The translations under genes and the position numbers were made by a program. From Flavobacteriales bacterium UBA4466 (lineage in GTDB: Bacteria; Bacteroidota; Bacteroidia; Flavobacteriales_D; Crocinitomicaceae): a DNA stretch of 64,000 nucleotides. The DNA lies in the NCBI GenBank assembly GCA_905182335.1, contig CAJJBE010000002.1, forward strand, positions 721,501 to 785,500, written 5' to 3'. Positions 1 through 64,000 of this stretch are shown in pieces; the stretch's first letter is position 1; every line of letters begins with the position of its first letter. The notes below the pieces were generated by a model. It was not told where the DNA came from and did no database searches. It saw nothing but the letters and a program-made list of their open reading frames with translations.

Positions 1-671
1 TAGTAGTTTTTATATCCTCCTAATGTAATCCGATATGATAAGTCAATGTCTTCACCATACATAAAGAATGATTCATCTAAAAAGCCAACTTTATCCAGTG
101 TTGTTTTTCGCATTAGCATAAAAGCACCACTTAAAATGTCAATTTGATGATTCTCAAATTCAGATAAATGACCTAGATGATATTGTCCAAACCGTTTTGA
201 TTTAGGAAATACGCTAGATAAACCAAATATTTTATAAAATGCAACAAGTGGAGTAGGTAATCCTCTTTTGGATTCAGGAAGAAATAGTCCTTTACCATCT
301 ATCATTCTTACGCCCAGTCCTCCTGAATCTATTTGCTCATCCATAAACCCCAAAGTCTTGCTGAATGTGTCTTCTTCAACAACTGTATCAGGATTTAGTA
401 ATAAAACATATTGACCATTAGAAATATCTATGGCTTGGTTGTTTGCTTTTGAGAACCCAACATTATCTTTATTTTCAATTAAATGGAACTCGGGATATTT
501 GGCTTTCACCATTTCGATAGAACCGTCTACAGAGCAATTATCAACAATGAAAACTTCAGCTGAGAGATCTTTGATTCCTTTTCTGACAGAATCTAGACAT
601 TGATCCAAGAAGTATTTTACATTGTAATTTACAATGATGATACTGATTTTATATTTATAATTATAATTCAA
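1..671 (-). CDS. Glycosyltransferase family 2, partial at the window edge
   Basis: Transfers a sugar from a nucleotide-sugar donor, probably in surface polysaccharide assembly; donor and acceptor cannot be told from the sequence. The frame reads leftward from position 671 and runs off the window, so only about 223 N-terminal residues are seen. It shows the GT-A start 'SIIIVNYNVKYFLDQC', then 'FIVDNCSVDGS', the DXD-like 'LLNPDT' and the acidic 'MYGEDIDLSYR', the usual motif order of GT2 enzymes of the rhamnosyltransferase-like group. The only plausible start is a TTG two bases after the ridA stop, which suggests co-transcription with ridA. The C-terminus is not visible. Confidence 0.85.
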   Translation of the reverse strand, partial: MNYNYKYKISIIIVNYNVKYFLDQCLDSVRKGIKDLSAEVFIVDNCSVDGSIEMVKAKYPEFHLIENKDNVGFSKANNQAIDISNGQYVLLLNPDTVVEEDTFSKTLGFMDEQIDSGGLGVRMIDGKGLFLPESKRGLPTPLVAFYKIFGLSSVFPKSKRFGQYHLGHLSEFENHQIDILSGAFMLMRKTTLDKVGFLDESFFMYGEDIDLSYRITLGGYKNY

Positions 672-673
672 TA

Positions 674-1060
674 TTAGTTCTCGTTATTTACTGCGATGCA
701 GGATATTTCAATATCAACATTCATGGGAAGATTTGACACTTCAACGGTTTCTCTTGCTGGTGGAACCAAACGGAAGTATTCAGCATATATTTGATTTACC
801 TTCTTCAAATTGTTAAGATCTTTTAAGAAAATATTGCATTTTACGATATTGTCTATAGTCATCCCCGCTTCAGTTACTAGTGCTAATATGTTTTTCATAA
901 CCTGATGAGTTGAATCTTCTATTGAATTGTCAACTAAACTTCCTGTCTTTGGGTTTAGTGGTATTTGCCCAGAAACATAAAGTGTATCTTTGACTAAAAT
1001 TGCTTGGCTGTATGGTCCGATTGGATTAGGGGCCCCAGGAATTTGTATTACCTTTTTCAT
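674..1060 (-). CDS. ridA: RidA family 2-iminobutanoate/2-iminopropanoate deaminase
   Basis: Hydrolyses reactive enamine/imine intermediates formed by PLP enzymes such as threonine dehydratase; cytoplasmic trimer in characterised members. The 128-residue product has the family signature 'GAPNPIGPYSQAI' near the N-terminus, then 'YVSGQIPLNPKTG' and 'VPPARETVEVSNLP', which carries the conserved substrate-binding Arg. I chose the ATG at 1060 (MKKVIQIPG) rather than a TTG 18 bp upstream because family members begin here. It lies divergently from the amidotransferase gene and 2 bp upstream of the glycosyltransferase. A weak -7-like TAAACTTG lies upstream on its strand. Confidence 0.93.
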   Translation of the reverse strand: MKKVIQIPGAPNPIGPYSQAILVKDTLYVSGQIPLNPKTGSLVDNSIEDSTHQVMKNILALVTEAGMTIDNIVKCNIFLKDLNNLKKVNQIYAEYFRLVPPARETVEVSNLPMNVDIEISCIAVNNEN

Positions 1061-1073
1061 CTTGTTACTTTTG
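1042..1073 (+). promoter_or_regulatory. Bacteroidota-type promoter for the amidotransferase gene
   Basis: TTTG at 1042-1045, a 20-bp spacer, then TACTTTTG at 1066-1073 match the -33/-7 consensus of the Bacteroidota primary sigma factor (TTTG, about 20 bp, TAnnTTTG). It overlaps the first codons of ridA on the other strand and would give a leader of about 20-25 nt before the TTG start at 1102. No transcript evidence is available. Confidence 0.55.
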
Positions 1074-1101
1074 TACAAGTTTACACAAAAAAATAGAGCT
1101 T

Positions 1102-1656
1102 TTGAAGCAGATTCTTCTTCTAGATAATTATGATTCGTTCACATTCAATTTACAACATTACTTAGTAAGTCTTGATGTTAAAGTAGATGTCATTCGCAAT
1201 GATGTTAAAATTGAGAGTTTATTAAATTATGATGGCGTTGTTATTTCTCCTGGTCCAGGTCTACCAAAAGAAGCAGGGTGTTTAATGGATGTTTTATCTA
1301 TTTCCAGAGGGCGAACACCTGTTCTCGGTGTTTGCTTAGGTATGCAAGGTATGTGTGAATTTCTAGGAGGAACGTTGTATAATCAACCTGTAGTGAAACA
1401 TGGAGTTCAAGAAGTAATTGAGATTGATTCAGGAGTTTTATTTAAAGGTCTTGATTCTGAAATTAAAGTAGGGCTATATCATAGTTGGGCTGTTAATGAA
1501 AATGGGAAATATAAAATTGTAGCACGATCAAAAAGTAATGTTATTATGGCTATTGAGGATATCGATTCGAAATTTTATGGAGTTCAGTTTCATCCAGAAT
1601 CTATTATGACAACAGATGGAATGAGAATTGTAAAGAATTTCATAAACTTGCTGTAA
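1102..1656 (+). CDS. Anthranilate / aminodeoxychorismate synthase component II (glutamine amidotransferase)
   Basis: Class I glutamine amidotransferase subunit that releases ammonia from glutamine for anthranilate synthase (TrpE partner) or aminodeoxychorismate synthase (PabB partner). At 184 residues it has the normal length. It shows 'LLDNYDSFTFNL' at the N-terminus, the oxyanion strand 'VISPGPGLP', the nucleophile elbow 'GVCLGMQ' (Cys about residue 78) and 'GVQFHPES' with the catalytic His and Glu. Translation appears to start at TTG (1102). There are no trp or folate genes beside it, so TrpG and PabA cannot be separated; the isolated location slightly favours a PabA-type or dual role. Confidence 0.9.
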   Translation: MKQILLLDNYDSFTFNLQHYLVSLDVKVDVIRNDVKIESLLNYDGVVISPGPGLPKEAGCLMDVLSISRGRTPVLGVCLGMQGMCEFLGGTLYNQPVVKHGVQEVIEIDSGVLFKGLDSEIKVGLYHSWAVNENGKYKIVARSKSNVIMAIEDIDSKFYGVQFHPESIMTTDGMRIVKNFINLL

Positions 1657-1673
1657 GTTAGAATAGGATGAGA

Positions 1674-2537
1674 TTAGATAAAAGAGAAGTCGACACGTCT
1701 ATTTCTCTGTTTTCCTTGAGAAGTTGAATTTGTATCTATAGGTGCCTTTTCCCCCTTAAAGTCAAATTTTAATCGGTCTGCTTGGAGGCCATGATGGACA
1801 AAGTATTGAATGATAGATTCAGCTCTTTCCTTTGATAGATTGATATTGTAATCATCTGTCCCGTCAGAATCTGTATGACCAATAACTTTAACTCGAAGAT
1901 CACTATGACCTTTGATTACTTTTATCATTTCATCAATAAAAACTAAGTGTTCAGGCCGAATATCAGATTCATCAAATTCAAAGAATACAGGCTGGAATAC
2001 AAATTCTTCACGCTCTGTGATTCTTATTTCTGGAGCATTTAGCTCTTCATTAATTCCATATAGGAATTCATTGAACCAGTACTGACCTTTTTCAGAGACA
2101 TTTTCTTTTACGAGCTTGACATCAGTCCTATACAATATTATTTTCCCAATCACTCGCTTACAATCAATGCTCTCATAATTACCCTCAAGATATCCGGTGT
2201 TTTTATTGAAGGTTAATTCAGCTTGGAATCTACACCATTTAATTCGAGACGATATTGAACTCTTTTGAATAGAAACTTGTTTAAAAGTAATTATATCCCC
2301 TTTAGCTGACCCCGAAATTCGTTTTAAGGCATACTTATCGGTATTGACAATTTCTTCTCTAGAGTAACCAGAAAAGAATCCATTGACAGCCTCTAGTTCT
2401 AAATAGAGTAATGTTCCTTTTTCAATCGGATATCCAGCGCGTATAATTATCCCTTCCCAATTACCATTGAAGTTGGTTTGTACTACTCCAATAAAAGGAA
2501 AGAAAAATATTGTAAATATTAAATAGTAAAATTTCAT
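1674..2537 (-). CDS. Secreted protein with C-terminal OmpA-like peptidoglycan-binding domain
   Basis: 287 residues. A hydrophobic signal peptide covers roughly residues 1-20. An unrecognised beta-rich N-terminal region follows (about 20-150). The C-terminal ~105 residues are an OmpA/MotB domain: 'FEFDESDIRPEH' followed by 'VKVIGHTDSDGTDDYN', 'LSKERAESI' and 'KQRNRRVDF', the residues that bind meso-diaminopimelate in the family. It probably anchors the outer membrane or a periplasmic partner to peptidoglycan. It stands alone, convergent with the amidotransferase gene (17-bp gap). The N-terminal half, with 'FNGNWEGII', resembles secreted lipocalin-like modules but I cannot assign it. Confidence 0.8.
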   Translation of the reverse strand: MKFYYLIFTIFFFPFIGVVQTNFNGNWEGIIIRAGYPIEKGTLLYLELEAVNGFFSGYSREEIVNTDKYALKRISGSAKGDIITFKQVSIQKSSISSRIKWCRFQAELTFNKNTGYLEGNYESIDCKRVIGKIILYRTDVKLVKENVSEKGQYWFNEFLYGINEELNAPEIRITEREEFVFQPVFFEFDESDIRPEHLVFIDEMIKVIKGHSDLRVKVIGHTDSDGTDDYNINLSKERAESIIQYFVHHGLQADRLKFDFKGEKAPIDTNSTSQGKQRNRRVDFSFI

Positions 2538-2706
2538 TATTTGTTTATTCGTAAATAAGCAAATAATGTTCCATATTTCACCAGTTTTTATTAAAACGAA
2601 GATAAAAAGCTCCTGAAAATGGAGGTATTAACAATTCACAAATAAATATGTTGATAAGTTCCATTTACTTTTATCTTTTGTACTGTCTAATACAACTTTC
2701 GTTCGT

Positions 2707-2714
2707 TATTTTTG
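2707..2714 (+). promoter_or_regulatory. Putative -7 box upstream of gyrB
   Basis: TATTTTTG matches TAnnTTTG and lies 44 bp before the gyrB ATG. The nearest TTTG (2677-2680) is 26 bp upstream, longer than the usual 17-23 bp spacing, so the -33 element is uncertain. Confidence 0.35.
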
Positions 2715-2755
2715 TGTTGTACTGATTTTTTAGGTGAGAGCCTTAATTGAGATAA

Positions 2756-4711
<1,956 letters not shown>

Positions 4712-4730
4712 AAATAGTACGAAAGAAATA

Positions 4731-4762
4731 AAAAGGGAGCTTTAGATGAGGCTCCCTTTTTA
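4731..4762 (+). terminator. Intrinsic terminator downstream of gyrB
   Basis: Perfect 10-bp arms (aaaagggagc at 4731-4740, gctccctttt at 4751-4760) with a 10-nt loop, ending in a T run. It lies 20 bp after the gyrB stop. Confidence 0.85.
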
Positions 4763-4815
4763 CTTCTCTCTAATTCGGGTTTAAAAAAATGGCCTATGTT
4801 TTAATAATTAGAAGG

Positions 4816-6072
4816 TTAGGTCTTTCTTTTCTTCTTTTTAGCAGCTGGAAAAAGGATGTTGTTTAATATAAGTCTGTATCCAGGAGAGTTCGGGTGGAGA
4901 TTCAGGTCTGTTGGTGGGTCACCCACACGATGTTCATAATCTTCAGGGTCATGACCTCCATAAAATGTCCAAGTGCCTTGTCCTAATTCACCATGAATAT
5001 AACGTGCCGTTCCTATGGATTTTGTTTCCCCAAGTATTAAAACGTTAGACTTTATTAAATCTCTTTTGAAATCAGTTGTCTGTCCCATGAATCCATTTAC
5101 AACATCGGTGTGACATTGGGTTAACATTGTAGGGACGACATCCCATTTTGCAGAGAATTCAAATAAGGTAAATTTATCTAGGCGTTCATTTCTTTTATGA
5201 AGTGACGTTCCGTCAATATCTGAATACTCATATTTTAAAGGATTTTTTACTAAAGTAAAATCTTCAAAAGCTAACGTGTTTTTGTAATCTAATTTATCTT
5301 GGCAATTTCGGTCGGAGGGATCTCCATCAAACATTGACTCGCAAATGTCAGTTTCATGGGCAGCTAGACCAATGTCAAAACTATCTGTGCCACTACACAT
5401 AGTAAAAAGGAAGCCTCCTCCAATAACAAAGTTTTTGATATTTGTTGCGACGGCTAATTTCATTTCTGAAACCTTATTGAAGCCCAACGAAGAAGATGAA
5501 GCCTCTAAATCTGCTACTTGTTTCTTGTACCAAGGGTACGCTCTGAAGTTAGAATAGAATTTACCATACTGTCCTGTAAAATCTTCGTGATGTAAATGAA
5601 GCCAATCATATTCAGGAAGCCCCCCTTTTACAATTGTTGAATCATAAAGTTTCTCATAAGGGATTTCTGCATATTCAAGAACCATTGTTACTGCATCATC
5701 CCAAGGCTGTTTTCCACCAGGAGTGTAAACAGCAATTTTTGGAGCTTTTTCCAGTTGAACAATTTCCATATTTACTTCTGGAGAACCAATTTCTAGTTTA
5801 ATATTATTTACTTGCCCATCAGCTAATATCTCATAGCTTATTCCGCGAATAATTAATTCTTCTTCAATAGTAATTAAATGAGGGGTTATAAAAGATCCTC
5901 CTCTATAATTAAGAAGCCATTCTATAATTACACCGTTTTCTAATAGATAAAACGAAAGCCCATAAGCCTTTAAATGATTCGATTGTGAATCATCCATAGG
6001 AATAAGAATTTGTGACCCAAAACTTAAGTTTGAAAAGCACAAGAGCGCAAGGATGGTTATAATTTTTTTCAT
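4816..6072 (-). CDS. Conserved secreted Bacteroidota protein, often mislabelled 'asparagine synthetase B'
   Basis: 418 residues with a signal peptide (residues 1-19, 'MKKIITILALLCFSNLSFG'). The body is strongly conserved in Bacteroidota to my recollection: 'IPMDDSQSNHLKAYG', 'EWLLNYRGGSF', 'AVYTPGGKQPWDDAVTMVL', 'DWLHLHHEDFTGQYGKFY', 'FYGGHDPEDYEHRVGDPPT' and a basic end 'FPAAKKKKRKT'. Databases often call such proteins asparagine synthetase B, but I see neither the N-terminal Cys nucleophile nor the AsnB synthetase PPi loop, so I do not accept that name. The His/Asp-rich stretches suggest a metal-dependent exported enzyme, which is inference only. It starts 35 bp upstream of the dnaB 3' end, on the same strand. 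Confidence 0.8.
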   Translation of the reverse strand: MKKIITILALLCFSNLSFGSQILIPMDDSQSNHLKAYGLSFYLLENGVIIEWLLNYRGGSFITPHLITIEEELIIRGISYEILADGQVNNIKLEIGSPEVNMEIVQLEKAPKIAVYTPGGKQPWDDAVTMVLEYAEIPYEKLYDSTIVKGGLPEYDWLHLHHEDFTGQYGKFYSNFRAYPWYKKQVADLEASSSSLGFNKVSEMKLAVATNIKNFVIGGGFLFTMCSGTDSFDIGLAAHETDICESMFDGDPSDRNCQDKLDYKNTLAFEDFTLVKNPLKYEYSDIDGTSLHKRNERLDKFTLFEFSAKWDVVPTMLTQCHTDVVNGFMGQTTDFKRDLIKSNVLILGETKSIGTARYIHGELGQGTWTFYGGHDPEDYEHRVGDPPTDLNLHPNSPGYRLILNNILFPAAKKKKRKT

Positions 6073-6107
6073 AGTAAATGTTACTTACAATAATTTTACA
6101 TCTTTAG

Positions 6108-7673
6108 TTAGAATGGTGGTGCATCACCACTTGCATCAAAGTCTAGATTATCATTATCGCTTTCTAATGGATTCATTTTACTTGGAATCGTATACGAACC
6201 TTGTTTGTCAAAATCATCGTTAGCACCTATTTTAGAGTGAATTGCGGCATTTGGGTCGGGGGAGAATCCTTCAACATTATCAAATTTAGCAAACTCTTTA
6301 ACGAACCTAAGCCTAACATTTTCTAGAGAACCATTTCTGTGTTTTGCAATAATAATTTCGCCAATCCCAGCATTTGAATTACCTGCTTCATCCTGCATGA
6401 AGCCATAATATTCAGGTCGATAAATAAATGATACGATATCGGCATCTTGCTCAATCGCTCCGGACTCCCTTAAGTCAGATAATATGGGTCTTTTGTCTCC
6501 TCCACGCTGCTCTACCGAACGACTCAGCTGAGAAAGTGCAACCATCGGCACGTTAAGTTCTTTTGCTATTTCTTTGATAGAGCGTGAGATAGATGAAATT
6601 TCTTGTTCACGATTCCCTCCACTTTTAGATGTACCCGCAGTCATAAGTTGCAAATAATCAATAATTACGACCTGTATATCGTATTGCATTTTTAATCTAC
6701 GGCATTTTGCACGTAAATCGAAAATACTAATACCAGGGCTGTCATCAATATATATAGGAGCTGTTGCTAGTTTTGTAATTCTACTGTGCAGTTGTTGAAA
6801 TTCATCATCTCTTAAGTCACCTTTTCTTAATTTCTCAGCCGGAATTCTTGTCTCAGCCGCGATAAGCCGCTTAACTAATTGTACAGAGGACATCTCTAAA
6901 GAGAATATAGCAACACCTTGATTGAAGTCTACCGCAGTATTTCTTGCCATTGAGAGAACGAAAGCTGTTTTACCCATTGCAGGTCTTGCGGCAATTACAA
7001 TCATGTCAGATTTTTGCCACCCAGCTGTCACTTTATCTAATTCAAAGAATCCTGTTGGAACACCTGATATCCCATCAGAATTTTCTGCAGCTTTTTCAAT
7101 TTCCTCAATAGCTTCACGAACAACATTTTGCATAATAGCTACGGATTTCCCCATATTATTCTCTGCAATCTTGAACAAATCCCCCTCTGCTTTATTTAAT
7201 ACATCAAAGACATCGTTGGTATCGTTATAGGCTTCTCTCATTACATCATTACTCATGCGAATTAACTCACGCTTAATGTGTTTTTCAGACACAATACGCG
7301 CATGGTATTCTACATGGGCTGTAGATCCAACACGACTAGTTAGTTGTGATACGTATACCGCGCCTCCAGCGGCTTCTAATTCACCACTTTTCACTAAATG
7401 ATTCGTGACGGTTAGTATATCTATCGGTTTTGATGAGCCGAATAATTCTTGAATAGCGCTAAAAATATATCGATGCTTAGGATCATAAAAACTATCTTCC
7501 TTTAGTATATCAACCGCATCCGTAACGGCATTTTTCTCAAGCATCATAGCTCCAAGTACTGCCCTTTCTAAATCTACAGCTTGAGGTGGTACTCTTCCAC
7601 TATCACCTAGTGTAGGAGTTGTTTTACTAATGCGAGAAACCGTTTTTCGCGAGTTTTCGGATTTATTTTCCAT
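6108..7673 (-). CDS. dnaB: Replicative DNA helicase DnaB
   Basis: Hexameric 5'-3' helicase at the replication fork. The 521-residue product has a DnaB N-terminal domain ('PPQAVDLERAVLGAMMLE' onward), a linker, then a RecA-like ATPase core with Walker A 'AARPAMGKTAF', Walker B 'VVIIDYLQLM', 'SQLSRSVEQRGGDKRP' and 'LRESGAIEQDADIV'. It has a long low-complexity acidic C-terminal tail (about 50 residues ending 'DASGDAPPF'), common in Bacteroidota DnaB. No intein interrupts the Walker region. A -7 box lies only 4 bp upstream of the ATG, implying a leaderless or nearly leaderless message. Confidence 0.97.
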   Translation of the reverse strand: MENKSENSRKTVSRISKTTPTLGDSGRVPPQAVDLERAVLGAMMLEKNAVTDAVDILKEDSFYDPKHRYIFSAIQELFGSSKPIDILTVTNHLVKSGELEAAGGAVYVSQLTSRVGSTAHVEYHARIVSEKHIKRELIRMSNDVMREAYNDTNDVFDVLNKAEGDLFKIAENNMGKSVAIMQNVVREAIEEIEKAAENSDGISGVPTGFFELDKVTAGWQKSDMIVIAARPAMGKTAFVLSMARNTAVDFNQGVAIFSLEMSSVQLVKRLIAAETRIPAEKLRKGDLRDDEFQQLHSRITKLATAPIYIDDSPGISIFDLRAKCRRLKMQYDIQVVIIDYLQLMTAGTSKSGGNREQEISSISRSIKEIAKELNVPMVALSQLSRSVEQRGGDKRPILSDLRESGAIEQDADIVSFIYRPEYYGFMQDEAGNSNAGIGEIIIAKHRNGSLENVRLRFVKEFAKFDNVEGFSPDPNAAIHSKIGANDDFDKQGSYTIPSKMNPLESDNDNLDFDASGDAPPF

Positions 7674-7677
7674 CTAC

Positions 7678-7685
7678 CAAAGATA
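7678..7685 (-). promoter_or_regulatory. -7 box abutting the dnaB start codon
   Basis: On the minus strand this reads TATCTTTG, a full match to TAnnTTTG, with only 4 bases before the dnaB ATG. A start point at the usual distance from a -7 box would fall on or next to the A of the ATG. No clear TTTG -33 element was seen. Confidence 0.45.
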
Positions 7686-7774
7686 CGTAATAGTATCAGC
7701 GAATTATATCTTTTAGTATAACTTTCCATAAAAAGATATGAAGAACAGTTTTCAACAATTGTTAATACTTATTC

Positions 7775-7782
7775 TAAATTTG
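7775..7782 (+). promoter_or_regulatory. -7 box abutting the mnmD start codon
   Basis: TAAATTTG matches TAnnTTTG and ends 4 bp before the ATG at 7787, again predicting a leaderless or nearly leaderless transcript. The -33 region is not obvious. Confidence 0.4.
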
Positions 7783-7786
7783 AATT

Positions 7787-8449
7787 ATGAAGCGAGAGTT
7801 AATTATAACAGATGATGGGTCGAATAGTATTTACATACCAGAAATGGATGAAACGTATCATTCAACACATGGTGCTATTCAAGAGGCAAAACATGTATTT
7901 ATCGAACAAGGATTAAAGCGGTTGGGTAAAACAGATATTAAGATTCTTGAAATGGGACTTGGCACAGGTTTGAACGTTTTATTATCGGCAATTGAATCAG
8001 AGAGGTTGAATGTGAAAATTGATTATGTTGGTATTGAAGCTTTTCCGGTTGAAAGCGAAATTTTTAGTGTATTGAATTACACTTTATTAATAGGAGAGGA
8101 ACATAGTTCCATGTTTAATAAAATACATGATATTCCTTGGGGATCGCCATTTAATATTAATGACCACTTCATTTTAACTAAAAATGAGATAAAAATTCAA
8201 AATTATCTTTTTAAAAAAGAATCCTTCGATATCGTTTATTACGATGCATTTGGACCACGAGTTCAATCTGAATTATGGTCGGTGGAAGTTTTAGAAAAGA
8301 TATTTGAATCGCTTAAGAAAGGCGGTTTTCTTGTGACATACTGCGCGCAAGGGCAATTTAAGCGTAACTTGAAAGAAGTTGGTTTTGAGGTGGAAGTATT
8401 GCCTGGACCTCTAGGTAAACGAGAAATGACTTTAGCGATTAGACAGTAG
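7787..8449 (+). CDS. mnmD: tRNA (5-methylaminomethyl-2-thiouridine)-methyltransferase, MnmD-type
   Basis: SAM-dependent methyltransferase for the last step of mnm5s2U34 synthesis in the tRNA wobble position; stand-alone MnmD corresponds to the N-terminal half of E. coli MnmC. The 220 residues show 'YHSTHGAIQEAKHVFIEQG' at the N-terminus, the SAM-binding glycine loop 'LEMGLGTGLNVLLS' (about residues 50-63), 'YVGIEAFPV' and the catalytic-site 'VYYDAFGPRVQSELW'. There is no oxidoreductase (MnmC2) domain. It converges with mtaB and overlaps it by 11 bp at the 3' ends, pairing two tRNA-modification genes tail to tail. Confidence 0.9.
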   Translation: MKRELIITDDGSNSIYIPEMDETYHSTHGAIQEAKHVFIEQGLKRLGKTDIKILEMGLGTGLNVLLSAIESERLNVKIDYVGIEAFPVESEIFSVLNYTLLIGEEHSSMFNKIHDIPWGSPFNINDHFILTKNEIKIQNYLFKKESFDIVYYDAFGPRVQSELWSVEVLEKIFESLKKGGFLVTYCAQGQFKRNLKEVGFEVEVLPGPLGKREMTLAIRQ

Positions 8450-9755
8450 CTGTATCCAAAATTGTACATTTCATGATACCATCACGGTCAATTTCATCCA
8501 TTGTGATTTCACGAAAAGCATTCGCTAATTCAGAATTGAAAGCAGTTTTTGTTTTTATATAATTAGAAGTAAAGCCATGCATGAATCCTTCATTGTCTTC
8601 GTTTTCAAAAAGAACAGTTTCAGTTTTACCTAGGTTTGTTTCATAGAATGCACGTTTCTTTTTGTAGGATAAGACATGTAGCTGTTTGCTTCTTTCTTTT
8701 CGAACATTCATCGGTACAGAATCACCAAGCTTTGCTGCTGTCGTATTTGCTCGTTCAGAATAGGTGAATACATGTAAGTAGGAAACTTCAAGGTCTTTTA
8801 AGAAATCTACAGTTTTCAAGAAATCTTCATCAGTCTCTCCTGGGAAACCAACAATAACGTCAACACCGATACATGCATCAGGTCTATGTTTCTTTATCAT
8901 TTTAATGCGCTCCGTAAAAAGCTCTCTTTCATATTTACGGCGCATTACTTTAAGGAGCTTGTTACTCCCGGATTGCAAAGGAATATGGAAATGTGGTACA
9001 AATAGTTTTGATTTTGTTAAAGTAAAATCGATGATTTCATCCGACAATAAGTTCGGCTCAATCGAAGAAATCCTAAAGCGACTAATACCTTTAACGTTGT
9101 CTAATGCTTTCACTAATTCAAAGAAATTCTCATCATCTCCTTGTCCAAAATCACCAATATTAACGCCTGTCAATACAACTTCTTTAATCTCTGTTTGTGC
9201 TATTTCTTCAGCTTGTTTAATCGTTTCTGAAATACTCGCATTTCTACTTTTCCCTCTTGCTAATGGAATAGTACAAAAAGTACAGAAGTAATCACATCCA
9301 TCTTGAATTTTCAAGAAAGAGCGTGTTCTGTCACCTATAGAAAAAGCCGGAATAAAATCTTTTGTTTCTTTGATACTTTCGTTTGATATGATAGTCTTTT
9401 CGTTCTTTTCTAATGATTCAATATGCTCAATAATATTGAATTTCTCATTCGCTCCCAAAACAATGTCAACGCCATTAATAGCCGCAATTGATTCGGGCTT
9501 TAGCTGAGCAAAACAGCCAATGATTGCCACAAATCCATTTGGATTTATCTTCATCGCGCGTTTTACAAGTTGCTTACACTTCTTATCTGCATTTTCAGTT
9601 ACAGAGCAGGTGTTAATTACAAAAATATCAGGATTTGCATCGTAATCAACTTTCGCGTACCCAGCCTCTTGAAAACTTCTGCCGATTGTAGAAGTTTCAG
9701 AAAAATTTAACTTACATCCTAATGTGTAAAATGCTACTTTCTTATATTGATTCAT
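8439..9755 (-). CDS. mtaB: tRNA (N6-threonylcarbamoyladenosine(37)-C2)-methylthiotransferase MtaB
   Basis: Radical-SAM methylthiotransferase that converts t6A37 to ms2t6A37 in ANN-decoding tRNAs. The 438 residues carry an N-terminal UPF0004 domain with Cys ligands ('YTLGCKLNFSE', 'VINTCSVTENADKKC', 'IIGCFAQL'), the radical-SAM cluster motif 'QDGCDYFCTFCTIPLARG' at about residues 150-168, 'VVLTGVNIGDFG', 'VDVIVGFPGETDEDF' and a C-terminal TRAM-like stretch. 'GCKLNF' and 'TGVNIG' place it with MtaB rather than MiaB or RimO. A -7 box lies 7 bp before the start. Confidence 0.93.
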   Translation of the reverse strand: MNQYKKVAFYTLGCKLNFSETSTIGRSFQEAGYAKVDYDANPDIFVINTCSVTENADKKCKQLVKRAMKINPNGFVAIIGCFAQLKPESIAAINGVDIVLGANEKFNIIEHIESLEKNEKTIISNESIKETKDFIPAFSIGDRTRSFLKIQDGCDYFCTFCTIPLARGKSRNASISETIKQAEEIAQTEIKEVVLTGVNIGDFGQGDDENFFELVKALDNVKGISRFRISSIEPNLLSDEIIDFTLTKSKLFVPHFHIPLQSGSNKLLKVMRRKYERELFTERIKMIKKHRPDACIGVDVIVGFPGETDEDFLKTVDFLKDLEVSYLHVFTYSERANTTAAKLGDSVPMNVRKERSKQLHVLSYKKKRAFYETNLGKTETVLFENEDNEGFMHGFTSNYIKTKTAFNSELANAFREITMDEIDRDGIMKCTILDTATV

Positions 9756-9762
9756 TGTCTAG

Positions 9763-9770
9763 CAAAAGTA
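9763..9770 (-). promoter_or_regulatory. -7 box close to the mtaB start codon
   Basis: Minus-strand TACTTTTG matches TAnnTTTG and is separated from the mtaB ATG by 7 bp, predicting a leader of zero to a few nucleotides. Confidence 0.45.
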
Positions 9771-10017
9771 AAATAAAAACTGATAATTATGCAGTTTGAT
9801 TGTGCTTATAACCTTGAATAGGATCTGTATTAGTTGTTCATTACCAATGAATTTCTTTTCTTTGATAGCTGTTAGGTTTAAGATAGGCGAAAGATACTGT
9901 AATATATTTGTTCAAGATGGACTCAGGTATTGTGAGATTTAGATTATTCGGTTTTATAATAAATAGTTATTAAAGATAAATACGTTGCTTTTGTCATCGG
10001 ATTTAAAAATAATAATA

Positions 10018-10488
10018 ATGAAGAAAGAGCTAAAGCTAAATTACAATCAATTAAATCATTGGGAAGAACTTTCTGATGCGGATCAGGTTTTGGTGCAAAA
10101 AGCAAAAGGTGTTATGTCGAATGCCTATACTCCTTATAGTAAGTTTAAGGTTGGTGCAGCTGTATTACTTTCTAATAATACTGTCGTTACTGGGAGTAAT
10201 CAAGAGAATATTGCTTATCCTTCAGGATTGTGTGCTGAGCGTGTAGCTTTATTTTATGCTGGCGCGAATTATCCAAACGAAAAGGTGAAAACATTATGTA
10301 TTGTTGCTAAAGGCAATTTAGTCTCCGTTGAAACAACTTTGTCTCCTTGTGGCGCTTGTCGACAAGTGATGTTAGAGACTGAAATAAGACAAGATGAACC
10401 TTATCGTGTAATTTTGGTTTGTCAGAATGATGTAACTATCATCTTTAGCTCTGCATCTGATTTTCTTCCACTAGCATTTGGTTTATAA
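10018..10488 (+). CDS. cdd: Cytidine deaminase
   Basis: Zinc enzyme that deaminates cytidine/deoxycytidine to uridine in pyrimidine salvage. The ATG at 10018 (MKKELKLNYN) gives 156 residues, typical of the homotetrameric class. Substrate and zinc motifs are complete: 'YTPYSKFKVGAAVLL', 'GLCAERVAL' (Cys and catalytic Glu) and 'LSPCGACRQVM' (two Cys ligands). An upstream in-frame TTG at 9985 would add 11 residues that do not resemble the family. It stands alone, 173 bp upstream of pdhA. Confidence 0.93.
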   Translation: MKKELKLNYNQLNHWEELSDADQVLVQKAKGVMSNAYTPYSKFKVGAAVLLSNNTVVTGSNQENIAYPSGLCAERVALFYAGANYPNEKVKTLCIVAKGNLVSVETTLSPCGACRQVMLETEIRQDEPYRVILVCQNDVTIIFSSASDFLPLAFGL

Positions 10489-10661
10489 TTACATTTTATT
10501 GATGTTTTTATTCTCTATCTACAATTCTAGTTGATAAAATTTAGCTTGTCTTAAAGCAAATGTGCTATTATACATAATAAATGAATTTCTATTTCTTTGA
10601 TACGGGATTAATTGAACTAAGATTTTTATATATTTACCACACATTAATAAAGAATAAAGGT

Positions 10662-11714
10662 ATGGCTGTTAACGCAGAAAAAAAACCAGCAAAAACTACT
10701 CGTAAGTCAGCTTCGACTAAATCATCGAAGTTTTCTAAAGAAACTTATGTAAAGTGGTATAAAGATATGTTATTGATTCGAAAGTTCGAAGAGAAAACAG
10801 GTCAGCTATATATTCAACAAAAATTTGGTGGGTTTTGTCATCTTTATATTGGTCAAGAAGCAATTGTTGCGGGAACGGCTAGTGCGTGCATAAAGGGAGA
10901 CAAGCATATGACTGCATATAGAGATCATGGACATCCAATTGCCTTAGGAACTGATCCACGTATTTTAATGGCTGAGCTTTACGGACGTTCAACAGGTTGT
11001 TCTAAGGGTAAGGGGGGGTCAATGCACTTCTTCGACAAAGAGGTTGGTTTCATGGGAGGTCATGGGATTGTTGGTGCTCAAATTGCAATGGGTGCAGGTG
11101 TAGGTTTTGCTGAAAAATACAATGAAACTGGTAATTTAGTTTGTGTCTCAATGGGAGATGGTGCAGTGCGCCAAGGAGCATTACATGAAACGTTCAATAT
11201 GGCAATGGTGTGGAAGCTTCCTGTGATTTTTATTATCGAGAATAATAATTATGCAATGGGTACTTCAGTTGAGAGAACAACGAATGTAACAGACTTATCT
11301 AAAATCGGTCATTCTTATGAAATGCCCTCAAAATCTGTAAATGGAATGTCTCCTGAGGCAGTTCATGAAGCGATTGAAGAGGCGGCTGATAGGGCACGGC
11401 GAGGGGATGGACCTACCTTATTAGATATTAGAACATATCGCTATAAAGGACATTCAATGTCAGACCCTCAGAAATACAGAACAAAAACTGAGGTTGCTGA
11501 GTGGATGGAACAAGATCCAATTGCACATTGTTATGAGGTTATAAAGGAAAATAAATGGTTGTCTAACAAAGAATTAGAAGATATATCTGATTGGGTCAAG
11601 AACGAAGTGAAAGAATCTATAGAGTTTGCAGAAAGCTCTCCTTACCCAGATGGAAAAGAACTATACGAGGATGTATACATGGATAAAGAATATCCATTTA
11701 TCGTTGAATATTAA
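10662..11714 (+). CDS. pdhA: Pyruvate dehydrogenase E1 component, alpha subunit
   Basis: Thiamine-diphosphate-dependent decarboxylase subunit of the pyruvate dehydrogenase complex. From the ATG at 10662 the product is 350 residues, beginning with a lysine/alanine-rich tail (MAVNAEKKPAKTT) before the E1-alpha fold. The TPP/Mg motif is 'SMGDGAVRQGALHETFNMA' followed by 'IENNNYAMGTS'; the phosphorylation-loop-like region is 'RYKGHSMSDPQKYRT'. An upstream in-frame ATG at 10581 would add 27 hydrophobic residues and is unlikely. pdhC follows 24 bp downstream; no E1-beta gene is in the window, so pdhB must lie elsewhere. Confidence 0.95.
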   Translation: MAVNAEKKPAKTTRKSASTKSSKFSKETYVKWYKDMLLIRKFEEKTGQLYIQQKFGGFCHLYIGQEAIVAGTASACIKGDKHMTAYRDHGHPIALGTDPRILMAELYGRSTGCSKGKGGSMHFFDKEVGFMGGHGIVGAQIAMGAGVGFAEKYNETGNLVCVSMGDGAVRQGALHETFNMAMVWKLPVIFIIENNNYAMGTSVERTTNVTDLSKIGHSYEMPSKSVNGMSPEAVHEAIEEAADRARRGDGPTLLDIRTYRYKGHSMSDPQKYRTKTEVAEWMEQDPIAHCYEVIKENKWLSNKELEDISDWVKNEVKESIEFAESSPYPDGKELYEDVYMDKEYPFIVEY

Positions 11715-11738
11715 GAATAACCCAAATTACAATAGAAG

Positions 11739-12989
11739 ATGGCGGAAATTATACGCATGCCTAAATTGAGCGACACCATGACTGAAGGGGTCGTTGCTGA
11801 ATGGATAAAGAATGTTGGAGACGAAGTCTTTGAAGGTGAATTGCTAGCTGAAATTGAAACAGATAAGGCTACTATGGAATTCGAATCGTATTATGATGGT
11901 ATATTATTGCATATTGGTGTTGAAAAAGGTGCTACTGCCCCAATCAATTCTATATTAGCTATTATTGGTAATAAAGGAGAAGATGTAGCTAAAATATTAG
12001 CAGAGGCTGAAAAGAATACACCTTCTGATAAAACAGAAGAAGTTGTACTAGTACCTAAAATTGACGTTCCAAAACCAAGTACTGCTAATACTGCAGTTGT
12101 CAAGCCGGCCCCTGTAGTATCTGTTTCAGACTCTAACGGAAGAGTTTTAGCTTCTCCACTTGCTAAAAGTATGGCAAATGAAAAAGGAATTGATTTAACA
12201 AATGTCATCGGTACAGGTGATGCTGGGCGAATTATCAAAAGAGATATCGACCATTACACTCCTTATGTTGGAGGTGGTGTGGCGAAATCTGGTTTTATAG
12301 GTGTAGAGTCTTTTCAAGATGAGCCTATTTCACAGATGCGTAAAACAATTGCTAAACGTTTATCCGAAAGTAAATTTACTGCGCCACATTTCTATCTTAC
12401 CTTAGATATTGATATGGATAACGCAATAGGAATACGTGAACAAATAAATATTCTTGAAACCGGAAAAGTTTCGTTTAACGATATGGTTATTAAGGCATGC
12501 GGACTTGCGTTAAGAGAACATCCAACTGTTAATAGCGCATGGTTAGGTGATGTAATCCGTAGAAATGAACATGTCCATATTGGTGTTGCTGTTGCTGTTG
12601 ATGAGGGATTATTAGTTCCTGTAGTTCGTTTTGCTGACGGAAAAGAGTTAACTGAAATAGGTGGAGAAGTAAGGTCTTATGCAAAAAAAGCAAAAGATAA
12701 AAAACTACAGACAAGCGATTGGGAGGGTAATACCTTTACTATATCAAACCTTGGAATGTTTGGAATTGAATCATTTACTGCAATCGTAAATCCACCTGAC
12801 AGCTGTATTATGGCTGTTGGGGGTATAAAACAAGTTCCTGTTGTGAAAAATGGAGAGATTGTACCAGGAAATATTATGAAAGTAACCCTTGCTTGCGATC
12901 ATCGTGTAGTTGATGGTGTTTCAGGGTCTCAATTCTTAAATACGTTCAAAAAGTATATGGAGAATCCCGTATCTCTGCTTGTGAAATAA
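11739..12989 (+). CDS. pdhC: Pyruvate dehydrogenase E2, dihydrolipoamide acetyltransferase
   Basis: Core acetyltransferase of the pyruvate dehydrogenase complex. The 416 residues contain one lipoyl domain with the lipoylated Lys in 'EIETDKATMEFES' (about residue 44), a Pro/Ala/Val-rich linker, a peripheral subunit-binding domain 'VLASPLAKSMANEKGID' and 'GTGDAGRIIKRDI', and the catalytic domain ending in 'DHRVVDGVSGSQFL' with the active-site His and Asp. It forms an operon with pdhA (24-bp gap) and is closed by a strong terminator. A related 2-oxo acid dehydrogenase E2 is possible, but linkage to pdhA favours pyruvate. Confidence 0.94.
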   Translation: MAEIIRMPKLSDTMTEGVVAEWIKNVGDEVFEGELLAEIETDKATMEFESYYDGILLHIGVEKGATAPINSILAIIGNKGEDVAKILAEAEKNTPSDKTEEVVLVPKIDVPKPSTANTAVVKPAPVVSVSDSNGRVLASPLAKSMANEKGIDLTNVIGTGDAGRIIKRDIDHYTPYVGGGVAKSGFIGVESFQDEPISQMRKTIAKRLSESKFTAPHFYLTLDIDMDNAIGIREQINILETGKVSFNDMVIKACGLALREHPTVNSAWLGDVIRRNEHVHIGVAVAVDEGLLVPVVRFADGKELTEIGGEVRSYAKKAKDKKLQTSDWEGNTFTISNLGMFGIESFTAIVNPPDSCIMAVGGIKQVPVVKNGEIVPGNIMKVTLACDHRVVDGVSGSQFLNTFKKYMENPVSLLVK

Positions 12990-13056
12990 ATTAGGTATAC
13001 AGATACTAAATGTAAGTAAAAATAGATTTCCCTTTTTTTATTGTTAAGCCCTTTGG

Positions 13057-13085
13057 AAGGAGTTACATATTTGTAACTCCTTTTT
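13057..13085 (+). terminator. Intrinsic terminator after pdhA-pdhC
   Basis: Perfect 11-bp arms aaggagttaca (13057-13067) and tgtaactcctt (13072-13082) with a 4-nt loop, ending in TTTTT. Confidence 0.85.
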
Positions 13086-13111
13086 GTTTTAAATAATAAT
13101 AATGCGCTACA

Positions 13112-13609
13112 TTATTGTTCAGACATTTTAGTCAATTGATTTTGTATTTTATCTATTGTGCCTGAGTCAAAGCCCTCTAAACGCGAAACAATTTCACCTG
13201 TTTCGTTAAGTATTAGTGTTAGTGGAACATTTTTCCCTTTCAATGCTATCATTGATTTTGCACTTGTATCAAGATAACAGTCAAACGTCCAGCTGTTAGA
13301 ATTTACAAAAGAGATAACTTTTGTCTTTTTTTTAGAATTATCTAACGCAATAGAAATGATCTGTGCTTCATAGCTCTTGTTCCAAATAGATTTTTTTAAC
13401 TCTAGTGCATTTAGTTCTTGTATAGCCTGTCTGCTAGCAGTTGACCAAAGAACGACAACCTTGGGGTGGCTTGTTTGTTTAAAATAGCTTGAGCTTATGA
13501 CGCGATCTTTTGTCGTTTCTAGTTGAAGGTCGGGAAAAACACTCTCAGACTGCCCAAAAACCGTAGAAAAAATAATTAAAAATAGAGCAGAATAAAATAT
13601 GCGAGTCAT
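13112..13609 (-). CDS. Exported thioredoxin-fold protein lacking the CXXC motif
   Basis: 165 residues with a signal peptide ending near 'STVFGQ'. The body follows a TlpA/AhpC-type thioredoxin fold: 'VFPDLQLETTKDRVIS', the strand 'VVVLWSTASRQAIQELNAL' where the redox motif would normally be WCxxC, then 'VPLTLILNETGEIVSRLEG' with the cis-Pro. Both active-site cysteines are replaced (W-S-T-A-S), so it cannot be a classical disulfide oxidoreductase; a chaperone-like or scaffold role is possible. Monocistronic, in the gap between pdhC and the stress protein. Confidence 0.7.
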   Translation of the reverse strand: MTRIFYSALFLIIFSTVFGQSESVFPDLQLETTKDRVISSSYFKQTSHPKVVVLWSTASRQAIQELNALELKKSIWNKSYEAQIISIALDNSKKKTKVISFVNSNSWTFDCYLDTSAKSMIALKGKNVPLTLILNETGEIVSRLEGFDSGTIDKIQNQLTKMSEQ

Positions 13610-13729
13610 AGTTTTTTTGTTAGAATGGTAAGTTACGGATTTTCAGTTGTTATAAGCTACATGAAGCAAATGTTTGGGCTGGAGGGCTTTTTTCGAACCG
13701 AATTAAATTTTTAGTATTTATTCTTATTC

Positions 13730-14560
13730 TCAATAACCTGATGCCGCACTTGCACCACTAGGGTTTGTTAAGCCTTCAGCATTGATAGTTAATAATGGAA
13801 TGTTTAGCTTGTTCTCAATCATTGCTTGAATGAATGAGTTGGGATTTGTAATGAGACCTTCTTTATAGTAACCAGCAGCCATTAAGTCAGCATCAATTTT
13901 AGCAGCGTATTCCATTAATTTTTTTTCGAATTTCACTCCTTTATCGAAAGTTACAATATTGTAACTTACGTCTTTATCATCTAAGAATTTCTGAACAATT
14001 TTCTGATTTTTTTTCGTTCCGTTCTCTAAAAACTCATCACTATCATGATATCCAACTAAGTGAATAGTTGCTTTGAATTTCTTTGCTATGATTGAAGCAA
14101 AATTGGCAATTTGAATACTTTTCTTTTCAAAAGAGAAAGGCATTACAATTACCTTCATTTTATCTACCGATTTCTTTCCTTGCGTAATTAAAAATGGCTG
14201 ATCTGAATAAGAGATCATTTTAACAGCGTGAGAACCAAAAACCTTTTGAAATCCTTTCGCTCCATGAGTTCCCATTACGATTAATGAAGCATCTAACAAA
14301 TCTCCAGCTTTAGAAATGTCTTCGTAAACATCTCCAATAATTGCTTTTCCAACAGTTAGTTCTCTATCTGAATCAGATAAAGTTGCTAAATACTCTTTAA
14401 GTTTGAATTTCGCTTCTAATCGCTCATGTTGGTTTTTTACCACATGAAGTAAAAGCACACTTCCTTTGTTTGCAATAGCTAAGTCTAACCCAATACGTAC
14501 GGCACTTTCAGTCACAGGCGTAAAGTCAAAAGGGATAAGGTAGAGAGGATTTTGGTTCAT
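13730..14560 (-). CDS. Universal stress protein, tandem UspA domains
   Basis: Cytoplasmic two-domain Usp of 276 residues from the ATG at 14560 (MNQNPLYLIPFDF); an upstream TTG at 14590 would add a Lys-rich stretch that looks untranslated. Domain 1 (about 1-140) begins 'YLIPFDFTPVTESAVRIGL' and carries the nucleotide-binding loop 'VMGTHGAKGFQKVFGSHA'. Domain 2 (about 145-265) lacks that glycine loop ('AAGYYKEGLITNPNSF'), so only one half is likely to bind ATP. TAATTTTG at 14588-14595 on the minus strand could be the -7 box, giving a leader of about 20 nt. Confidence 0.85.
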   Translation of the reverse strand: MNQNPLYLIPFDFTPVTESAVRIGLDLAIANKGSVLLLHVVKNQHERLEAKFKLKEYLATLSDSDRELTVGKAIIGDVYEDISKAGDLLDASLIVMGTHGAKGFQKVFGSHAVKMISYSDQPFLITQGKKSVDKMKVIVMPFSFEKKSIQIANFASIIAKKFKATIHLVGYHDSDEFLENGTKKNQKIVQKFLDDKDVSYNIVTFDKGVKFEKKLMEYAAKIDADLMAAGYYKEGLITNPNSFIQAMIENKLNIPLLTINAEGLTNPSGASAASGY

Positions 14561-14613
14561 AGTTTCGTTCTTTTTTTTTCTATAAAACAAAATTAATCAA
14601 ATTCTTGGGTTTT

Positions 14614-16182
14614 CTAATTTGTTTTTTCAAATAGAAGTTTAGTTTTTGGGTCTAATAGGAATGATTCTATATGGAAATCAGCTGTAATCTCAATCACATG
14701 TTGTTTTTTTGAGATGTTAGCTAACATGTTCTTTGATTTTCCATGCTTGCCCTTTAGCTCAACTTCTAGAGGGAAGTTAAATAATTGATCTTGTTTTTGT
14801 TCTATGGCTAAGAATTGTTTTTCTGCACCTTGATATAGCTTTGAGCTCAGCAGTGGATGCCCAGTTTTTTCTATCCATTGATGGAAGAATTGACTTAAAT
14901 CTAGATCTGTTTGGTCTTGCATTATTCGCATTAAATCACTAGTTGTAGCGTTCTTATATTTGAATGCTTGATAATATGCTCTGACCCCTTTCCAAAAAGT
15001 ATCCTCTCCAATTTTATTGCGTAGCATATGTAAAGTCCATGCACCTCGTTGATAGGCATTTGGATTTAACATATTTAATGGGTTTGTAGAAACGGTATCT
15101 TTTAATGGTAATTGTACCATTTTATGGAAGCGAATAACGCGATTTCGATCCTTGATCAATTGTTCGTTCATTTTACCTCGTCCATATTTGTGTTCTATAT
15201 GTAAGTTTGTGAAGTAGGTAGCGAATCCTTCACTTAGCCATAAATGAGGCCAGTCAGCTTCTGAAGCCGAATTCCCAAACCATTGATGGGCAATTTCATG
15301 TGCGATTAAATTCTCCATTGATCCTTCCCCAGTAACAGCATTTTCATCGTAAAAAATACAACCAGCATTTTCCATGCCTCCATAGCGTGTCGTTGATTGA
15401 ACATTGTATAATTTTTCAAATGGGTAAGGTGCAATGTATGTTTCGAAAAATTGAAGCGGGTCAGCTGCTGCGGACATATCTTTGAATCCAGAAATATCAT
15501 TTTGAGAAAACACAAAATTGATATGTTCCATATTTTCTGGGTGTGACAGTGTGTCTGTTGAAAAAGCGGCTAAACCAAAAACCATTACTTTCGTCGGTAG
15601 TTCGAATTTAGATGAATATGCGGTTACTACTTCTTTGCTGTTTAATCTAGTTTCGGATTTCTTTTCTCCGTTAGATACGCAAGTGTAATGATTTGGATGT
15701 GCTATGGTAAAACTTACTGTAGCTTTTTCTGAAGGGTGATCAATACAAGGAAACCAATGACTTGCTCTATTAGGCCAATTGTCTCCAAAAAATGTCCTGT
15801 CTCCAAATTTGTTATTGCTAATGATAAGGCCATCTTGAGGAACTCCAGCGTAATCTATCTTTATAGCACTTATTGCTCCGTATAGTGGTCTCTCAATATC
15901 AATAATTAAATGATAGGTGTCTTGCTGGAAATTAACTTGTTTACCGTCTTGAATGACTTGAGATACAACCATTCCTTTTTCAGTACTATCTTTTTTAATA
16001 AAATCTAGCGAAATAGGATCAACGGAAAGGGTTAAAAACTTTATTGATAATGTATTTGATCCGAATATCAGGTCAGTTGAGTCATTTACCTGAATAGAGA
16101 TGTCATAATTAAGAATATCAAATGAATTATTTTTCTGTGCAGATAGAAGCCCAGGGAATAGCATCAGAAGTAAAAGTTTCAT
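14614..16182 (-). CDS. Secreted M1 family metallo-aminopeptidase
   Basis: Zinc aminopeptidase of the gluzincin clan, 522 residues, with a signal peptide (first ~15 residues, ending 'GLLSAQ'). The exopeptidase motif 'GGMENAG' and the zinc site 'HEIAHQWFGN' plus the downstream 'LSEGFATYF' glutamate are all present. The N-terminal beta-sandwich typical of M1 precedes them. The C-terminal ARM-repeat region of long PepN-like enzymes is missing, as in short Bacteroidota M1 peptidases. Likely periplasmic or surface peptide degradation. It is upstream of and on the same strand as the stress protein gene (about 50 bp apart). Confidence 0.88.
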   Translation of the reverse strand: MKLLLLMLFPGLLSAQKNNSFDILNYDISIQVNDSTDLIFGSNTLSIKFLTLSVDPISLDFIKKDSTEKGMVVSQVIQDGKQVNFQQDTYHLIIDIERPLYGAISAIKIDYAGVPQDGLIISNNKFGDRTFFGDNWPNRASHWFPCIDHPSEKATVSFTIAHPNHYTCVSNGEKKSETRLNSKEVVTAYSSKFELPTKVMVFGLAAFSTDTLSHPENMEHINFVFSQNDISGFKDMSAAADPLQFFETYIAPYPFEKLYNVQSTTRYGGMENAGCIFYDENAVTGEGSMENLIAHEIAHQWFGNSASEADWPHLWLSEGFATYFTNLHIEHKYGRGKMNEQLIKDRNRVIRFHKMVQLPLKDTVSTNPLNMLNPNAYQRGAWTLHMLRNKIGEDTFWKGVRAYYQAFKYKNATTSDLMRIMQDQTDLDLSQFFHQWIEKTGHPLLSSKLYQGAEKQFLAIEQKQDQLFNFPLEVELKGKHGKSKNMLANISKKQHVIEITADFHIESFLLDPKTKLLFEKTN

Positions 16183-16298
16183 GTTTTATATTTAGTGCGC
16201 TGAAATAAAAATTATGTATTCTGATTAAGATACAATTATTTAGGTTCAAATGTAAAGTCAGTTTTATAATCAATGATTTTTTAACTAAATGATTTGAT

Positions 16299-16306
16299 TA
16301 TTTTTG
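16299..16306 (+). promoter_or_regulatory. -7 box upstream of the SF1 helicase gene
   Basis: TATTTTTG matches TAnnTTTG, 5 bp before the ATG at 16312. If translation starts instead at the next ATG (16324) the leader would be about 12 nt. Confidence 0.35.
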
Positions 16307-16311
16307 AAGAA

Positions 16312-18156
16312 ATGCACTTTTTTATGCCTGAATTACATTTTCATCAACTTCAACTATTAAAGTGCATATCTGTTGAAATGACAGAAGAGGAAGAGCGCTA
16401 TAATATTTCTGAAGATTCAGGGTTGAAGCAAATGCGTGCTTCGGGACTCTTGTTGCACCCTATAAATGTGATTCGTAAGACATTTGGCTACGCCGATTAC
16501 CCAGAGATTTCATTTCATTTGCCATTTGAGTGTGATACTTCAAGCTTTAAAGACAATTGTGCGATAGAATGTTTTACCGAAGGAGAAGAACTAGTTAAAG
16601 GAGTTTTACTTCGTATTAATGGAAGGCAAGGAAAAATGCGACTTTTTTCACCTGATTTTCCAGACTGGATTGAGGATAAAGGTGTTGGTGTTAAATTAGC
16701 TCCCAATCATTTCACGAGTAAAACAATGGAAGATGGTGTGAAGCGAATTTCTCAATTCCCTGCGGTTAGGCAGTTGTTTGAAAACATACATGGTACAAAA
16801 TCTTTTGGGCAGAGGTTTAAGTTTAATACATCTATTTATGCTAAAAACAATCAACTTAATGAAAGTCAGTTAAAAGCTGTTCAAGCAGTCGTAGAGAATG
16901 ACGATTTAGTTATTGTTCATGGTCCTCCAGGAACTGGTAAAACAACAACAATTATAGAATCAATTGTTCAATTGGTTAAATTAGGTAAGCGTGTTTTAGT
17001 TTCGGCACCTAGCAATACCGCTGTTGATAATGTTGCAAAAGGATTATTGAATAATGAGATCACTATTTTGCGCGTAGGGAATACAGTAAAAGTAGACGAT
17101 GATATCTTTCCATTCACACCTGAAGGAAAGATATTGGCATCAAAAGATTCAAAAGACATTAAGAAACTTAAAATTCGGTCAGAAGAGTTACGGAAGATGT
17201 CGTATCAGTATAAACGTAAGTTTGGAAAAGCTGAACGCGACCAGCGAAGATTATTAATGAATGAAGTAAAGCGTATTCGAAAGGAAATTCGAGATATACG
17301 AAATTACTTTGATGAGAAACTATTCAATACATCAGACGTTGTCTTGGGAACGCCCATTGGATTAAACAATTTTCTATCTGATGGGACCATTTTTGATGCA
17401 CTTATTATTGATGAAGCAGGGCAAGCAATCGAACCTTTGGCTTGGATGCTTTTTTTATATGCGAAATCTTGGGTGTTGGCTGGAGACCCTTTTCAATTGC
17501 CTCCAATGGTACTTTCTGATAAAGCAAAAAAAATGGATTTTAATAAGTCCATTTTAGAGCATTCTTTTAATAATTGTGAGAACGTCTTTTTCTTGGATAC
17601 TCAATACAGAATGCGTCAATCAATTTCTGATTTTTCTAGTAAATACTTTTACGAAGGAAAATTAAAAACTCCGGAAGCACAAGCTGACATTTCAAATCAT
17701 ATTATATTTTATGATACGGCGGGAACTGGTTTTGAAGAGATGAGAGGGAGTGATGGATTGGGTTTTATTAATTTAGGAGAGCTTGATTTAATTGAGAAAA
17801 TAATAGAATCAGAAGCGTTTAATTTAAAAGAACTTGCAATCATCTCTCCTTATTCGGGACAAGTACAATTGGCAAAAGAAAAATTGGACAAACAAATTCG
17901 TGTCAGTACGATTGATAGTTTCCAAGGGCAAGAAAGCCTAACCATTATTCTATCCTTGGTACGTTCTAATTCTGATGCAATTATAGGGTTCTTAAACGAT
18001 TATCGACGAATGAATGTGGCACTCACACGCGCTAAAGAAAAACTGATCATAATTGGCGATAGTTCAACAATCGGAAACGATAATTTCTATGCTCAATTTC
18101 TTGAGTACATGGAAGGTGTTAATGGGTATAGAAGTGCATGGGAATTAATCTCTTAG
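16312..18156 (+). CDS. SF1B helicase of the UPF1/IGHMBP2/Dna2-like group
   Basis: ATP-dependent nucleic-acid helicase, about 614 residues. An OB/beta-barrel N-terminal part (about 1-190) is followed by the helicase core: motif I 'VIVHGPPGTGKTTTIIES', Ia 'VLVSAPSNTAVDNVAKGL', II 'IDEAGQAIEP', III 'LAGDPFQLPP', IV 'FLDTQYRMRQ', V 'STIDSFQGQES' and VI 'NVALTRAKEKLIIIG'. The layout matches the bacterial 'IGHMBP2 family helicase' annotated in many Bacteroidota; whether it acts on DNA or RNA is unknown. Start ATG at 16312 or 16324. Confidence 0.87.
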   Translation: MHFFMPELHFHQLQLLKCISVEMTEEEERYNISEDSGLKQMRASGLLLHPINVIRKTFGYADYPEISFHLPFECDTSSFKDNCAIECFTEGEELVKGVLLRINGRQGKMRLFSPDFPDWIEDKGVGVKLAPNHFTSKTMEDGVKRISQFPAVRQLFENIHGTKSFGQRFKFNTSIYAKNNQLNESQLKAVQAVVENDDLVIVHGPPGTGKTTTIIESIVQLVKLGKRVLVSAPSNTAVDNVAKGLLNNEITILRVGNTVKVDDDIFPFTPEGKILASKDSKDIKKLKIRSEELRKMSYQYKRKFGKAERDQRRLLMNEVKRIRKEIRDIRNYFDEKLFNTSDVVLGTPIGLNNFLSDGTIFDALIIDEAGQAIEPLAWMLFLYAKSWVLAGDPFQLPPMVLSDKAKKMDFNKSILEHSFNNCENVFFLDTQYRMRQSISDFSSKYFYEGKLKTPEAQADISNHIIFYDTAGTGFEEMRGSDGLGFINLGELDLIEKIIESEAFNLKELAIISPYSGQVQLAKEKLDKQIRVSTIDSFQGQESLTIILSLVRSNSDAIIGFLNDYRRMNVALTRAKEKLIIIGDSSTIGNDNFYAQFLEYMEGVNGYRSAWELIS

Positions 18157-18474
18157 TGATTTAATGCCGTGAATTTACCGTAAGGCACAACAGTAGCCTG
18201 TAATCTAAATTCCACTAATAAAATGATTGCTTTGAATAAAAATGAGAAATTAAAAATAGTGCAATTATCGTTGGTTTTAGATTATATTAAGTAAATTTCA
18301 CTTCGAGCTTATATGGGAGAGAATACTAATTGGTAATTCCACGGGAAATAGCTATGTCTCCAATATTTGTTAAGTTTTATCAAATCTATTGTCTATAGAG
18401 ATTCATCGTAGCAAAGTATATTCAATAATTAGTTAGCTTAGTCTGTATTATTCTTATTAATGCAAATACAGTGA
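18157..18474 (+). other. Intergenic region, 318 bp
   Basis: No open frame of note, no RNA gene and no convincing hairpin. It separates the helicase gene from the VWA/AAA operon and presumably holds that operon's promoter, though I see no clear TAnnTTTG near the start. Confidence 0.4.
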
Positions 18475-19617
18475 ATGAAAGGAATAGATTTTGAATTTGG
18501 AAAGGGTTTTACATTTAGTAAGTATGTCCCTAAAGATATAGCTCACTTTGATCGTGTTTTCGATGTATTCAAGGATTTACTTACTCATACTTCGGGTGAT
18601 ATTGAGGAAGCATTTGAATGGCTAGAAACCTTAGATAATGAATATGATATATTCAACGAAGAGTATACCTTGCAAGATTTTGAAGATCATTTAAAGAAGC
18701 GTGGCTATATTAAAGAGGAAATTGATAATGAAGAAGGTGATTCTGGAAAAATATCTAAAAAAAAACTACTCACAGGAAAATTAGAGTCAGCACTTCGCAC
18801 GTATGCCTTAGATCAAATATTTGGAAAGCTTAAAAAGAGTGGTATTGGAAATCACAGAACTACAAAAATTGGATTAGGAGATGAACGCGACGGGGAACAA
18901 CGTTCGTACCAGTACGGTGATGATTTGGCACTTATTAATATGACGGAAAGCCTTAAGAATGCTCAAATAAATAATGGTATTTCTGATTTGAGACTTACTG
19001 AAAATGATTTGATCGTTGAAGAGACGAAGCATAAATCACAGATGAGCACAGTATTAATGATTGATATCAGTCATTCAATGATTCTTTATGGCGAAGATCG
19101 AATAACACCAGCGAAGAAGGTCGCAATGGCGTTGGTCGAGCTAATTAATCAGAAATACCCGAAAGACACAATTGACATTATTGTTTTTGGAAATGAAGCC
19201 TGGCCAATTAAAATTAAGGATTTACCTTATTTGAAAGTAGGGCCTTACCACACTAATACTGTTGCTGGCCTAGATTTAGCAATGGATATTCTCAGAAGAA
19301 AGAGGAATACCAATAAGCAAATTTTCATGATTACAGACGGAAAGCCAAGCTGCGTTCAGCTTCCTAATGGTGAGTTCTATAAGAACAGCAATGGACTAGA
19401 TGATATGATTGTTGGAAAATGCCTTAACAAAGCTACCCAAGCTAGGAAATTAAAAATCCCAATTACAACATTCATGATTGCTCAAGATCCATATTTGAGA
19501 CATTTTGTTGAAATTTTTACAGCACAAAATAAAGGGAAAGCCTTTTTGACGGGTTTATCAGGCTTAGGACAGATGATTTTTGAAGATTACGAAAAAAATA
19601 GAATTAAAAGAATTTAG
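18475..19617 (+). CDS. VWA-domain protein partnered with a MoxR/ChlI-like ATPase
   Basis: 380 residues. An acidic, helical N-terminal half (about 1-185) precedes a von Willebrand A domain with a MIDAS-type metal site 'VLMIDISHSMILYG' (DxSxS), a Thr-containing loop 'HTNTVAGLDLAMD' and 'FMITDGKPS'. Such proteins act with the AAA+ ATPase encoded next (5-bp gap), the arrangement of MoxR-VWA and Mg-chelatase D/I pairs, which remodel or load cofactors into target proteins; the target here is unknown. There are no membrane segments, so it is probably cytoplasmic. Confidence 0.82.
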   Translation: MKGIDFEFGKGFTFSKYVPKDIAHFDRVFDVFKDLLTHTSGDIEEAFEWLETLDNEYDIFNEEYTLQDFEDHLKKRGYIKEEIDNEEGDSGKISKKKLLTGKLESALRTYALDQIFGKLKKSGIGNHRTTKIGLGDERDGEQRSYQYGDDLALINMTESLKNAQINNGISDLRLTENDLIVEETKHKSQMSTVLMIDISHSMILYGEDRITPAKKVAMALVELINQKYPKDTIDIIVFGNEAWPIKIKDLPYLKVGPYHTNTVAGLDLAMDILRRKRNTNKQIFMITDGKPSCVQLPNGEFYKNSNGLDDMIVGKCLNKATQARKLKIPITTFMIAQDPYLRHFVEIFTAQNKGKAFLTGLSGLGQMIFEDYEKNRIKRI

Positions 19618-19622
19618 TTAAT

Positions 19623-21083
19623 ATGAAAAAAGAAATCACATTTAAGGAATTAAGAGATTCAGGATATCTAGATAAATCGATAAATGAGGAGATTCAAGCG
19701 AATCTGATTTTAAGAATCCAATTAAAAAAAACTATTTTTGAAGGGTTATGGGGCTATGAAGATACTGTTGTTCCTCAATTGAAAAAAGCAATTCTCGCTG
19801 GACATCATATTAATTTACTAGGATTGAGAGGTCAAGCAAAGACAAAAATAGCGAGAAGTATGGTGGATTTGTTAGATGAATACATGCCGATAGTTAAAGG
19901 ATCAGAAATTAACGATAGTCCATTCAATCCAATCTCTAAATTCGCAAGAGATTTTATTGAAGAAAAAGGTGATGAAACACCTATAGTTTGGGTGCATCGA
20001 TCTAATCGTTTTTTTGAAAAATTAGCGACACCAGATGTTAATGTTTCTGATTTAATAGGTGACATTGACCCAATTAAAGCAGCAACTTTGAAGTTGCCTT
20101 ATTCAGATGAGCGCGTTTTGCACTATGGAATGATACCAAGAGCTAATAGGTCGATTTTTGTGTTGAATGAACTTCCGGATTTACAGGCTAGAATTCAAGT
20201 TTCATTATTCAATATTTTGCAAGAAGGAGATGTTCAAATTAGAGGCTTTCAATTAAGAATACCACTAGATATTCAGTTCGTGTTTACAGCAAACCCTGAA
20301 GATTATACTAATAGAGGCAGTATTGTTACGCCACTAAAAGATAGAATTGGTTCTCAAATTTTCACACACTATCCTAAAACAATTGAACTTGCAAAAGCAA
20401 TTACTGAGCAAGAGGCTCGAATCACACCAAGCGATAAAGCTCTGGTCCTAGTTCCGAACCTTGCGAAAGATATATTGGAACAAGTTGCATTTGAAGCTAG
20501 GAGTAGTGAGTATGTAGATGCGAAAAGTGGTGTTAGTGCACGGATGACAATTAGTGCCATGGAAAATCTTGTAGCAGCAGCAAAATTACGTTTAATAGAA
20601 ACAGATTCAGAACAAACTTCTGTTCGACTTGTAGATTTTACATCAATCATCCCTTCAATAACAGGGAAAATTGAATTGGTCTATGAGGGTGAACAGGAGG
20701 GAGCTGATGAAATAGCGAGGATGTTAATAGATAATGCTATAATGGCTCAGTTTGAAAAGGTTTTTCCAAGGATACCTAAACTAGAAAAAGAAGGAGTCAG
20801 CACACCATTTACAGAGACGATTGAATGGTTCAATGATAACTTATTGCAATTGAATTATACAGACGAAGATAATGAATTCAAGATAAATCTATTAATGGTA
20901 ACCCCCTTGGTTGAATTGATTGAGGAATATTATCCAGAAATCAGTGAACAAGATAAGCTGTTCTATATGGAGCTCGTTTTATGGTGTCTTACAATTAGTA
21001 ATAAATTGGATAAATCTGAAAACGATCAAGTATTTACATTCGATTCATTAGGATTAGGGACACAATTCTTAGGTCATAATTAG
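19623..21083 (+). CDS. MoxR/magnesium-chelatase-like AAA+ ATPase
   Basis: 486 residues, second gene of the pair with the VWA protein. It has a variant Walker A 'LLGLRGQAKTKIARSM', then 'RSIFVLNELPDLQARIQ' (Walker B region), 'FNILQEGDVQIRGFQL' (the helix-2 insert typical of the MoxR/ChlI clade), sensor 1 'VFTANPEDYTNRGSIV' and 'LKDRIGSQIFTHYPK'. Databases often call this 'magnesium chelatase' in Bacteroidota, but no chlorophyll genes are near, so a chaperone-like role with the VWA protein is more likely. An additional ~130-residue C-terminal helical region follows the AAA core. Confidence 0.85.
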   Translation: MKKEITFKELRDSGYLDKSINEEIQANLILRIQLKKTIFEGLWGYEDTVVPQLKKAILAGHHINLLGLRGQAKTKIARSMVDLLDEYMPIVKGSEINDSPFNPISKFARDFIEEKGDETPIVWVHRSNRFFEKLATPDVNVSDLIGDIDPIKAATLKLPYSDERVLHYGMIPRANRSIFVLNELPDLQARIQVSLFNILQEGDVQIRGFQLRIPLDIQFVFTANPEDYTNRGSIVTPLKDRIGSQIFTHYPKTIELAKAITEQEARITPSDKALVLVPNLAKDILEQVAFEARSSEYVDAKSGVSARMTISAMENLVAAAKLRLIETDSEQTSVRLVDFTSIIPSITGKIELVYEGEQEGADEIARMLIDNAIMAQFEKVFPRIPKLEKEGVSTPFTETIEWFNDNLLQLNYTDEDNEFKINLLMVTPLVELIEEYYPEISEQDKLFYMELVLWCLTISNKLDKSENDQVFTFDSLGLGTQFLGHN

Positions 21084-21265
21084 ACTCTTCATGTTGAAAT
21101 AGTATAACCGAGGATAACTAATTATTAGCATATATAAAAAAGAAATGAACCAGCTAAAGTAATATCCAAACTTCGGGTCAGAGGCTCATCAGAAACTAGC
21201 TTTGAATTCCGCGTTGGAGTCAATAGCTCTATTGAAAAACAACAATAGAAAGCTGTAATAATACA

Positions 21266-21488
21266 GATGGTTCAAATGTAACTATGACGCGCCCTTTTTT
21301 GGGATGGTAACTAAGTGGATGACAACGGAGATTGGATATACACGTTCACATTATCTCAAGTACCTACTGCTAATATGGAATACTTAATTAGTGCAAATGG
21401 TGTTCAAGAGAATTTAATATAGGATATGTTGAATGGTGGTAATTATGCCTCAATTACAGGTGGTGCAAATATAATAGAGGCCAAATAA
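21266..21488 (+). pseudogene. Degraded fragment of a secreted beta-sandwich protein
   Basis: The 502-bp space after the AAA gene contains no intact gene but reads as protein in pieces: 'DGSNVTMTRPF', a frame change, then 'DDNGDWIYTFTLSQVPTA' and 'EYLISANGVQENLI', an in-frame TAG, and 'NGGNYASITGGANI'. The pattern (NVT-M, then D-GDW-YT, then EY) resembles the carbohydrate-binding/starch-binding-like module found in many exported Bacteroidota proteins. At least one frameshift and one stop make it a remnant. Confidence 0.4.
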
Positions 21489-21585
21489 TTTTACGTAGAT
21501 TGCAATACAAGTGATTAAATAATAAAAAAGGATCTTATAATAATATTAAAACGTTTTATTTTCGACGTAAGAATTTTGTAGGTCT

Positions 21586-22452
21586 TCAGTTTGTTAAGCA
21601 TTTTAAGAAATCTACACCAGCCTGAACTCCGTATCGATAGTCAGATGTTATCGAGTTAATTGAATTGATATATGTACCAGCCATTAATGGCGAATCTGGT
21701 GCAATTTGTTTGATCACTAAGTCTTCGGGGCAATCATTGATAAAGTCAATCGATTTATTGTATTCTAAATGTGTATTTTCAAAACGCTGTTGAAGCTTCT
21801 TGTTAGAGCTAAAAGCGAATGATCCAAAATAGTCAGGCCAAGTTTGACTTGTTTTTAGGTTCAAAGGAGTCGTTCGTATTATGACAATCTCTTTAGCTCC
21901 ATTTTTATAAGCCCATTCTACGGGTAAAGCATCGCTCCAACCGCCATCCATATATTCTACACCATCTAATACATGTTTACCTTTTGTAACAAATGGTAAG
22001 GTACAGGAAGCAATTACAGCATCACTCCATGTTTTACTGTTCGGGTGATAGTAATGAGGCTTTCCCGTTGTACGATTTGTTAGTACAATTGCAATTTCTT
22101 TTCCTTTTGAATTAGCTATTGCCTTTTTTATATTTAGCGGAACCTTTGTCTCGGCTACAACGTGAAAATAATCGATATTCATCAATCCTGTGGGGGACAT
22201 CATCCGATTGTAATTCATGAATTCTTTATCAGTAGCTAAAAGGCATATTGCATCAAAACAGCACTTATACTGTTCACTTAGATAGTATGATAACGCAATA
22301 GCACCACCGGAAACTCCGATGTAAAAATCAAATTCATTATAATCATATGTCTGAAAAGCATCTAGAACACCAGCACTAAACCCAGTTCTAAAGCCACCGC
22401 CCTGTATTATTAGAGTTTTTTTTGTCTTTGCTCTCCCTTTCAAATTACTCAT
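21586..22452 (-). CDS. Patatin-like phospholipase
   Basis: Serine lipid acyl hydrolase with a Ser-Asp dyad, 288 residues. The oxyanion loop 'IIQGGGFRTGFSAGVLDAF' starts at about residue 15, the nucleophile elbow is 'GVSGGAIALSYYL' and the dyad Asp is in 'YMDGGWSDALPVEWA'. It matches the RssA/YjjU-like group of cytoplasmic patatins. No signal peptide. The start MSNLKGRAKTKKT gives a short basic lead before the fold. Confidence 0.88.
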   Translation of the reverse strand: MSNLKGRAKTKKTLIIQGGGFRTGFSAGVLDAFQTYDYNEFDFYIGVSGGAIALSYYLSEQYKCCFDAICLLATDKEFMNYNRMMSPTGLMNIDYFHVVAETKVPLNIKKAIANSKGKEIAIVLTNRTTGKPHYYHPNSKTWSDAVIASCTLPFVTKGKHVLDGVEYMDGGWSDALPVEWAYKNGAKEIVIIRTTPLNLKTSQTWPDYFGSFAFSSNKKLQQRFENTHLEYNKSIDFINDCPEDLVIKQIAPDSPLMAGTYINSINSITSDYRYGVQAGVDFLKCLTN

Positions 22453-22781
22453 TTTAAAGTACTTATGTGCTAAGTTAATATATTATGCATGCATATCAAG
22501 TGTAATAAGTTTTTTCTCAATAAAAAACATCAAAACGAGGTTTTACTCATTATTGGACTCTACATATAAGAAATATGATATCTATTTCGCGTCTGTTTTG
22601 AAAGGGAATCCAAAGTATAAAGTTCACCTTGAAATTGGTTGGGAAATATTAAAGGAGATAGATGATTTACTGTTAATGATTTATCGCCCTGTAAAAATGT
22701 AAATATTTATTAGGTAATTCACGAGCTCAATTGAAGAGTATGAAAAACACTTCTTAGAAAGCATTTTTTATATTCTTTGTT
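22453..22781 (+). other. Intergenic region with a short open remnant
   Basis: About 50 rightward codons before a stop at 22702 read plausibly as protein ('TYKKYDIYFASVLKG', 'YKVHLEIGWEILKEIDDL'), but I see no credible start and no family. It may be a truncated gene left between the patatin and the chalcone-isomerase-like gene. Confidence 0.3.
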
Positions 22782-23342
22782 TTATAATTTTCCCAACATT
22801 CCTTTTTTTAGTTTGGAACTTGCTGGTTTGTCACCAAGCCAAATAGCATATAATGCTTTTTTGAATTCAATTCCTTCAACGAGTCCTTTGAATTTTCTAT
22901 TAATAGTTACAGCAAGGCCTTTTCCAGGAACATAAATCATAAGAATCTCATCGTTAATATTGAAAGCATCAGAAAAGAAACTTTTGAACTTAGAGATATC
23001 TTTAGCAGAAGCTTTTCCTTTGGCAGTATTTGCAAAACCTTCTTTTACAGATTCGTTGAACTTGTCTCGTGTTACTTTGCTGGAAGTAATCACTATTTTA
23101 ATTGCAGAACTTGCATTAGCATCTATAACTAGACTAGCATCCATAGTTGTTTTTTCTAGGTATAAACCTGCGACATATAAATCGAGGGTGTACTTTTCCC
23201 TTAGTCCACATCCATTAAAAAACAAAGCATTTCCTTTTACGTTTAGTTTAGGGGGGAAGGTGACTCCTGAAATTGTTCTGTTTTGAGCAGTAGTAGCCTG
23301 CATCATAAAAAAAAGAAGTGCCGTAGATAAAATGAATTTCAT
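22782..23342 (-). CDS. Exported chalcone-isomerase-like protein
   Basis: 186 residues with signal peptide 'MKFILSTALLFFMMQATTAQ'. The mature part matches the bacterial chalcone isomerase-like domain: 'ISGVTFPPKLNVKGNALFFNGCGLREKYTLDLYVAGLYL' region (residues about 24-62), 'FKSFFSDAFNINDEILMIYV', 'GLVEGIEFKKALYAIWLGDK' and a basic tail. Bacterial members are periplasmic and not known to act on flavonoids; the fold binds fatty-acid-like ligands in relatives. Monocistronic. Confidence 0.85.
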   Translation of the reverse strand: MKFILSTALLFFMMQATTAQNRTISGVTFPPKLNVKGNALFFNGCGLREKYTLDLYVAGLYLEKTTMDASLVIDANASSAIKIVITSSKVTRDKFNESVKEGFANTAKGKASAKDISKFKSFFSDAFNINDEILMIYVPGKGLAVTINRKFKGLVEGIEFKKALYAIWLGDKPASSKLKKGMLGKL

Positions 23343-23477
23343 AAGTTTGAATTTATTTAAGTTTAGAAACCAAATAAAGGTTTTAAATATAGATTTGCAA
23401 TTATCATGCTAAAATAAATATTCAGACTGTAAATTCCTTCATTGATTTGTTATATTTATCTTAAAAACTATAAAAGT

Positions 23478-24116
23478 ATGATATATTTAGCTGTTTTTTC
23501 AATCTCTATAGCCCTAATGCTCCTTGGGTACAAATTGAGAAAGTCAAGTAAAGGTATAGAGAGTAAACACTTCTCTACATACGGAGGATTGACATTTCTT
23601 ATCGCTTTAGTAGGAATCGTTTCTATCTTTTCGTATTTATTTTTAAAGGGGGACTCATGGACAATTGAAAATAAAATGAGTTTTCAATTAATTACTAGTA
23701 GTTTGGTTGGTTTATCTTTTGTTTTTTTAGGTCTTCGCTTGCTTCGGGACGCGCGAAAAGAAGGTGATAAACTTGCTCAGATAACAGGATTAACTTGGGT
23801 TTTTGCTGCTATTTTCGCTAGTGGACTAGTGATTTCTTTTGTATCAAAAATGAATGATGGCTGGACATTAGAGAAACAAGCGCAAGTTATGAGTTCATGT
23901 GAAGGTATGGCTGATCAAGGAAATTCATTCAACTGTCCTTGCTACGTTAGAGAAGTTATGGTCACTTTTGAAAATCCTGAAGATTATAACAATGCTATGG
24001 AGAATGAAAAAAATGGAAAGAAAACTCATTTTTTGGCTAAAATGTCTGACGACTGTACTTGTGGTGCTATAAGCTATGATGAATCTGAAGTAGAATCTGT
24101 AGATCTTCCATTTTAG
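23478..24116 (+). CDS. Membrane protein of unknown function with a Cys-rich C-terminal domain
   Basis: From the ATG at 23478 (MIYLAVFSIS) the product is 212 residues with four predicted membrane segments: about 1-18, 38-56, 68-86 and 104-122. The soluble C-terminal ~85 residues carry cysteines in 'VMSSCEGMADQ', 'SFNCPCYVREVM' and 'DDCTCGAISY', a spacing that could bind metal or form disulfides. I do not recognise the family. A TTG 36 bp upstream would add 'CYIYLKNYKS' and looks less natural. Confidence 0.7.
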   Translation: MIYLAVFSISIALMLLGYKLRKSSKGIESKHFSTYGGLTFLIALVGIVSIFSYLFLKGDSWTIENKMSFQLITSSLVGLSFVFLGLRLLRDARKEGDKLAQITGLTWVFAAIFASGLVISFVSKMNDGWTLEKQAQVMSSCEGMADQGNSFNCPCYVREVMVTFENPEDYNNAMENEKNGKKTHFLAKMSDDCTCGAISYDESEVESVDLPF

Positions 24117-24156
24117 CAGTTCAAATATGATAATTGTCATTTATTACCCAGGATTA

Positions 24157-24570
24157 TTAGGGCTTCATTTCTGAAGGAATCCTATGATTCATTAGCTTAA
24201 ACCATAAGGGAGGAATTAAACAAATCAACATAGAGGTGGGGTAACCATATGGCATCTGAGGACTTTTTTCATGACAAGACAAGAGTTGATATTTTTTATG
24301 TGATCGATGATGGTGATCACTATGTCGAGTGAGCTCATATAGCATCGCCCTACCCAGAACATGATTACTGTTCCAAGAATGCATTTCTTGAACGATGTCC
24401 AAGCCCAAGGAGAATTGATCTTGGAGGAATAATTCAGTGCCAAGGGAATATCTACCAACCAAGATATCAGTCAGATTTGTTCGAACGACAGGGACAACCT
24501 GAGCAGTGGTTTGCAAAGTCAAAACAGTGACTATGCAAAACAGTATAGAAAGCTTTTTAGCTTCCCTTTC
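24157..24570 (-). pseudogene. Probable remnant of an outer-membrane beta-barrel protein (DUF3575-like)
   Basis: Leftward reading starts with a hydrophobic signal-like stretch ('KLSILFCIVTVLTLQTTAQ') followed by 'VVPVVRTNLTDILVGRYSLG', which resembles the first strands of small Bacteroidota barrel proteins ('...NL..LV.GRYSLG.E....DQFSLGLDI'). After about 75 codons the sequence degenerates and a second frame takes over, consistent with frameshifts. It lies directly upstream, on the same strand, of the T9SS cargo gene's 3' end. Assignment rests on pattern only. Confidence 0.35.
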
Positions 24571-24595
24571 TTTGAAGAATGTAATGTTAATACTT

Positions 24596-26176
24596 TTATT
24601 GTTTAATAATCTTGTAATACATCTTTTCAGAAATTTTACGGTTGTTCAATTCTATCAAATAAGTCCCACTTGAGATATTTGACATATTGAAATTGCAACT
24701 ACCAACTCCACTACATTCTATTTCTTTTACCAGAACTCCTAATGTGCTGTATAGTTTTAAGTCAACGTTTTGCAGATGTTCGCCTTTGATTACTAATACA
24801 TTTTCAACAGGATTTGGATAAAAAGAAATGACTTGTTGGGCAACTTCTGCAACCGATGTTGAGATTTCGTTGCACACGGTTAAAACAATTGGATTTATAT
24901 CAGTACTAATGTAACTTACTGTGGTTCCACTTATTGGATTGTCATTGAAAGTTGAATTGCTATCTATCTGAAGTTGCGTTATTACATTCTCTATTATTTG
25001 AGGTGAACCATTACAGGTTGTGCCAATATTACCAAGGCCATCTGTTTTTACTATATACATATCATTTGAAAAAGGAAACGAATTAATCTCTCCGCCTGTA
25101 AAAACAAAACCTCCATCTTGCGTAAGGTCAATAGAACTAGCACCATCCATATCAGCATGATTATAGGTTTTTGACCATTGCAAATTGCCTTGAGCATCTG
25201 TTTTTACTGAAAGTATATCAAAAAAATCAGATTGACCTTCGGTCCAACCCACCATTAGGTAACCGCCATCGGGTGCAATAACCATTCCTCTTGCAAAATC
25301 ATTTTTGCCTTGACGACCGTAAGTTTTAGTCCATTGTTGGTTTCCATTAGCATCTGTTTTTATTAAAAGAATATCAGACTTAGTACCTAGGTTATTGCCA
25401 AAACTCTTTGTGAATCCTGACATTATATATCCACCATCTGGTGTTTGTAGTACGCTATGTCCAAAATCATGATCAGACCCACCATAGTTTTTACTCCACT
25501 GTAAATTACCAATTGCATCTGTTTTTATAAGTACATAGTCATAAGAACCAATAGAACCAGTTGGGTTTCCAATCATTATAAGACCACCGTCTGTAGTAGT
25601 ATGAATATCTACTATGCCATTATAAAAGCCCGAAAATTTTCTGGTACCATAAGTACTTACAATATTTCCAATACCATCTATTACAAATAATTGCATTTTA
25701 TTACCCGCTATGGCAAAATTGCCCATACTTGTTTCGGTAATTGCAGCTGCAATACCCGCGTCGGAGTCGTATTCTTTTGTCCAAATTATCTGTCCTGCAT
25801 TGCTAATTCTCATTACAACCGTAGTCGTCAAACTGCCATTGTATTTACTGCCAGCAATTATTATATCTCCGTTAGTAGCAACCATAAATCGCTCGGCATG
25901 GATACTGTGACCATTTGGGCTTTCATAAGTTTTAGAAAATAATTGTTGACCTGTACTATTTAGTTTGGTCAAACATAAATTACCATCGGTAATTCCTAAA
26001 AGTAGATAATCACCATTAGAAAGTTGCTTTACGCATCGTCCAGGTTCTTCTCCACTGCCTTGATTAGAAAACGTGCGAAAGAAATTGACTTGTGCTTGAG
26101 AAGAAAGTGCAAAAAATACAAGTGCAATACTGAGGTGAAAAGTTTTTGAAATAAAGTTTTTGTTTAATCTAATCAT
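24596..26176 (-). CDS. T9SS-sorted secreted beta-propeller protein
   Basis: 526 residues: signal peptide (to about 'SSQAQ', residue 29), then some eight repeats of about 50 residues in the style 'QTPDGGYIMSGFTKSFGN', 'SDILLIKTDANGNQQW' and 'IAPDGGYLMVGWTEG', forming a propeller-like domain, and a C-terminal type A T9SS sorting domain starting 'VISFYPNPVENVLVIKG' and ending 'YYKIIKQ'. Secreted or surface-bound. Function unknown. Such paralogues are often expressed as sets; the neighbour at 26466 has the same design but is not a close copy. Confidence 0.85.
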   Translation of the reverse strand: MIRLNKNFISKTFHLSIALVFFALSSQAQVNFFRTFSNQGSGEEPGRCVKQLSNGDYLLLGITDGNLCLTKLNSTGQQLFSKTYESPNGHSIHAERFMVATNGDIIIAGSKYNGSLTTTVVMRISNAGQIIWTKEYDSDAGIAAAITETSMGNFAIAGNKMQLFVIDGIGNIVSTYGTRKFSGFYNGIVDIHTTTDGGLIMIGNPTGSIGSYDYVLIKTDAIGNLQWSKNYGGSDHDFGHSVLQTPDGGYIMSGFTKSFGNNLGTKSDILLIKTDANGNQQWTKTYGRQGKNDFARGMVIAPDGGYLMVGWTEGQSDFFDILSVKTDAQGNLQWSKTYNHADMDGASSIDLTQDGGFVFTGGEINSFPFSNDMYIVKTDGLGNIGTTCNGSPQIIENVITQLQIDSNSTFNDNPISGTTVSYISTDINPIVLTVCNEISTSVAEVAQQVISFYPNPVENVLVIKGEHLQNVDLKLYSTLGVLVKEIECSGVGSCNFNMSNISSGTYLIELNNRKISEKMYYKIIKQ

Positions 26177-26226
26177 GTTTTATGTAGTGTTGACCTACTG
26201 AAATGTTGATTCGTTAGTTCAAATTT

Positions 26227-26414
26227 AGACTAATTTCTCCAAAGTCAGCGGCAGTATTAAAATATCCACTTATATAAATATATCCAAGAGAATCTGTCCC
26301 AATACTTATTCCTTTATCTGCTAAATCACCACCAAATGATTTTACCTAATCTGTTGTTTGTGCTGATACGTTTATAGTAACCAACAGGACTAATGTTGCG
26401 TATAAATACCTCAT
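26227..26414 (-). pseudogene. Truncated 5' copy of the adjacent T9SS gene
   Basis: This stretch repeats the first ~62 codons of the gene at 26466-28232: start ATG at 26414, signal peptide and 'TTDxVKSFGGDLADKGISIG'. It contains a TAG (26346-26348) where the intact gene has the Trp codon of 'TTDWVKSFGG', then breaks off after '...ADFGEIS'. It is a dead paralogue from a former tandem array. Confidence 0.85.
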
Positions 26415-26488
26415 TATTTTTTAGTTTACATTTTGTTATTTAAAATACTTTTCATTCTTAAATGATCAATCCTCAACCACAACCATTT
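26227..26488. repeat. Direct repeat, left copy (T9SS gene start plus spacer plus next gene end)
   Basis: About 260 bp nearly identical to 28045-28296. Each copy contains the 5' end of a gene, its upstream spacer and the last codons of the following gene, exactly what one junction of a tandem gene array would contain. Confidence 0.88.
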
Positions 26489-28232
26489 TGGTTAAGACTG
26501 TAACTCCCTCTTTGTAAAAAGTTAAAAAATAAATACCTGCGGAAAAACCAGAAACCTCCAATAATTCTCTATCTCCGATGATTGTTTTAGTGGAAATAAG
26601 TCGTCCGAAAGTATCAGTAATACGTACTTCAAATCCTCCTGCTCCTGCAATCGTCATGTGATGACGAACTGGATTTGGGTAAATATTTACCACAGGTATG
26701 TCTAATTCATTTACCGCTACAATATCGTGCTCGCAATTGCCCGGCATTTCTTGAGTCTGTAGTTTCCAAAGGAAAATATCTTTACTCCCCACAGCTGTAA
26801 GTGTTGTATCATCAAAAGTTGCCTCATTTTCATAGAAGCCCACTGCATACACATTACCAAACCCATCAGCACATATATCGTTTGTCCTATCCTCATCTGA
26901 ACTAGTAGTTCCTGCTACTTTTGCCCACAGCCATTCTCCATCACCATTTCCATCTAACTGTGCAACAAAAGCCGAACTAGTAGTGTCACTTTCATTTGGA
27001 GGAATAACCACTACATCTTGACTAAAAATAGTAGTATCGGAAGTTGTCCCACAAATATAAACTTGCGAGTTATAATCTACAAACATTTGATAAGCTTTGT
27101 CAACACCTGAGCTTCTAGCTCTCTTTGCCCAAATCCATTCACCATCCATTGTACATTTTGCTACAAAAACATCTCTTTTTTGCTTGTGACTTAAGGTGGA
27201 TGTGCCATTTGAAGCGTTTCCTCCTTCAAAGACCATCGGGTTTCTATATTCACCATTAATATAAATATTATTGCATCGATCTATAGCAATCCCGTTAGCT
27301 CTATCACTTTTATTACTACCTACATTTTTCACCCATATCCAATTGCCATCTGTATCCATTTTAAAAACAAAGGCATCAAATTCTCCTTCAGAAGTAACAC
27401 TAAGAGGACCGTAATTCGCTGTATTTTCAAAGCCACCACAAACATATATATTAGAATAGGAGTCAATAGCTATTCTATTGTCTCTAGAACCTTTATTGTC
27501 CTCTATGCCATCAAATTTATCTACCCACAACCAATTGCCATTCTGGTCTAACTTACCTACATATCCCATTGGCGTGCAGTTGGTGCTCCAATCAGTATTT
27601 TGAATAGAAAAGTCATCAAAATCTGCGCTAAGACCAGAAAAGAATCCAGTCACATAAATGAACCCGTCTGAATCTACTTTTACATCATAAGATTGGTCAT
27701 CAGCATCATATATTGGAGAAGGACATTCAGGCAAGTCTCCAGCCCCTTCTGTAGCGCCAAAAGCAATAGTCCAAACACAATTGCCATCTGAATCAATTTT
27801 AGCGAGTACAGAGGTGTCATTAGCATCTGCTCCTGGATTTGGGCAACTGCCCATAACAAAGGCCCCCCAAAAGGTTCCGGTAATGTATACATCTCCACCG
27901 GGTGTGACATGCATGCCAAGTGCCCTATCATCACAACACCACCCTCCTGCATCACCACCAGCTAAAGCCCATAAAACATTACCCAAAGGATCTACCTTGC
28001 ATAAAAAGGCTTCTTTATTTGACCCCTCTGGAAAGGGGTTACTCAGACTAATTTCTCCAAAGTCAGCGGCAGTATTAAAATATCCACTTATATAAATATA
28101 TCCAAGAGAATCTGTCCCAATACTTATTCCTTTATCTGCTAAATCACCACCAAATGATTTTACCCAATCTGTTGTTTGTGCTGATACGTTTATAGTAACC
28201 AAAAGAAATAATGTTGCGTATAAATACCTCAT
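26466..28232 (-). CDS. T9SS-sorted secreted protein with beta-propeller (SBBP-like) repeats
   Basis: 588 residues: signal peptide 'MRYLYATLFLLVTINVSAQ', then about nine repeats of the form 'ISIGTDSLGYIYISGYF', 'FLCKVDPLGNVLW' and 'DVKVDSDGFIYVTGFF', a seven- to ten-unit propeller of the SBBP/PQQ-like type, and a type A sorting domain 'VVNIYPNPVRHHMTIAG' ending 'VLTKMVVVED'. Secreted via T9SS; the ligand is unknown. It is the only complete member of a tandem array: a truncated 5' copy follows its 3' end and the last codons of another copy precede its 5' end. Confidence 0.87.
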   Translation of the reverse strand: MRYLYATLFLLVTINVSAQTTDWVKSFGGDLADKGISIGTDSLGYIYISGYFNTAADFGEISLSNPFPEGSNKEAFLCKVDPLGNVLWALAGGDAGGWCCDDRALGMHVTPGGDVYITGTFWGAFVMGSCPNPGADANDTSVLAKIDSDGNCVWTIAFGATEGAGDLPECPSPIYDADDQSYDVKVDSDGFIYVTGFFSGLSADFDDFSIQNTDWSTNCTPMGYVGKLDQNGNWLWVDKFDGIEDNKGSRDNRIAIDSYSNIYVCGGFENTANYGPLSVTSEGEFDAFVFKMDTDGNWIWVKNVGSNKSDRANGIAIDRCNNIYINGEYRNPMVFEGGNASNGTSTLSHKQKRDVFVAKCTMDGEWIWAKRARSSGVDKAYQMFVDYNSQVYICGTTSDTTIFSQDVVVIPPNESDTTSSAFVAQLDGNGDGEWLWAKVAGTTSSDEDRTNDICADGFGNVYAVGFYENEATFDDTTLTAVGSKDIFLWKLQTQEMPGNCEHDIVAVNELDIPVVNIYPNPVRHHMTIAGAGGFEVRITDTFGRLISTKTIIGDRELLEVSGFSAGIYFLTFYKEGVTVLTKMVVVED

Positions 28233-28296
28233 TGTTTTTTAGTTTACATTTTGTTATTTGAAATTCTTAAATGATCAATCATCAACAACAACCATT
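28045..28296. repeat. Direct repeat, right copy
   Basis: Partner of 26227-26488. It covers the 5' end of the intact T9SS gene, its spacer and a residual 3' end of a lost upstream paralogue. Confidence 0.88.
28275..28295 (-). pseudogene. Residual last codons of a third T9SS paralogue
   Basis: Minus strand reads M-V-V-V-D-D-stop, matching the M-V-V-V-E-D-stop end of the intact gene at 26466. Upstream sequence is unrelated, so only the tail of this copy survives. Confidence 0.6.
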
Positions 28297-28582
28297 TATT
28301 TAGTGTCATAAAATTCTTTTTTAAAATTAGACAAACACATTAGATAGTACAATACGCTATAAAGCGTACTCTTATATACCCTACAATATCCGCTAGATCT
28401 TTCCTAAGTCCAGAGGAATTTATTCCAATAAAATTTCCTCTCCGGCAACTCATCACAGCATATGCATCAGCTTGCTTTGCAAGACACAACAACTTCACCA
28501 TCCTCAACCTGAAGCGAGCTTCAGTTGAGACTGGTTTCGTCGCTGACACGCCTGTGGCGTGCTGAATCACTTTTGTGATTTC
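28297..28582. other. Non-coding accessory segment with small palindromes
   Basis: No gene recognised. It contains tacgct/agcgta (28353-28368), and two hairpins just before the recombinase-tail repeat (acgcc-tgt-ggcgt and aatcac-tttt-gtgatt). A related segment with the same tacgct/agcgta palindrome followed by 'cggcaactca' occurs at about 35830-35865. A 76-codon leftward frame here is probably not translated. Confidence 0.4.
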
Positions 28583-28647
28583 GTGGAGTCGGAGGGAGAC
28601 TTATCGAACTTTTTGGAAGATGATTTAAAATTAATCACCAACTGTTA
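28583..28647 (+). other. Recombinase-tail / putative attachment sequence, copy A
   Basis: Identical to the last 65 bp before the SPFH operon in copy D (58986-59050), where it encodes the C-terminus of the serine recombinase (V-E-S-E-G-D-L-S-N-F-L-E...). Here no recombinase body precedes it: the flank is a T9SS-array remnant and two small hairpins. Interpreted as a recombination joint. Confidence 0.6.
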
Positions 28648-28992
28648 TTATTGCTTTGCTACAACTATATAATAGCTGATTAGGATAAAAACGAGCAGTA
28701 AAATGCCGTTTGTAATAATGTAAGCAACTTGGGAAAAAGGGAAGTAAACAAATCCAATATTACTTATTAGTGCAATAAAGAAAAAGACCATTGCAAGTGC
28801 TCTTACATTAGTACCTGTTCTTTTATAGTCATAAGAAACGCCTATAGCACTAATTAAAGTGACTGCCACAAACAGAAAACTTCCCAGCCCAATCAGTTCT
28901 TTATTTAGTCCGATTGTAAAAGAATACATACCAAATGCTATTAGCGCGGCCATTGCTAAGGCTATTAAAGCGGGAACAAATTTTAATTTCAT
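28648..28992 (-). CDS. Small four-helix membrane protein, last gene of the SPFH operon
   Basis: 114 residues with four hydrophobic segments ('LIALAMAALIAFGMYSFTIG', 'LGSFLFVAVTLISAIGVSY', 'LAMVFFFIALISNIGFVYF', 'IITNGILLLVFILISYYIVV'), short loops and no recognisable catalytic residues. Start ATG at 28992 lies 4 bp after the stop of the GYF gene, so translation is probably coupled. Function unknown; a membrane partner for the SPFH protein encoded two genes upstream is a reasonable guess. An identical copy lies at 59051-59395. Confidence 0.75.
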   Translation of the reverse strand: MKLKFVPALIALAMAALIAFGMYSFTIGLNKELIGLGSFLFVAVTLISAIGVSYDYKRTGTNVRALAMVFFFIALISNIGFVYFPFSQVAYIITNGILLLVFILISYYIVVAKQ

Positions 28993-28996
28993 AAGT

Positions 28997-29350
28997 TTAT
29001 TTAATACCCTCGAATGGAGGAGGTGAGAGAGCCACTAATTTTAATACTTCAGGAACGTTTTCAGCGATTTGCCAGTTCGACATACCCGGCATCCAAACAT
29101 GTGTTTCTTTAGCTACCTTTTTTTCTGTTATAAGTCTCGATAACTCTGATTCAGATAGGGGGCCAACTCTATTTCCTTCTATAACAGCGTAGAACAAACT
29201 TTGTTTCGGATGCTCCATTGGATTCATAGCACCGGGTACATGCATGCTTGTCATGCTCTCATTCATTGATTTCATCATTTGTTGTGCAATGCTCATACCC
29301 AAACCAAATTCGAGTAGTCGGTCCATTGAAAAAAAACTGTTATCGTCCAT
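28997..29350 (-). CDS. GYF_2-domain protein
   Basis: 117 residues. The N-terminal ~45 are Met-rich and amphipathic ('FGLGMSIAQQMMKSMNESM'). Residues about 50-105 are a GYF_2 (DUF4339) domain: 'LFYAVIEGNRVGPLSESELS', 'KETHVWMPGMSNWQIAENV'. GYF_2 domains bind Pro-rich peptides or tether partners; the SPFH protein upstream ends in a Pro-rich tail and has its own GYF_2 domain, so a direct interaction is plausible. Third gene in the operon, 86 bp after the SPFH gene with a terminator-like hairpin between. Identical copy at 59400-59753. Confidence 0.8.
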   Translation of the reverse strand: MDDNSFFSMDRLLEFGLGMSIAQQMMKSMNESMTSMHVPGAMNPMEHPKQSLFYAVIEGNRVGPLSESELSRLITEKKVAKETHVWMPGMSNWQIAENVPEVLKLVALSPPPFEGIK

Positions 29351-29378
29351 AATTCACAAGTTATACTGGTAAAAATTA

Positions 29379-29414
29379 GAGTACACTATGTTTCATTAGT
29401 GTACTCATTTGTTT
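29379..29414 (-). terminator. Terminator-like hairpin inside the SPFH operon
   Basis: 10-bp perfect arms gagtacacta (29379-29388) and tagtgtactc (29397-29406). On the leftward transcript the hairpin is followed by TAATTTTTACC, a weak T tract. It may attenuate transcription between the SPFH and GYF genes. Repeated at 59782-59817. Confidence 0.5.
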
Positions 29415-29436
29415 AATGATTAATATTCACTGTATA

Positions 29437-30801
29437 TCATATCGCAGGTGGGGGTGGTGGTCCAGATGGTGCTGGCGGTGGCGGTGGAACAGCTGCAAAT
29501 AATGAGCTGAGTTCTTCAACGGTACCCGCAATGGCCCATTCCGCCATTCCTTGCTTCCATACGTGAGTCTCTTTTGTTAACTGACCCCCTTGCACCATTT
29601 GTTGCATCTGCGGAAAACCAAACGGTCCACTTTGCTGTCCGCCTACAGAAATGCTATATTCTACAGTTGGTGTTGGGGGCGGTGTTTGATTTGGCTGATT
29701 CATGCCTCCCATCATTCCACCAATAGCTCCAGCCATTTGACCACCAACAGCTCCACCCATAGCCATACTAGCCATCATAGAACCAGGATCCATTCCTCCT
29801 CCAGAGCCTCCAGAACCTCCAGAGCCCATTTTCCCCATGCTTTCTGCTGCAGTTTTTGCAACATCCGTTTGTTGGTTTAATTGGTGAGCTCCCATATTTT
29901 GCCCTTCAGTTTGCAATTTCTGCGCGCGTTGCATCTCTTCTCGTTGAATACGCATTGTGTCTTGAGTGTTTTCAGCATTTATGCGCTGTGTGTCCTCAAG
30001 ATTCTTGATGCCTACATCAGTTTGAGCCTCAACAGTTTTTGTTGTTTGCTCTGCCGTAACTTTTCTCAATTCTGCGTATCCTTGAGCTTCTTTGTCAACG
30101 TCAATATCTGCGATGTCTAATGCTTTCATGTTAACCCCAAAGTCTCCTTCAAGGCGAGTGCCTAAATATTTTGCAACTAGATCATTGATATCTAGAATTT
30201 TTCGTTCCATTTGCAAAACTGGAATTTGATTATCAGATGGAATATTTGTTACAACGTGTTTAACATATTTTGTAACGGCATCCTTAATCTGCTTTTTGAA
30301 ATCATCCAATTCAAAATTGATCAAACGATTCAATTTAATAAAACCTTGTGGGTCGGTAACATTGAATGTTATAGTTCCTCGAACCGCCATCGGAACAGCG
30401 AAATCCATGAATCGTGGATCAAAAACATCGAAATACGGAATGCCAAATCTAATTTGAATGTTTCCAGATAAATTAATGAAATAAATCTCAGCTTGAAAAG
30501 GCGAAGCGCCTCCAAAACCAAGTCCAACAATTTTAGATAAGACAGGAAAGTTTGCCGTTTTTATTGTTTGATCGTGCGGACCTTCTATAAAGTCTTGATT
30601 TGAACCATCTTCTTGTTTATATACAAAGACAGCCATTTCACCATCTTTAACCCTTAGACTGCTTCCATAACGAATGGCATTCTCTTTTTTCGTTGAATTT
30701 GCTTCACCAGAAGGACGCCATTTCCATACTAAATACTCTTGTTCATCGCAGCGAATGACATCCATCATTCCGCCTTCTTCTTTTTTTCCAAATAATCCCA
30801 T
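29437..30801 (-). CDS. SPFH-domain protein with C-terminal GYF_2 domain ('virion core protein'-like)
   Basis: 454 residues. The N-terminal ~250 are an SPFH (YdjI/virion-core-protein) domain starting 'MGLFGKKEEGGMMDVIRCDE', with 'YLVWKWRPSGEANSTKKENA' and 'VPMAVRGTITFNVTDP'. A helical/coiled region (about 240-320) is followed by a Gly/Met-rich linker, a GYF_2 domain ('VEYSISVGGQQSGPFGFPQM', 'KETHVWKQGMAEWAIAG') and a Pro-rich tail. Relatives form oligomeric scaffolds at membranes. The TerB/zinc-ribbon gene ends 5 bp upstream. Copy 2 (59840-61204) differs only by Gly54Ser. Confidence 0.85.
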   Translation of the reverse strand: MGLFGKKEEGGMMDVIRCDEQEYLVWKWRPSGEANSTKKENAIRYGSSLRVKDGEMAVFVYKQEDGSNQDFIEGPHDQTIKTANFPVLSKIVGLGFGGASPFQAEIYFINLSGNIQIRFGIPYFDVFDPRFMDFAVPMAVRGTITFNVTDPQGFIKLNRLINFELDDFKKQIKDAVTKYVKHVVTNIPSDNQIPVLQMERKILDINDLVAKYLGTRLEGDFGVNMKALDIADIDVDKEAQGYAELRKVTAEQTTKTVEAQTDVGIKNLEDTQRINAENTQDTMRIQREEMQRAQKLQTEGQNMGAHQLNQQTDVAKTAAESMGKMGSGGSGGSGGGMDPGSMMASMAMGGAVGGQMAGAIGGMMGGMNQPNQTPPPTPTVEYSISVGGQQSGPFGFPQMQQMVQGGQLTKETHVWKQGMAEWAIAGTVEELSSLFAAVPPPPPAPSGPPPPPAI

Positions 30802-30806
30802 AATTT

Positions 30807-31535
30807 TTATTTAATTCCTATTTCTTTACCATATGCCATGATTTCTTCCAATGTTTTCTTGTCTTCTTTCATGGAGAATTTAGCTTTCATAATAATTTGT
30901 TCACATTTTGATTTCCATGTAGGAGCAAGGTCATTGTGAGATTTGTTTTCAGGTTGTTGCTTTGTAAATAAATTTCCTTTTTGTTTTGCATTCGGAAGAG
31001 CCGTCGATAAAAACTCGAGAATATCATCTTTTGTGTTAGGTATAGGGAATCCTGAAATGATAGACTTCTTCTTTAGTGTTACTTTATCTCCACCTCCATG
31101 AGCCTGAGCCATTAGACTACCAATAGCTCCAGTGATAGATGAAGATTGCTCTTTACGCTCACTTTCACAATCGTTCAGCAATTTAAATAATTTCTCAATA
31201 GAAACATTTGCTCCAACATTACTGAATTCATGACCACAATCAGGACATTTCGTTTTAAATGACTCCGCCATAGCACCGCAAGCCGGACATTTCTTAACAT
31301 CTCCAAATTTATCAGATTTAGGAGCGGCAGGAGCTGCTGGTTGCGCTGGAGGCGTCGCAATAGCTGCGTCAGCTTTATTCTTCGCAAATAATCTTGCCTC
31401 AAGAACCATTTCAAATTCGTCTAAATCGACGCCTAACCCTTCAGCTTTTTTAAATAGAACTTGTTTTTCTTTTTCGGTTAGCTCTCCATCCATAAGAGCC
31501 ATTTCAATAAGATTTTCTAATTGTTCGTTGTACAT
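30807..31535 (-). CDS. TerB-like helical domain plus zinc-ribbon protein, first gene of the SPFH operon
   Basis: 242 residues. N-terminal ~60 residues look like a TerB-like/short helical domain ('IEMALMDGELTEKEKQVLFK'), followed by an Ala/Pro linker, a zinc ribbon 'KKCPACGAMAESFKTKCPDC' with CxxC pairs, and a helical C-terminal half ending 'MAYGKEIGIK'. This domain combination is common beside SPFH proteins of the YdjI type and suggests an adaptor. Start ATG at 31535; the IS6 fragment end lies about 45 bp upstream, so the promoter may lie in IS-flanking DNA. Identical copy at 61210-61938. Confidence 0.8.
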   Translation of the reverse strand: MYNEQLENLIEMALMDGELTEKEKQVLFKKAEGLGVDLDEFEMVLEARLFAKNKADAAIATPPAQPAAPAAPKSDKFGDVKKCPACGAMAESFKTKCPDCGHEFSNVGANVSIEKLFKLLNDCESERKEQSSSITGAIGSLMAQAHGGGDKVTLKKKSIISGFPIPNTKDDILEFLSTALPNAKQKGNLFTKQQPENKSHNDLAPTWKSKCEQIIMKAKFSMKEDKKTLEEIMAYGKEIGIK

Positions 31536-31581
31536 AAGGTAGTAATTGTGTTGTTTATGATTTAGTTTAGTGTAAATTCTG

Positions 31582-31822
31582 GGTTCTGTCGCATCTGTTA
31601 GACAAGAATTTAAAAGTACAATTATTTTTTAATTCTAAGCGGCCAATGACATGAACGATTTAAACATAGTTTTATCTTGACCAATCAACTGATTTTTCTT
31701 AATCATTCTGACAATTTCAATTCCTGATAAGGTTCTTCTAGCAGATTCAAATTCTTTAAATCCCAAACCTTGCTGAATTCGCCATTTGATAAAACGGTTA
31801 TCTTGTTCTACTATATTGTTTA
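31582..31822 (-). mobile_element. IS6-family fragment (3' end and terminal repeat)
   Basis: Begins with the terminal repeat ggttctgtcgcat (31582) typical of IS6-family ends, then 53 bp to a transposase stop codon. It includes only the last ~62 codons of the transposase and stops abruptly at 31822, where unrelated lipoprotein-gene sequence begins. About 241 bp in all. Confidence 0.8.
31635..31822 (-). pseudogene. IS6-type transposase, C-terminal fragment
   Basis: Reads 'IVEQDNRFIKWRIQQGLGFK', 'FESARRTLSGIEIVRMIKKN' and ends 'FKSFMSLAA'. The Glu of the DDE triad lies in 'VEQD'; both catalytic Asp regions are missing. Upstream of 'NNIVEQD' the frame runs into antisense lipoprotein sequence, so it is a non-functional remnant. 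Confidence 0.85.
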
Positions 31823-32187
31823 TTGCTTTGTTATCCACATCAGCGGTATTAAGTTCCTGCTCGAAACATGCCGTAAAAATAGCAGACACCTATGTTGGCA
31901 CCTTAGTGAAAAATGATTCTATCATTTCAACCAATGCTCAAATCATAATTGAAGAAGTAACTAAGGATCGAGTATCTGTAAGTAGTAGCTTTTTTGAGAT
32001 CTACGAAGTTGAAATTGATAAAAAGAGATATTGGGCCTCAAAGACTTATTATTCTGTTGACCCTGGTGAGCATCTTGAGGTAATTGATGACGGCACTATT
32101 ATCCTGTTACACAGTAATACATCGGGAGATGATTTCGAATTTTTTTCAATTGGAAAAAAATTAAAGTGTTTAAAGAAAGAAAGATAA
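31786..32187 (+). CDS. Lipoprotein whose N-terminus was rebuilt from IS6 antisense sequence
   Basis: 133 residues with a complete-looking lipoprotein signal: 'MIKRLSCSTILFIALLSTSA' then 'VLSSC' lipobox. The first ~12 codons, including the ATG, come from the antisense strand of the transposase fragment (up to 31822); the remaining signal peptide and the mature part ('VGTLVKNDSIISTNAQIIIE', 'KKRYWASKTYYSVDPGEHLE') belong to the original gene. The fusion is in frame, so the gene may have been rescued. Family unknown; downstream terminator at 32405. Confidence 0.6.
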   Translation: MIKRLSCSTILFIALLSTSAVLSSCSKHAVKIADTYVGTLVKNDSIISTNAQIIIEEVTKDRVSVSSSFFEIYEVEIDKKRYWASKTYYSVDPGEHLEVIDDGTIILLHSNTSGDDFEFFSIGKKLKCLKKER

Positions 32188-32387
32188 TATGCATATAAAG
32201 TATACATGAATAGAATACTTATAATAATTAATAAAGGAGTCCAGCTTAAACTAAATAAAGATACAAGTGGATTTGCTTCATGCGTTAAATCAGCTGTGTA
32301 TTGAAAAGTACAATATGCATCATAAACTCTTGTCGCTAATAGCCACAATAATGTTAGGCTAAACGTTATATTATTTTTCATATTCAT
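32049..32387 (-). pseudogene. 5' fragment of a membrane-protein gene
   Basis: Leftward frame whose first ~68 residues look like a genuine membrane protein ('ITFSLTLLWLLATRVYDAYC', 'ADLTHEANPLVSLFSLSWTP', 'LLIIISILFMYTLYAYY'), in the style of small DUF5658-like proteins with an 'E-NPL' motif. The rest (about 32049-32187) is only antisense to the lipoprotein gene, so the original 3' end has been lost. Confidence 0.45.
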
Positions 32388-32404
32388 AAGCGCAATGATA
32401 CAAA

Positions 32405-32434
32405 AAACCCACTCATTTGAGTGGGTTTCTTTTT
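32405..32434. terminator. Bidirectional terminator next to recombinase-tail copy B
   Basis: Perfect arms aaacccactca (32405-32415) and tgagtgggttt (32418-32428), followed by CTTTTT on the right and preceded by a six-A run on the left (T run for leftward transcription). The attachment-like motif starts 2 bp further right. Confidence 0.8.
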
Positions 32435-32435
32435 G

Positions 32436-32525
32436 GTGGAGTCGGAGGGAGGCTTCTCGAACTTTTTGGAGGGAGATATTGAGCTGTTGATGATTATGTT
32501 TTCCGCTATGCGTTAGAGGGTTTCA
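32436..32525 (+). other. Recombinase-tail / putative attachment sequence, copy B
   Basis: Begins gtggagtcggagggaggctt and encodes V-E-S-E-G-G-F-S-N-F-L-E-G-D before diverging; its last ~25 bp (ttccgctatgcgttagaggg) are shared with copy C at 39803. No recombinase body precedes it. Including the two bases before it, the complementary strand ends like a tRNA (CCGACTCCACCA). Confidence 0.6.
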
Positions 32526-32563
32526 AACGGTGGAATTAGGGATGTGGTTTTGAAAATTAAGGA

Positions 32564-32686
32564 ATGAAAATCGATTATTTAGACAAAGACTTATTGTCAT
32601 TCTATTCGGAGATTCCTGATTGTAATTGGGTAGTTATATTCTTAGGTTTGAAGATTAACGAGGTCACAAAGCACTATTCCAACTAG
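32564..32686 (+). CDS. Possible small protein, 40 aa
   Basis: ATG to TAG frame: 'MKIDYLDKDLLSFYSEIPDC', then 'NWVVIFLGLKINEVTKHYSN'. No family recognised. It lies in an otherwise non-coding 750-bp stretch after copy B (32437-32940), which also holds a loose inverted pair ttgttagca/tgctataacaa (32863-32893) just before the next gene. Confidence 0.3.
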   Translation: MKIDYLDKDLLSFYSEIPDCNWVVIFLGLKINEVTKHYSN

Positions 32687-32940
32687 GTTTGGTGCTTTTT
32701 TTATTCTATCCATTTATGATTATCTGGGTTGTCGAATCAAAACAACTTCAATAGTTGTAATAGTTTGGAATTAGTCAAAGCGGCAGCTAAAAAAGGTAGT
32801 AGAAGTAAAAAGTCCAATAGATTCTTTAAATTTGAGTTGAACCCATAGTGCACTTTATCCACTTGTTAGCAATAATTCAAGAATGCTATAACAAATAGTA
32901 TGAAACAATCGTCATACAGTTAATAATAAAATTAAGAACA

Positions 32941-34134
32941 ATGAAAAAAATATTATTATCCACTTTAACAACACTTCTTCTGCTAACAGGTTGCAGTACA
33001 ATAAAGACAATTAAATTAATGAAAAGTGGAGAAGTTGAACAAGAAGAATTTAATGTTAAAATCCCTTTTGAATATCGTTTAGGTCTGATTATTTTGAAAG
33101 TAGATATTGCTGGAAAAGAATATGATTTTGTTCTTGATACCGGAGCTCCTAGTGTTATTTCTAAAGAATTAGCCAAAAAGTTAGATTTAAGCAATATTAC
33201 TGAACAAAAAGTAGGAGATAGTCAAGGTGAAGATTCCAACTTGGGCTTCACTACAATTGAAAAGTTAAGTATCAGTGATATTAACTTTTTGAATACTGGA
33301 GCCGTTATAGCCGATTTAAATCAATCACAGGAGGTTCGCTGTTTAAAAATAGACGGTTTTATTGGATCAAACCTAATGAGGAAAGCAATTTGGAAATTCG
33401 ATTACCAAAATCAAATAATCACAATAACCAATTCAATCGAATCCTTAAATATTCCAAAATCAACTAATAAAATACCTTTTTTTACAGAACTTACAGGAAC
33501 GCCAATTATAGATATCCTATTAAATAATATAACAGAAAAGAACGTTACCGTTGACTTAGGTTCAAATGGGGATATTTCATTATCGCGAAAAACTTTTGAT
33601 AGATTAATGAAAAATAATCCCTCGATTCCACAAACATATAGTTTTGGTAATTCAACTTCAGGGCTTTACGGACTCGGTAAAGCAGATAGTACCTTCTATC
33701 TCAAAGTTCCCTCTATTTCATTTGGAGACATCTCACTTGATAGCACCATTGTCCAATTTACCTCTGAATCAGCTTCAACTATTGGTACTGAGTTATTTAA
33801 AAATTATGACCTAATAATAAATTGGTTTACCAAAGAAATTATTTTGATCAATCAAACAAAATATAATAATTCAACTTTATCTTCTTTCGGTTTTTCTTTT
33901 TCGAATCAAGAGAGTAAATTAACAGTAAGTGAGATTTATGAAAATATGGAAGACTTAAAAGTTGGTGACCAAATTTTAAGTATGGATGGAACCAATTATA
34001 AAGAATTAATCCCTGAACAATGGTGTGAAATAGTTGAAAATGGACTTTTAAAAGATAAAGAAGAAATTAGCATTACCATTCTAAGAAATAATAAAGAATT
34101 TACCTTTTCATTAAAAGAAATGAAACTGATTTAA
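32941..34134 (+). CDS. Lipoprotein retropepsin-like aspartyl protease with PDZ domain
   Basis: 397 residues. Lipoprotein signal 'KKILLSTLTTLLLLTGCS' (Cys about residue 19). A first aspartyl-protease-like half has 'YDFVLDTGAPSVISKELAKK' (D-T-G), and a second half has the degraded 'VTVDLGSNGDISLS' (D-L-G). The C-terminal ~85 residues are PDZ-like ('LTVSEIYENMEDLKVGDQIL', 'MDGTNYKELI'). Probably a periplasmic or outer-membrane-anchored protease or peptide binder. Single gene bounded by long inverted repeats; its paralogue follows at 34434. Confidence 0.75.
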   Translation: MKKILLSTLTTLLLLTGCSTIKTIKLMKSGEVEQEEFNVKIPFEYRLGLIILKVDIAGKEYDFVLDTGAPSVISKELAKKLDLSNITEQKVGDSQGEDSNLGFTTIEKLSISDINFLNTGAVIADLNQSQEVRCLKIDGFIGSNLMRKAIWKFDYQNQIITITNSIESLNIPKSTNKIPFFTELTGTPIIDILLNNITEKNVTVDLGSNGDISLSRKTFDRLMKNNPSIPQTYSFGNSTSGLYGLGKADSTFYLKVPSISFGDISLDSTIVQFTSESASTIGTELFKNYDLIINWFTKEIILINQTKYNNSTLSSFGFSFSNQESKLTVSEIYENMEDLKVGDQILSMDGTNYKELIPEQWCEIVENGLLKDKEEISITILRNNKEFTFSLKEMKLI

Positions 34135-34145
34135 AAATAAAATAC

Positions 34146-34342
34146 TGCTAACACGGTATATAGCAAATAGGGCGTTCGATGTTTTATGGAAGTTCAGAAC
34201 TATTTACCTACACCGCCAAATCGTTGTATTTGGCTTTTAAGAATGAATAAATTAAAACCAAAATACAACGTTTTGGCTCAGTGCAATCTTGAAAAGTTAT
34301 TGCTTTCTACTGCCCTACTTGCCATATACATCATCGTTAGCA
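34146..34342. repeat. Cassette-boundary-like imperfect inverted repeat 1
   Basis: Outer arms tgctaacacggtatatagca... (34146-34173) and gccctacttgccatatacat... (34312-34342) pair imperfectly over about 28 bp (TGCTAAC with GTTAGCA; TATAT; AATAGGGC with GCCCTACTT). A second nested pair lies inside (gccaaa-cgttgtatttgg with ccaaaatacaacg-ttttggc). It fills the whole gap between two protease genes. It resembles the long palindromic spacers found between single genes in Bacteroidota accessory DNA and, loosely, integron attC sites, but the R boxes are not canonical. Confidence 0.6.
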
Positions 34343-34433
34343 AACATTCTAAAAACAGCTCTTAACACTTGTTAATATTAATTAACTATATATTTTATAA
34401 ACGAAAAGTAAATTTGCAAAAACAACAAATAAA

Positions 34434-35603
34434 ATGAAAAAAATAATTTTACTTTTTGCACTCATTATTTCTATTAATTCAAATGCACAAATAGCCGAAA
34501 TCCCTTTTGAGTTAAAAAATGGTTTAATCCTACTTGATATTAATATTAATGACAATACTGAAGCTAATACTTTTGTATTTGACACTGGAGCCACATCAGA
34601 TTTACTAGACTCTACCACTGCAAATAAGCTAGGATTAGAGGCAAATTACAAACAAGATGTTTCAGGTGCTGGCGGAACAAAATCATATGACATTATCCTA
34701 AATCAAAAATACAAGCTTCAAAATAAAATTGAAATAAATAACACTCATTTAGTGCTTACTGATTTAACTAAGTTAAAAGAACGGCTCGAGAGGAATTTTG
34801 ATGGAATTATTGGCTATAGTCTGCTCAAGAAATATATTACAAAAATTGATTATGAAAATCAGAAGATATTTTTGTACAATAAGATTGAAAATGTAGATAC
34901 TGAAGGGTACAAAACCATTAATTTTGAATTTGAAAACGGAATTCCAATACCACAATTCGACATTTCTATCACTATGAGAAACGGAGAGACATATACAGAT
35001 AAAATTTTATTTGACAGTGGGGCAGGCTTAACATTGCTTATAAACACACCTTTTAGCGAAATACATAAATTAAGTGAAAAAGCTGGGAAAAGTCTAATTT
35101 CAAAATCTGAAAACTTACACGGAGAGTCTATTTCTGAAGATATCGCAATTCAATCAATGAATCTTAGCGGTTATGAACTGAATGATTTGGTTGTTTCAAT
35201 AGCACACGATAAAAATGGAGCCAGTAGTTATGAAAACTACTTAGGTATATTAGGAGCAGAAGTTATCAGTAGATTTAATATAGTTTTAGATTATTCATCC
35301 TCTACACTATACTTAAAACCTAATAATTCATTTAGTAAATCGTTTGAATTTCCACTTAGCGGAATTAGACTCAAAAAAGTTGATGACAATGTTATAGTAG
35401 ATAGAGTTGAGGAAACAAGTTCTGCATATAAACAAGGTATTAGAAAAGGAGATGAACTGATTTATATAAATAAAGATTCTTCAGGAAACATTAAAACCTT
35501 TAGAAAACTTTTAAAAAAAGAAGGTGATATTATTTCTCTAACAACGATTAATTCAAAAGGAGAAACAAAAAAAATAAAAATAAAATTAAACAGATTATTA
35601 TAA
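34434..35603 (+). CDS. Exported retropepsin-like aspartyl protease with PDZ domain (paralogue)
   Basis: 389 residues, signal peptide 'MKKIILLFALIISINSNAQ'. Two aspartyl-protease motifs, 'FVFDTGATSDLLDSTT' (D-T-G) and 'DKILFDSGAGLTLLINTPF' (D-S-G), so both catalytic aspartates of a fused dimer are retained, unlike the neighbour at 32941. The C-terminal PDZ has 'DRVEETSSAYKQGIRKGDEL'. Likely periplasmic. It shares architecture but only modest sequence with the previous gene and is bounded by inverted repeats 1 and 2. Confidence 0.78.
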   Translation: MKKIILLFALIISINSNAQIAEIPFELKNGLILLDININDNTEANTFVFDTGATSDLLDSTTANKLGLEANYKQDVSGAGGTKSYDIILNQKYKLQNKIEINNTHLVLTDLTKLKERLERNFDGIIGYSLLKKYITKIDYENQKIFLYNKIENVDTEGYKTINFEFENGIPIPQFDISITMRNGETYTDKILFDSGAGLTLLINTPFSEIHKLSEKAGKSLISKSENLHGESISEDIAIQSMNLSGYELNDLVVSIAHDKNGASSYENYLGILGAEVISRFNIVLDYSSSTLYLKPNNSFSKSFEFPLSGIRLKKVDDNVIVDRVEETSSAYKQGIRKGDELIYINKDSSGNIKTFRKLLKKEGDIISLTTINSKGETKKIKIKLNRLL

Positions 35604-35610
35604 TAACTTT

Positions 35611-35763
35611 TGCTAACAATGTATAAAAAAAATAGGGCGAATAGTTTTTAATCAAAAGGTCTGTGCGTGTTTGTCAAGTTGCCAAATTTAAAAATTTGGC
35701 TTTAGCTTAATCCGAAAAAGTATCGCTTACAACTGCCCTACTTTTCTTATACGAGACGTTATG
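35611..35763. repeat. Cassette-boundary-like imperfect inverted repeat 2
   Basis: Arms tgctaacaatgtataaaaaa... (35611-35638, ending aatagggc) and gccctacttttcttatacga... (35735-35763, ending gacgttatg). Same outer-core order as repeat 1 (TGCTAACA ... AATAGGGC // GCCCTACTT ... CGTTA) with a different centre, which again contains a small nested palindrome (gccaaat...atttggc). Confidence 0.6.
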
Positions 35764-36002
35764 GGCAAGAAAAAAATCACTCAAAGAGTGACAATCTAAC
35801 TCATTTTAAAACGCTTTTTTTTTATAAAATACGCTACATAGCGTACTAATTTTCGGCAACTCACAAAACAAGAAGGGCGTCTTACTTATAGAATAAGTAC
35901 CTACAACTAATTTAAAATCTTCAGTGTGAAAATTAATAACCTTATAATTCTAACACTGTCAGTAATGATACAATTGACCTATATTGGACAAACAAGAATA
36001 TT
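35764..36002 (+). other. Spacer with an orphan signal-peptide-like reading frame
   Basis: Holds the tacgct/agcgta palindrome (35830-35845) and 'cggcaactca' shared with the 28.3-28.6 kb segment. A GTG frame at 35926-36006 encodes a 26-residue hydrophobic peptide ('INNLIILTLSVMIQLTYIGQ') ending in a TGA that overlaps the CotH gene start; it looks like the severed signal peptide of a lost secreted protein. Confidence 0.4.
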
Positions 36003-37616
36003 ATGAGAAAATTTTTAACATTAAGTTTATTTTGCGCAATTGTAAGCGCTAATTGTACTGCTCAAGATGGAGATAATATATATGATGACACTTATATTCA
36101 TATTGTAGAAATCAACTCTATTGAGCCTCTGTCGTATAATGATTTCCACACAGAACTTTACAATAGTCACCAAGCTGTATATTGGGATTACTCGGGGGAA
36201 AAGCCTTATTTCCCGGCTGTTGTTACAATTGATGGAAATATTGTTGATTCCGTAGGCGTAAGATATAAAGGAATATCTTCCTTTGAAGCTGCACCTGGCA
36301 TTGAAAAATATGCTTTAAAAATTGACCTAAATGAATTCGTTTCAGGTCAAAGTTACGATGGTTTAAAAAAGATAAACTTAAATAATAATATACAAGATGT
36401 TAGCTGTATGCGTGCCAAACTTGCTTCGGAAATCATGCACCGAATGGGTATAGCAGCTCCAAGAGTGGCTCATGCCAAGGTCTATGTAAATGGGAGTTAC
36501 CGGGGCATCTACTCTTTAGTGGAGCAAATAGACAAAACATTTGTAAGAAATAACTATGCAGCTGATTCTACCGGTTACTTGCACAAGGCTTGGGGACTTT
36601 CAATTGGTTATGGAACCCCTACATGGGGTGGTCAAGACACATCTCAGTTGTCTCTTTCAGCGTGGTCTCCTCTAAAAACCAAACAATCTACTAATAATTA
36701 CCAACCATTAAGAGAGTTTATTGACGCCTGTAATAATGTAACAGATCTTGAGTTTGAAAATGATGTCAATGGCATGTTCGATTTAGAGACTTTCATAGAA
36801 CAACAAGCCATTAATATGATATTAAGTGATCGAGATCATTACTGCGCAGCTAATTGGAATTTCTATATGTATCTTAACCCAGAGGATAACAAATGGCATA
36901 TGATACCATGGGACTATGATTTATCTTTTGGAACACAAATTCCATGGACTCATATTGAAAATCCTGCAGATCCTAATTTATATAATCAAACAAGTGATTT
37001 ATTTGATCAAGATCGGTGCTTACTAAATAGACGCATGTTTGATTCTCCTAGTCTGAAAAATCGTTATCATGAAGCCTTGTGTGAAGTTATAAATTATGGA
37101 ATGGATAGCCTTTGGATAAATAATCGAATAGACGAGATCAGAGACCTAATAGGTACGGAAGTAGAAAATGATCCATTCTTCCATAATATATCGAGTTATA
37201 ATACCTACTTAAATGATACTCTCGTTATTAGTGGCACAGGAAATTGGCTTTTGGACGGTGTTTCTAATCAAGGAATAAGAGAATATATAAATCAAAGATT
37301 TCAAGAGGTTAGACAAAGTTTGTTAGATAATGGTTTTGATTGTAATTCAGCGACGATAGAATTAGATGAAGATGGGTTTTCAAACTCAATAATTAATATT
37401 TATCCAAACCCTGCTATTGATATCATCAATATTGATGTTTCGGGCAATCTGAAATACGAGGCAACTATTTTTGACTTACAAGGAAGTGTAATTATCAGCA
37501 CAACAAATCAGTCTGTAATTGATATTCAGCCCTTGCCTCAAGGGGTCTACCTAATTGAAATCATAGACCTAGATACTGGCCAAAAAGTAATTAAGAAAAT
37601 AATAAAGGGAAAATAA
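36003..37616 (+). CDS. CotH-kinase-family secreted protein with T9SS sorting domain
   Basis: 537 residues: signal peptide (to 'NCTAQ'), a CotH-like domain with 'DSVGVRYKGISSFEAAPGIE', 'KINLNNNIQDVSCMRAKLAS', 'YRGIYSLVEQIDKTFVRNNY', the Asp-rich 'MILSDRDHYCAANWNFYMYL' and 'HMIPWDYDLSFG', and a type A sorting domain 'NIYPNPAIDIINIDVSGNL' to 'IIKGK'. CotH is an atypical protein kinase on spores; bacterial secreted homologues are less well defined. Followed 15 bp later by a VCBS-repeat gene with nearly the same sorting domain at DNA level. Confidence 0.87.
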   Translation: MRKFLTLSLFCAIVSANCTAQDGDNIYDDTYIHIVEINSIEPLSYNDFHTELYNSHQAVYWDYSGEKPYFPAVVTIDGNIVDSVGVRYKGISSFEAAPGIEKYALKIDLNEFVSGQSYDGLKKINLNNNIQDVSCMRAKLASEIMHRMGIAAPRVAHAKVYVNGSYRGIYSLVEQIDKTFVRNNYAADSTGYLHKAWGLSIGYGTPTWGGQDTSQLSLSAWSPLKTKQSTNNYQPLREFIDACNNVTDLEFENDVNGMFDLETFIEQQAINMILSDRDHYCAANWNFYMYLNPEDNKWHMIPWDYDLSFGTQIPWTHIENPADPNLYNQTSDLFDQDRCLLNRRMFDSPSLKNRYHEALCEVINYGMDSLWINNRIDEIRDLIGTEVENDPFFHNISSYNTYLNDTLVISGTGNWLLDGVSNQGIREYINQRFQEVRQSLLDNGFDCNSATIELDEDGFSNSIINIYPNPAIDIINIDVSGNLKYEATIFDLQGSVIISTTNQSVIDIQPLPQGVYLIEIIDLDTGQKVIKKIIKGK

Positions 37617-37631
37617 ATAAAAACTCATAAC

Positions 37632-39005
37632 ATGCTAAATAAGTATTTAATTTCGGGATTTATTTTCCTAACTTTTAATCACGCTTCTGCCCAAACATTT
37701 GGTGCAAAACAAGTTATATCGAGCAGTGCAAATGGTGCACGCTCGGTCTTTGCAGTTGACTTGAATGGAGATAACAAACCTGATGTACTTTCAGCATCGG
37801 TAAATGATAATAAAATATCATGGTATGATAACTTAGGAAATGGAGGTTTTGGACCACAGCAAATTATAGGTACAAATGCTGGTTCAGCATGCGTTTTTGC
37901 TGCTGATATTGATGGTGATGGCGATGCTGATGTGCTTAATTCAACAATTAATTCAAACGAATTGTCGTGGTATGAAAATCTTGGAAATGGAAGTTTTTCA
38001 ACAAAACAAATCATTCTATCAACTCTTGATTTTGCAGGATCTGTTTATACTTCGGATCTTGATGGCGACGGAGATCAAGATGTTCTTTCCACATCTCGCT
38101 ACACAAATTTGGTAACTTGGTATGAAAACCTTGGAAGCGGTAATTTTGGTCCTCAGCAGGAAATAACTAATAATGCATCTGGAGCCATGAATGTATACAC
38201 AAGCGATCTCGATGGAGATAATGATCTGGATGTGTTATCTGCGTCATTTAATGATGGTAAAATAGCTTGGTATGAAAACCTAGGAGGCGGGAATTTTGGG
38301 CCCCAATTAGTGATTTCTAATAATTCTCTGGGTGCTACAGGAATTTATACCTCTGATGTAGATTTAGATGGAGATATGGATGTCTTCTCTGCTTCTCAAT
38401 CAGATAATAAAGTGGCATGGTATGAGAACTTAGGAAATGGAAATTTTAGTAGCGAAAAGATAATATCTAGTAATTCGCTTGGTGCGATGAGCGTTTACTC
38501 AGGTGACTTTGATAATGATGGATATCCAGATGTATTATCAGGGTCATGGGGTGATCATAAAGTGGCATGGTACAAGAACTTAGGAAATGGAAGTTTTGGT
38601 ACAGAGCAAATCTTATCGACCAACGCAACAGCTGTGCATTCCGTTTATGCTTTTGATCTTGATGGAGATAACGATTTGGATGTGCTCTCTGGTTCTTTTG
38701 ATGACTTTAAAATAGCATGGTATGAGAACCTCAATACAACTACTTCAACGAGTGAAGTTGAAGGGATGTCTTCATTTAAAGCAATAGTTTATCCAAATCC
38801 TGCTATTGATATCATAAATATTGATGTTTCGGACAATCTAAAATTCAATGCTACTCTTTACGACCTACAAGGAAGTGTAATTATCAGCACAACAAATCAG
38901 TCTGTAATTGATATTCAGACCTTGCCTCAAGGGGTCTACCTAATTGAAATAGAAGACTTAAGCTCAGGTCAAAAAGTAATTGAAAAAATAATAAAGGAAA
39001 AATAA
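37632..39005 (+). CDS. FG-GAP/VCBS-repeat secreted protein with T9SS sorting domain
   Basis: 457 residues: signal peptide (to 'NHASAQ'), seven ~48-residue FG-GAP/VCBS repeats of the form 'VYTSDLDGDGDQDVLSTSR', 'LVTWYENLGSGNFGPQQ', each with a D-x-D-x-D calcium-binding loop, forming a beta propeller, then a type A sorting domain. Secreted; it may bind carbohydrate or protein. It forms a pair with the CotH gene. The final ~70 codons share long identical DNA runs with the CotH gene (e.g. 37479-37540 and 38863-38924), evidence of recent duplication or gene conversion of the sorting domain. Confidence 0.87.
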   Translation: MLNKYLISGFIFLTFNHASAQTFGAKQVISSSANGARSVFAVDLNGDNKPDVLSASVNDNKISWYDNLGNGGFGPQQIIGTNAGSACVFAADIDGDGDADVLNSTINSNELSWYENLGNGSFSTKQIILSTLDFAGSVYTSDLDGDGDQDVLSTSRYTNLVTWYENLGSGNFGPQQEITNNASGAMNVYTSDLDGDNDLDVLSASFNDGKIAWYENLGGGNFGPQLVISNNSLGATGIYTSDVDLDGDMDVFSASQSDNKVAWYENLGNGNFSSEKIISSNSLGAMSVYSGDFDNDGYPDVLSGSWGDHKVAWYKNLGNGSFGTEQILSTNATAVHSVYAFDLDGDNDLDVLSGSFDDFKIAWYENLNTTTSTSEVEGMSSFKAIVYPNPAIDIINIDVSDNLKFNATLYDLQGSVIISTTNQSVIDIQTLPQGVYLIEIEDLSSGQKVIEKIIKEK

Positions 39006-39170
39006 ACAAAAGCCCACAACAAAACCTAAACTGCATTAAAACGTAGCTTAGCCAGAACGTTAGCGATAATGAAAAATTGAGCATCTTACTTCCAACACTT
39101 AAAAAATAAACACGCATTCACTTAGAGTGATACTGCCAAGAATATGAAATTGGCAGTTGTAAAATCGAAA

Positions 39171-39551
39171 TCAGCAATTATTCCTCATTATTAGAGGTAT
39201 TTTTGTAAAAAAAAATACGATTTGAAAAAAGTAAAGCGGCCAAACACGCAGTAATCTTCTAATCAGAAAGATAAGTAATTGAATTTTGCCTTTTGTTTTG
39301 TATTCCCAAAGTAGAATGTTGGTGATCAGAAATCCACTTAAAACAAAGAAGAGCATAATGCCCAAATGACCACGTCCAACAAGAAACCGAAGTTTTGAAA
39401 ACCAATATTCGTCAAAGAAATCACCCCAAATGTTTTCGGAAAGAGAGAACGAATGAAATGTCAATATTGAAATCGCTCCTATAAACCTAAGTCCATTGAT
39501 ATTATGGAAATAGGGACGTTTTAATTCGTTAGAAGGGGATTCGGTTTGCAC
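39171..39551 (-). pseudogene. Truncated acyltransferase-3 (OafA/YrhL-like) gene
   Basis: 126 residues where the family has about 350-380. The start matches the family N-terminus: 'FHNINGLRFIGAISILTFHS' with the catalytic-type His, 'GHLGIMLFFVLSGFLITNIL' and 'FLIRRLLRVWPLYFFQI'. The frame then ends at 'KIPLIMRNNC'. At least six transmembrane segments are missing, so it is a remnant. The integral-membrane O-acetylase family modifies surface glycans. Confidence 0.8.
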
Positions 39552-39645
39552 TAATCGAGCTTTGTATTAAAAGTAATCTTATCTAGTGATAATGAGTATC
39601 TTTTTGTTGGATCGCTTTTGAATTGTTAGACCGACCTTGGCTTTT

Positions 39646-39690
39646 AGATGTTAGAATTTAGACGGTCTGTCCATCTAAATTCTAACATCT
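39646..39690. repeat. Perfect 17-bp inverted repeat
   Basis: agatgttagaatttaga (39646-39662) and tctaaattctaacatct (39674-39690) with an 11-bp loop. No T run follows, so it is a weak terminator candidate; it could be a protein-binding or recombination site between the acyltransferase remnant and recombinase-tail copy C. The rest of 39552-40005 holds no gene. Confidence 0.7.
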
Positions 39691-39802
39691 AATTGTCAAA
39701 AATATTTATAGGAATCCTATTGTTCAGATGACGTACCGGTTTCAATTTGTACAGGCTCCGTACTTGCAGCTTTTTGTCTTATATATTGAGCATTAGTAGG
39801 TT

Positions 39803-39886
39803 GAGTCGGAGGGAGACTTATCGAACTTTTTGGAAGATGATTTAAAATTAATGATGATGATTTCCGCTATGCGTTAGAGGGTTTCA
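39803..39886 (+). other. Recombinase-tail / putative attachment sequence, copy C
   Basis: gagtcggagggagacttatc... follows copies A/D for about 55 bp (E-S-E-G-D-L-S-N-F-L-E-D-D-L-K-L-M), then switches to the ttccgctatgcgttagaggg end shared with copy B. It is therefore a hybrid of the A/D and B types, as expected of a recombination joint. Followed by a run of nine C. Confidence 0.6.
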
Positions 39887-40005
39887 CCCCCCCCCAGAAG
39901 CTATAAGTGAAATTGATGAGAAATGGCCAAATCAAAATAAGTGATTCCCGTTTCCTTTCTTAACTTAGTTTATACGCAACGTTAGCCCACATTAAATATA
40001 ACTCA

Positions 40006-40452
40006 ATGGAAATAACAATAAAACAAATCGGAGAAGGAGTACCTTACCATATCCGTTTTAAGAAAACTCAAGTGTACAAGAGAGTATTTGGACAAGAAGA
40101 ACAATTGATTGACGAATACATCCATGAGGACGGGGATGAAGATTTCTCTGAAGTATATTGGCTAGTTCAAGCAGGATTTGCTACTTGGTTCAACTTCAAC
40201 AAGATTGAAAGATTAGAACGACTTGGAGTTATTGACTATCATAAAACCATATTTATGGGAGACTTTGACTTTAACGGGGATGACGACATTGAATACGTTA
40301 CCAGTCACGCAGCAGACGGACAACCCGTATCGCTAACAATTCAGAAAAACAGACACGGACACATGGCAGACATCTTGATAACCTATCCTGACTGGTACTA
40401 TCGAGTTCACTTAGAAGCACCATTTTTTTTTAATAACATGAGAAACGTATGA
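40006..40452 (+). CDS. Hypothetical protein, single-gene cassette
   Basis: 148 residues, no signal peptide or membrane segment. Features: 'EDGDEDFSEVYWLVQAGFAT' and 'MGDFDFNGDDDIEYVTSH', strongly acidic loops that could bind calcium, and 'ADILITYPDWYYRVH' near the end. I do not recognise a family. Directly preceded by the core gcaacgttagccc (39976-39988) and followed by aaacgttaagc (40500-40510), the same type of boundary core as around the protease genes. Confidence 0.6.
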   Translation: MEITIKQIGEGVPYHIRFKKTQVYKRVFGQEEQLIDEYIHEDGDEDFSEVYWLVQAGFATWFNFNKIERLERLGVIDYHKTIFMGDFDFNGDDDIEYVTSHAADGQPVSLTIQKNRHGHMADILITYPDWYYRVHLEAPFFFNNMRNV

Positions 40453-40529
40453 CTGGCATCTTTGAGGACTGATAATGAGCAAAGCATATGCCATACATAA
40501 AACGTTAAGCATCAATAAAATAATTAATT

Positions 40530-41411
40530 ATGAGTATAATTACAGAAGCACAATTGGAGAAATTGGATGTCATAGAGAAATTCCAACTCAGGCGAAAATG
40601 TGCTGAGAATAATGACATTGAAAATCTCTTGACAATTGCAAAATATAACTTTAATAGTGGTTCAGCTGCAAGTAATGTAACAAACCTCCCAGAACTATGC
40701 TACTACTATGGTCGACTCCAACGAGGAGAAGAGTTAAAGTCATTGTTAAATGAAAAAAGCTTCCTTTATTTCATGTTGCCTGATTCTTGTAAAGAACTTG
40801 CTAAGCAATTATTTAATATAGGTTCTAAATTCCCTCATTTAAACGAAAACGAAGTGCAATTTTTAGAGGATAATTATTGTGATTCCAAAACATTTGAATT
40901 GTTTGATATAATTATGTTTGATTGTATTTTACTTCCTCGACCAATTAAAAAGTTCGACAAAGAGTCATTAAACATGGATAACAAAAATTTCTCTAAAGAA
41001 TTCTTGTTAGAAATTTACAGTTGTTTTTCAGAGAATGAAGGATTGGATGGAAGCTATGACAAATTATATGTCTACAGTAGAATCGAAAATAAAATAATTC
41101 AAAAGGAATATGAGCATCTTGGCATAGGTGAATGGTGTATAATGCAACCGATACTTTCAAATGAATTTTGGAATTTAATGAAGGAGAACTTTGGGGAAGA
41201 TTGTGCAAATGCCCTAACTAAGGAACTATGTTATGATGATGATGATTTGGAAGACTTTAGAAATCAGAATTTTTATCTGTTGGGTGCCGATAGTATAGAA
41301 GCAGCTGCGAGTAATTATTTTAAGGATTCGTCAACGGTCGTCGCTCTCAAGACACTGGTTGCCAAATTTTGGCTAGAAAAGATAAACTCCCAAAAAATAA
41401 ATCTAATCTGA
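40530..41411 (+). CDS. Hypothetical cytoplasmic protein
   Basis: 293 residues, mainly helical with a TPR-like or HEAT-like feel in the first 130 ('LDVIEKFQLRRKCAENNDIE', 'GRLQRGEELKSLLNEKSFLY'). Acidic patch 'CYDDDDLEDFRNQ' near residue 235. No signal peptide. Family not recognised. It sits right after a cassette-like core and is probably a stand-alone accessory gene. Confidence 0.6.
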   Translation: MSIITEAQLEKLDVIEKFQLRRKCAENNDIENLLTIAKYNFNSGSAASNVTNLPELCYYYGRLQRGEELKSLLNEKSFLYFMLPDSCKELAKQLFNIGSKFPHLNENEVQFLEDNYCDSKTFELFDIIMFDCILLPRPIKKFDKESLNMDNKNFSKEFLLEIYSCFSENEGLDGSYDKLYVYSRIENKIIQKEYEHLGIGEWCIMQPILSNEFWNLMKENFGEDCANALTKELCYDDDDLEDFRNQNFYLLGADSIEAAASNYFKDSSTVVALKTLVAKFWLEKINSQKINLI

Positions 41412-41461
41412 AACTCAAAAAGTAAGTGAATACATAACAAAATGAAATATTCAATTCCAAA

Positions 41462-41884
41462 TCAAAGTTTATACATTTCCCAATAATCTTTCGTTTCACG
41501 AATAATATGTGGTTCTTGAATTTTGGTAAAAAAAATCTTTTTCAATTCGGCATCAAAACTTTCCTGGGCTTCTTTTAATTCTTGCTGTGAGTCAGCGTTC
41601 AATTGAACATTAGGATTTGCAATATCCAAATCTATTTTCGATACATAATCCCAAATTGTATCGACAATGTTCGAAGGGATTGTTCCATCTGATTTTTCTT
41701 GATATTCAATACACATTCCTAGAGCATAATAAATTTTCGCAAATGGGGGGTCTAGTAAACCATCAAATTGGTCACCTTTATGATATCTTAGTTTAATCAG
41801 TATATTTTTTAACTCTCGTTCAAATACATGCGATATATCCGGAATATGATGATGGGTATTTATCGGGCCAATATTAATGTTCAT
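41462..41884 (-). CDS. Hypothetical protein
   Basis: 140 residues beginning 'MNINIGPINTHHHIPDISHV', with 'YYALGMCIEYQEKSDGTIPS' and a helical C-terminus. No recognised domain, signal or membrane segment. It is divergent from the decayed operon starting at 41972 (87-bp gap). Confidence 0.55.
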   Translation of the reverse strand: MNINIGPINTHHHIPDISHVFERELKNILIKLRYHKGDQFDGLLDPPFAKIYYALGMCIEYQEKSDGTIPSNIVDTIWDYVSKIDLDIANPNVQLNADSQQELKEAQESFDAELKKIFFTKIQEPHIIRETKDYWEMYKL

Positions 41885-41971
41885 TAATTGAAATTGGTTT
41901 TTTAAATTGTTGTCTTATTCAACAATAAAGCTACATTTTTTTTACCAATCATTTTTTGTTTAATTTAAACC

Positions 41972-43308
41972 ATGCAATATAAAGCAGGATTCATTTTAGA
42001 GGCAGTTCGAGAAAAATTACTTGTTTTCTCGGAAGAATTGGAGGATGGGCATTTGAAAATAGATGGGCTATTGGAGAGTTTGTGCTCATTTGACTGCTTT
42101 ACTGCTCTCAATATGGATTATTCAAAGATTGAGGATATCAATTCTTTATTAGCAGTGGCACATAATATAGTAACTAGAGGTCAACCTACAATTGCGAGTC
42201 CATATCTTGAGGAACGATTTTGTGAAATCTACAGAGAAACATTACGCAAGGATAAAAAAGGTTATTCCATCAACTTTGATTTTAAAGATAATTGTGAAAT
42301 TACCACAGGTGACATATTCAACGCACTACACCCAATAAACCCTCTGTATAATGATAGAGCAACCCATTTAAACTTAGATTATTTAGAAAGTAATTTTGAA
42401 CTAAGTTTTCTAACAAAATATATATCTGAGGAAGATAAATATTTGTCCTTCATTTTTGACCAACAAAGAGCTCGAAATACATTAGGTGCAGGTTATAATA
42501 ATCAGGGCAGGGTAGATTTCAGTCTTGAGATACCTTATTTCAAGTTGGCTAGAAAGACGAATAAGTATAGAAAGGATGTAAATATTAAAAATAGGTCGAG
42601 ATATATTGTTGAAGTTGATGGTGTTGTCTCATGTCCCTCGGGCACGATCTCAAGGATTTTGAAATTGCACAACTCGCCTCAAATGCGACGCACATAACTG
42701 AGCACGATACTTTTAATGATGTTGCTAACCTAATTGGCAAGTTAAATCAAAATCCATACTTAAATGTAATATCTGAGAATTTCAATAAGTCACCAAAAGA
42801 CTTATCGGTTCCATATGGATTGGTTCTAGGTCCTATTGGTGCTGCTCGAATTCAAAAGACTTTATTACAATATCTTTTAAGTAACGATATTGGCCATAGT
42901 CTATCAATTGGAATTATCGAAAGAGATATTCCTTGTGGTGCGGTTGCGATAAATGATTTAATAGAACTCCTTGAGCATCTATACGCTCTCAAATCAATAA
43001 AGAAAAAACCACCTATAATTTCGTTTAATGTTTTTCGGGAAGATCTACATTACTGCCCTGACAAATCCATATCATTTCAATCTATTGATAAACTAGAACC
43101 TGATGATTTTGATGTAGTCTTTGATATTCCTTCTAATTACAATTGGGGATGCGGTAAGTACAATAATGAATACCAAAATGAAAATTTAATTGTAATCCGA
43201 AATGCTCACTTTACAGACCTAACCCCCCATTGTTTTCTTGCCTGTGTTGCTCATCTAGGCCTTTTATAGGGGTGACAGTGAGGCCACCTTCAAGGATAAT
43301 AGCGCGCG

Positions 43309-43312
<4 letters not shown>
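41972..43312 (+). pseudogene. First gene of the RecQ-type operon; possible PD-(D/E)XK protein, frameshifted
   Basis: Two overlapping frames (41972-42697 and about 42635-43269) and a third short one (43259-43312) together read as one ~445-residue protein. The first frame ends in 'RYIVEVDGVVSC' and the next continues 'GHDLKDFEIAQLASNATHI': an E-V-D-G then H...KD..IAQ order that recalls PD-(D/E)XK nuclease-like proteins. Later come 'VPYGLVLGPIGAARIQKTLL' and 'IPSNYNWGCGKYNNEY'. The last frame ends in a TGA overlapping the helicase ATG (ATGA), proving the original operon. Two single-base frameshifts make it inactive as it stands. Confidence 0.6.
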
Positions 43313-46477
<3,165 letters not shown>

Positions 46478-46988
46478 TTAGTTAGTGAAATTCCAAAAAA
46501 GCATATTGCGTTACTTTCGGAAATTGAAAAAGTTCAAAAGGAATATAAATCATCATTTAAAGCAATCGTCGAGTCAGAAACAAAGGGTTTGTTCGATGAG
46601 CATAAAATAATAATTAAGGAAATAAAAAAAGAACAGGAGAGAATAAATGAGCTTATCTCAAATGTTCAGAATTACATAAATAGTATTGAAGAATATCTCA
46701 AGAATATAAATGCAATTGACTTTCCTATTCACAACAGTTATAAGATATACTACAAAAAGCAGCAACTCAAAGTTCTTAAGAAATCCGAAGAAGATATCGC
46801 ACTTAAAGAACTAGAATCTTCTCAAAAGCTCATGCAGTTAAATAATGAGAAATTAAAATTAGATATTGAAAGTAAAAACCTCAGCCGCTCAGGCAAAAAA
46901 TGAGAGAATGATCAATATTTTACTAGCGGGAATTGTAATAATATCTATTGCTTGTTTTTTGATCGGGCTTAAGTTATTTCGGATGTAG
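46478..46988 (+). pseudogene. Coiled-coil protein with C-terminal membrane anchor, frameshifted
   Basis: Same frame as the end of the helicase after an in-frame TAG: 'SEIPKKHIALLSEIEKVQKE' leads into a long coiled coil ('KEIKKEQERINELISNVQNY', 'ALKELESSQKLMQLNNEKLK'). The intact frame stops at 46903, but a +1 shift continues 'SAAQAKNERMINILLAGIVI' and 'ISIACFLIGLKLFRM', a single membrane segment ending at 46988. It could be a separate gene or the helicase C-terminus; the TAG makes this undecidable from sequence alone. Confidence 0.5.
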
Positions 46989-47034
46989 AATTATTAATGG
47001 ACGATTTCATTAATTTTTGTATTATTAATTAACT

Positions 47035-47907
47035 ATGAAAAAATTCCCCTTTACCTCAATTCTTGGCTGGTCCTCTAGCCGTTTTGATACTTTCAGTTCA
47101 TGCAAACGCAAGTATTACTATAGGTATTACGCAAAACACGATACGGACTTTGCACTGGATCAGATCAACCGTTTAAAACAACTCACCACTGTGCCATTAA
47201 CCGTGGGTAGTATTGCTCATGATGTTATAGAAACCTTGTTAAAACGCCTTCAGAAAAGCGATTCGGATATTGATACATCCAGATTAAAGGAGCATATTAT
47301 CAAAATGGTGGAAGATACCATTCAAAAATCCGAGTTTTTCGAACTCTATTACCAGAAACAGGAGGAGCTCGATAAGGAGTCGATGGTTGAAGCCATTTAT
47401 AAGTGTCTGCAGCTTTTTATTGAATCCGACCGATATGCATGGATCAATCAACAACCGATGGAACAACGCCACAAGTGGGTAATAGAGCCTCCAGGTTTTG
47501 GCGAGACTCGGATAAATGACCTAAAAGCGTATTGCAAAGTGGACTGTATGATCCCAACGGAGGAGGGTGTATTTATTTTTGATTGGAAAACGGGAAAGAA
47601 CGATGTTGCCAAACACCGAAAGCAATTGATTGGTTACAGCTTGTATGCCCATAACAATTTTGGTCATCCTGAAAAAGACATCAGGGCCTTTGTGGTGTAC
47701 CTTAAAGGTATCTTTGATGAGGCAGAGCTAGAGTTGCAGGAGGGAGAAGTAAAGCAGTTTTACGAGACTTTTGTTGATGATACCACAGAAATGCAAAGCT
47801 ATTGCGCTGATGTGGATAAAAATACTCCAAAGGGCAAGGATGAATTTGAGATGATTGATAGCGGATTGTGCGCGTATTGTGAATTTAAAGAATTGTGCGG
47901 AAAATGA
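47035..47907 (+). CDS. PD-(D/E)XK nuclease of the RecB/Cas4-like family
   Basis: 290 residues, the one intact gene of this operon. It shows the AddB/RecB-type nuclease layout: 'SSSRFDTFSSCKRKYYYRYY', the His motif 'VGSIAHDVIETLLKRL', the Asp of 'KAYCKVDCMIPTEEGVFIFD', 'DWKTGKND' (D-x-K motif, D and K catalytic), 'QLIGYSLYA' and a C-terminal Cys cluster 'GLCAYCEFKELCGK' that, with the N-terminal Cys, could hold an Fe-S cluster as in Cas4/AddB. Together with the RecQ-like helicase it would process DNA ends. Its stop overlaps the next ATG. Confidence 0.85.
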   Translation: MKKFPFTSILGWSSSRFDTFSSCKRKYYYRYYAKHDTDFALDQINRLKQLTTVPLTVGSIAHDVIETLLKRLQKSDSDIDTSRLKEHIIKMVEDTIQKSEFFELYYQKQEELDKESMVEAIYKCLQLFIESDRYAWINQQPMEQRHKWVIEPPGFGETRINDLKAYCKVDCMIPTEEGVFIFDWKTGKNDVAKHRKQLIGYSLYAHNNFGHPEKDIRAFVVYLKGIFDEAELELQEGEVKQFYETFVDDTTEMQSYCADVDKNTPKGKDEFEMIDSGLCAYCEFKELCGK

Positions 47908-48212
47908 AAGAATCAAAGTTTAACATTAAGACCAAATCAAAAATAATGAATCACATCATGGATCACATGCCCGATAAGTGGGAGGGTCTAACTGATGATG
48001 AGAAGTTAAGGCTATTGTATCCTAGTGATTTTTCGCTTGAAGCAGAGGCAAAAGGAATGGAAACAGCTCCAATTTATACGGACAATGAAGACGCGGTAAC
48101 TCTCATGGTTTTTGTAAACAGTGTTTACAAGGCAGTACCTAAAAGCGCTCAAATCAACACGGAGTTTTCTGCGAAATCTTTACCTCCGATGTTTTGGGGT
48201 AAGATAGGAGTG
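47904..48212 (+). pseudogene. Gene truncated by an IS6 fragment
   Basis: Begins in ATGA overlap with the nuclease and encodes ~100 residues ('MKESKFNIKTKSKIMNHIMD', 'MPDKWEGLTDDEKLRLLYPS', 'VFVNSVYKAVPKSAQINTEF') before joining in frame to the transposase C-terminus at about 48213. The original 3' part is gone. The family is not recognised; position says it was the next member of the RecQ/nuclease operon. Confidence 0.6.
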
Positions 48213-48451
48213 AACAATATAGTGGAACAAGACCACCGCAACATCAAGAGGCGAATGTCCATAGACACGGGCTTCAAGGAGTTTGAATCAGCCAAGCGGA
48301 CTTTGGCTGGAATCGAAGTTGTCAATATAATTAGGAAGGGTCAAATAGCTGATTCGAGAAAAACGACGTTCAAAACATTTTGTTCTTTAGCTGCTTAATT
48401 CAATCTCAATCAGTAAATTTTAGATTGAGATTTGGTTAATGCGACAGAACC
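48213..48451 (+). mobile_element. IS6-family fragment (transposase C-terminus plus terminal repeat)
   Basis: About 239 bp: codons for 'NNIVEQDHRNIKRRMSIDTG' to 'FKTFCSLAA' (stop 48398), then the terminal repeat ttaatgcgacagaacc (48436-48451). It is a different IS copy from that in the 3.24-kb repeat (about 75% residue identity by eye) yet is truncated at almost the same codon. 48452-48732 beyond it holds no gene. Confidence 0.8.
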
Positions 48452-48732
48452 TTAACTCAAGATATAAGCAATTAAGTATAGATATAGCCGGTTATAATCG
48501 GTTATTACAGTCTAAAACCATTTAATAAATAGGGGTGAGGTGGTTTTGCTTAATGCCCCAATTTTATTTGAACTTATTTTTCTAAATAAATACCCAATAG
48601 CGCAAAATGGTTAGCCTTTCATAGACAAGTGCACCGGTAAAGGATTATAAGTTAAATGCTTAAATACGTACTTTTTACATCTTGTTTTTCAATATATAAT
48701 ATCTATTTTAGAAACTTGAATTTCAAATTATC

Positions 48733-48891
48733 ATGAACAGAATAAAAGAAGTACTAGAAGAAAAGAGTTCTCATTCAATTTATTTTTCTAAAAATAATTT
48801 TATTTCTGATTTAATAATAAATCACGCTATATTAACCATATTAATTAATAGGAAGGTTAAATTGAAAAATATAATGCAAAATGAATCATAA
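48733..48891 (+). pseudogene. Probable remnant of an XRE-type HTH regulator
   Basis: 52 codons starting 'MNRIKEVLEEKSSHSIYFSK'. The first 11 residues are the usual start of small Bacteroidota XRE regulators that head restriction/defence operons, but the helix-turn-helix that should follow is missing or garbled. It ends 4 bp before the next gene start, so it probably was the first gene of the PLD/SNF2 operon. Confidence 0.35.
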
Positions 48892-48895
48892 ATAG

Positions 48896-50064
48896 ATGTT
48901 CTTTATTACCGAACCAGACATAAACTTCCGTATTAAAGGCTCAAGAGACCCTCTGGGTTTCCAGCCTATATGGCAAAAATTGGGTCGTAAGGTAATTAAG
49001 GATTTATCAACTGTATCTAGTAATATTCGAGATTTTCAATTGATGTCATTTGCATGGTATTTCTGGGGAGATAGGCCTGATAAAAATTTTATGGCTTTCT
49101 TTCTATAAATTCGAGCAAGCCTGCGCTTATACAAGAGAATTGTATTTCGAGAAAAGTGGTTACAACGGTAAAGGAATTCGTAAGTAAGCGAAGGAATGAC
49201 TTAAGCTTTAGATTGTCTACAAATAATGCTGACACCATATTAAGTAATCAAAAAACGTATGGGGTTTTTGGTAAATACAATCGTCCGTTTACTGAAATGC
49301 GAATTAAGTACCAAGATGATTTTATATCAGTTATGGAATCGGCCATTGACACGAAAACAGATTCAAAAAAACTCTTAGCGTTAGTGATAAGTTAATTACT
49401 GAGGATGTCGTAATTATTACGAAAGAGGAGTTGCAACCAATTGCTGATTTGTTAGCGGAATTATCTGATGAAGAAAAGCAATTTTATGAACGACTCATTC
49501 TGGAAACGCCAACACATAAATGTCAGAATGAACTCTATCATTTGTTTAAGAAAAATCCAGAATTAAGAGAAAATTCATTTCAATTATATCCGTTTATTGA
49601 ATCGGTATTAAAACATGATATAAGCACTCGAGTTAAAAGCATGTTTGGTAGAGATAAAAAACACGGAAAGCGTACTTTACGCTTACGCGAATCTGTTTCG
49701 GCATTTGCAAAGCAGGCCGGTTTGGCAATTGCGAGAGATAAACGCAGCAGGAGATATTTAATTACTTCCCTAAAAAGCAAGATTATGTCTTCGGAAAATC
49801 TGCAGTTTTAATTTTAAATGAAGAATTAGAATCACTAGCAGAAGATAAGTCAAAAATAGCATTGGCTGCCGTAAATAGGAATGAAACGGTGAGTAAAAGA
49901 AGAAACAATTCGCTTGGATAAAACAGGAAAAAGGAAAACTAGTGCGTTACTACGCAGATGGTGGTCGAGAAATATCCAAATTGGATGTTAACAATGCCTA
50001 TGAGAATAATTACTTTATTCCTACTTACATCAGTTTGTTTAATCAAATAGATCCTGTTACATGA
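48896..50064 (+). pseudogene. Unknown conserved protein of the PLD/SNF2 operon, frameshifted
   Basis: Pieces at 48896-49108, 49156-49395, 49431-49811 and about 49800-50064 read as one ~385-residue protein: 'FFITEPDINFRIKGSRDPLG', 'FQPIWQKLGRKVIKDLSTVS', 'NADTILSNQKTYGVFGKYNR', 'LLAELSDEEKQFYERLIL', ending 'NYFIPTYISLFNQIDPVT' with a TGA that overlaps the PLD gene ATG. I recall proteins with this opening beside PLD and SNF2-helicase genes in defence contexts but cannot name the family. At least three frameshifts and a stop in the 49.9-kb region. Confidence 0.6.
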
Positions 50065-52082
50065 AAACAGGAATACTCATAGAAGAATTAAAGGAACGCA
50101 TGGCTGGCCAAAAGGTGAAGAGCAGCCTTTTTTACTCGTTTAATTTCGATGCTCGTTTTTTTGAGAATTACATTCTTACTCAGTTTCTTTCGGATGTATC
50201 GTTTTCCAACAATGAGATTCAAAATGCAATCCTTTGGAAAAAGTACCAGAATGAGCTGCCACCAATAACTGTTTTTTGTGATTTTCATGCTAAAGGAACA
50301 ACAGGTCCTAGTTTAGCTTACAATGTTGTGCCCATTGCTTGGCCGTAAAAAGTCTGGAAGAAAACCTTGTTTTCATCCAAAGCAATCTTATATTTTACTC
50401 GAAGATTGGAGTTTAATTGTAATAGGAGGTTCTAACAATATTACACAATCAGCATGGTGCTCCAATATTGAGTGTGTTAACGTATTTCATTTTACCCCAT
50501 CATGCGAATGAAAATATAAGATACTTCCCAAGAACGCTAAAGGATAGATTTAAGCATTTGTGCAGGAATGTGCGCAGGGATGTTTTAACAAAAGAGCATA
50601 TTACTGAATCAGAGCAGAGTAATAGAAAGCTTTTTTAGTTCTATTAAATATACGGAGGAGGCAGAAACTCTATTCTTTAACAGTGGTGAAGAAATTAGAA
50701 CCTATCAAGAAAAGAAAGATGGCCTTCGCTCTTTTGATGTTTTTATAGATGGAATCAAACAAAAGTACAATGGTGGCGAACCCTTTGTAAAGGCAGAGGT
50801 TATCTCTCCATATTATTCTACAGGATTAAACCATTTTAATTCCTTAAGTGAGGTCCTCGGAACAGATCAAATTAAATTTTCAGTTCCTTTCGAAAATACA
50901 GATTACGTAGCCTTGGATGAAAGTATCTACAGGGATATAGAAGAAAGCTATGGATGGGGAAGATGCAGTTTTGATAACGGAAAAGCATTTCGATTTAATC
51001 ATAGTAAAGTTTACAGATTGCTCGGCAACCAAACGATGGTTAGTATAGTGGGTTCTGTAAACTGCACAGATGCAGCCTTTAGAGGAGTTGCTGATGGAGG
51101 CAATTACGAAACAGCTATTGCTTATGTTGATGATGCTGCAAAGTGGGTAGATCAATTAGAGGAAGTTGATGACGGCTCGTTTACATTTACAGAAGCCAAA
51201 GAAGAGGAGGGCTATGAAGATAACCGCATAGATGCTTTTAATCTTGAGTTTACCATAAATTGGAATGAATTAATGCTAACCGTAAAGAATAATAAGCCAA
51301 CTAAACAGAAAGGTCGAATAGTTTTAGAGGGTGTCTCTGATAAATATTTAAGCGATACTAAAACTATTACAACTATAATACTTACTCCTGAATTAGTCGC
51401 AATATTCGCAGACAATAGTTTGATAAAATTTAAACCAAGTGGAATAGATGGGTACTTGTATTATTACCCTACTCAAGTAGGAATCGAGCTAAAGCCATTC
51501 AGCTCGAAATACAACTTGAACGATGTCGAATTGCTAGAATTATGGCAAGAGCTGGACGAGGCAAATGATAAAGAATCGATGGGCAGATTGATAGATAGAT
51601 TCGTAGATCGTATTACTGATGAATTTGAGGAGGAGAAAGAGGATGAATTAGATGCAGCTAAAAGCTCCATAAACTTTATGGCTTCTCATTTATCTGGCTT
51701 ATTAAAATTGAAGGAAAAACTCTTCATGGAGCTACATAGGAAAACCGATCAAGAGATTCAAAAAAGGCGTATTTCATATTATTTATTATCCGACAACATT
51801 GACACATTAATTGGCTACCAAAGATTGATTGGTAAAATGAAAAAAAACGGTAGTATTAACATTGGTTTTTACTGGGTACTGTTAAAAATAATTGAAACGT
51901 ATTTCTACAAAAACAAAGAGGCTTCTAAAAGATTGGCTTCCGCTGAACTTAAAACATTGAAGAAATTAGCTTCATTAGTTACCAAGCAAATTAAGGTGGT
52001 GGATAAAGAGATGTTGGAGCAGGGCGTTGAAAGACGAAAACTGGAATGGTTAAATAAAACTTTGCTGTATGATTTTAAGTGA
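50061..52082 (+). pseudogene. Phospholipase-D-superfamily nuclease-like protein, frameshifted
   Basis: A ~670-residue protein in at least four frames (50061-50348, 50323-50511, about 50510-50636, 50640-52082). Two HKD-like sites are visible: 'CFHPKQSYILLEDWSLIVIG' with 'GSNNITQSAW', and 'FNHSKVYRLLG' with 'GSVNCTDAAF'. Both keep H-x-K and the G-S-x-N, the PLD nuclease signature. The C-terminal ~300 residues are helical/acidic and of unknown function. The start overlaps the preceding gene (ATGA) and the end overlaps the helicase by 14 bp. At least three indels, so inactive as read. Confidence 0.75.
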
Positions 52083-55064
52083 GCAGGAAGCAAGGAAAAT
52101 AATCAATCTTAATCCGAAAGTATTAATAGATGTTGATATTGCTGAACGTCAATTTGAAGTGATTGTAAAAGGGTTTAATCATTTAAACCAAAGCAAGAAT
52201 AACTTTCTATACATAGCCGATGAAGTTGGTTTAGGGAAGACATATGTAGCTCTGGGGATAGCTTCACTATTAAGACATTTCTCAAGTAATAAAGAACATT
52301 ACAAAGATTGCATCATTGTTCCTAAAAAGAACCTTCAATCAAAATGGAGAAAGGAGCTTAGAAATTTCATTTCTAACAATTACCTATTGGAATGCAACAT
52401 AGTTAAAACACCACTGGGTACTTCCGTTGGTTTATGTGAAGATGAGAATATTCATCCGAGATTAGAATATGTTGATCGGGAAAATCCTTCTTATGAAATA
52501 TTCCGAAATTCATCCTTTAGTATTTCTGCTAGTAGTGATGATTGGAAGCTCAAATTACTTGACCAATTACCAGAGTCAGTTGCCTATATATTTAAGGCGG
52601 CTATAAAGCGTTTTAGATATAATGAAGGAGAGGTTATGTTGCGCAGACTATATGCGTACCTGCTTAATATAACCATGCCTGATTTTGATCTGCTAATTGT
52701 TGATGAAGCGCATAATTTCAAGCATGGAATAGAAGGTGATGTATCGTATAGAAACCAAGTTGTAAGTCGATTGATGGGGGTGATTTATGCAGAAGATGAA
52801 GCCATTTTTAATGAGTTCCCCGAACTAAAAGAGAAACTAAAGCCGCTTTCAGGTAAAGTGATTTTACTATCAGCTACTCCTTTGGATAACGGAGTTTATG
52901 AAATTGCGAACCAGCTCGATTGTTTTTTACCCAATCACCCGTATCGTAATCTTGAAGCTGAGCTTAAATCCAAACGATTAAAAGCAGATCTAGGAACGTT
53001 TATGATTCGTGGTGTGATGAACATCAAGTTAAGTGGTGAGTCTATGAGTAGGAATCGCTATAGGCATGAACATAGAAATGGTAACGTACTTAAGGAAATT
53101 GATGCACCTGTTCAAACCATATCAGATCCATTTGATGCTGCAATGATTGCAATGCTGCAATTTAAAACGCTCGAGCAGATAAATAGCTCCAAAAACAATT
53201 CTTTTGAGATTGGTATGCTGGCTGGTTTTGAATCATTCAAGATAGCGGAAGCCAATGATAAAGAGTTTGAAGATTCAAATAAGCGAGATCAAAATCAATC
53301 GGTTGATGCCAATGTAATATCGAGTATTGCGAATTCTTATTATCGATGAATTCAAACAATACCTTCCGCATCCAAAACAAGACAACCTGGTTACCGAGGT
53401 TTACAACGAAATGTTGAAAGGCAATAAATCGTTGATTTTTGTAAGGAGGATTGCATCGGTTAATGAACTAGAAAAGCGAATGATTCATTTGTTTGAAGAA
53501 AATCAGGCGAAGAAAATTGACCTTTACAAGAGGCAAGGAAATCAGATTATTTCTAAAATGCTAAAAGCATTCCACTCAAGAAAAGATGCGATTGCCGAAA
53601 GTGATATACTTGATTTGGCCTCATCGAGATTGAAAGAATATCATTTCAATCAATTAGAAGTTCATATTCCTCACAAAGAATGGCCTATTGAACTTAGATG
53701 AGATAAAACAAAGATTGATTGATTTACTGGATCATGTTTCGGGTACTGAATTAGGAGATAAACTAGATGCTCAGTTAAAAGGACACCTTAGCCGGTCAAC
53801 AATTCGTTCGAAGTACCGTGAATTGCTTTTCGATTTGATTCAGGAGTTTTCGAATTGGAAAAACACAGATGAATTGGCTGATGGTGAGAAAGAAGAGCAA
53901 ACGAGGTATTTTTTCCTAAATTATTTTAGTAGCAAACAGTATATTGAAGGATACCGTTTTAAAAAGAGATTGACTACTAAAGATTGGTTTAGATATAACT
54001 ACTATTACCTAACAGAGATAGAAGGTCTTGGAATCAAAGGCAAAGAATTTAATTTACCTGTTTCATATGATGAGAAAGTAAAAACGGAAGCGAATAGAAT
54101 AGACTTTATTAACGATAGGATAATAGAATCGCTTGCAATAAGTGGAATAGGGGTCGAAGTGGATGAGAGTTACAAGAAAAGAACATTTTTCAACTGTCTT
54201 TTCGATGGGGTTTTACATAAAGAATTTGAGAATTGGATTGATGAAAAATGGAAATCTAATGACCTTGAGTATTTAATAGTTGAGCTGAATACTTTACAGG
54301 AAATTTTAAGAGGAGTTTTTAGAAACGGTTCTGGTCTATTACCCTGTTTTATTGCTGATGCCCATGACGGAGAATTCGAGGAAGTCATAATTCAAGTATT
54401 AAAAGATTCGTTTCCTGAAGTAATAGAAGAAATCAGAACGATTTTGATTGATTTTGATAAAATCGTCTCCGTTAATTTCTCCGATAGATCAAAGATTAGA
54501 TACGCAATGTACAATCAGGCTCCTGTTGTTCCGGCAAGTGGCGAGCACAGTAAAGATGTTAGTGGAATTGCCACTCAGTTTAGAATGCCGGGGTTTCCTT
54601 ATGTAGTTATTACTACGGATGTATTGAAAGAAGGTGAAGATTTACATACTTATTGTTCCGATATATATCATTATGGGATTGCTTGGAACCCTTCTGATAT
54701 GGAACAAAGAACGGGTAGGATAGATAGAATTAACTCCAAGAGTTATTTCAAGTTAAAAGAAGCGAAAGAAGTGACGTTTGATAATTCTCTGCATGTTTTT
54801 TATCCTTATTTATCGGACACATTGGAGGTAAATCAGGTTGCTAAGGTCTTTAAAAAGATGAACGCTTTTATTGATACTTTTTATGATGTCACAATCAAAA
54901 TTGAAAAGGAATCAACCACTTCTTCCGATGAAATAGTTAGCCATATACCGCCTCAAATTAAAAGGCAACTTAGTTCAAAATATGATTATGACACCTTTGA
55001 GATTGAATATGATTCAAAGGAACAGCTAGAAATATTGCAGGGTACAGGAGTATCAAGGGAATGA
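52069..55064 (+). pseudogene. SNF2-like superfamily 2 helicase, two frameshifts
   Basis: Three frames (52069-53349, 53327-53701, 53688-55064) join into a ~998-residue helicase. Motif I 'YIADEVGLGKTYVALGIASL', motif II 'LLIVDEAHNFKHG', motif III 'VILLSATPLDNG', then in the last piece 'VVITTDVLKEGEDLHTYCSD' and motif VI 'PSDMEQRTGRIDRINSK'. This is the RapA/HepA-like layout seen in DISARM-, Dpd- and other defence-associated helicases. The shifts lie near 53335 and 53690; both would need only a single-base change to restore the frame. Confidence 0.82.
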
Positions 55065-55077
55065 CTTAAAAAATATT

Positions 55078-55410
55078 ATGTTGACGCTGCAAAATTCCAT
55101 TAAATCTAGTTATGATGGTTTTGTTGTAGATCCTAAGTTAAGCGTTGATGGTTTAAGATTGTCGGGTAATGTAATTGTGAATAATAGGAGAGGCCCTTTT
55201 AAAGTGACATTCATCAAGGGGAAAGCATTTAGCGAAATGTCTATTGTAATTGACTCTATTATTTCTAAATCAGCTGAGATTAGACGAAAGTCCGATAGAG
55301 AAGATATACAGGATTTATTGTCTAAAGAAAATTTACTCTTAGTAGAGGAGAGTGAACTTCTTCTTACAAGAGGATTGTATAATATCAATACTTCGAACTT
55401 CAGAATCTAA
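55078..55410 (+). CDS. Small protein at the end of the PLD/SNF2 operon
   Basis: 110 residues, 13 bp after the helicase. 'LTLQNSIKSSYDGFVVDPKL', 'VNNRRGPFKVTFIKGKAFSE' and a helical C-terminus. No recognised family. Tight spacing says it belongs to the operon; its intact frame contrasts with the three decayed genes before it. Confidence 0.6.
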   Translation: MLTLQNSIKSSYDGFVVDPKLSVDGLRLSGNVIVNNRRGPFKVTFIKGKAFSEMSIVIDSIISKSAEIRRKSDREDIQDLLSKENLLLVEESELLLTRGLYNINTSNFRI

Positions 55411-55509
55411 TATCAAAATTGAAAACCATAATCCAAATAGCCGATGACATAGAAGGGAAATTATACTGGGGGTGATTTGTCAGATAATATTTAATACACT
55501 TTATTGACA

Positions 55510-55638
55510 TTATTTGATAATTCTTGTATCCCAAAGACTTCTTACTTCAATGGATTTAATCAAGGCATCGATATCCGTGTCCCAATCTACACGCAGCGTA
55601 ATGGTTTTGGACCACTTGATGGAAAGGTGATAATCCAT
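55510..55638 (-). CDS. Possible small protein, 42 aa
   Basis: ATG at 55638, stop at 55510: 'MDYHLSIKWSKTITLRVDWD', 'IDALIKSIEVRSLWDTRIIK'. Compact alternating pattern compatible with a folded small protein. It is the only candidate in the 290 bp between the defence operon and the next genes. No family recognised. Confidence 0.3.
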   Translation of the reverse strand: MDYHLSIKWSKTITLRVDWDTDIDALIKSIEVRSLWDTRIIK

Positions 55639-55700
55639 TATTAAAGCATGTAATAAACTTAATTAATATATTTAGGTGAAACTTATTAATTATCTATTTA

Positions 55701-55907
55701 TTAATATTTTATGTGTTTATTAAGTTTGTTTTGGTTTTCGTTAATTTGTTGCTGCTTGTATTGTAATACAAGTACCCCAACAAGTAGGACACAACCGATA
55801 GCTACTATTGCAGGGATCAAATTATTTGTTGTTTGATTCGTACTGTATTCTGGGGTGTAATTATTCGTGGTTATTGGGCTGATTCTGCTTACTTCTTGTA
55901 CGATCAT
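55701..55907 (-). CDS. Small single-pass membrane protein
   Basis: 68 residues: a Thr/Asn-rich N-terminus, a membrane segment 'LIPAIVAIGCVLLVGVLVLQ' (about residues 29-49) and a basic/polar C-terminal tail 'YKQQQINENQNKLNKH'. It overlaps the 3' end of the zinc-ribbon gene upstream by 47 bp, so the two are translationally linked. Function unknown; part of the mobility module by position. Confidence 0.5.
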   Translation of the reverse strand: MIVQEVSRISPITTNNYTPEYSTNQTTNNLIPAIVAIGCVLLVGVLVLQYKQQQINENQNKLNKHIKY

Positions 55908-56271
55908 GGGTTTCTGTTTTGTTGATTAAAAATTCTGTTTTACTTATTTGTCTATAGCCATAATCTTCGATACATATCCATTTGCTTTCTGGATTTTTAG
56001 GATCAAAGTTATATGTGTAGTAACAATCTCTTTTAAAGTTATTTTCATACATAGTGTCTATACCCATTGGATGGATGCCTTTAGATAGGGGGTATAGGGC
56101 TTGAAGACATTTGTATGTTGATTTAGTGTTGTTGATGCGTTTGCTCATTCCTCCGAATAGCTTTTTGTTTTGCGCATTATTGTATGCTGATCTATGGGTG
56201 TCACAACAAAATTCTTTATCAGTTCTGCCGATTATTTCTTCATAACAGCTTGTTAGTTTACATTTTAGCAT
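55861..56271 (-). CDS. Small protein with an N-terminal Cys cluster
   Basis: From the ATG at 56271 the product is 136 residues. It opens 'MLKCKLTSCYEEIIGRTDKE' followed by 'FCCDTHRSAYNNAQNKK', which fits a small zinc ribbon common in Bacteroidota ('C..C...I.GR.DK.FC...CR.A..N.QN') with Cys/His variations. The rest is polar, with 'YTYNFDPKNPESKWICIEDY' near residue 90. Divergent from the MerR-like gene (65 bp between starts). An upstream ATG at 56304 is possible. Confidence 0.55.
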   Translation of the reverse strand: MLKCKLTSCYEEIIGRTDKEFCCDTHRSAYNNAQNKKLFGGMSKRINNTKSTYKCLQALYPLSKGIHPMGIDTMYENNFKRDCYYTYNFDPKNPESKWICIEDYGYRQISKTEFLINKTETHDRTRSKQNQPNNHE

Positions 56272-56336
56272 AAACAAAAATATAATATTCATATAGGTAA
56301 TCAAAATTATATGAGGAATATTTGTAGTTTTGTTTT

Positions 56337-57260
56337 ATGACAAACGGACAGGACAAGGATTTAGAAAAGCTATTGGCAAGTGGAAAGCACCTTGCTGCTA
56401 CGTATCCAGATATTTTTAAAGAAATTAATGAACCAAGATATTCTATTGGTGACATTGGATTAAATTCTCGGGTATTAAATTATTGGGAGAAAAAAGGTCT
56501 TTTTTTAAAAGAACATGATCCAAGAAAAAGGAAAAAATTTGATTTGGTTGATTCCGTATGGATGAAAATGATTCAAAAGCTGCGACAATTTGATATATCA
56601 TTGGTCGCGATAAATAACATAAAGAACCTGCTTGTCAGTAGGCCTGAAATTAATGAATCAAATAAGGATGCGATAGAAAAAGTTGTATTGGATTTGTGTT
56701 CAGAAGATGACCGGGTTGCAGCACGTTTGTTTGTGCAATCAAAAGAATTTTCCACTATGATGGAAAAGATAGAGCTAAATCTTCTTCAAGTCGTGGTCAT
56801 GGATGTAATTCTTCTAAGAAATCAATACAGCTTTTTGATTAATGCAGAGGGCGAATTGATGCCGTTTAAGATTAATGAACTTGAATTTTTAATGCAACAG
56901 GAAGAATGGAGAAAATTATTCTCCAATTCGCATGTGTCTATTTCAGTGAACGAATTGTTAGAGGGTTTAGTTCATGAGCTTGGGGAGGTAGAAGCTTCCA
57001 ATGTTAAGATCTTAAGTGAGGATGAGATGCAAGTGCTAAGCGCATTAAAGGAAGATGGAGTTAAAACAGTGGAGATTAATATTTCTCAAGACGGTAGTAG
57101 AAAGGCAGAGAAAATCATTTTAACAAAAAGTGAGGCTATAGATGGCTCGAAAAGAATGAGTGAATTAATGCTCAGAAATAAATATGAGGATATCACAGTT
57201 AAATCCGAGAATGGAAAGATTGTCTATTGCGAACGAAAAGAAAAACGAAAATTAAACTAA
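56337..57260 (+). CDS. MerR-type helix-turn-helix protein of the recombinase module
   Basis: 307 residues. A winged-helix MerR-type domain lies at about 35-105: 'PRYSIGDIGLNSRVLNYWEK', 'KGLFLKEHDPRKRKKFDLVD' and 'IQKLRQFDISLVAINNIKNL'. The C-terminal ~200 residues are unrecognised and probably helical. It sits just upstream of the small overlapping gene and the serine recombinase, so it may control recombinase expression or act as a directionality factor (inference). No metal-binding cysteines of classical MerR regulators. Confidence 0.7.
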   Translation: MTNGQDKDLEKLLASGKHLAATYPDIFKEINEPRYSIGDIGLNSRVLNYWEKKGLFLKEHDPRKRKKFDLVDSVWMKMIQKLRQFDISLVAINNIKNLLVSRPEINESNKDAIEKVVLDLCSEDDRVAARLFVQSKEFSTMMEKIELNLLQVVVMDVILLRNQYSFLINAEGELMPFKINELEFLMQQEEWRKLFSNSHVSISVNELLEGLVHELGEVEASNVKILSEDEMQVLSALKEDGVKTVEINISQDGSRKAEKIILTKSEAIDGSKRMSELMLRNKYEDITVKSENGKIVYCERKEKRKLN

Positions 57261-57340
57261 GGCACTGAAGTCCTCAGGCCAATTGAATACAGCTGAAGCT
57301 ATCTGAATTACAGAGGTGGAAGACATCATCGAATGTCGTG

Positions 57341-57511
57341 TTGAAAAATAAAAAGTGTAAACAGATTTTAGAATCTGACGGTAACAAATACAGTAATGAA
57401 GAAGCTCAACTTATAACAGGGTTTCTATTGAAATTGGCAGAGAATACGGTCAATAATTTTAAAAGCCCCATCAATGAAAAAAGCGATAATAATGGCTCGG
57501 GTATCGAGTGA
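57341..57511 (+). CDS. Small protein overlapping the recombinase start
   Basis: 56 residues from TTG 57341: 'MKNKKCKQILESDGNKYSNE', 'EAQLITGFLLKLAENTVNNF', 'KSPINEKSDNNGSGIE'. Proteins of this shape ('..C..IL...G..YS.EE...I..FL..LAE') often precede site-specific recombinase genes in Bacteroidota to my recollection. It overlaps the recombinase by 38 bp in another frame, suggesting coupled translation. Confidence 0.6.
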   Translation: MKNKKCKQILESDGNKYSNEEAQLITGFLLKLAENTVNNFKSPINEKSDNNGSGIE

Positions 57512-59075
57512 TGAGCAAGCGAAGGGATATTCTCTTGGGATTCAAGAGGATTCTTTGCGTAAGCATTGTGAAGTCAATAACATTGAAATAGTCCAGGCTT
57601 TTAAAGAGGATCATTCTGCAAAGAATTTTGACCGTCCTGAATGGCAGAAGTTGTTAAAGTATCTGCGTTCAAATAGAAAGAATGTAGATTACGTATTATT
57701 TACTTCATGGGATAGATTTTCTAGAAATATCACTGATGCTCTTATTCAAATTAGAAATCTAAAGAAATTAGATGTAGAAATTAGGGCTATAGAACAACCA
57801 ATTGATATTAGCATTCCTGAAAACAAGGCTATACTCGCCATGTATTTGGCGATGCCTGAAATTGATAACGACAGAAGATCAATAAAAATACGCGGAGGTG
57901 TTCGTGCAGCTCTCAAATCAGGTCGTTTATCTCGAATGGCTCCAAGAGGCTATAAGAATGTTAGGGACGAGAATAATAAGCCGCTCATTGTTCCATCTGA
58001 AAATGCAAAGTATATCAAGCACTTATTCAAAGAGGTAGCAAAGGGTAGAACCCAGGCTGAGATTAGGGAGGAACTTAAATTAAAGGGGTTTACTATTAGC
58101 TGTAATGGTTCATCTGTTATTCTACGAAACGAAATCTACATGGGAAAAGTCGTTGTTCCAGCAGAAGGTGACGAACCCAGAGAAGTGATAGAGGGAATAC
58201 ACAATGGAATTGTAAGTGAAAAGCTCTTCTATAAGGTTCAGGAATTACTTGAAATTAATTTAATCGAAAGAAATAAACCGAAAGCGATGACACGCAAGGA
58301 CAACTTGCCCTTGCGTGGTTCTGTGCGTTGTTCTAAATGTCAGAAAAAAATGACAGGAAGTGGGTCAAGGGGTAAACTTGGTAAAAAGTATTTCTATTAC
58401 CATTGCAATGAATGCGGTGACGAAAGATATAGGGCAGAGAAGGCCAATAAATTAATGGAAGAAGTATTGGCTCAGTTTAAGTTTAAAAAGGGCGTAGTCA
58501 AGCTCTATGAGGAACTAGTGACGTATATCTACAAGCATAATGACAAAGACAACACCGGAGACTTGATAAAATTGAAGAAATCTATTGATAAGCAGAAATC
58601 AAGAATTAATAATCTTCAGGATTTACTAATGGATGGGGTAGTGGATCAGGATGCGTTTCAATCTATGAATAAACGTTACAAAGATGAGCTGATTGTGTTG
58701 CAAAATAAACAGCATAATTTGAGTTCAAATAAGCTCAATTTGACCAAATATTTGCGAAAAGGAGTGGGTGTTCTTTCAAAAATGTCGAACCCCTACAAAG
58801 CCTCATCAGTACTGGGGAAGCAGCAGATTCTGAAAGCAATCTTTCCCTTTGACTTCGAAATCGTAAATGAAAAATGTCGAACCCCGCGAATCAATGAGGT
58901 GCTACGTCTAATGCTTAGTATTGACGGGGATTCTGGGAAAATAAAAAAGGGAGAACTCTTTAAAAATTTAGAGCTCTCCCTTTCAGTGGAGTCGGAGGGA
59001 GACTTATCGAACTTTTTGGAAGATGATTTAAAATTAATCACCAACTGTTATTATTGCTTTGCTACAACTATATAA
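57474..59075 (+). CDS. Large serine recombinase
   Basis: 533 residues. Resolvase catalytic domain with the nucleophile Ser in 'ARVSSDEQAKGYSLGIQEDS' and 'FTSWDRFSRN'; recombinase domain from about 150; zinc ribbon 'VRCSKCQKKMTGSGSRGKLG', 'YYHCNECGDE'; coiled coil about 355-420. Intact, so potentially active. The final ~30 codons lie in repeat copy 2: from 58986 the C-terminus is the A/D variant 'SEGDLSNFLEDDLKLITNCY', whereas the second tail at 62806 encodes a different end. The native C-terminus is therefore uncertain. Large serine recombinases catalyse one-way attP x attB integration. Confidence 0.9.
   Translation: MKKAIIMARVSSDEQAKGYSLGIQEDSLRKHCEVNNIEIVQAFKEDHSAKNFDRPEWQKLLKYLRSNRKNVDYVLFTSWDRFSRNITDALIQIRNLKKLDVEIRAIEQPIDISIPENKAILAMYLAMPEIDNDRRSIKIRGGVRAALKSGRLSRMAPRGYKNVRDENNKPLIVPSENAKYIKHLFKEVAKGRTQAEIREELKLKGFTISCNGSSVILRNEIYMGKVVVPAEGDEPREVIEGIHNGIVSEKLFYKVQELLEINLIERNKPKAMTRKDNLPLRGSVRCSKCQKKMTGSGSRGKLGKKYFYYHCNECGDERYRAEKANKLMEEVLAQFKFKKGVVKLYEELVTYIYKHNDKDNTGDLIKLKKSIDKQKSRINNLQDLLMDGVVDQDAFQSMNKRYKDELIVLQNKQHNLSSNKLNLTKYLRKGVGVLSKMSNPYKASSVLGKQQILKAIFPFDFEIVNEKCRTPRINEVLRLMLSIDGDSGKIKKGELFKNLELSLSVESEGDLSNFLEDDLKLITNCYYCFATTI
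58946..58983 (-). terminator. Hairpin within the recombinase 3' end, terminator for leftward transcription
   Basis: aaagggaga (58946-58954) pairs with tctcccttt (58975-58983), with further inner pairing. On the leftward strand it is followed by TTTTTTATTTT, a good intrinsic terminator for the SPFH operon reading in from the right. It lies inside the recombinase coding sequence, 2 bp before the attachment-like motif, and recurs before copy E (62766-62803). Confidence 0.65.
58986..59050 (+). other. Recombinase-tail / putative attachment sequence, copy D
   Basis: Identical to copy A. Here it is translated as the end of the intact recombinase gene. It lies exactly at the repeat boundary, so the join recombinase/SPFH island was made at or near this sequence. 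Confidence 0.6.
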
Positions 59076-59395
59076 TAGCTGATTAGGATAAAAACGAGCA
59101 GTAAAATGCCGTTTGTAATAATGTAAGCAACTTGGGAAAAAGGGAAGTAAACAAATCCAATATTACTTATTAGTGCAATAAAGAAAAAGACCATTGCAAG
59201 TGCTCTTACATTAGTACCTGTTCTTTTATAGTCATAAGAAACGCCTATAGCACTAATTAAAGTGACTGCCACAAACAGAAAACTTCCCAGCCCAATCAGT
59301 TCTTTATTTAGTCCGATTGTAAAAGAATACATACCAAATGCTATTAGCGCGGCCATTGCTAAGGCTATTAAAGCGGGAACAAATTTTAATTTCAT
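59051..59395 (-). CDS. Small four-helix membrane protein (copy 2)
   Basis: Product identical to 28648-28992: four hydrophobic segments and no soluble domain. Its 3' end is convergent with and slightly separated from the recombinase stop at 59075 (25-bp overlap of coding sequence), an odd arrangement created by the duplication joint. Confidence 0.75.
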   Translation of the reverse strand: MKLKFVPALIALAMAALIAFGMYSFTIGLNKELIGLGSFLFVAVTLISAIGVSYDYKRTGTNVRALAMVFFFIALISNIGFVYFPFSQVAYIITNGILLLVFILISYYIVVAKQ

Positions 59396-59399
59396 AAGT

Positions 59400-59753
59400 T
59401 TATTTAATACCCTCGAATGGAGGAGGTGAGAGAGCCACTAATTTTAATACTTCAGGAACGTTTTCAGCGATTTGCCAGTTCGACATACCCGGCATCCAAA
59501 CATGTGTTTCTTTAGCTACCTTTTTTTCTGTTATAAGTCTCGATAACTCTGATTCAGATAGGGGGCCAACTCTATTTCCTTCTATAACAGCGTAGAACAA
59601 ACTTTGTTTCGGATGCTCCATTGGATTCATAGCACCGGGTACATGCATGCTTGTCATGCTCTCATTCATTGATTTCATCATTTGTTGTGCAATGCTCATA
59701 CCCAAACCAAATTCGAGTAGTCGGTCCATTGAAAAAAAACTGTTATCGTCCAT
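59400..59753 (-). CDS. GYF_2-domain protein (copy 2)
   Basis: Product identical to 28997-29350. Same 4-bp spacing to the membrane-protein gene and same hairpin upstream (59782-59809), so regulation should also be duplicated. Confidence 0.8.
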   Translation of the reverse strand: MDDNSFFSMDRLLEFGLGMSIAQQMMKSMNESMTSMHVPGAMNPMEHPKQSLFYAVIEGNRVGPLSESELSRLITEKKVAKETHVWMPGMSNWQIAENVPEVLKLVALSPPPFEGIK

Positions 59754-59839
59754 AATTCACAAGTTATACTGGTAAAAATTAGAGTACACTATGTTTCATT
59801 AGTGTACTCATTTGTTTAATGATTAATATTCACTGTATA

Positions 59840-61204
59840 TCATATCGCAGGTGGGGGTGGTGGTCCAGATGGTGCTGGCGGTGGCGGTGGAACAGCTGCA
59901 AATAATGAGCTGAGTTCTTCAACGGTACCCGCAATGGCCCATTCCGCCATTCCTTGCTTCCATACGTGAGTCTCTTTTGTTAACTGACCCCCTTGCACCA
60001 TTTGTTGCATCTGCGGAAAACCAAACGGTCCACTTTGCTGTCCGCCTACAGAAATGCTATATTCTACAGTTGGTGTTGGGGGCGGTGTTTGATTTGGCTG
60101 ATTCATGCCTCCCATCATTCCACCAATAGCTCCAGCCATTTGACCACCAACAGCTCCACCCATAGCCATACTAGCCATCATAGAACCAGGATCCATTCCT
60201 CCTCCAGAGCCTCCAGAACCTCCAGAGCCCATTTTCCCCATGCTTTCTGCTGCAGTTTTTGCAACATCCGTTTGTTGGTTTAATTGGTGAGCTCCCATAT
60301 TTTGCCCTTCAGTTTGCAATTTCTGCGCGCGTTGCATCTCTTCTCGTTGAATACGCATTGTGTCTTGAGTGTTTTCAGCATTTATGCGCTGTGTGTCCTC
60401 AAGATTCTTGATGCCTACATCAGTTTGAGCCTCAACAGTTTTTGTTGTTTGCTCTGCCGTAACTTTTCTCAATTCTGCGTATCCTTGAGCTTCTTTGTCA
60501 ACGTCAATATCTGCGATGTCTAATGCTTTCATGTTAACCCCAAAGTCTCCTTCAAGGCGAGTGCCTAAATATTTTGCAACTAGATCATTGATATCTAGAA
60601 TTTTTCGTTCCATTTGCAAAACTGGAATTTGATTATCAGATGGAATATTTGTTACAACGTGTTTAACATATTTTGTAACGGCATCCTTAATCTGCTTTTT
60701 GAAATCATCCAATTCAAAATTGATCAAACGATTCAATTTAATAAAACCTTGTGGGTCGGTAACATTGAATGTTATAGTTCCTCGAACCGCCATCGGAACA
60801 GCGAAATCCATGAATCGTGGATCAAAAACATCGAAATACGGAATGCCAAATCTAATTTGAATGTTTCCAGATAAATTAATGAAATAAATCTCAGCTTGAA
60901 AAGGCGAAGCGCCTCCAAAACCAAGTCCAACAATTTTAGATAAGACAGGAAAGTTTGCCGTTTTTATTGTTTGATCGTGCGGACCTTCTATAAAGTCTTG
61001 ATTTGAACCATCTTCTTGTTTATATACAAAGACAGCCATTTCACTATCTTTAACCCTTAGACTGCTTCCATAACGAATGGCATTCTCTTTTTTCGTTGAA
61101 TTTGCTTCACCAGAAGGACGCCATTTCCATACTAAATACTCTTGTTCATCGCAGCGAATGACATCCATCATTCCGCCTTCTTCTTTTTTTCCAAATAATC
61201 CCAT
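59840..61204 (-). CDS. SPFH-domain/GYF_2 protein (copy 2)
   Basis: Same 454-residue product as 29437-30801 except Ser instead of Gly at residue 54 (T at 61045), within the N-terminal SPFH part. This was the only difference noticed between the two 3.24-kb repeats, which allows transcripts of the copies to be told apart. Confidence 0.85.
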   Translation of the reverse strand: MGLFGKKEEGGMMDVIRCDEQEYLVWKWRPSGEANSTKKENAIRYGSSLRVKDSEMAVFVYKQEDGSNQDFIEGPHDQTIKTANFPVLSKIVGLGFGGASPFQAEIYFINLSGNIQIRFGIPYFDVFDPRFMDFAVPMAVRGTITFNVTDPQGFIKLNRLINFELDDFKKQIKDAVTKYVKHVVTNIPSDNQIPVLQMERKILDINDLVAKYLGTRLEGDFGVNMKALDIADIDVDKEAQGYAELRKVTAEQTTKTVEAQTDVGIKNLEDTQRINAENTQDTMRIQREEMQRAQKLQTEGQNMGAHQLNQQTDVAKTAAESMGKMGSGGSGGSGGGMDPGSMMASMAMGGAVGGQMAGAIGGMMGGMNQPNQTPPPTPTVEYSISVGGQQSGPFGFPQMQQMVQGGQLTKETHVWKQGMAEWAIAGTVEELSSLFAAVPPPPPAPSGPPPPPAI

Positions 61205-61209
61205 AATTT

Positions 61210-61938
61210 TTATTTAATTCCTATTTCTTTACCATATGCCATGATTTCTTCCAATGTTTTCTTGTCTTCTTTCATGGAGAATTTAGCTTTCATAATAATT
61301 TGTTCACATTTTGATTTCCATGTAGGAGCAAGGTCATTGTGAGATTTGTTTTCAGGTTGTTGCTTTGTAAATAAATTTCCTTTTTGTTTTGCATTCGGAA
61401 GAGCCGTCGATAAAAACTCGAGAATATCATCTTTTGTGTTAGGTATAGGGAATCCTGAAATGATAGACTTCTTCTTTAGTGTTACTTTATCTCCACCTCC
61501 ATGAGCCTGAGCCATTAGACTACCAATAGCTCCAGTGATAGATGAAGATTGCTCTTTACGCTCACTTTCACAATCGTTCAGCAATTTAAATAATTTCTCA
61601 ATAGAAACATTTGCTCCAACATTACTGAATTCATGACCACAATCAGGACATTTCGTTTTAAATGACTCCGCCATAGCACCGCAAGCCGGACATTTCTTAA
61701 CATCTCCAAATTTATCAGATTTAGGAGCGGCAGGAGCTGCTGGTTGCGCTGGAGGCGTCGCAATAGCTGCGTCAGCTTTATTCTTCGCAAATAATCTTGC
61801 CTCAAGAACCATTTCAAATTCGTCTAAATCGACGCCTAACCCTTCAGCTTTTTTAAATAGAACTTGTTTTTCTTTTTCGGTTAGCTCTCCATCCATAAGA
61901 GCCATTTCAATAAGATTTTCTAATTGTTCGTTGTACAT
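61210..61938 (-). CDS. TerB-like/zinc-ribbon protein (copy 2)
   Basis: Product identical to 30807-31535. First gene of the second operon copy, with the IS6 end 46 bp upstream, exactly as in copy 1. Thus the IS insertion predates the duplication. Confidence 0.8.
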   Translation of the reverse strand: MYNEQLENLIEMALMDGELTEKEKQVLFKKAEGLGVDLDEFEMVLEARLFAKNKADAAIATPPAQPAAPAAPKSDKFGDVKKCPACGAMAESFKTKCPDCGHEFSNVGANVSIEKLFKLLNDCESERKEQSSSITGAIGSLMAQAHGGGDKVTLKKKSIISGFPIPNTKDDILEFLSTALPNAKQKGNLFTKQQPENKSHNDLAPTWKSKCEQIIMKAKFSMKEDKKTLEEIMAYGKEIGIK

Positions 61939-61984
61939 AAGGTAGTAATTGTGTTGTTTATGATTTAGTTTAGTGTAAATTCTG

Positions 61985-62463
61985 GGTTCTGTCGCATCTG
62001 TTAGACAAGAATTTAAAAGTACAATTATTTTTTAATTCTAAGCGGCCAATGACATGAACGATTTAAACATAGTTTTATCTTGACCAATCAACTGATTTTT
62101 CTTAATCATTCTGACAATTTCAATTCCTGATAAGGTTCTTCTAGCAGATTCAAATTCTTTAAATCCCAAACCTTGCTGAATTCGCCATTTGATAAAACGG
62201 TTATCTTGTTCTACTATATTGTTTAAGTATTTACATTTCCTGATTCTAATTCTTGATTTTGTTGCTAATGCGCGTTTGTTATAAACCCGAATGGCACTTG
62301 AATTTGAACCGCTTTTGTCTATGTTTATCACTCGAGGTTTTCCATTATGCTCAATTGCCTTTATCAAAAAACTTTGGGCTGACATACGCTGTCTTCTTTT
62401 GGTTAATAGAAAGTCTACTGTATTTCCTTCCTTGTCAACGGCTCGATACAAATAACGCCACTC
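61985..62463 (-). mobile_element. IS6-family element, 5'-truncated
   Basis: Terminal repeat ggttctgtcgcat at 61985, then the transposase gene up to about 62463, where a second, different terminal repeat begins. The first ~90 codons and the outer end are missing, so this element cannot move by itself. No 8-bp target duplication found. Confidence 0.8.
62038..62463 (-). pseudogene. IS6-type transposase, N-terminally truncated
   Basis: About 140 residues: 'WRYLYRAVDKEGNTVDFLLT', 'KRRQRMSAQSFLIKAIEHNG', 'RVINIDKSGSNSSAIRVYNK' (second Asp of DDE), 'YLNNIVEQDNRFIKWRIQQG' (Glu) and the end 'SLAA'. The N-terminal HTH and the first catalytic Asp ('DETY' region) are lost. It is the longest IS6 transposase remnant in the window. 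Confidence 0.85.
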
Positions 62464-62614
62464 GGTTCTGTCGCATTAATTATTTTTCGACCATTTTTCA
62501 TCAAATTCCTTGAATGTTCAAAAAGTTAACTCACATTACTTCAACGGTTTATGATTTTTCGTTTTGTATGAATTAGGCTTCAAATAGTGATTTTTTAGTT
62601 AATGCGACAGAACC
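62464..62614. mobile_element. 151-bp MITE-like element with IS6-type ends
   Basis: Perfect 16-bp inverted terminal repeats ggttctgtcgcattaa (62464-62479) and ttaatgcgacagaacc (62599-62614) enclose 119 bp without a reading frame. It abuts the truncated IS6 on the left and the recombinase tail on the right. It may be an internally deleted IS mobilisable in trans. No target duplication visible (cgccactc left, acaaagcc right). Confidence 0.6.
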
Positions 62615-62874
62615 ACAAAGCCTCATCAGTGCTGGGGAAGCAGCAGATTCTGAAAGCAATCTTTCCCTTTGACTTCGAAATCGTAAATGAAAAATGTCGA
62701 ACCCCGCGAATCAATGAGGTGCTACGTCTAATGCTTAGTATTGACGGGGATTCTGGGAAAATAAAAAAGGGAGAACTCTTTAAAAATTTAGAGCTCTCCC
62801 TTTCAGTGGAGCAGGAGGGAGGCTTCTCGAACTTTTTAGAGGGAGATTTGGAGTTGTTGATGCGACTGATATGA
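62613..62874 (+). pseudogene. 3' tail of a second serine recombinase
   Basis: Encodes 'KASSVLGKQQILKAIFPFDF' to 'LSVEQEGGFSNFLEGDLELL' and 'MRLI'. It matches 58792-58985 almost base for base (one clear difference, tcagtg versus tcagta), then carries a different attachment-like end. The body of this recombinase has been removed up to the IS6-type terminal repeat at 62614. Confidence 0.85.
62806..62872 (+). other. Recombinase-tail / putative attachment sequence, copy E
   Basis: gtggagcaggagggaggctt..., related to copy B in its 'ggcttctcgaac' core but with gcagg instead of gtcgg. It ends the truncated recombinase with stop TGA. The following ~200 bp to 63074 hold no gene. Confidence 0.55.
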
Positions 62875-63101
62875 CGTCTGACATTGATTTTATTTTGTCG
62901 ATTTTACTGAAGTTAATGATCCGATGATTATTTATTCCATTATATCTATCTTAACTTTATAACTTAAGTGGTAAACATTAGGCTGACGTTTTACAATCAA
63001 CAGAGTTGCGCAACAGCCACTGATGTTATACGCTTTTTACTACAACTTGCATTCAGTGTTCTATTGTTCTATCTTTGAAAGACCACAATGCTCATTGGAT
63101 T

Positions 63102-63494
63102 ATGTACAGGATAATTATTTTACTTTTATTTTTTAGCAATACTTTTATTGCTCTCAGCCAAACGTATATTCAGTCTGATGTCACGGACGATTCCGCACAA
63201 GTAACAATAATGTATAATGGTGAAACAGGTGGACGACCAAATTTGGATATACTATTTCAAGATGAGTTTGAATTCTATTTTATTACCCCAGTGTGTCCAG
63301 GAGAATTTCTTTGGTGTCTTAGGATAAAGGACAATATAAATGTTGCTTCATTAAAGCTAGAATTTAACGATGATAAGAGCGATCTAATTATATCAGTAAA
63401 AATTGATCCAAATATAGAATTTATAGACAACAAGAGCTTTGTCGTTGAACACCTTAATTTGATTACGGGTCAGTATTTTCGAAAATCGGAGTAA
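63102..63494 (+). CDS. Small exported protein of unknown function
   Basis: From ATG 63102 (MYRIIILLLFFSNTFIALSQ) the product is 130 residues with a clear signal peptide. The mature part is beta-rich: 'YIQSDVTDDSAQVTIMYNGE', 'FYFITPVCPGEFLWCLRI' (two Cys that may pair) and 'DNKSFVVEHLNLITGQYF'. No family recognised. It ends 7 bp before the next gene, implying an operon. Confidence 0.6.
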   Translation: MYRIIILLLFFSNTFIALSQTYIQSDVTDDSAQVTIMYNGETGGRPNLDILFQDEFEFYFITPVCPGEFLWCLRIKDNINVASLKLEFNDDKSDLIISVKIDPNIEFIDNKSFVVEHLNLITGQYFRKSE

Positions 63495-63501
63495 AAATAA
63501 A

Positions 63502-63963
63502 ATGAGTCAAAAAGAAACTTGGCGTACTAGAAAATATTGGTCTCAAACTGGGGGGCTATTGATCGAAGAATTCCTTGCCGTAAAAGGGACTCAATCAACA
63601 GGTAGAAGGCCTCTAGATGCAGTTATAGTGCTCAATGAAGAATCTAGTATTCACGATGGAAATTTTTATGATATTGAAGGGAAAGATGTTCTTGTCATTC
63701 AAACAAAGAGTGACAGGATAGGTATGTACTTACTAGGGCAAGCATATTTCAGTCAATTTCTGATTAAAAAATTCAACCCTAAATCAATTAAAAGTATTGC
63801 TATATGCGGAAAATACGATGACGTTATAGGTGCTATCGCTCAAGAACATGGAATTGAAGTGGCCGTGATAAGGGAAGAAGAATATGAAAAAAAAATTGAT
63901 GACCCAAAGTATATCAGTAAAAATAAAGCATTACACAACAAAAATCAGTGGGTTTTAGTTTAA
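63502..63963 (+). CDS. Possible PD-(D/E)XK-fold protein, 3' end formed by an IS6 terminal repeat
   Basis: 153 residues: 'RTRKYWSQTGGLLIEEFLAV', 'GRRPLDAVIVLNE', 'EGKDVLVIQTKSDRIGMYLL', 'GQAYFSQFLIKKF', 'SIAICGKYDDVIGAIAQEHG'. The E...LDAV...(I)QTK order is the D-x(n)-(E/Q)-x-K signature of restriction-endonuclease-like folds. The stop codon lies within ttaatgcgacagaacc, so the last residues and stop may have been supplied by an IS insertion and the natural C-terminus lost. Confidence 0.6.
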   Translation: MSQKETWRTRKYWSQTGGLLIEEFLAVKGTQSTGRRPLDAVIVLNEESSIHDGNFYDIEGKDVLVIQTKSDRIGMYLLGQAYFSQFLIKKFNPKSIKSIAICGKYDDVIGAIAQEHGIEVAVIREEEYEKKIDDPKYISKNKALHNKNQWVLV

Positions 63964-63975
63964 TGCGACAGAACC
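63960..63975 (+). mobile_element. IS6-type terminal repeat at the window end
   Basis: ttaatgcgacagaacc, identical to 62599-62614 and 48436-48451 and the reverse complement of 62464-62479. With the latter it would bound a 1,512-bp unit carrying the recombinase tail and two genes. Confidence 0.6.
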
Positions 63976-64000
63976 TATAATTCTATGAAAACGAATATTT

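Follow-up and report, generated by a model that had tools for sequence, protein, structure and literature searches.

Putative attachment sites of mobile islands stacked at the tmRNA gene of Flavobacteriales bacterium UBA4466, and a serine recombinase family found at tRNA and tmRNA gene ends

Organization of the array

The window analyzed is a stretch of 64,000 nt from Flavobacteriales bacterium UBA4466 (GCA_905182335.1, CAJJBE010000002.1:721,501-785,500, forward strand). Its features are the following, the att sites being putative throughout.

18475-21083, plus strand: host gene pair, left limit of the variable region; it flanks ssrA in some same-genus genomes.
28583-28617, plus strand: att site A, common core and P′ right half, with a small hairpin at the end of the left flank.
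28579-31822, minus strand: island left-end module, whose ORFs have GYF, SPFH with GYF, and weak zinc-ribbon matches; repeat of 58981-62225.
32436-32470, plus strand: att site B; both flanks are also present in genome G142.
39800-39834, plus strand: att site C; its core is altered at position 3, and its right half is a hybrid, of A/D type at first and of B type after that.
40006-55410, plus strand: cargo of segment C-D, from which selected ORFs were searched.
56337-57260, plus strand: MerR-type DNA-binding protein, encoded next to the recombinase in some family members.
57474-59075, plus strand: large serine recombinase (Resolvase, Recombinase and zinc ribbon); its final codons cross att site D and continue into the segment that follows.
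58877-58882, plus strand: internal TCGAAC of the recombinase gene, 109 bp upstream of core D.
58942-58980, minus strand: terminator-like hairpin with a T run, as read from the sequence, within the recombinase tail.
58986-59020, plus strand: att site D, the recombinase tail (P) joined to P′, an attP-like junction of stacked islands.
61978-62614, minus strand: IS240-type transposase fragment and inverted repeats.
62615-62805, plus strand: what is left of a lost recombinase, its 3′ tail (96% identity between 62615-62849 and 58795-59029).
62806-62840, plus strand: att site E.

The core, GTGGAGTCGGAGGGA, is exact at 28583 (A), 32436 (B) and 58986 (D), and has one mismatch at 39800 (C) and two at 62806 (E). 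All five copies had been listed in the original prediction, which placed the start of C at 39803 instead of 39800; they compare with a mean of 0.06 expected in the window, and none of 100 shuffles reached five. TCGAACTTTTTGGA begins 21 bp past the core start at every one of the five sites, with one mismatch in E. In the 7.5 kb from 21083 to A, no core was seen among the best-scoring sites.

The right flanks had been sorted into A with D, B and C with a common 3′ end, and E alone. Indeed, A and D each start one copy of a 3,245-bp repeat (28579-31822 and 58981-62225, 99.9% identical), and C is the expected hybrid, A/D-like over 53 bp (98%) and B-like from there on, but E does not stand alone, its right flank being 89% identical to that of B over 57 bp. 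The left half of D and E, and of a sixth core, F, is the recombinase tail. F lies at C2:793856, 8.4 kb past the window, behind a second recombinase that is 100% identical to that of the window over 509 matched residues; contig C2 stops three bases beyond core F, and the stop codon of this recombinase ORF falls outside it. Of the two copies previously taken for the coding end of a large serine recombinase, D does terminate a complete ORF, whereas E belongs to a 235-bp 3′ fragment only (62615-62849). The tail before E begins exactly where the inverted repeat beside the IS240-type transposase fragment ends, and E would be the remnant of an island truncated beside an IS.

The window recombinase matches PF00239 (3.9e-25), PF07508 (6.8e-12) and PF13408 (1.5e-06). 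Residues R9, V10 and S11 are invariant across 18 aligned rows, S11 being presumably the nucleophile serine. Its MerR-type neighbour is a candidate directionality factor or regulator. Among the selected ORFs of segment C-D, we found pieces resembling DpdF, a PD-(D/E)XK (Agave Cas4-like) nuclease and SNF2/Helicase_C proteins, and this cargo looks decayed. No Pfam match to conjugation genes was obtained among 28 selected array ORFs.

The ssrA gene at the right end of the array

The ends of contigs C2 (at F) and C6 (on the ssrA side) overlap by 69 identical bp, the C6 match being the same junction as F. Beyond the overlap, C6 carries the ssrA 3′ end, called as tmRNA by ARAGORN, with recR- and smpB-like ORFs further on; the F-ssrA join rests on a contig-end overlap within a repeat whose tail is present in three copies. 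Because this overlapping contig runs from F into the ssrA 3′ end, we read the cores as att sites belonging to an array of islands inserted in ssrA; on the strength of the overlap, the array is bounded on the right by the 3′ end of this gene. The F/C6 junction therefore places one end at an intact tmRNA 3′ end, as in an island integrated in tDNA. The recombinase tail bearing the 58942-58980 hairpin also adjoins ssrA at F.

In G142, a genome of the same genus, the left flank of A (143 bp, 86%) is fused straight to the ssrA core, and the B site with both its flanks (160 bp, 88%) lies 2.2 kb further along than this join. Orthologs of the host gene pair are found downstream of ssrA, the distance to the nearer gene being 294 bp in G122, 8.0 kb in G121 and 12.7 kb in G130. 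The ssrA site is uninterrupted in G122 and G142; the empty site to be looked for in relatives has thus been recovered in part, as the direct ssrA join of G142 and the 294-bp interval of G122. In another genus, G212 carries a 99%-identical recombinase at ssrA.

Within the UBA4466 genome the 14-bp core is confined to the array and ssrA. It is present in 132 of 240 family genomes, as a single copy in 108 of these, and 24 of the 42 copies read from 19 multi-copy genomes are intact ssrA ends. The original prediction would have fallen if the cores were a dispersed repeat (IS ends, for example) unrelated to the recombinase, whose tail would merely hold one copy; IS240-type fragments inside the array and the 3.2-kb duplication at A and D go in that direction, but the core distribution just described, and the family members that end elsewhere at other tDNAs with other cores, make this hardly credible, and we rejected it.

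Sites A to F lie in direct order with differing flanks, which is the layout of a tandem array or CIME accretion. The earlier interpretation of the motifs as attL/attR scars of stacked islands is borne out by the ssrA 3′ end at the array's limit and by the flanks rejoined in G142. We conclude that the five motifs of the window are very probably att sites of mobile islands stacked at the tmRNA gene end by a serine integrase. Known CIME/ICE accretion arrays likewise comprise stacked elements with common att sites, the decayed ones without integrase, although a worked example in PMC5704250 uses tyrosine integrases.

How would such an array be built? The islands would have integrated successively into the ssrA 3′ end, the six motifs being their att sites. 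The integrase, a large serine recombinase, would be encoded at the ssrA-side end of the island with its gene pointing at ssrA, and its last codons would double as the new ssrA terminator and continue into the ssrA antisense strand. F would then be an attR (recombinase tail and ssrA), and A looks like an attL (old flank and island left end). D would be an attP-like junction between the tail of one island and the left end of the next, while B and C would border segments without such an integrase, whether through loss or from the outset.

A recombinase family at tRNA and tmRNA genes

We examined the related recombinases of Bacteroidota that scored best: a convergent tRNA or tmRNA gene lies at the recombinase 3′ end in 91 of 121 testable loci, compared with 0/118 upstream and 0/121 in the same orientation. 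ARAGORN called no tDNA at 30 loci; on visual inspection, six of these have nothing resembling a tDNA and three are uncertain. The targets are of 13 kinds (27 anticodon or tag types), and the recombinase tail holds a terminator for the convergent tDNA in 92 of 93 loci (control, 3/93). By these comparisons, the integrase belongs to a large family using the ends of many different tRNA genes. This family, the ssrA target, the sixth site and the truncated nature of E go beyond the original prediction.

A quick tree with 104 labelled rows requires a minimum of 44 changes of target kind, against a mean of 64.9 and a lowest value of 57 in 200 label shuffles; target kind thus clusters, yet switches often. 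One genome has two close recombinases, one at tRNA-Arg(ccg) and the other at tRNA-Arg(tct). The tree did not show a single origin of tDNA use: tDNA/none needs 35 changes on it, since array-internal and truncated loci are scored as none. The boundary of the A1 clade was drawn by score and by eye (30 of the 63 matches are given as loci, plus L021, also among the 63). Outside it, 11 of 22 loci of more distant Bacteroidota serine recombinases also end in tDNA; tDNA use is therefore not unique to this clade, and PF07508 recombinases failed as a clean negative control. Searches of phage and plasmid collections gave no match at 1e-30.

Could a tyrosine integrase using ssrA have built the array, with the serine recombinase as a passenger? 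ssrA and tRNA genes are common targets of tyrosine integrases (PMC4383910), and some extra ssrA cores of other genera have unrelated right halves. This is nonetheless very unlikely, as D, E and F each have the serine recombinase tail itself as their left half, the tail-to-tDNA junction with its matching terminator recurs across the family, and the +5 offset described below fits serine integrase sites. The islands do resemble the tyrosine-integrase islands of the Islander survey (PMC4383910) by the tDNA 3′-end target, the new downstream end supplied by the element and the arrays; they differ by their serine recombinase and by a far-end tDNA copy found in 1/59 cases by plain search.

Serine recombinases integrating in tRNA genes have been described in Mycobacterium AICEs (tRNA-Leu) and phage phiRSM1 (tRNA-Ser), to which our family is likened by target use; these use one isotype each and are called rare in PMC3218068 (2011), whereas here a phylum-wide clade uses 13 kinds. 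In the Streptococcus rumA serine-integrase ICEs, as it would in our case, integration swaps the 3′ ends of integrase and target and alters the integrase C terminus, but their target is a protein gene (PMC4701971), while the Bacteroidota integrase reads into the tDNA antisense strand.

Comparison of genomes shows the junctions, the ssrA target, the flank shuffling in a relative and the family-wide tRNA/tmRNA 3′-end habit. Island surveys (PMC4383910, 2015) confined tDNA targeting to tyrosine integrases. A clade with 13 target kinds would alter how Bacteroidota islands are found. With its many inferred changes of target, such a clade would also be a natural set of serine integrases from which the correspondence of protein to att site could be read off directly, and it would supply att sites already present in most bacterial genomes. 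The varying C-terminal tails of these recombinases would be explained as tDNA antisense read as protein.

The T-loop word and its second copy in the integrase gene

What marks the far end of these islands? The plain search for a tDNA copy (1/59; control, 2/118) led us to drop a long tDNA repeat as the mark. A scan for the longest match in 14 islands, 13 of which have tDNA, gave 11-17 nt or none, and control windows 11-16 nt or none; the sole 17-nt match, 37 kb away in G048, is an internal piece of the tRNA, not its 3′ end. The homology of G048 at tRNA-Arg(tct) stops at the tRNA 3′ end in 7/7 same-genus genomes whose region was read; a clean empty site at this gene was not found among them, and the precise left junction of this island was not reached.

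At A-E in the ssrA group, a shifted TCGAAC and the 14-bp core are candidate far-end marks. T(C/T)GAA stands at index 16 in 24/24 intact ssrA cores; among 22 other, non-ssrA cores, it is at 21 in six, at the unshifted 16 in five and absent (index 12-30) in eleven, two of which lack it only because the contig ends. Distal half-sites were then defined by geometry in 56 islands, 13 with 20-100 kb upstream and the others with about 10 kb or less, which gave five sites in four islands. When an exact match to the first 7 tDNA bases was required, 31 shifts were tried and all 3 distal matches fell at +5. Allowing one mismatch, 8 bases give five matches at +5 and one each at 0, 13, 19 and 20, and 9 bases give three at +5, one at 0 and one at 20; with 10 bases and two mismatches, there are four at +5, two at -10 and one each at 0, 19 and 20.

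For A118-type integrases, it is established that the zinc-ribbon motif lies 5 bp further inward in attB than in attP (PMC3783163). The same displacement, with the attP motif 5 bp farther out, is found here (index 21 versus 16, and the +5 peak at other tDNAs). This suggests that the family recombinases read the T-loop word TCGAAC, which would be the zinc-ribbon motif; left-end half-sites often carry it exactly 5 bp further out than tRNA genes do. Integration would then be catalysed by the recombinase, its zinc-ribbon domain reading the TCGAAC found in the T-loop of nearly every tRNA and tmRNA, and crossover would occur near the tRNA 3′ terminus. Short acceptor-stem differences would pick the tRNA, and targets would be easily changed.

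The large serine integrases phiC31, Bxb1 and A118/LI integrase (PMC3783163) likewise have Resolvase, Recombinase and zinc-ribbon domains, an integrase gene at one element end and an attP motif (a candidate in our case) 5 bp farther out than that of attB. Unlike them, the Bacteroidota clade targets tRNA/tmRNA 3′ ends throughout, conserves a copy of the putative recognition word within the integrase gene and, in the ssrA group, has a 14-bp identity between sites.

Indeed, a TCGAAC is kept codon by codon within the integrase gene, exactly 125 bp from the word of the tRNA in 79/85 loci; in the window, 130 bp (125 + 5) separate it from the TCGAAC of the P′ half of D. This bears on whether the islands might be serine-integrase islands at tDNA that do not read the T-loop, TCGAA being merely tRNA-borne and +5 a lineage accident. 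tRNA structure fixes the T-loop index in tDNA (16-19), the +5 offset is backed by only five distal sites beyond the ssrA group, and unshifted and motif-less cores occur; but these five sites come from four islands with Arg, Ser, Phe and Leu targets, and together with the conserved internal word they make such an accident unlikely.

The gene also contains a GTTCGA, 43 bp from TCGAAC start to start. The two hexamers are complementary and CGA and TCG are minority codons here, so that the pair could act as an mRNA hairpin or through codon pausing rather than as a DNA site. We consider this possible, if somewhat unlikely: five of six sister-clade rows (L271, L275, L278, L284 and L286, not L021) retain TCGAAC at 125 bp ahead of the copy in tDNA and have no inverted partner 43 bp upstream, the words are fixed, not covarying, and the internal word is identical to that of the att site. 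We propose tentatively, with rather less than even confidence, that a phylum-wide clade reads TTCGAAC, which would open practically every tRNA or tmRNA gene to it, and also binds a second attP-sized site in its own gene, in the manner of a resolvase accessory site. To our knowledge, such a site is not a known feature of large serine integrases. The spacing of 125 bp corresponds to about 12 helical turns.

Probable attachment cores in the window and at ssrA

The core GTGGAGTCGGAGGGA is present five times in the window with at most two mismatches, compared to a mean of 0.06 in shuffled sequence, and TCGAAC begins 21 bp past the core start in every copy.

Core copies in the window
A, 28583: start of a 3,245-bp module
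B, 32436: core with the B type of right flank
C, 39800: right half of the A/D type, then switching to the B type
D, 58986: end of the coding sequence of a complete ORF (57474-59075) for a large serine recombinase, and start of the second module copy
E, 62806: 235-bp remnant, starting where an inverted repeat ends, beside an IS240-type transposase fragment

The two copies of the A/D module are 99.9% identical, and their ORFs match GYF, SPFH and zinc-ribbon models, the zinc-ribbon match being below the curated cut-off. The right flank of E is 89% like that of B over 57 bp. We also noticed that both copies of the A/D repeat run into the same IS240-type transposase fragment (62038-62451, the copy with the Pfam match, and 31635-31889) and diverge after it.

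Contig C2, which includes the window at 721501-785500, ends at 793872, 3 bases past a sixth core (F), a break that would be expected of a repeat. Core F is preceded by a second recombinase (509-residue match, 100%), the stop codon of which lies outside the contig. The end of another contig of the same genome, C6, overlaps that of C2 by 69 identical bp. Because the recombinase tail, the core and the 3′ end of the tmRNA gene follow one another on C6, the core is, as judged from sequence, the ssrA 3′ end. Beyond the tmRNA gene, C6 carries ORFs that we take to be recR and smpB, named from their sequence.

We compared 20 stretches from 19 genomes, several of them short or ended by contig ends, using 14 window proteins. 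A gene pair orthologous to window 18475-21083 was found downstream of ssrA in three same-genus genomes, the nearer gene being 294 bp (G122), 8.0 kb (G121) and 12.7 kb (G130) from ssrA; therefore the DNA from 21083 to F, approximately 51 kb, is variable. The next genes inward from the pair were found in G134 (5.6 kb), only ORF 21586-22452 was matched in G150, on the opposite side of ssrA, and the remaining stretches had no match to any of the 14 proteins. In G142 the left flank of A (143 bp, 86%) is joined directly to ssrA, and the B site, including both flanks (160 bp, 88%), lies 2.2 kb further on. Copies of the recombinase tail are retained at ssrA in G150 (97%) and G120 (85%). All these joins are, by their sequence, the ones to be expected from site-specific exchange at the core.

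In the 7.5 kb from 21083, at the conserved host gene, to site A no core was recognised; this stretch is perhaps an older island. It contains a direct repeat of 262 bp (26227-26488 and 28045-28297, 93.5%). Among selected ORFs, segment C-D (40006-55410) contains decayed pieces resembling DpdF, an Agave-type Cas4-like nuclease and a split helicase or helicases, all candidate parts of defence systems. The ssrA island of uncultured Flavobacteriales AC_MB370 (L112) carries ORFs that by eye are reverse transcriptase-like (1-1086) and ADP-ribosylglycohydrolase-like (3283-4245).

Target genes of the recombinase family

A homologue of the recombinase at 1e-60 was found in 30 of 240 genomes of the same family, with 38 matches; the family is taken to be Crocinitomicaceae, since one contig (G039) and its recombinase are identical to a named Crocinitomix algicola contig. 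We took 30 loci from these matches and added the D copy of the window, 29 loci from a set of 395 phylum genomes, 40 of which had a match, and, from named genomes, the best 80 among 532 relatives, for a total of 140 loci. Removal of duplicates left 132, D and F both being retained as two sites; 121 were testable, with 200 bp or more downstream and a match extending to query residue 420. At 91 of these 121 loci, ARAGORN places a convergent tRNA or tmRNA gene (tDNA) whose 3′ end meets that of the recombinase. As controls, no tDNA was found in the 240 bp preceding the recombinase at any of the 118 loci with room, nor in the same orientation downstream at any of the 121.

Target kinds at the 91 loci
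Arg: 30
Leu: 16
tmRNA: 9
Met: 8
Ser: 6
Lys: 5
Glu: 4
Pro: 4
Val: 3
Phe: 2
Asn: 2
Ala: 1
Gln: 1

The recombinase frame ends within the tDNA at 63 of the 91 loci, past it at 27 and before it at one. By eye, 21 of the 30 loci without an ARAGORN gene have a tRNA/tmRNA-like 3′ end or an ssrA core after the hairpin, three are doubtful (L030, L130, L187), and nothing tDNA-like was seen at six (L050, L154, L215, L217, L219, L220). A tDNA end was also found at 11 of 22 loci of more distant Bacteroidota serine recombinases, outside the clade; L021, a third recombinase of the window's genome, is among them, at tRNA-Arg(acg).

At least 44 changes of target kind are counted on a quick tree with long branches (104 labelled rows; 200 label shuffles gave a mean of 64.9, the lowest being 57). 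Two close recombinases of one genome (L121 and L122) are located at tRNA-Arg(ccg) and tRNA-Arg(tct), a pair that we regard as a recent target change. In another genus a copy of the recombinase end, 96% over 3.4 kb, lies beside ssrA, which indicates spread by horizontal transfer.

At 92 of 93 loci (including two with a tDNA but little sequence past it), the recombinase tail carries a hairpin (−8 kcal/mol or lower within 50 nt) and four or more T in a row directly beyond the tDNA, as read on the tDNA strand; in a control stretch of the same genes the count is 3 of 93. An entering island would thus replace the terminator of its target gene. Upstream of the recombinase, a homologue of a MerR-type protein (by domain) was found at 19 of the 132 loci, many of which have just 1.5 kb upstream; its distance is 217-260 bp in 17 of the 19 and 743 and 860 bp in the other two.

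In the relevant passages of Ghinet 2011 (PMC3218068), a serine recombinase at a tRNA gene is termed rare, phiRSM1 being cited and eight mycobacterial elements at tRNA-Leu added. Passages of two Mycobacterium surveys (PMC8092301, PMC10654092) associate tRNA sites with tyrosine integrases. Among the matches listed for the open-access literature, none dealt with a Bacteroidota clade of serine integrases that target tRNA genes. The TIGER/Islander data sets may hold such islands unremarked.

The T-loop word in the recombinase gene and in the half-sites

Synonymous codon use was tested in 152 well-conserved codon columns of 130 recombinases. The strongest biases were for Arg as CGA at residue 469 of the window protein (115/116, background 14%), for Ser as TCG in the column of residue 455 (98/107, background 12%), where the window protein has Ala instead, for Gly as GGT in the column of residue 454 (89/91) and for Ser as TCC at residue 502, inside the terminator (105/110). 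The bias holds in the 73 rows of less than 60% identity (CGA 62/63, TCG 50/55, GGT 44/46). The biased codons, which lie in the 3′ part of the gene, give the T-loop word as an inverted pair, GGTTCGA ... TCGAACC; in 87 of 131 rows the start-to-start distance between GTTCGA and TCGAAC is 43 bp.

Of the 93 loci that have a tDNA, 85 carry TCGAAC in the gene ahead of it; the distance to the word in the tDNA itself is exactly 125 bp in 79 of these 85, and 114 (twice), 115, 121, 1209 and 1223 bp in the other six. In the window, the inner TCGAAC lies at 58877. Core D follows it by 109 bp, and the word in the P′ half of D, the right half of the site, by 130 bp (125 + 5); the inverted partner of the inner TCGAAC is absent from the window's recombinase gene. 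The GTTCGA/TCGAAC pair is about attP-sized, and it could possibly be a bound accessory site, or serve in autoregulation or as a decoy. The 125-bp spacing is also seen in five of six sister-clade rows, L021 being the exception, and none of the five has an inverted partner at 43 bp; this disfavours an mRNA hairpin as the reason for the kept word.

We read 42 cores from 37 stretches of 19 other genomes with at least two copies among the matches listed, and four of the window's genome. T(C/T)GAA stands 16 bases from the core start in all 24 intact ssrA cores read. In the other 22 exact cores it stands at 21 in six (A, B and D; G073, G125, G154) and at 16 in five, and it is absent from 12-30 in 11, two of these 11 (F and one of G105) being cut by contig ends. 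C and E are off the exact core pattern, yet have the word at 21 too. For 56 islands at other tDNAs, we sought upstream sites that begin like the tDNA and carry TCGAA, at shifts of −10 to +20. With seven exact bases, all three matches fell at +5; with eight bases and one mismatch, five fell at +5 and one each at 0, 13, 19 and 20, and the +5 peak persists at looser settings. These five +5 sites come from four islands, with two sites at tRNA-Arg and one each at tRNA-Ser, Phe and Leu. For A118-type integrases, a passage of PMC3783163 puts the attP zinc-ribbon motif at positions 16-24 and that of attB 5 bp closer to the centre. On the simplest reading, the present clade would have as its zinc-ribbon motif the word found in the T-loops of tRNAs and tmRNA, TTCGAAC.

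Another class of ssrA core copies (L343, L358, L361) lies 110-120 bp from a second core copy, and these have a common right half, GTTTATCTCGACTCAGCAAAAGC or similar, unlike the other P′ halves.
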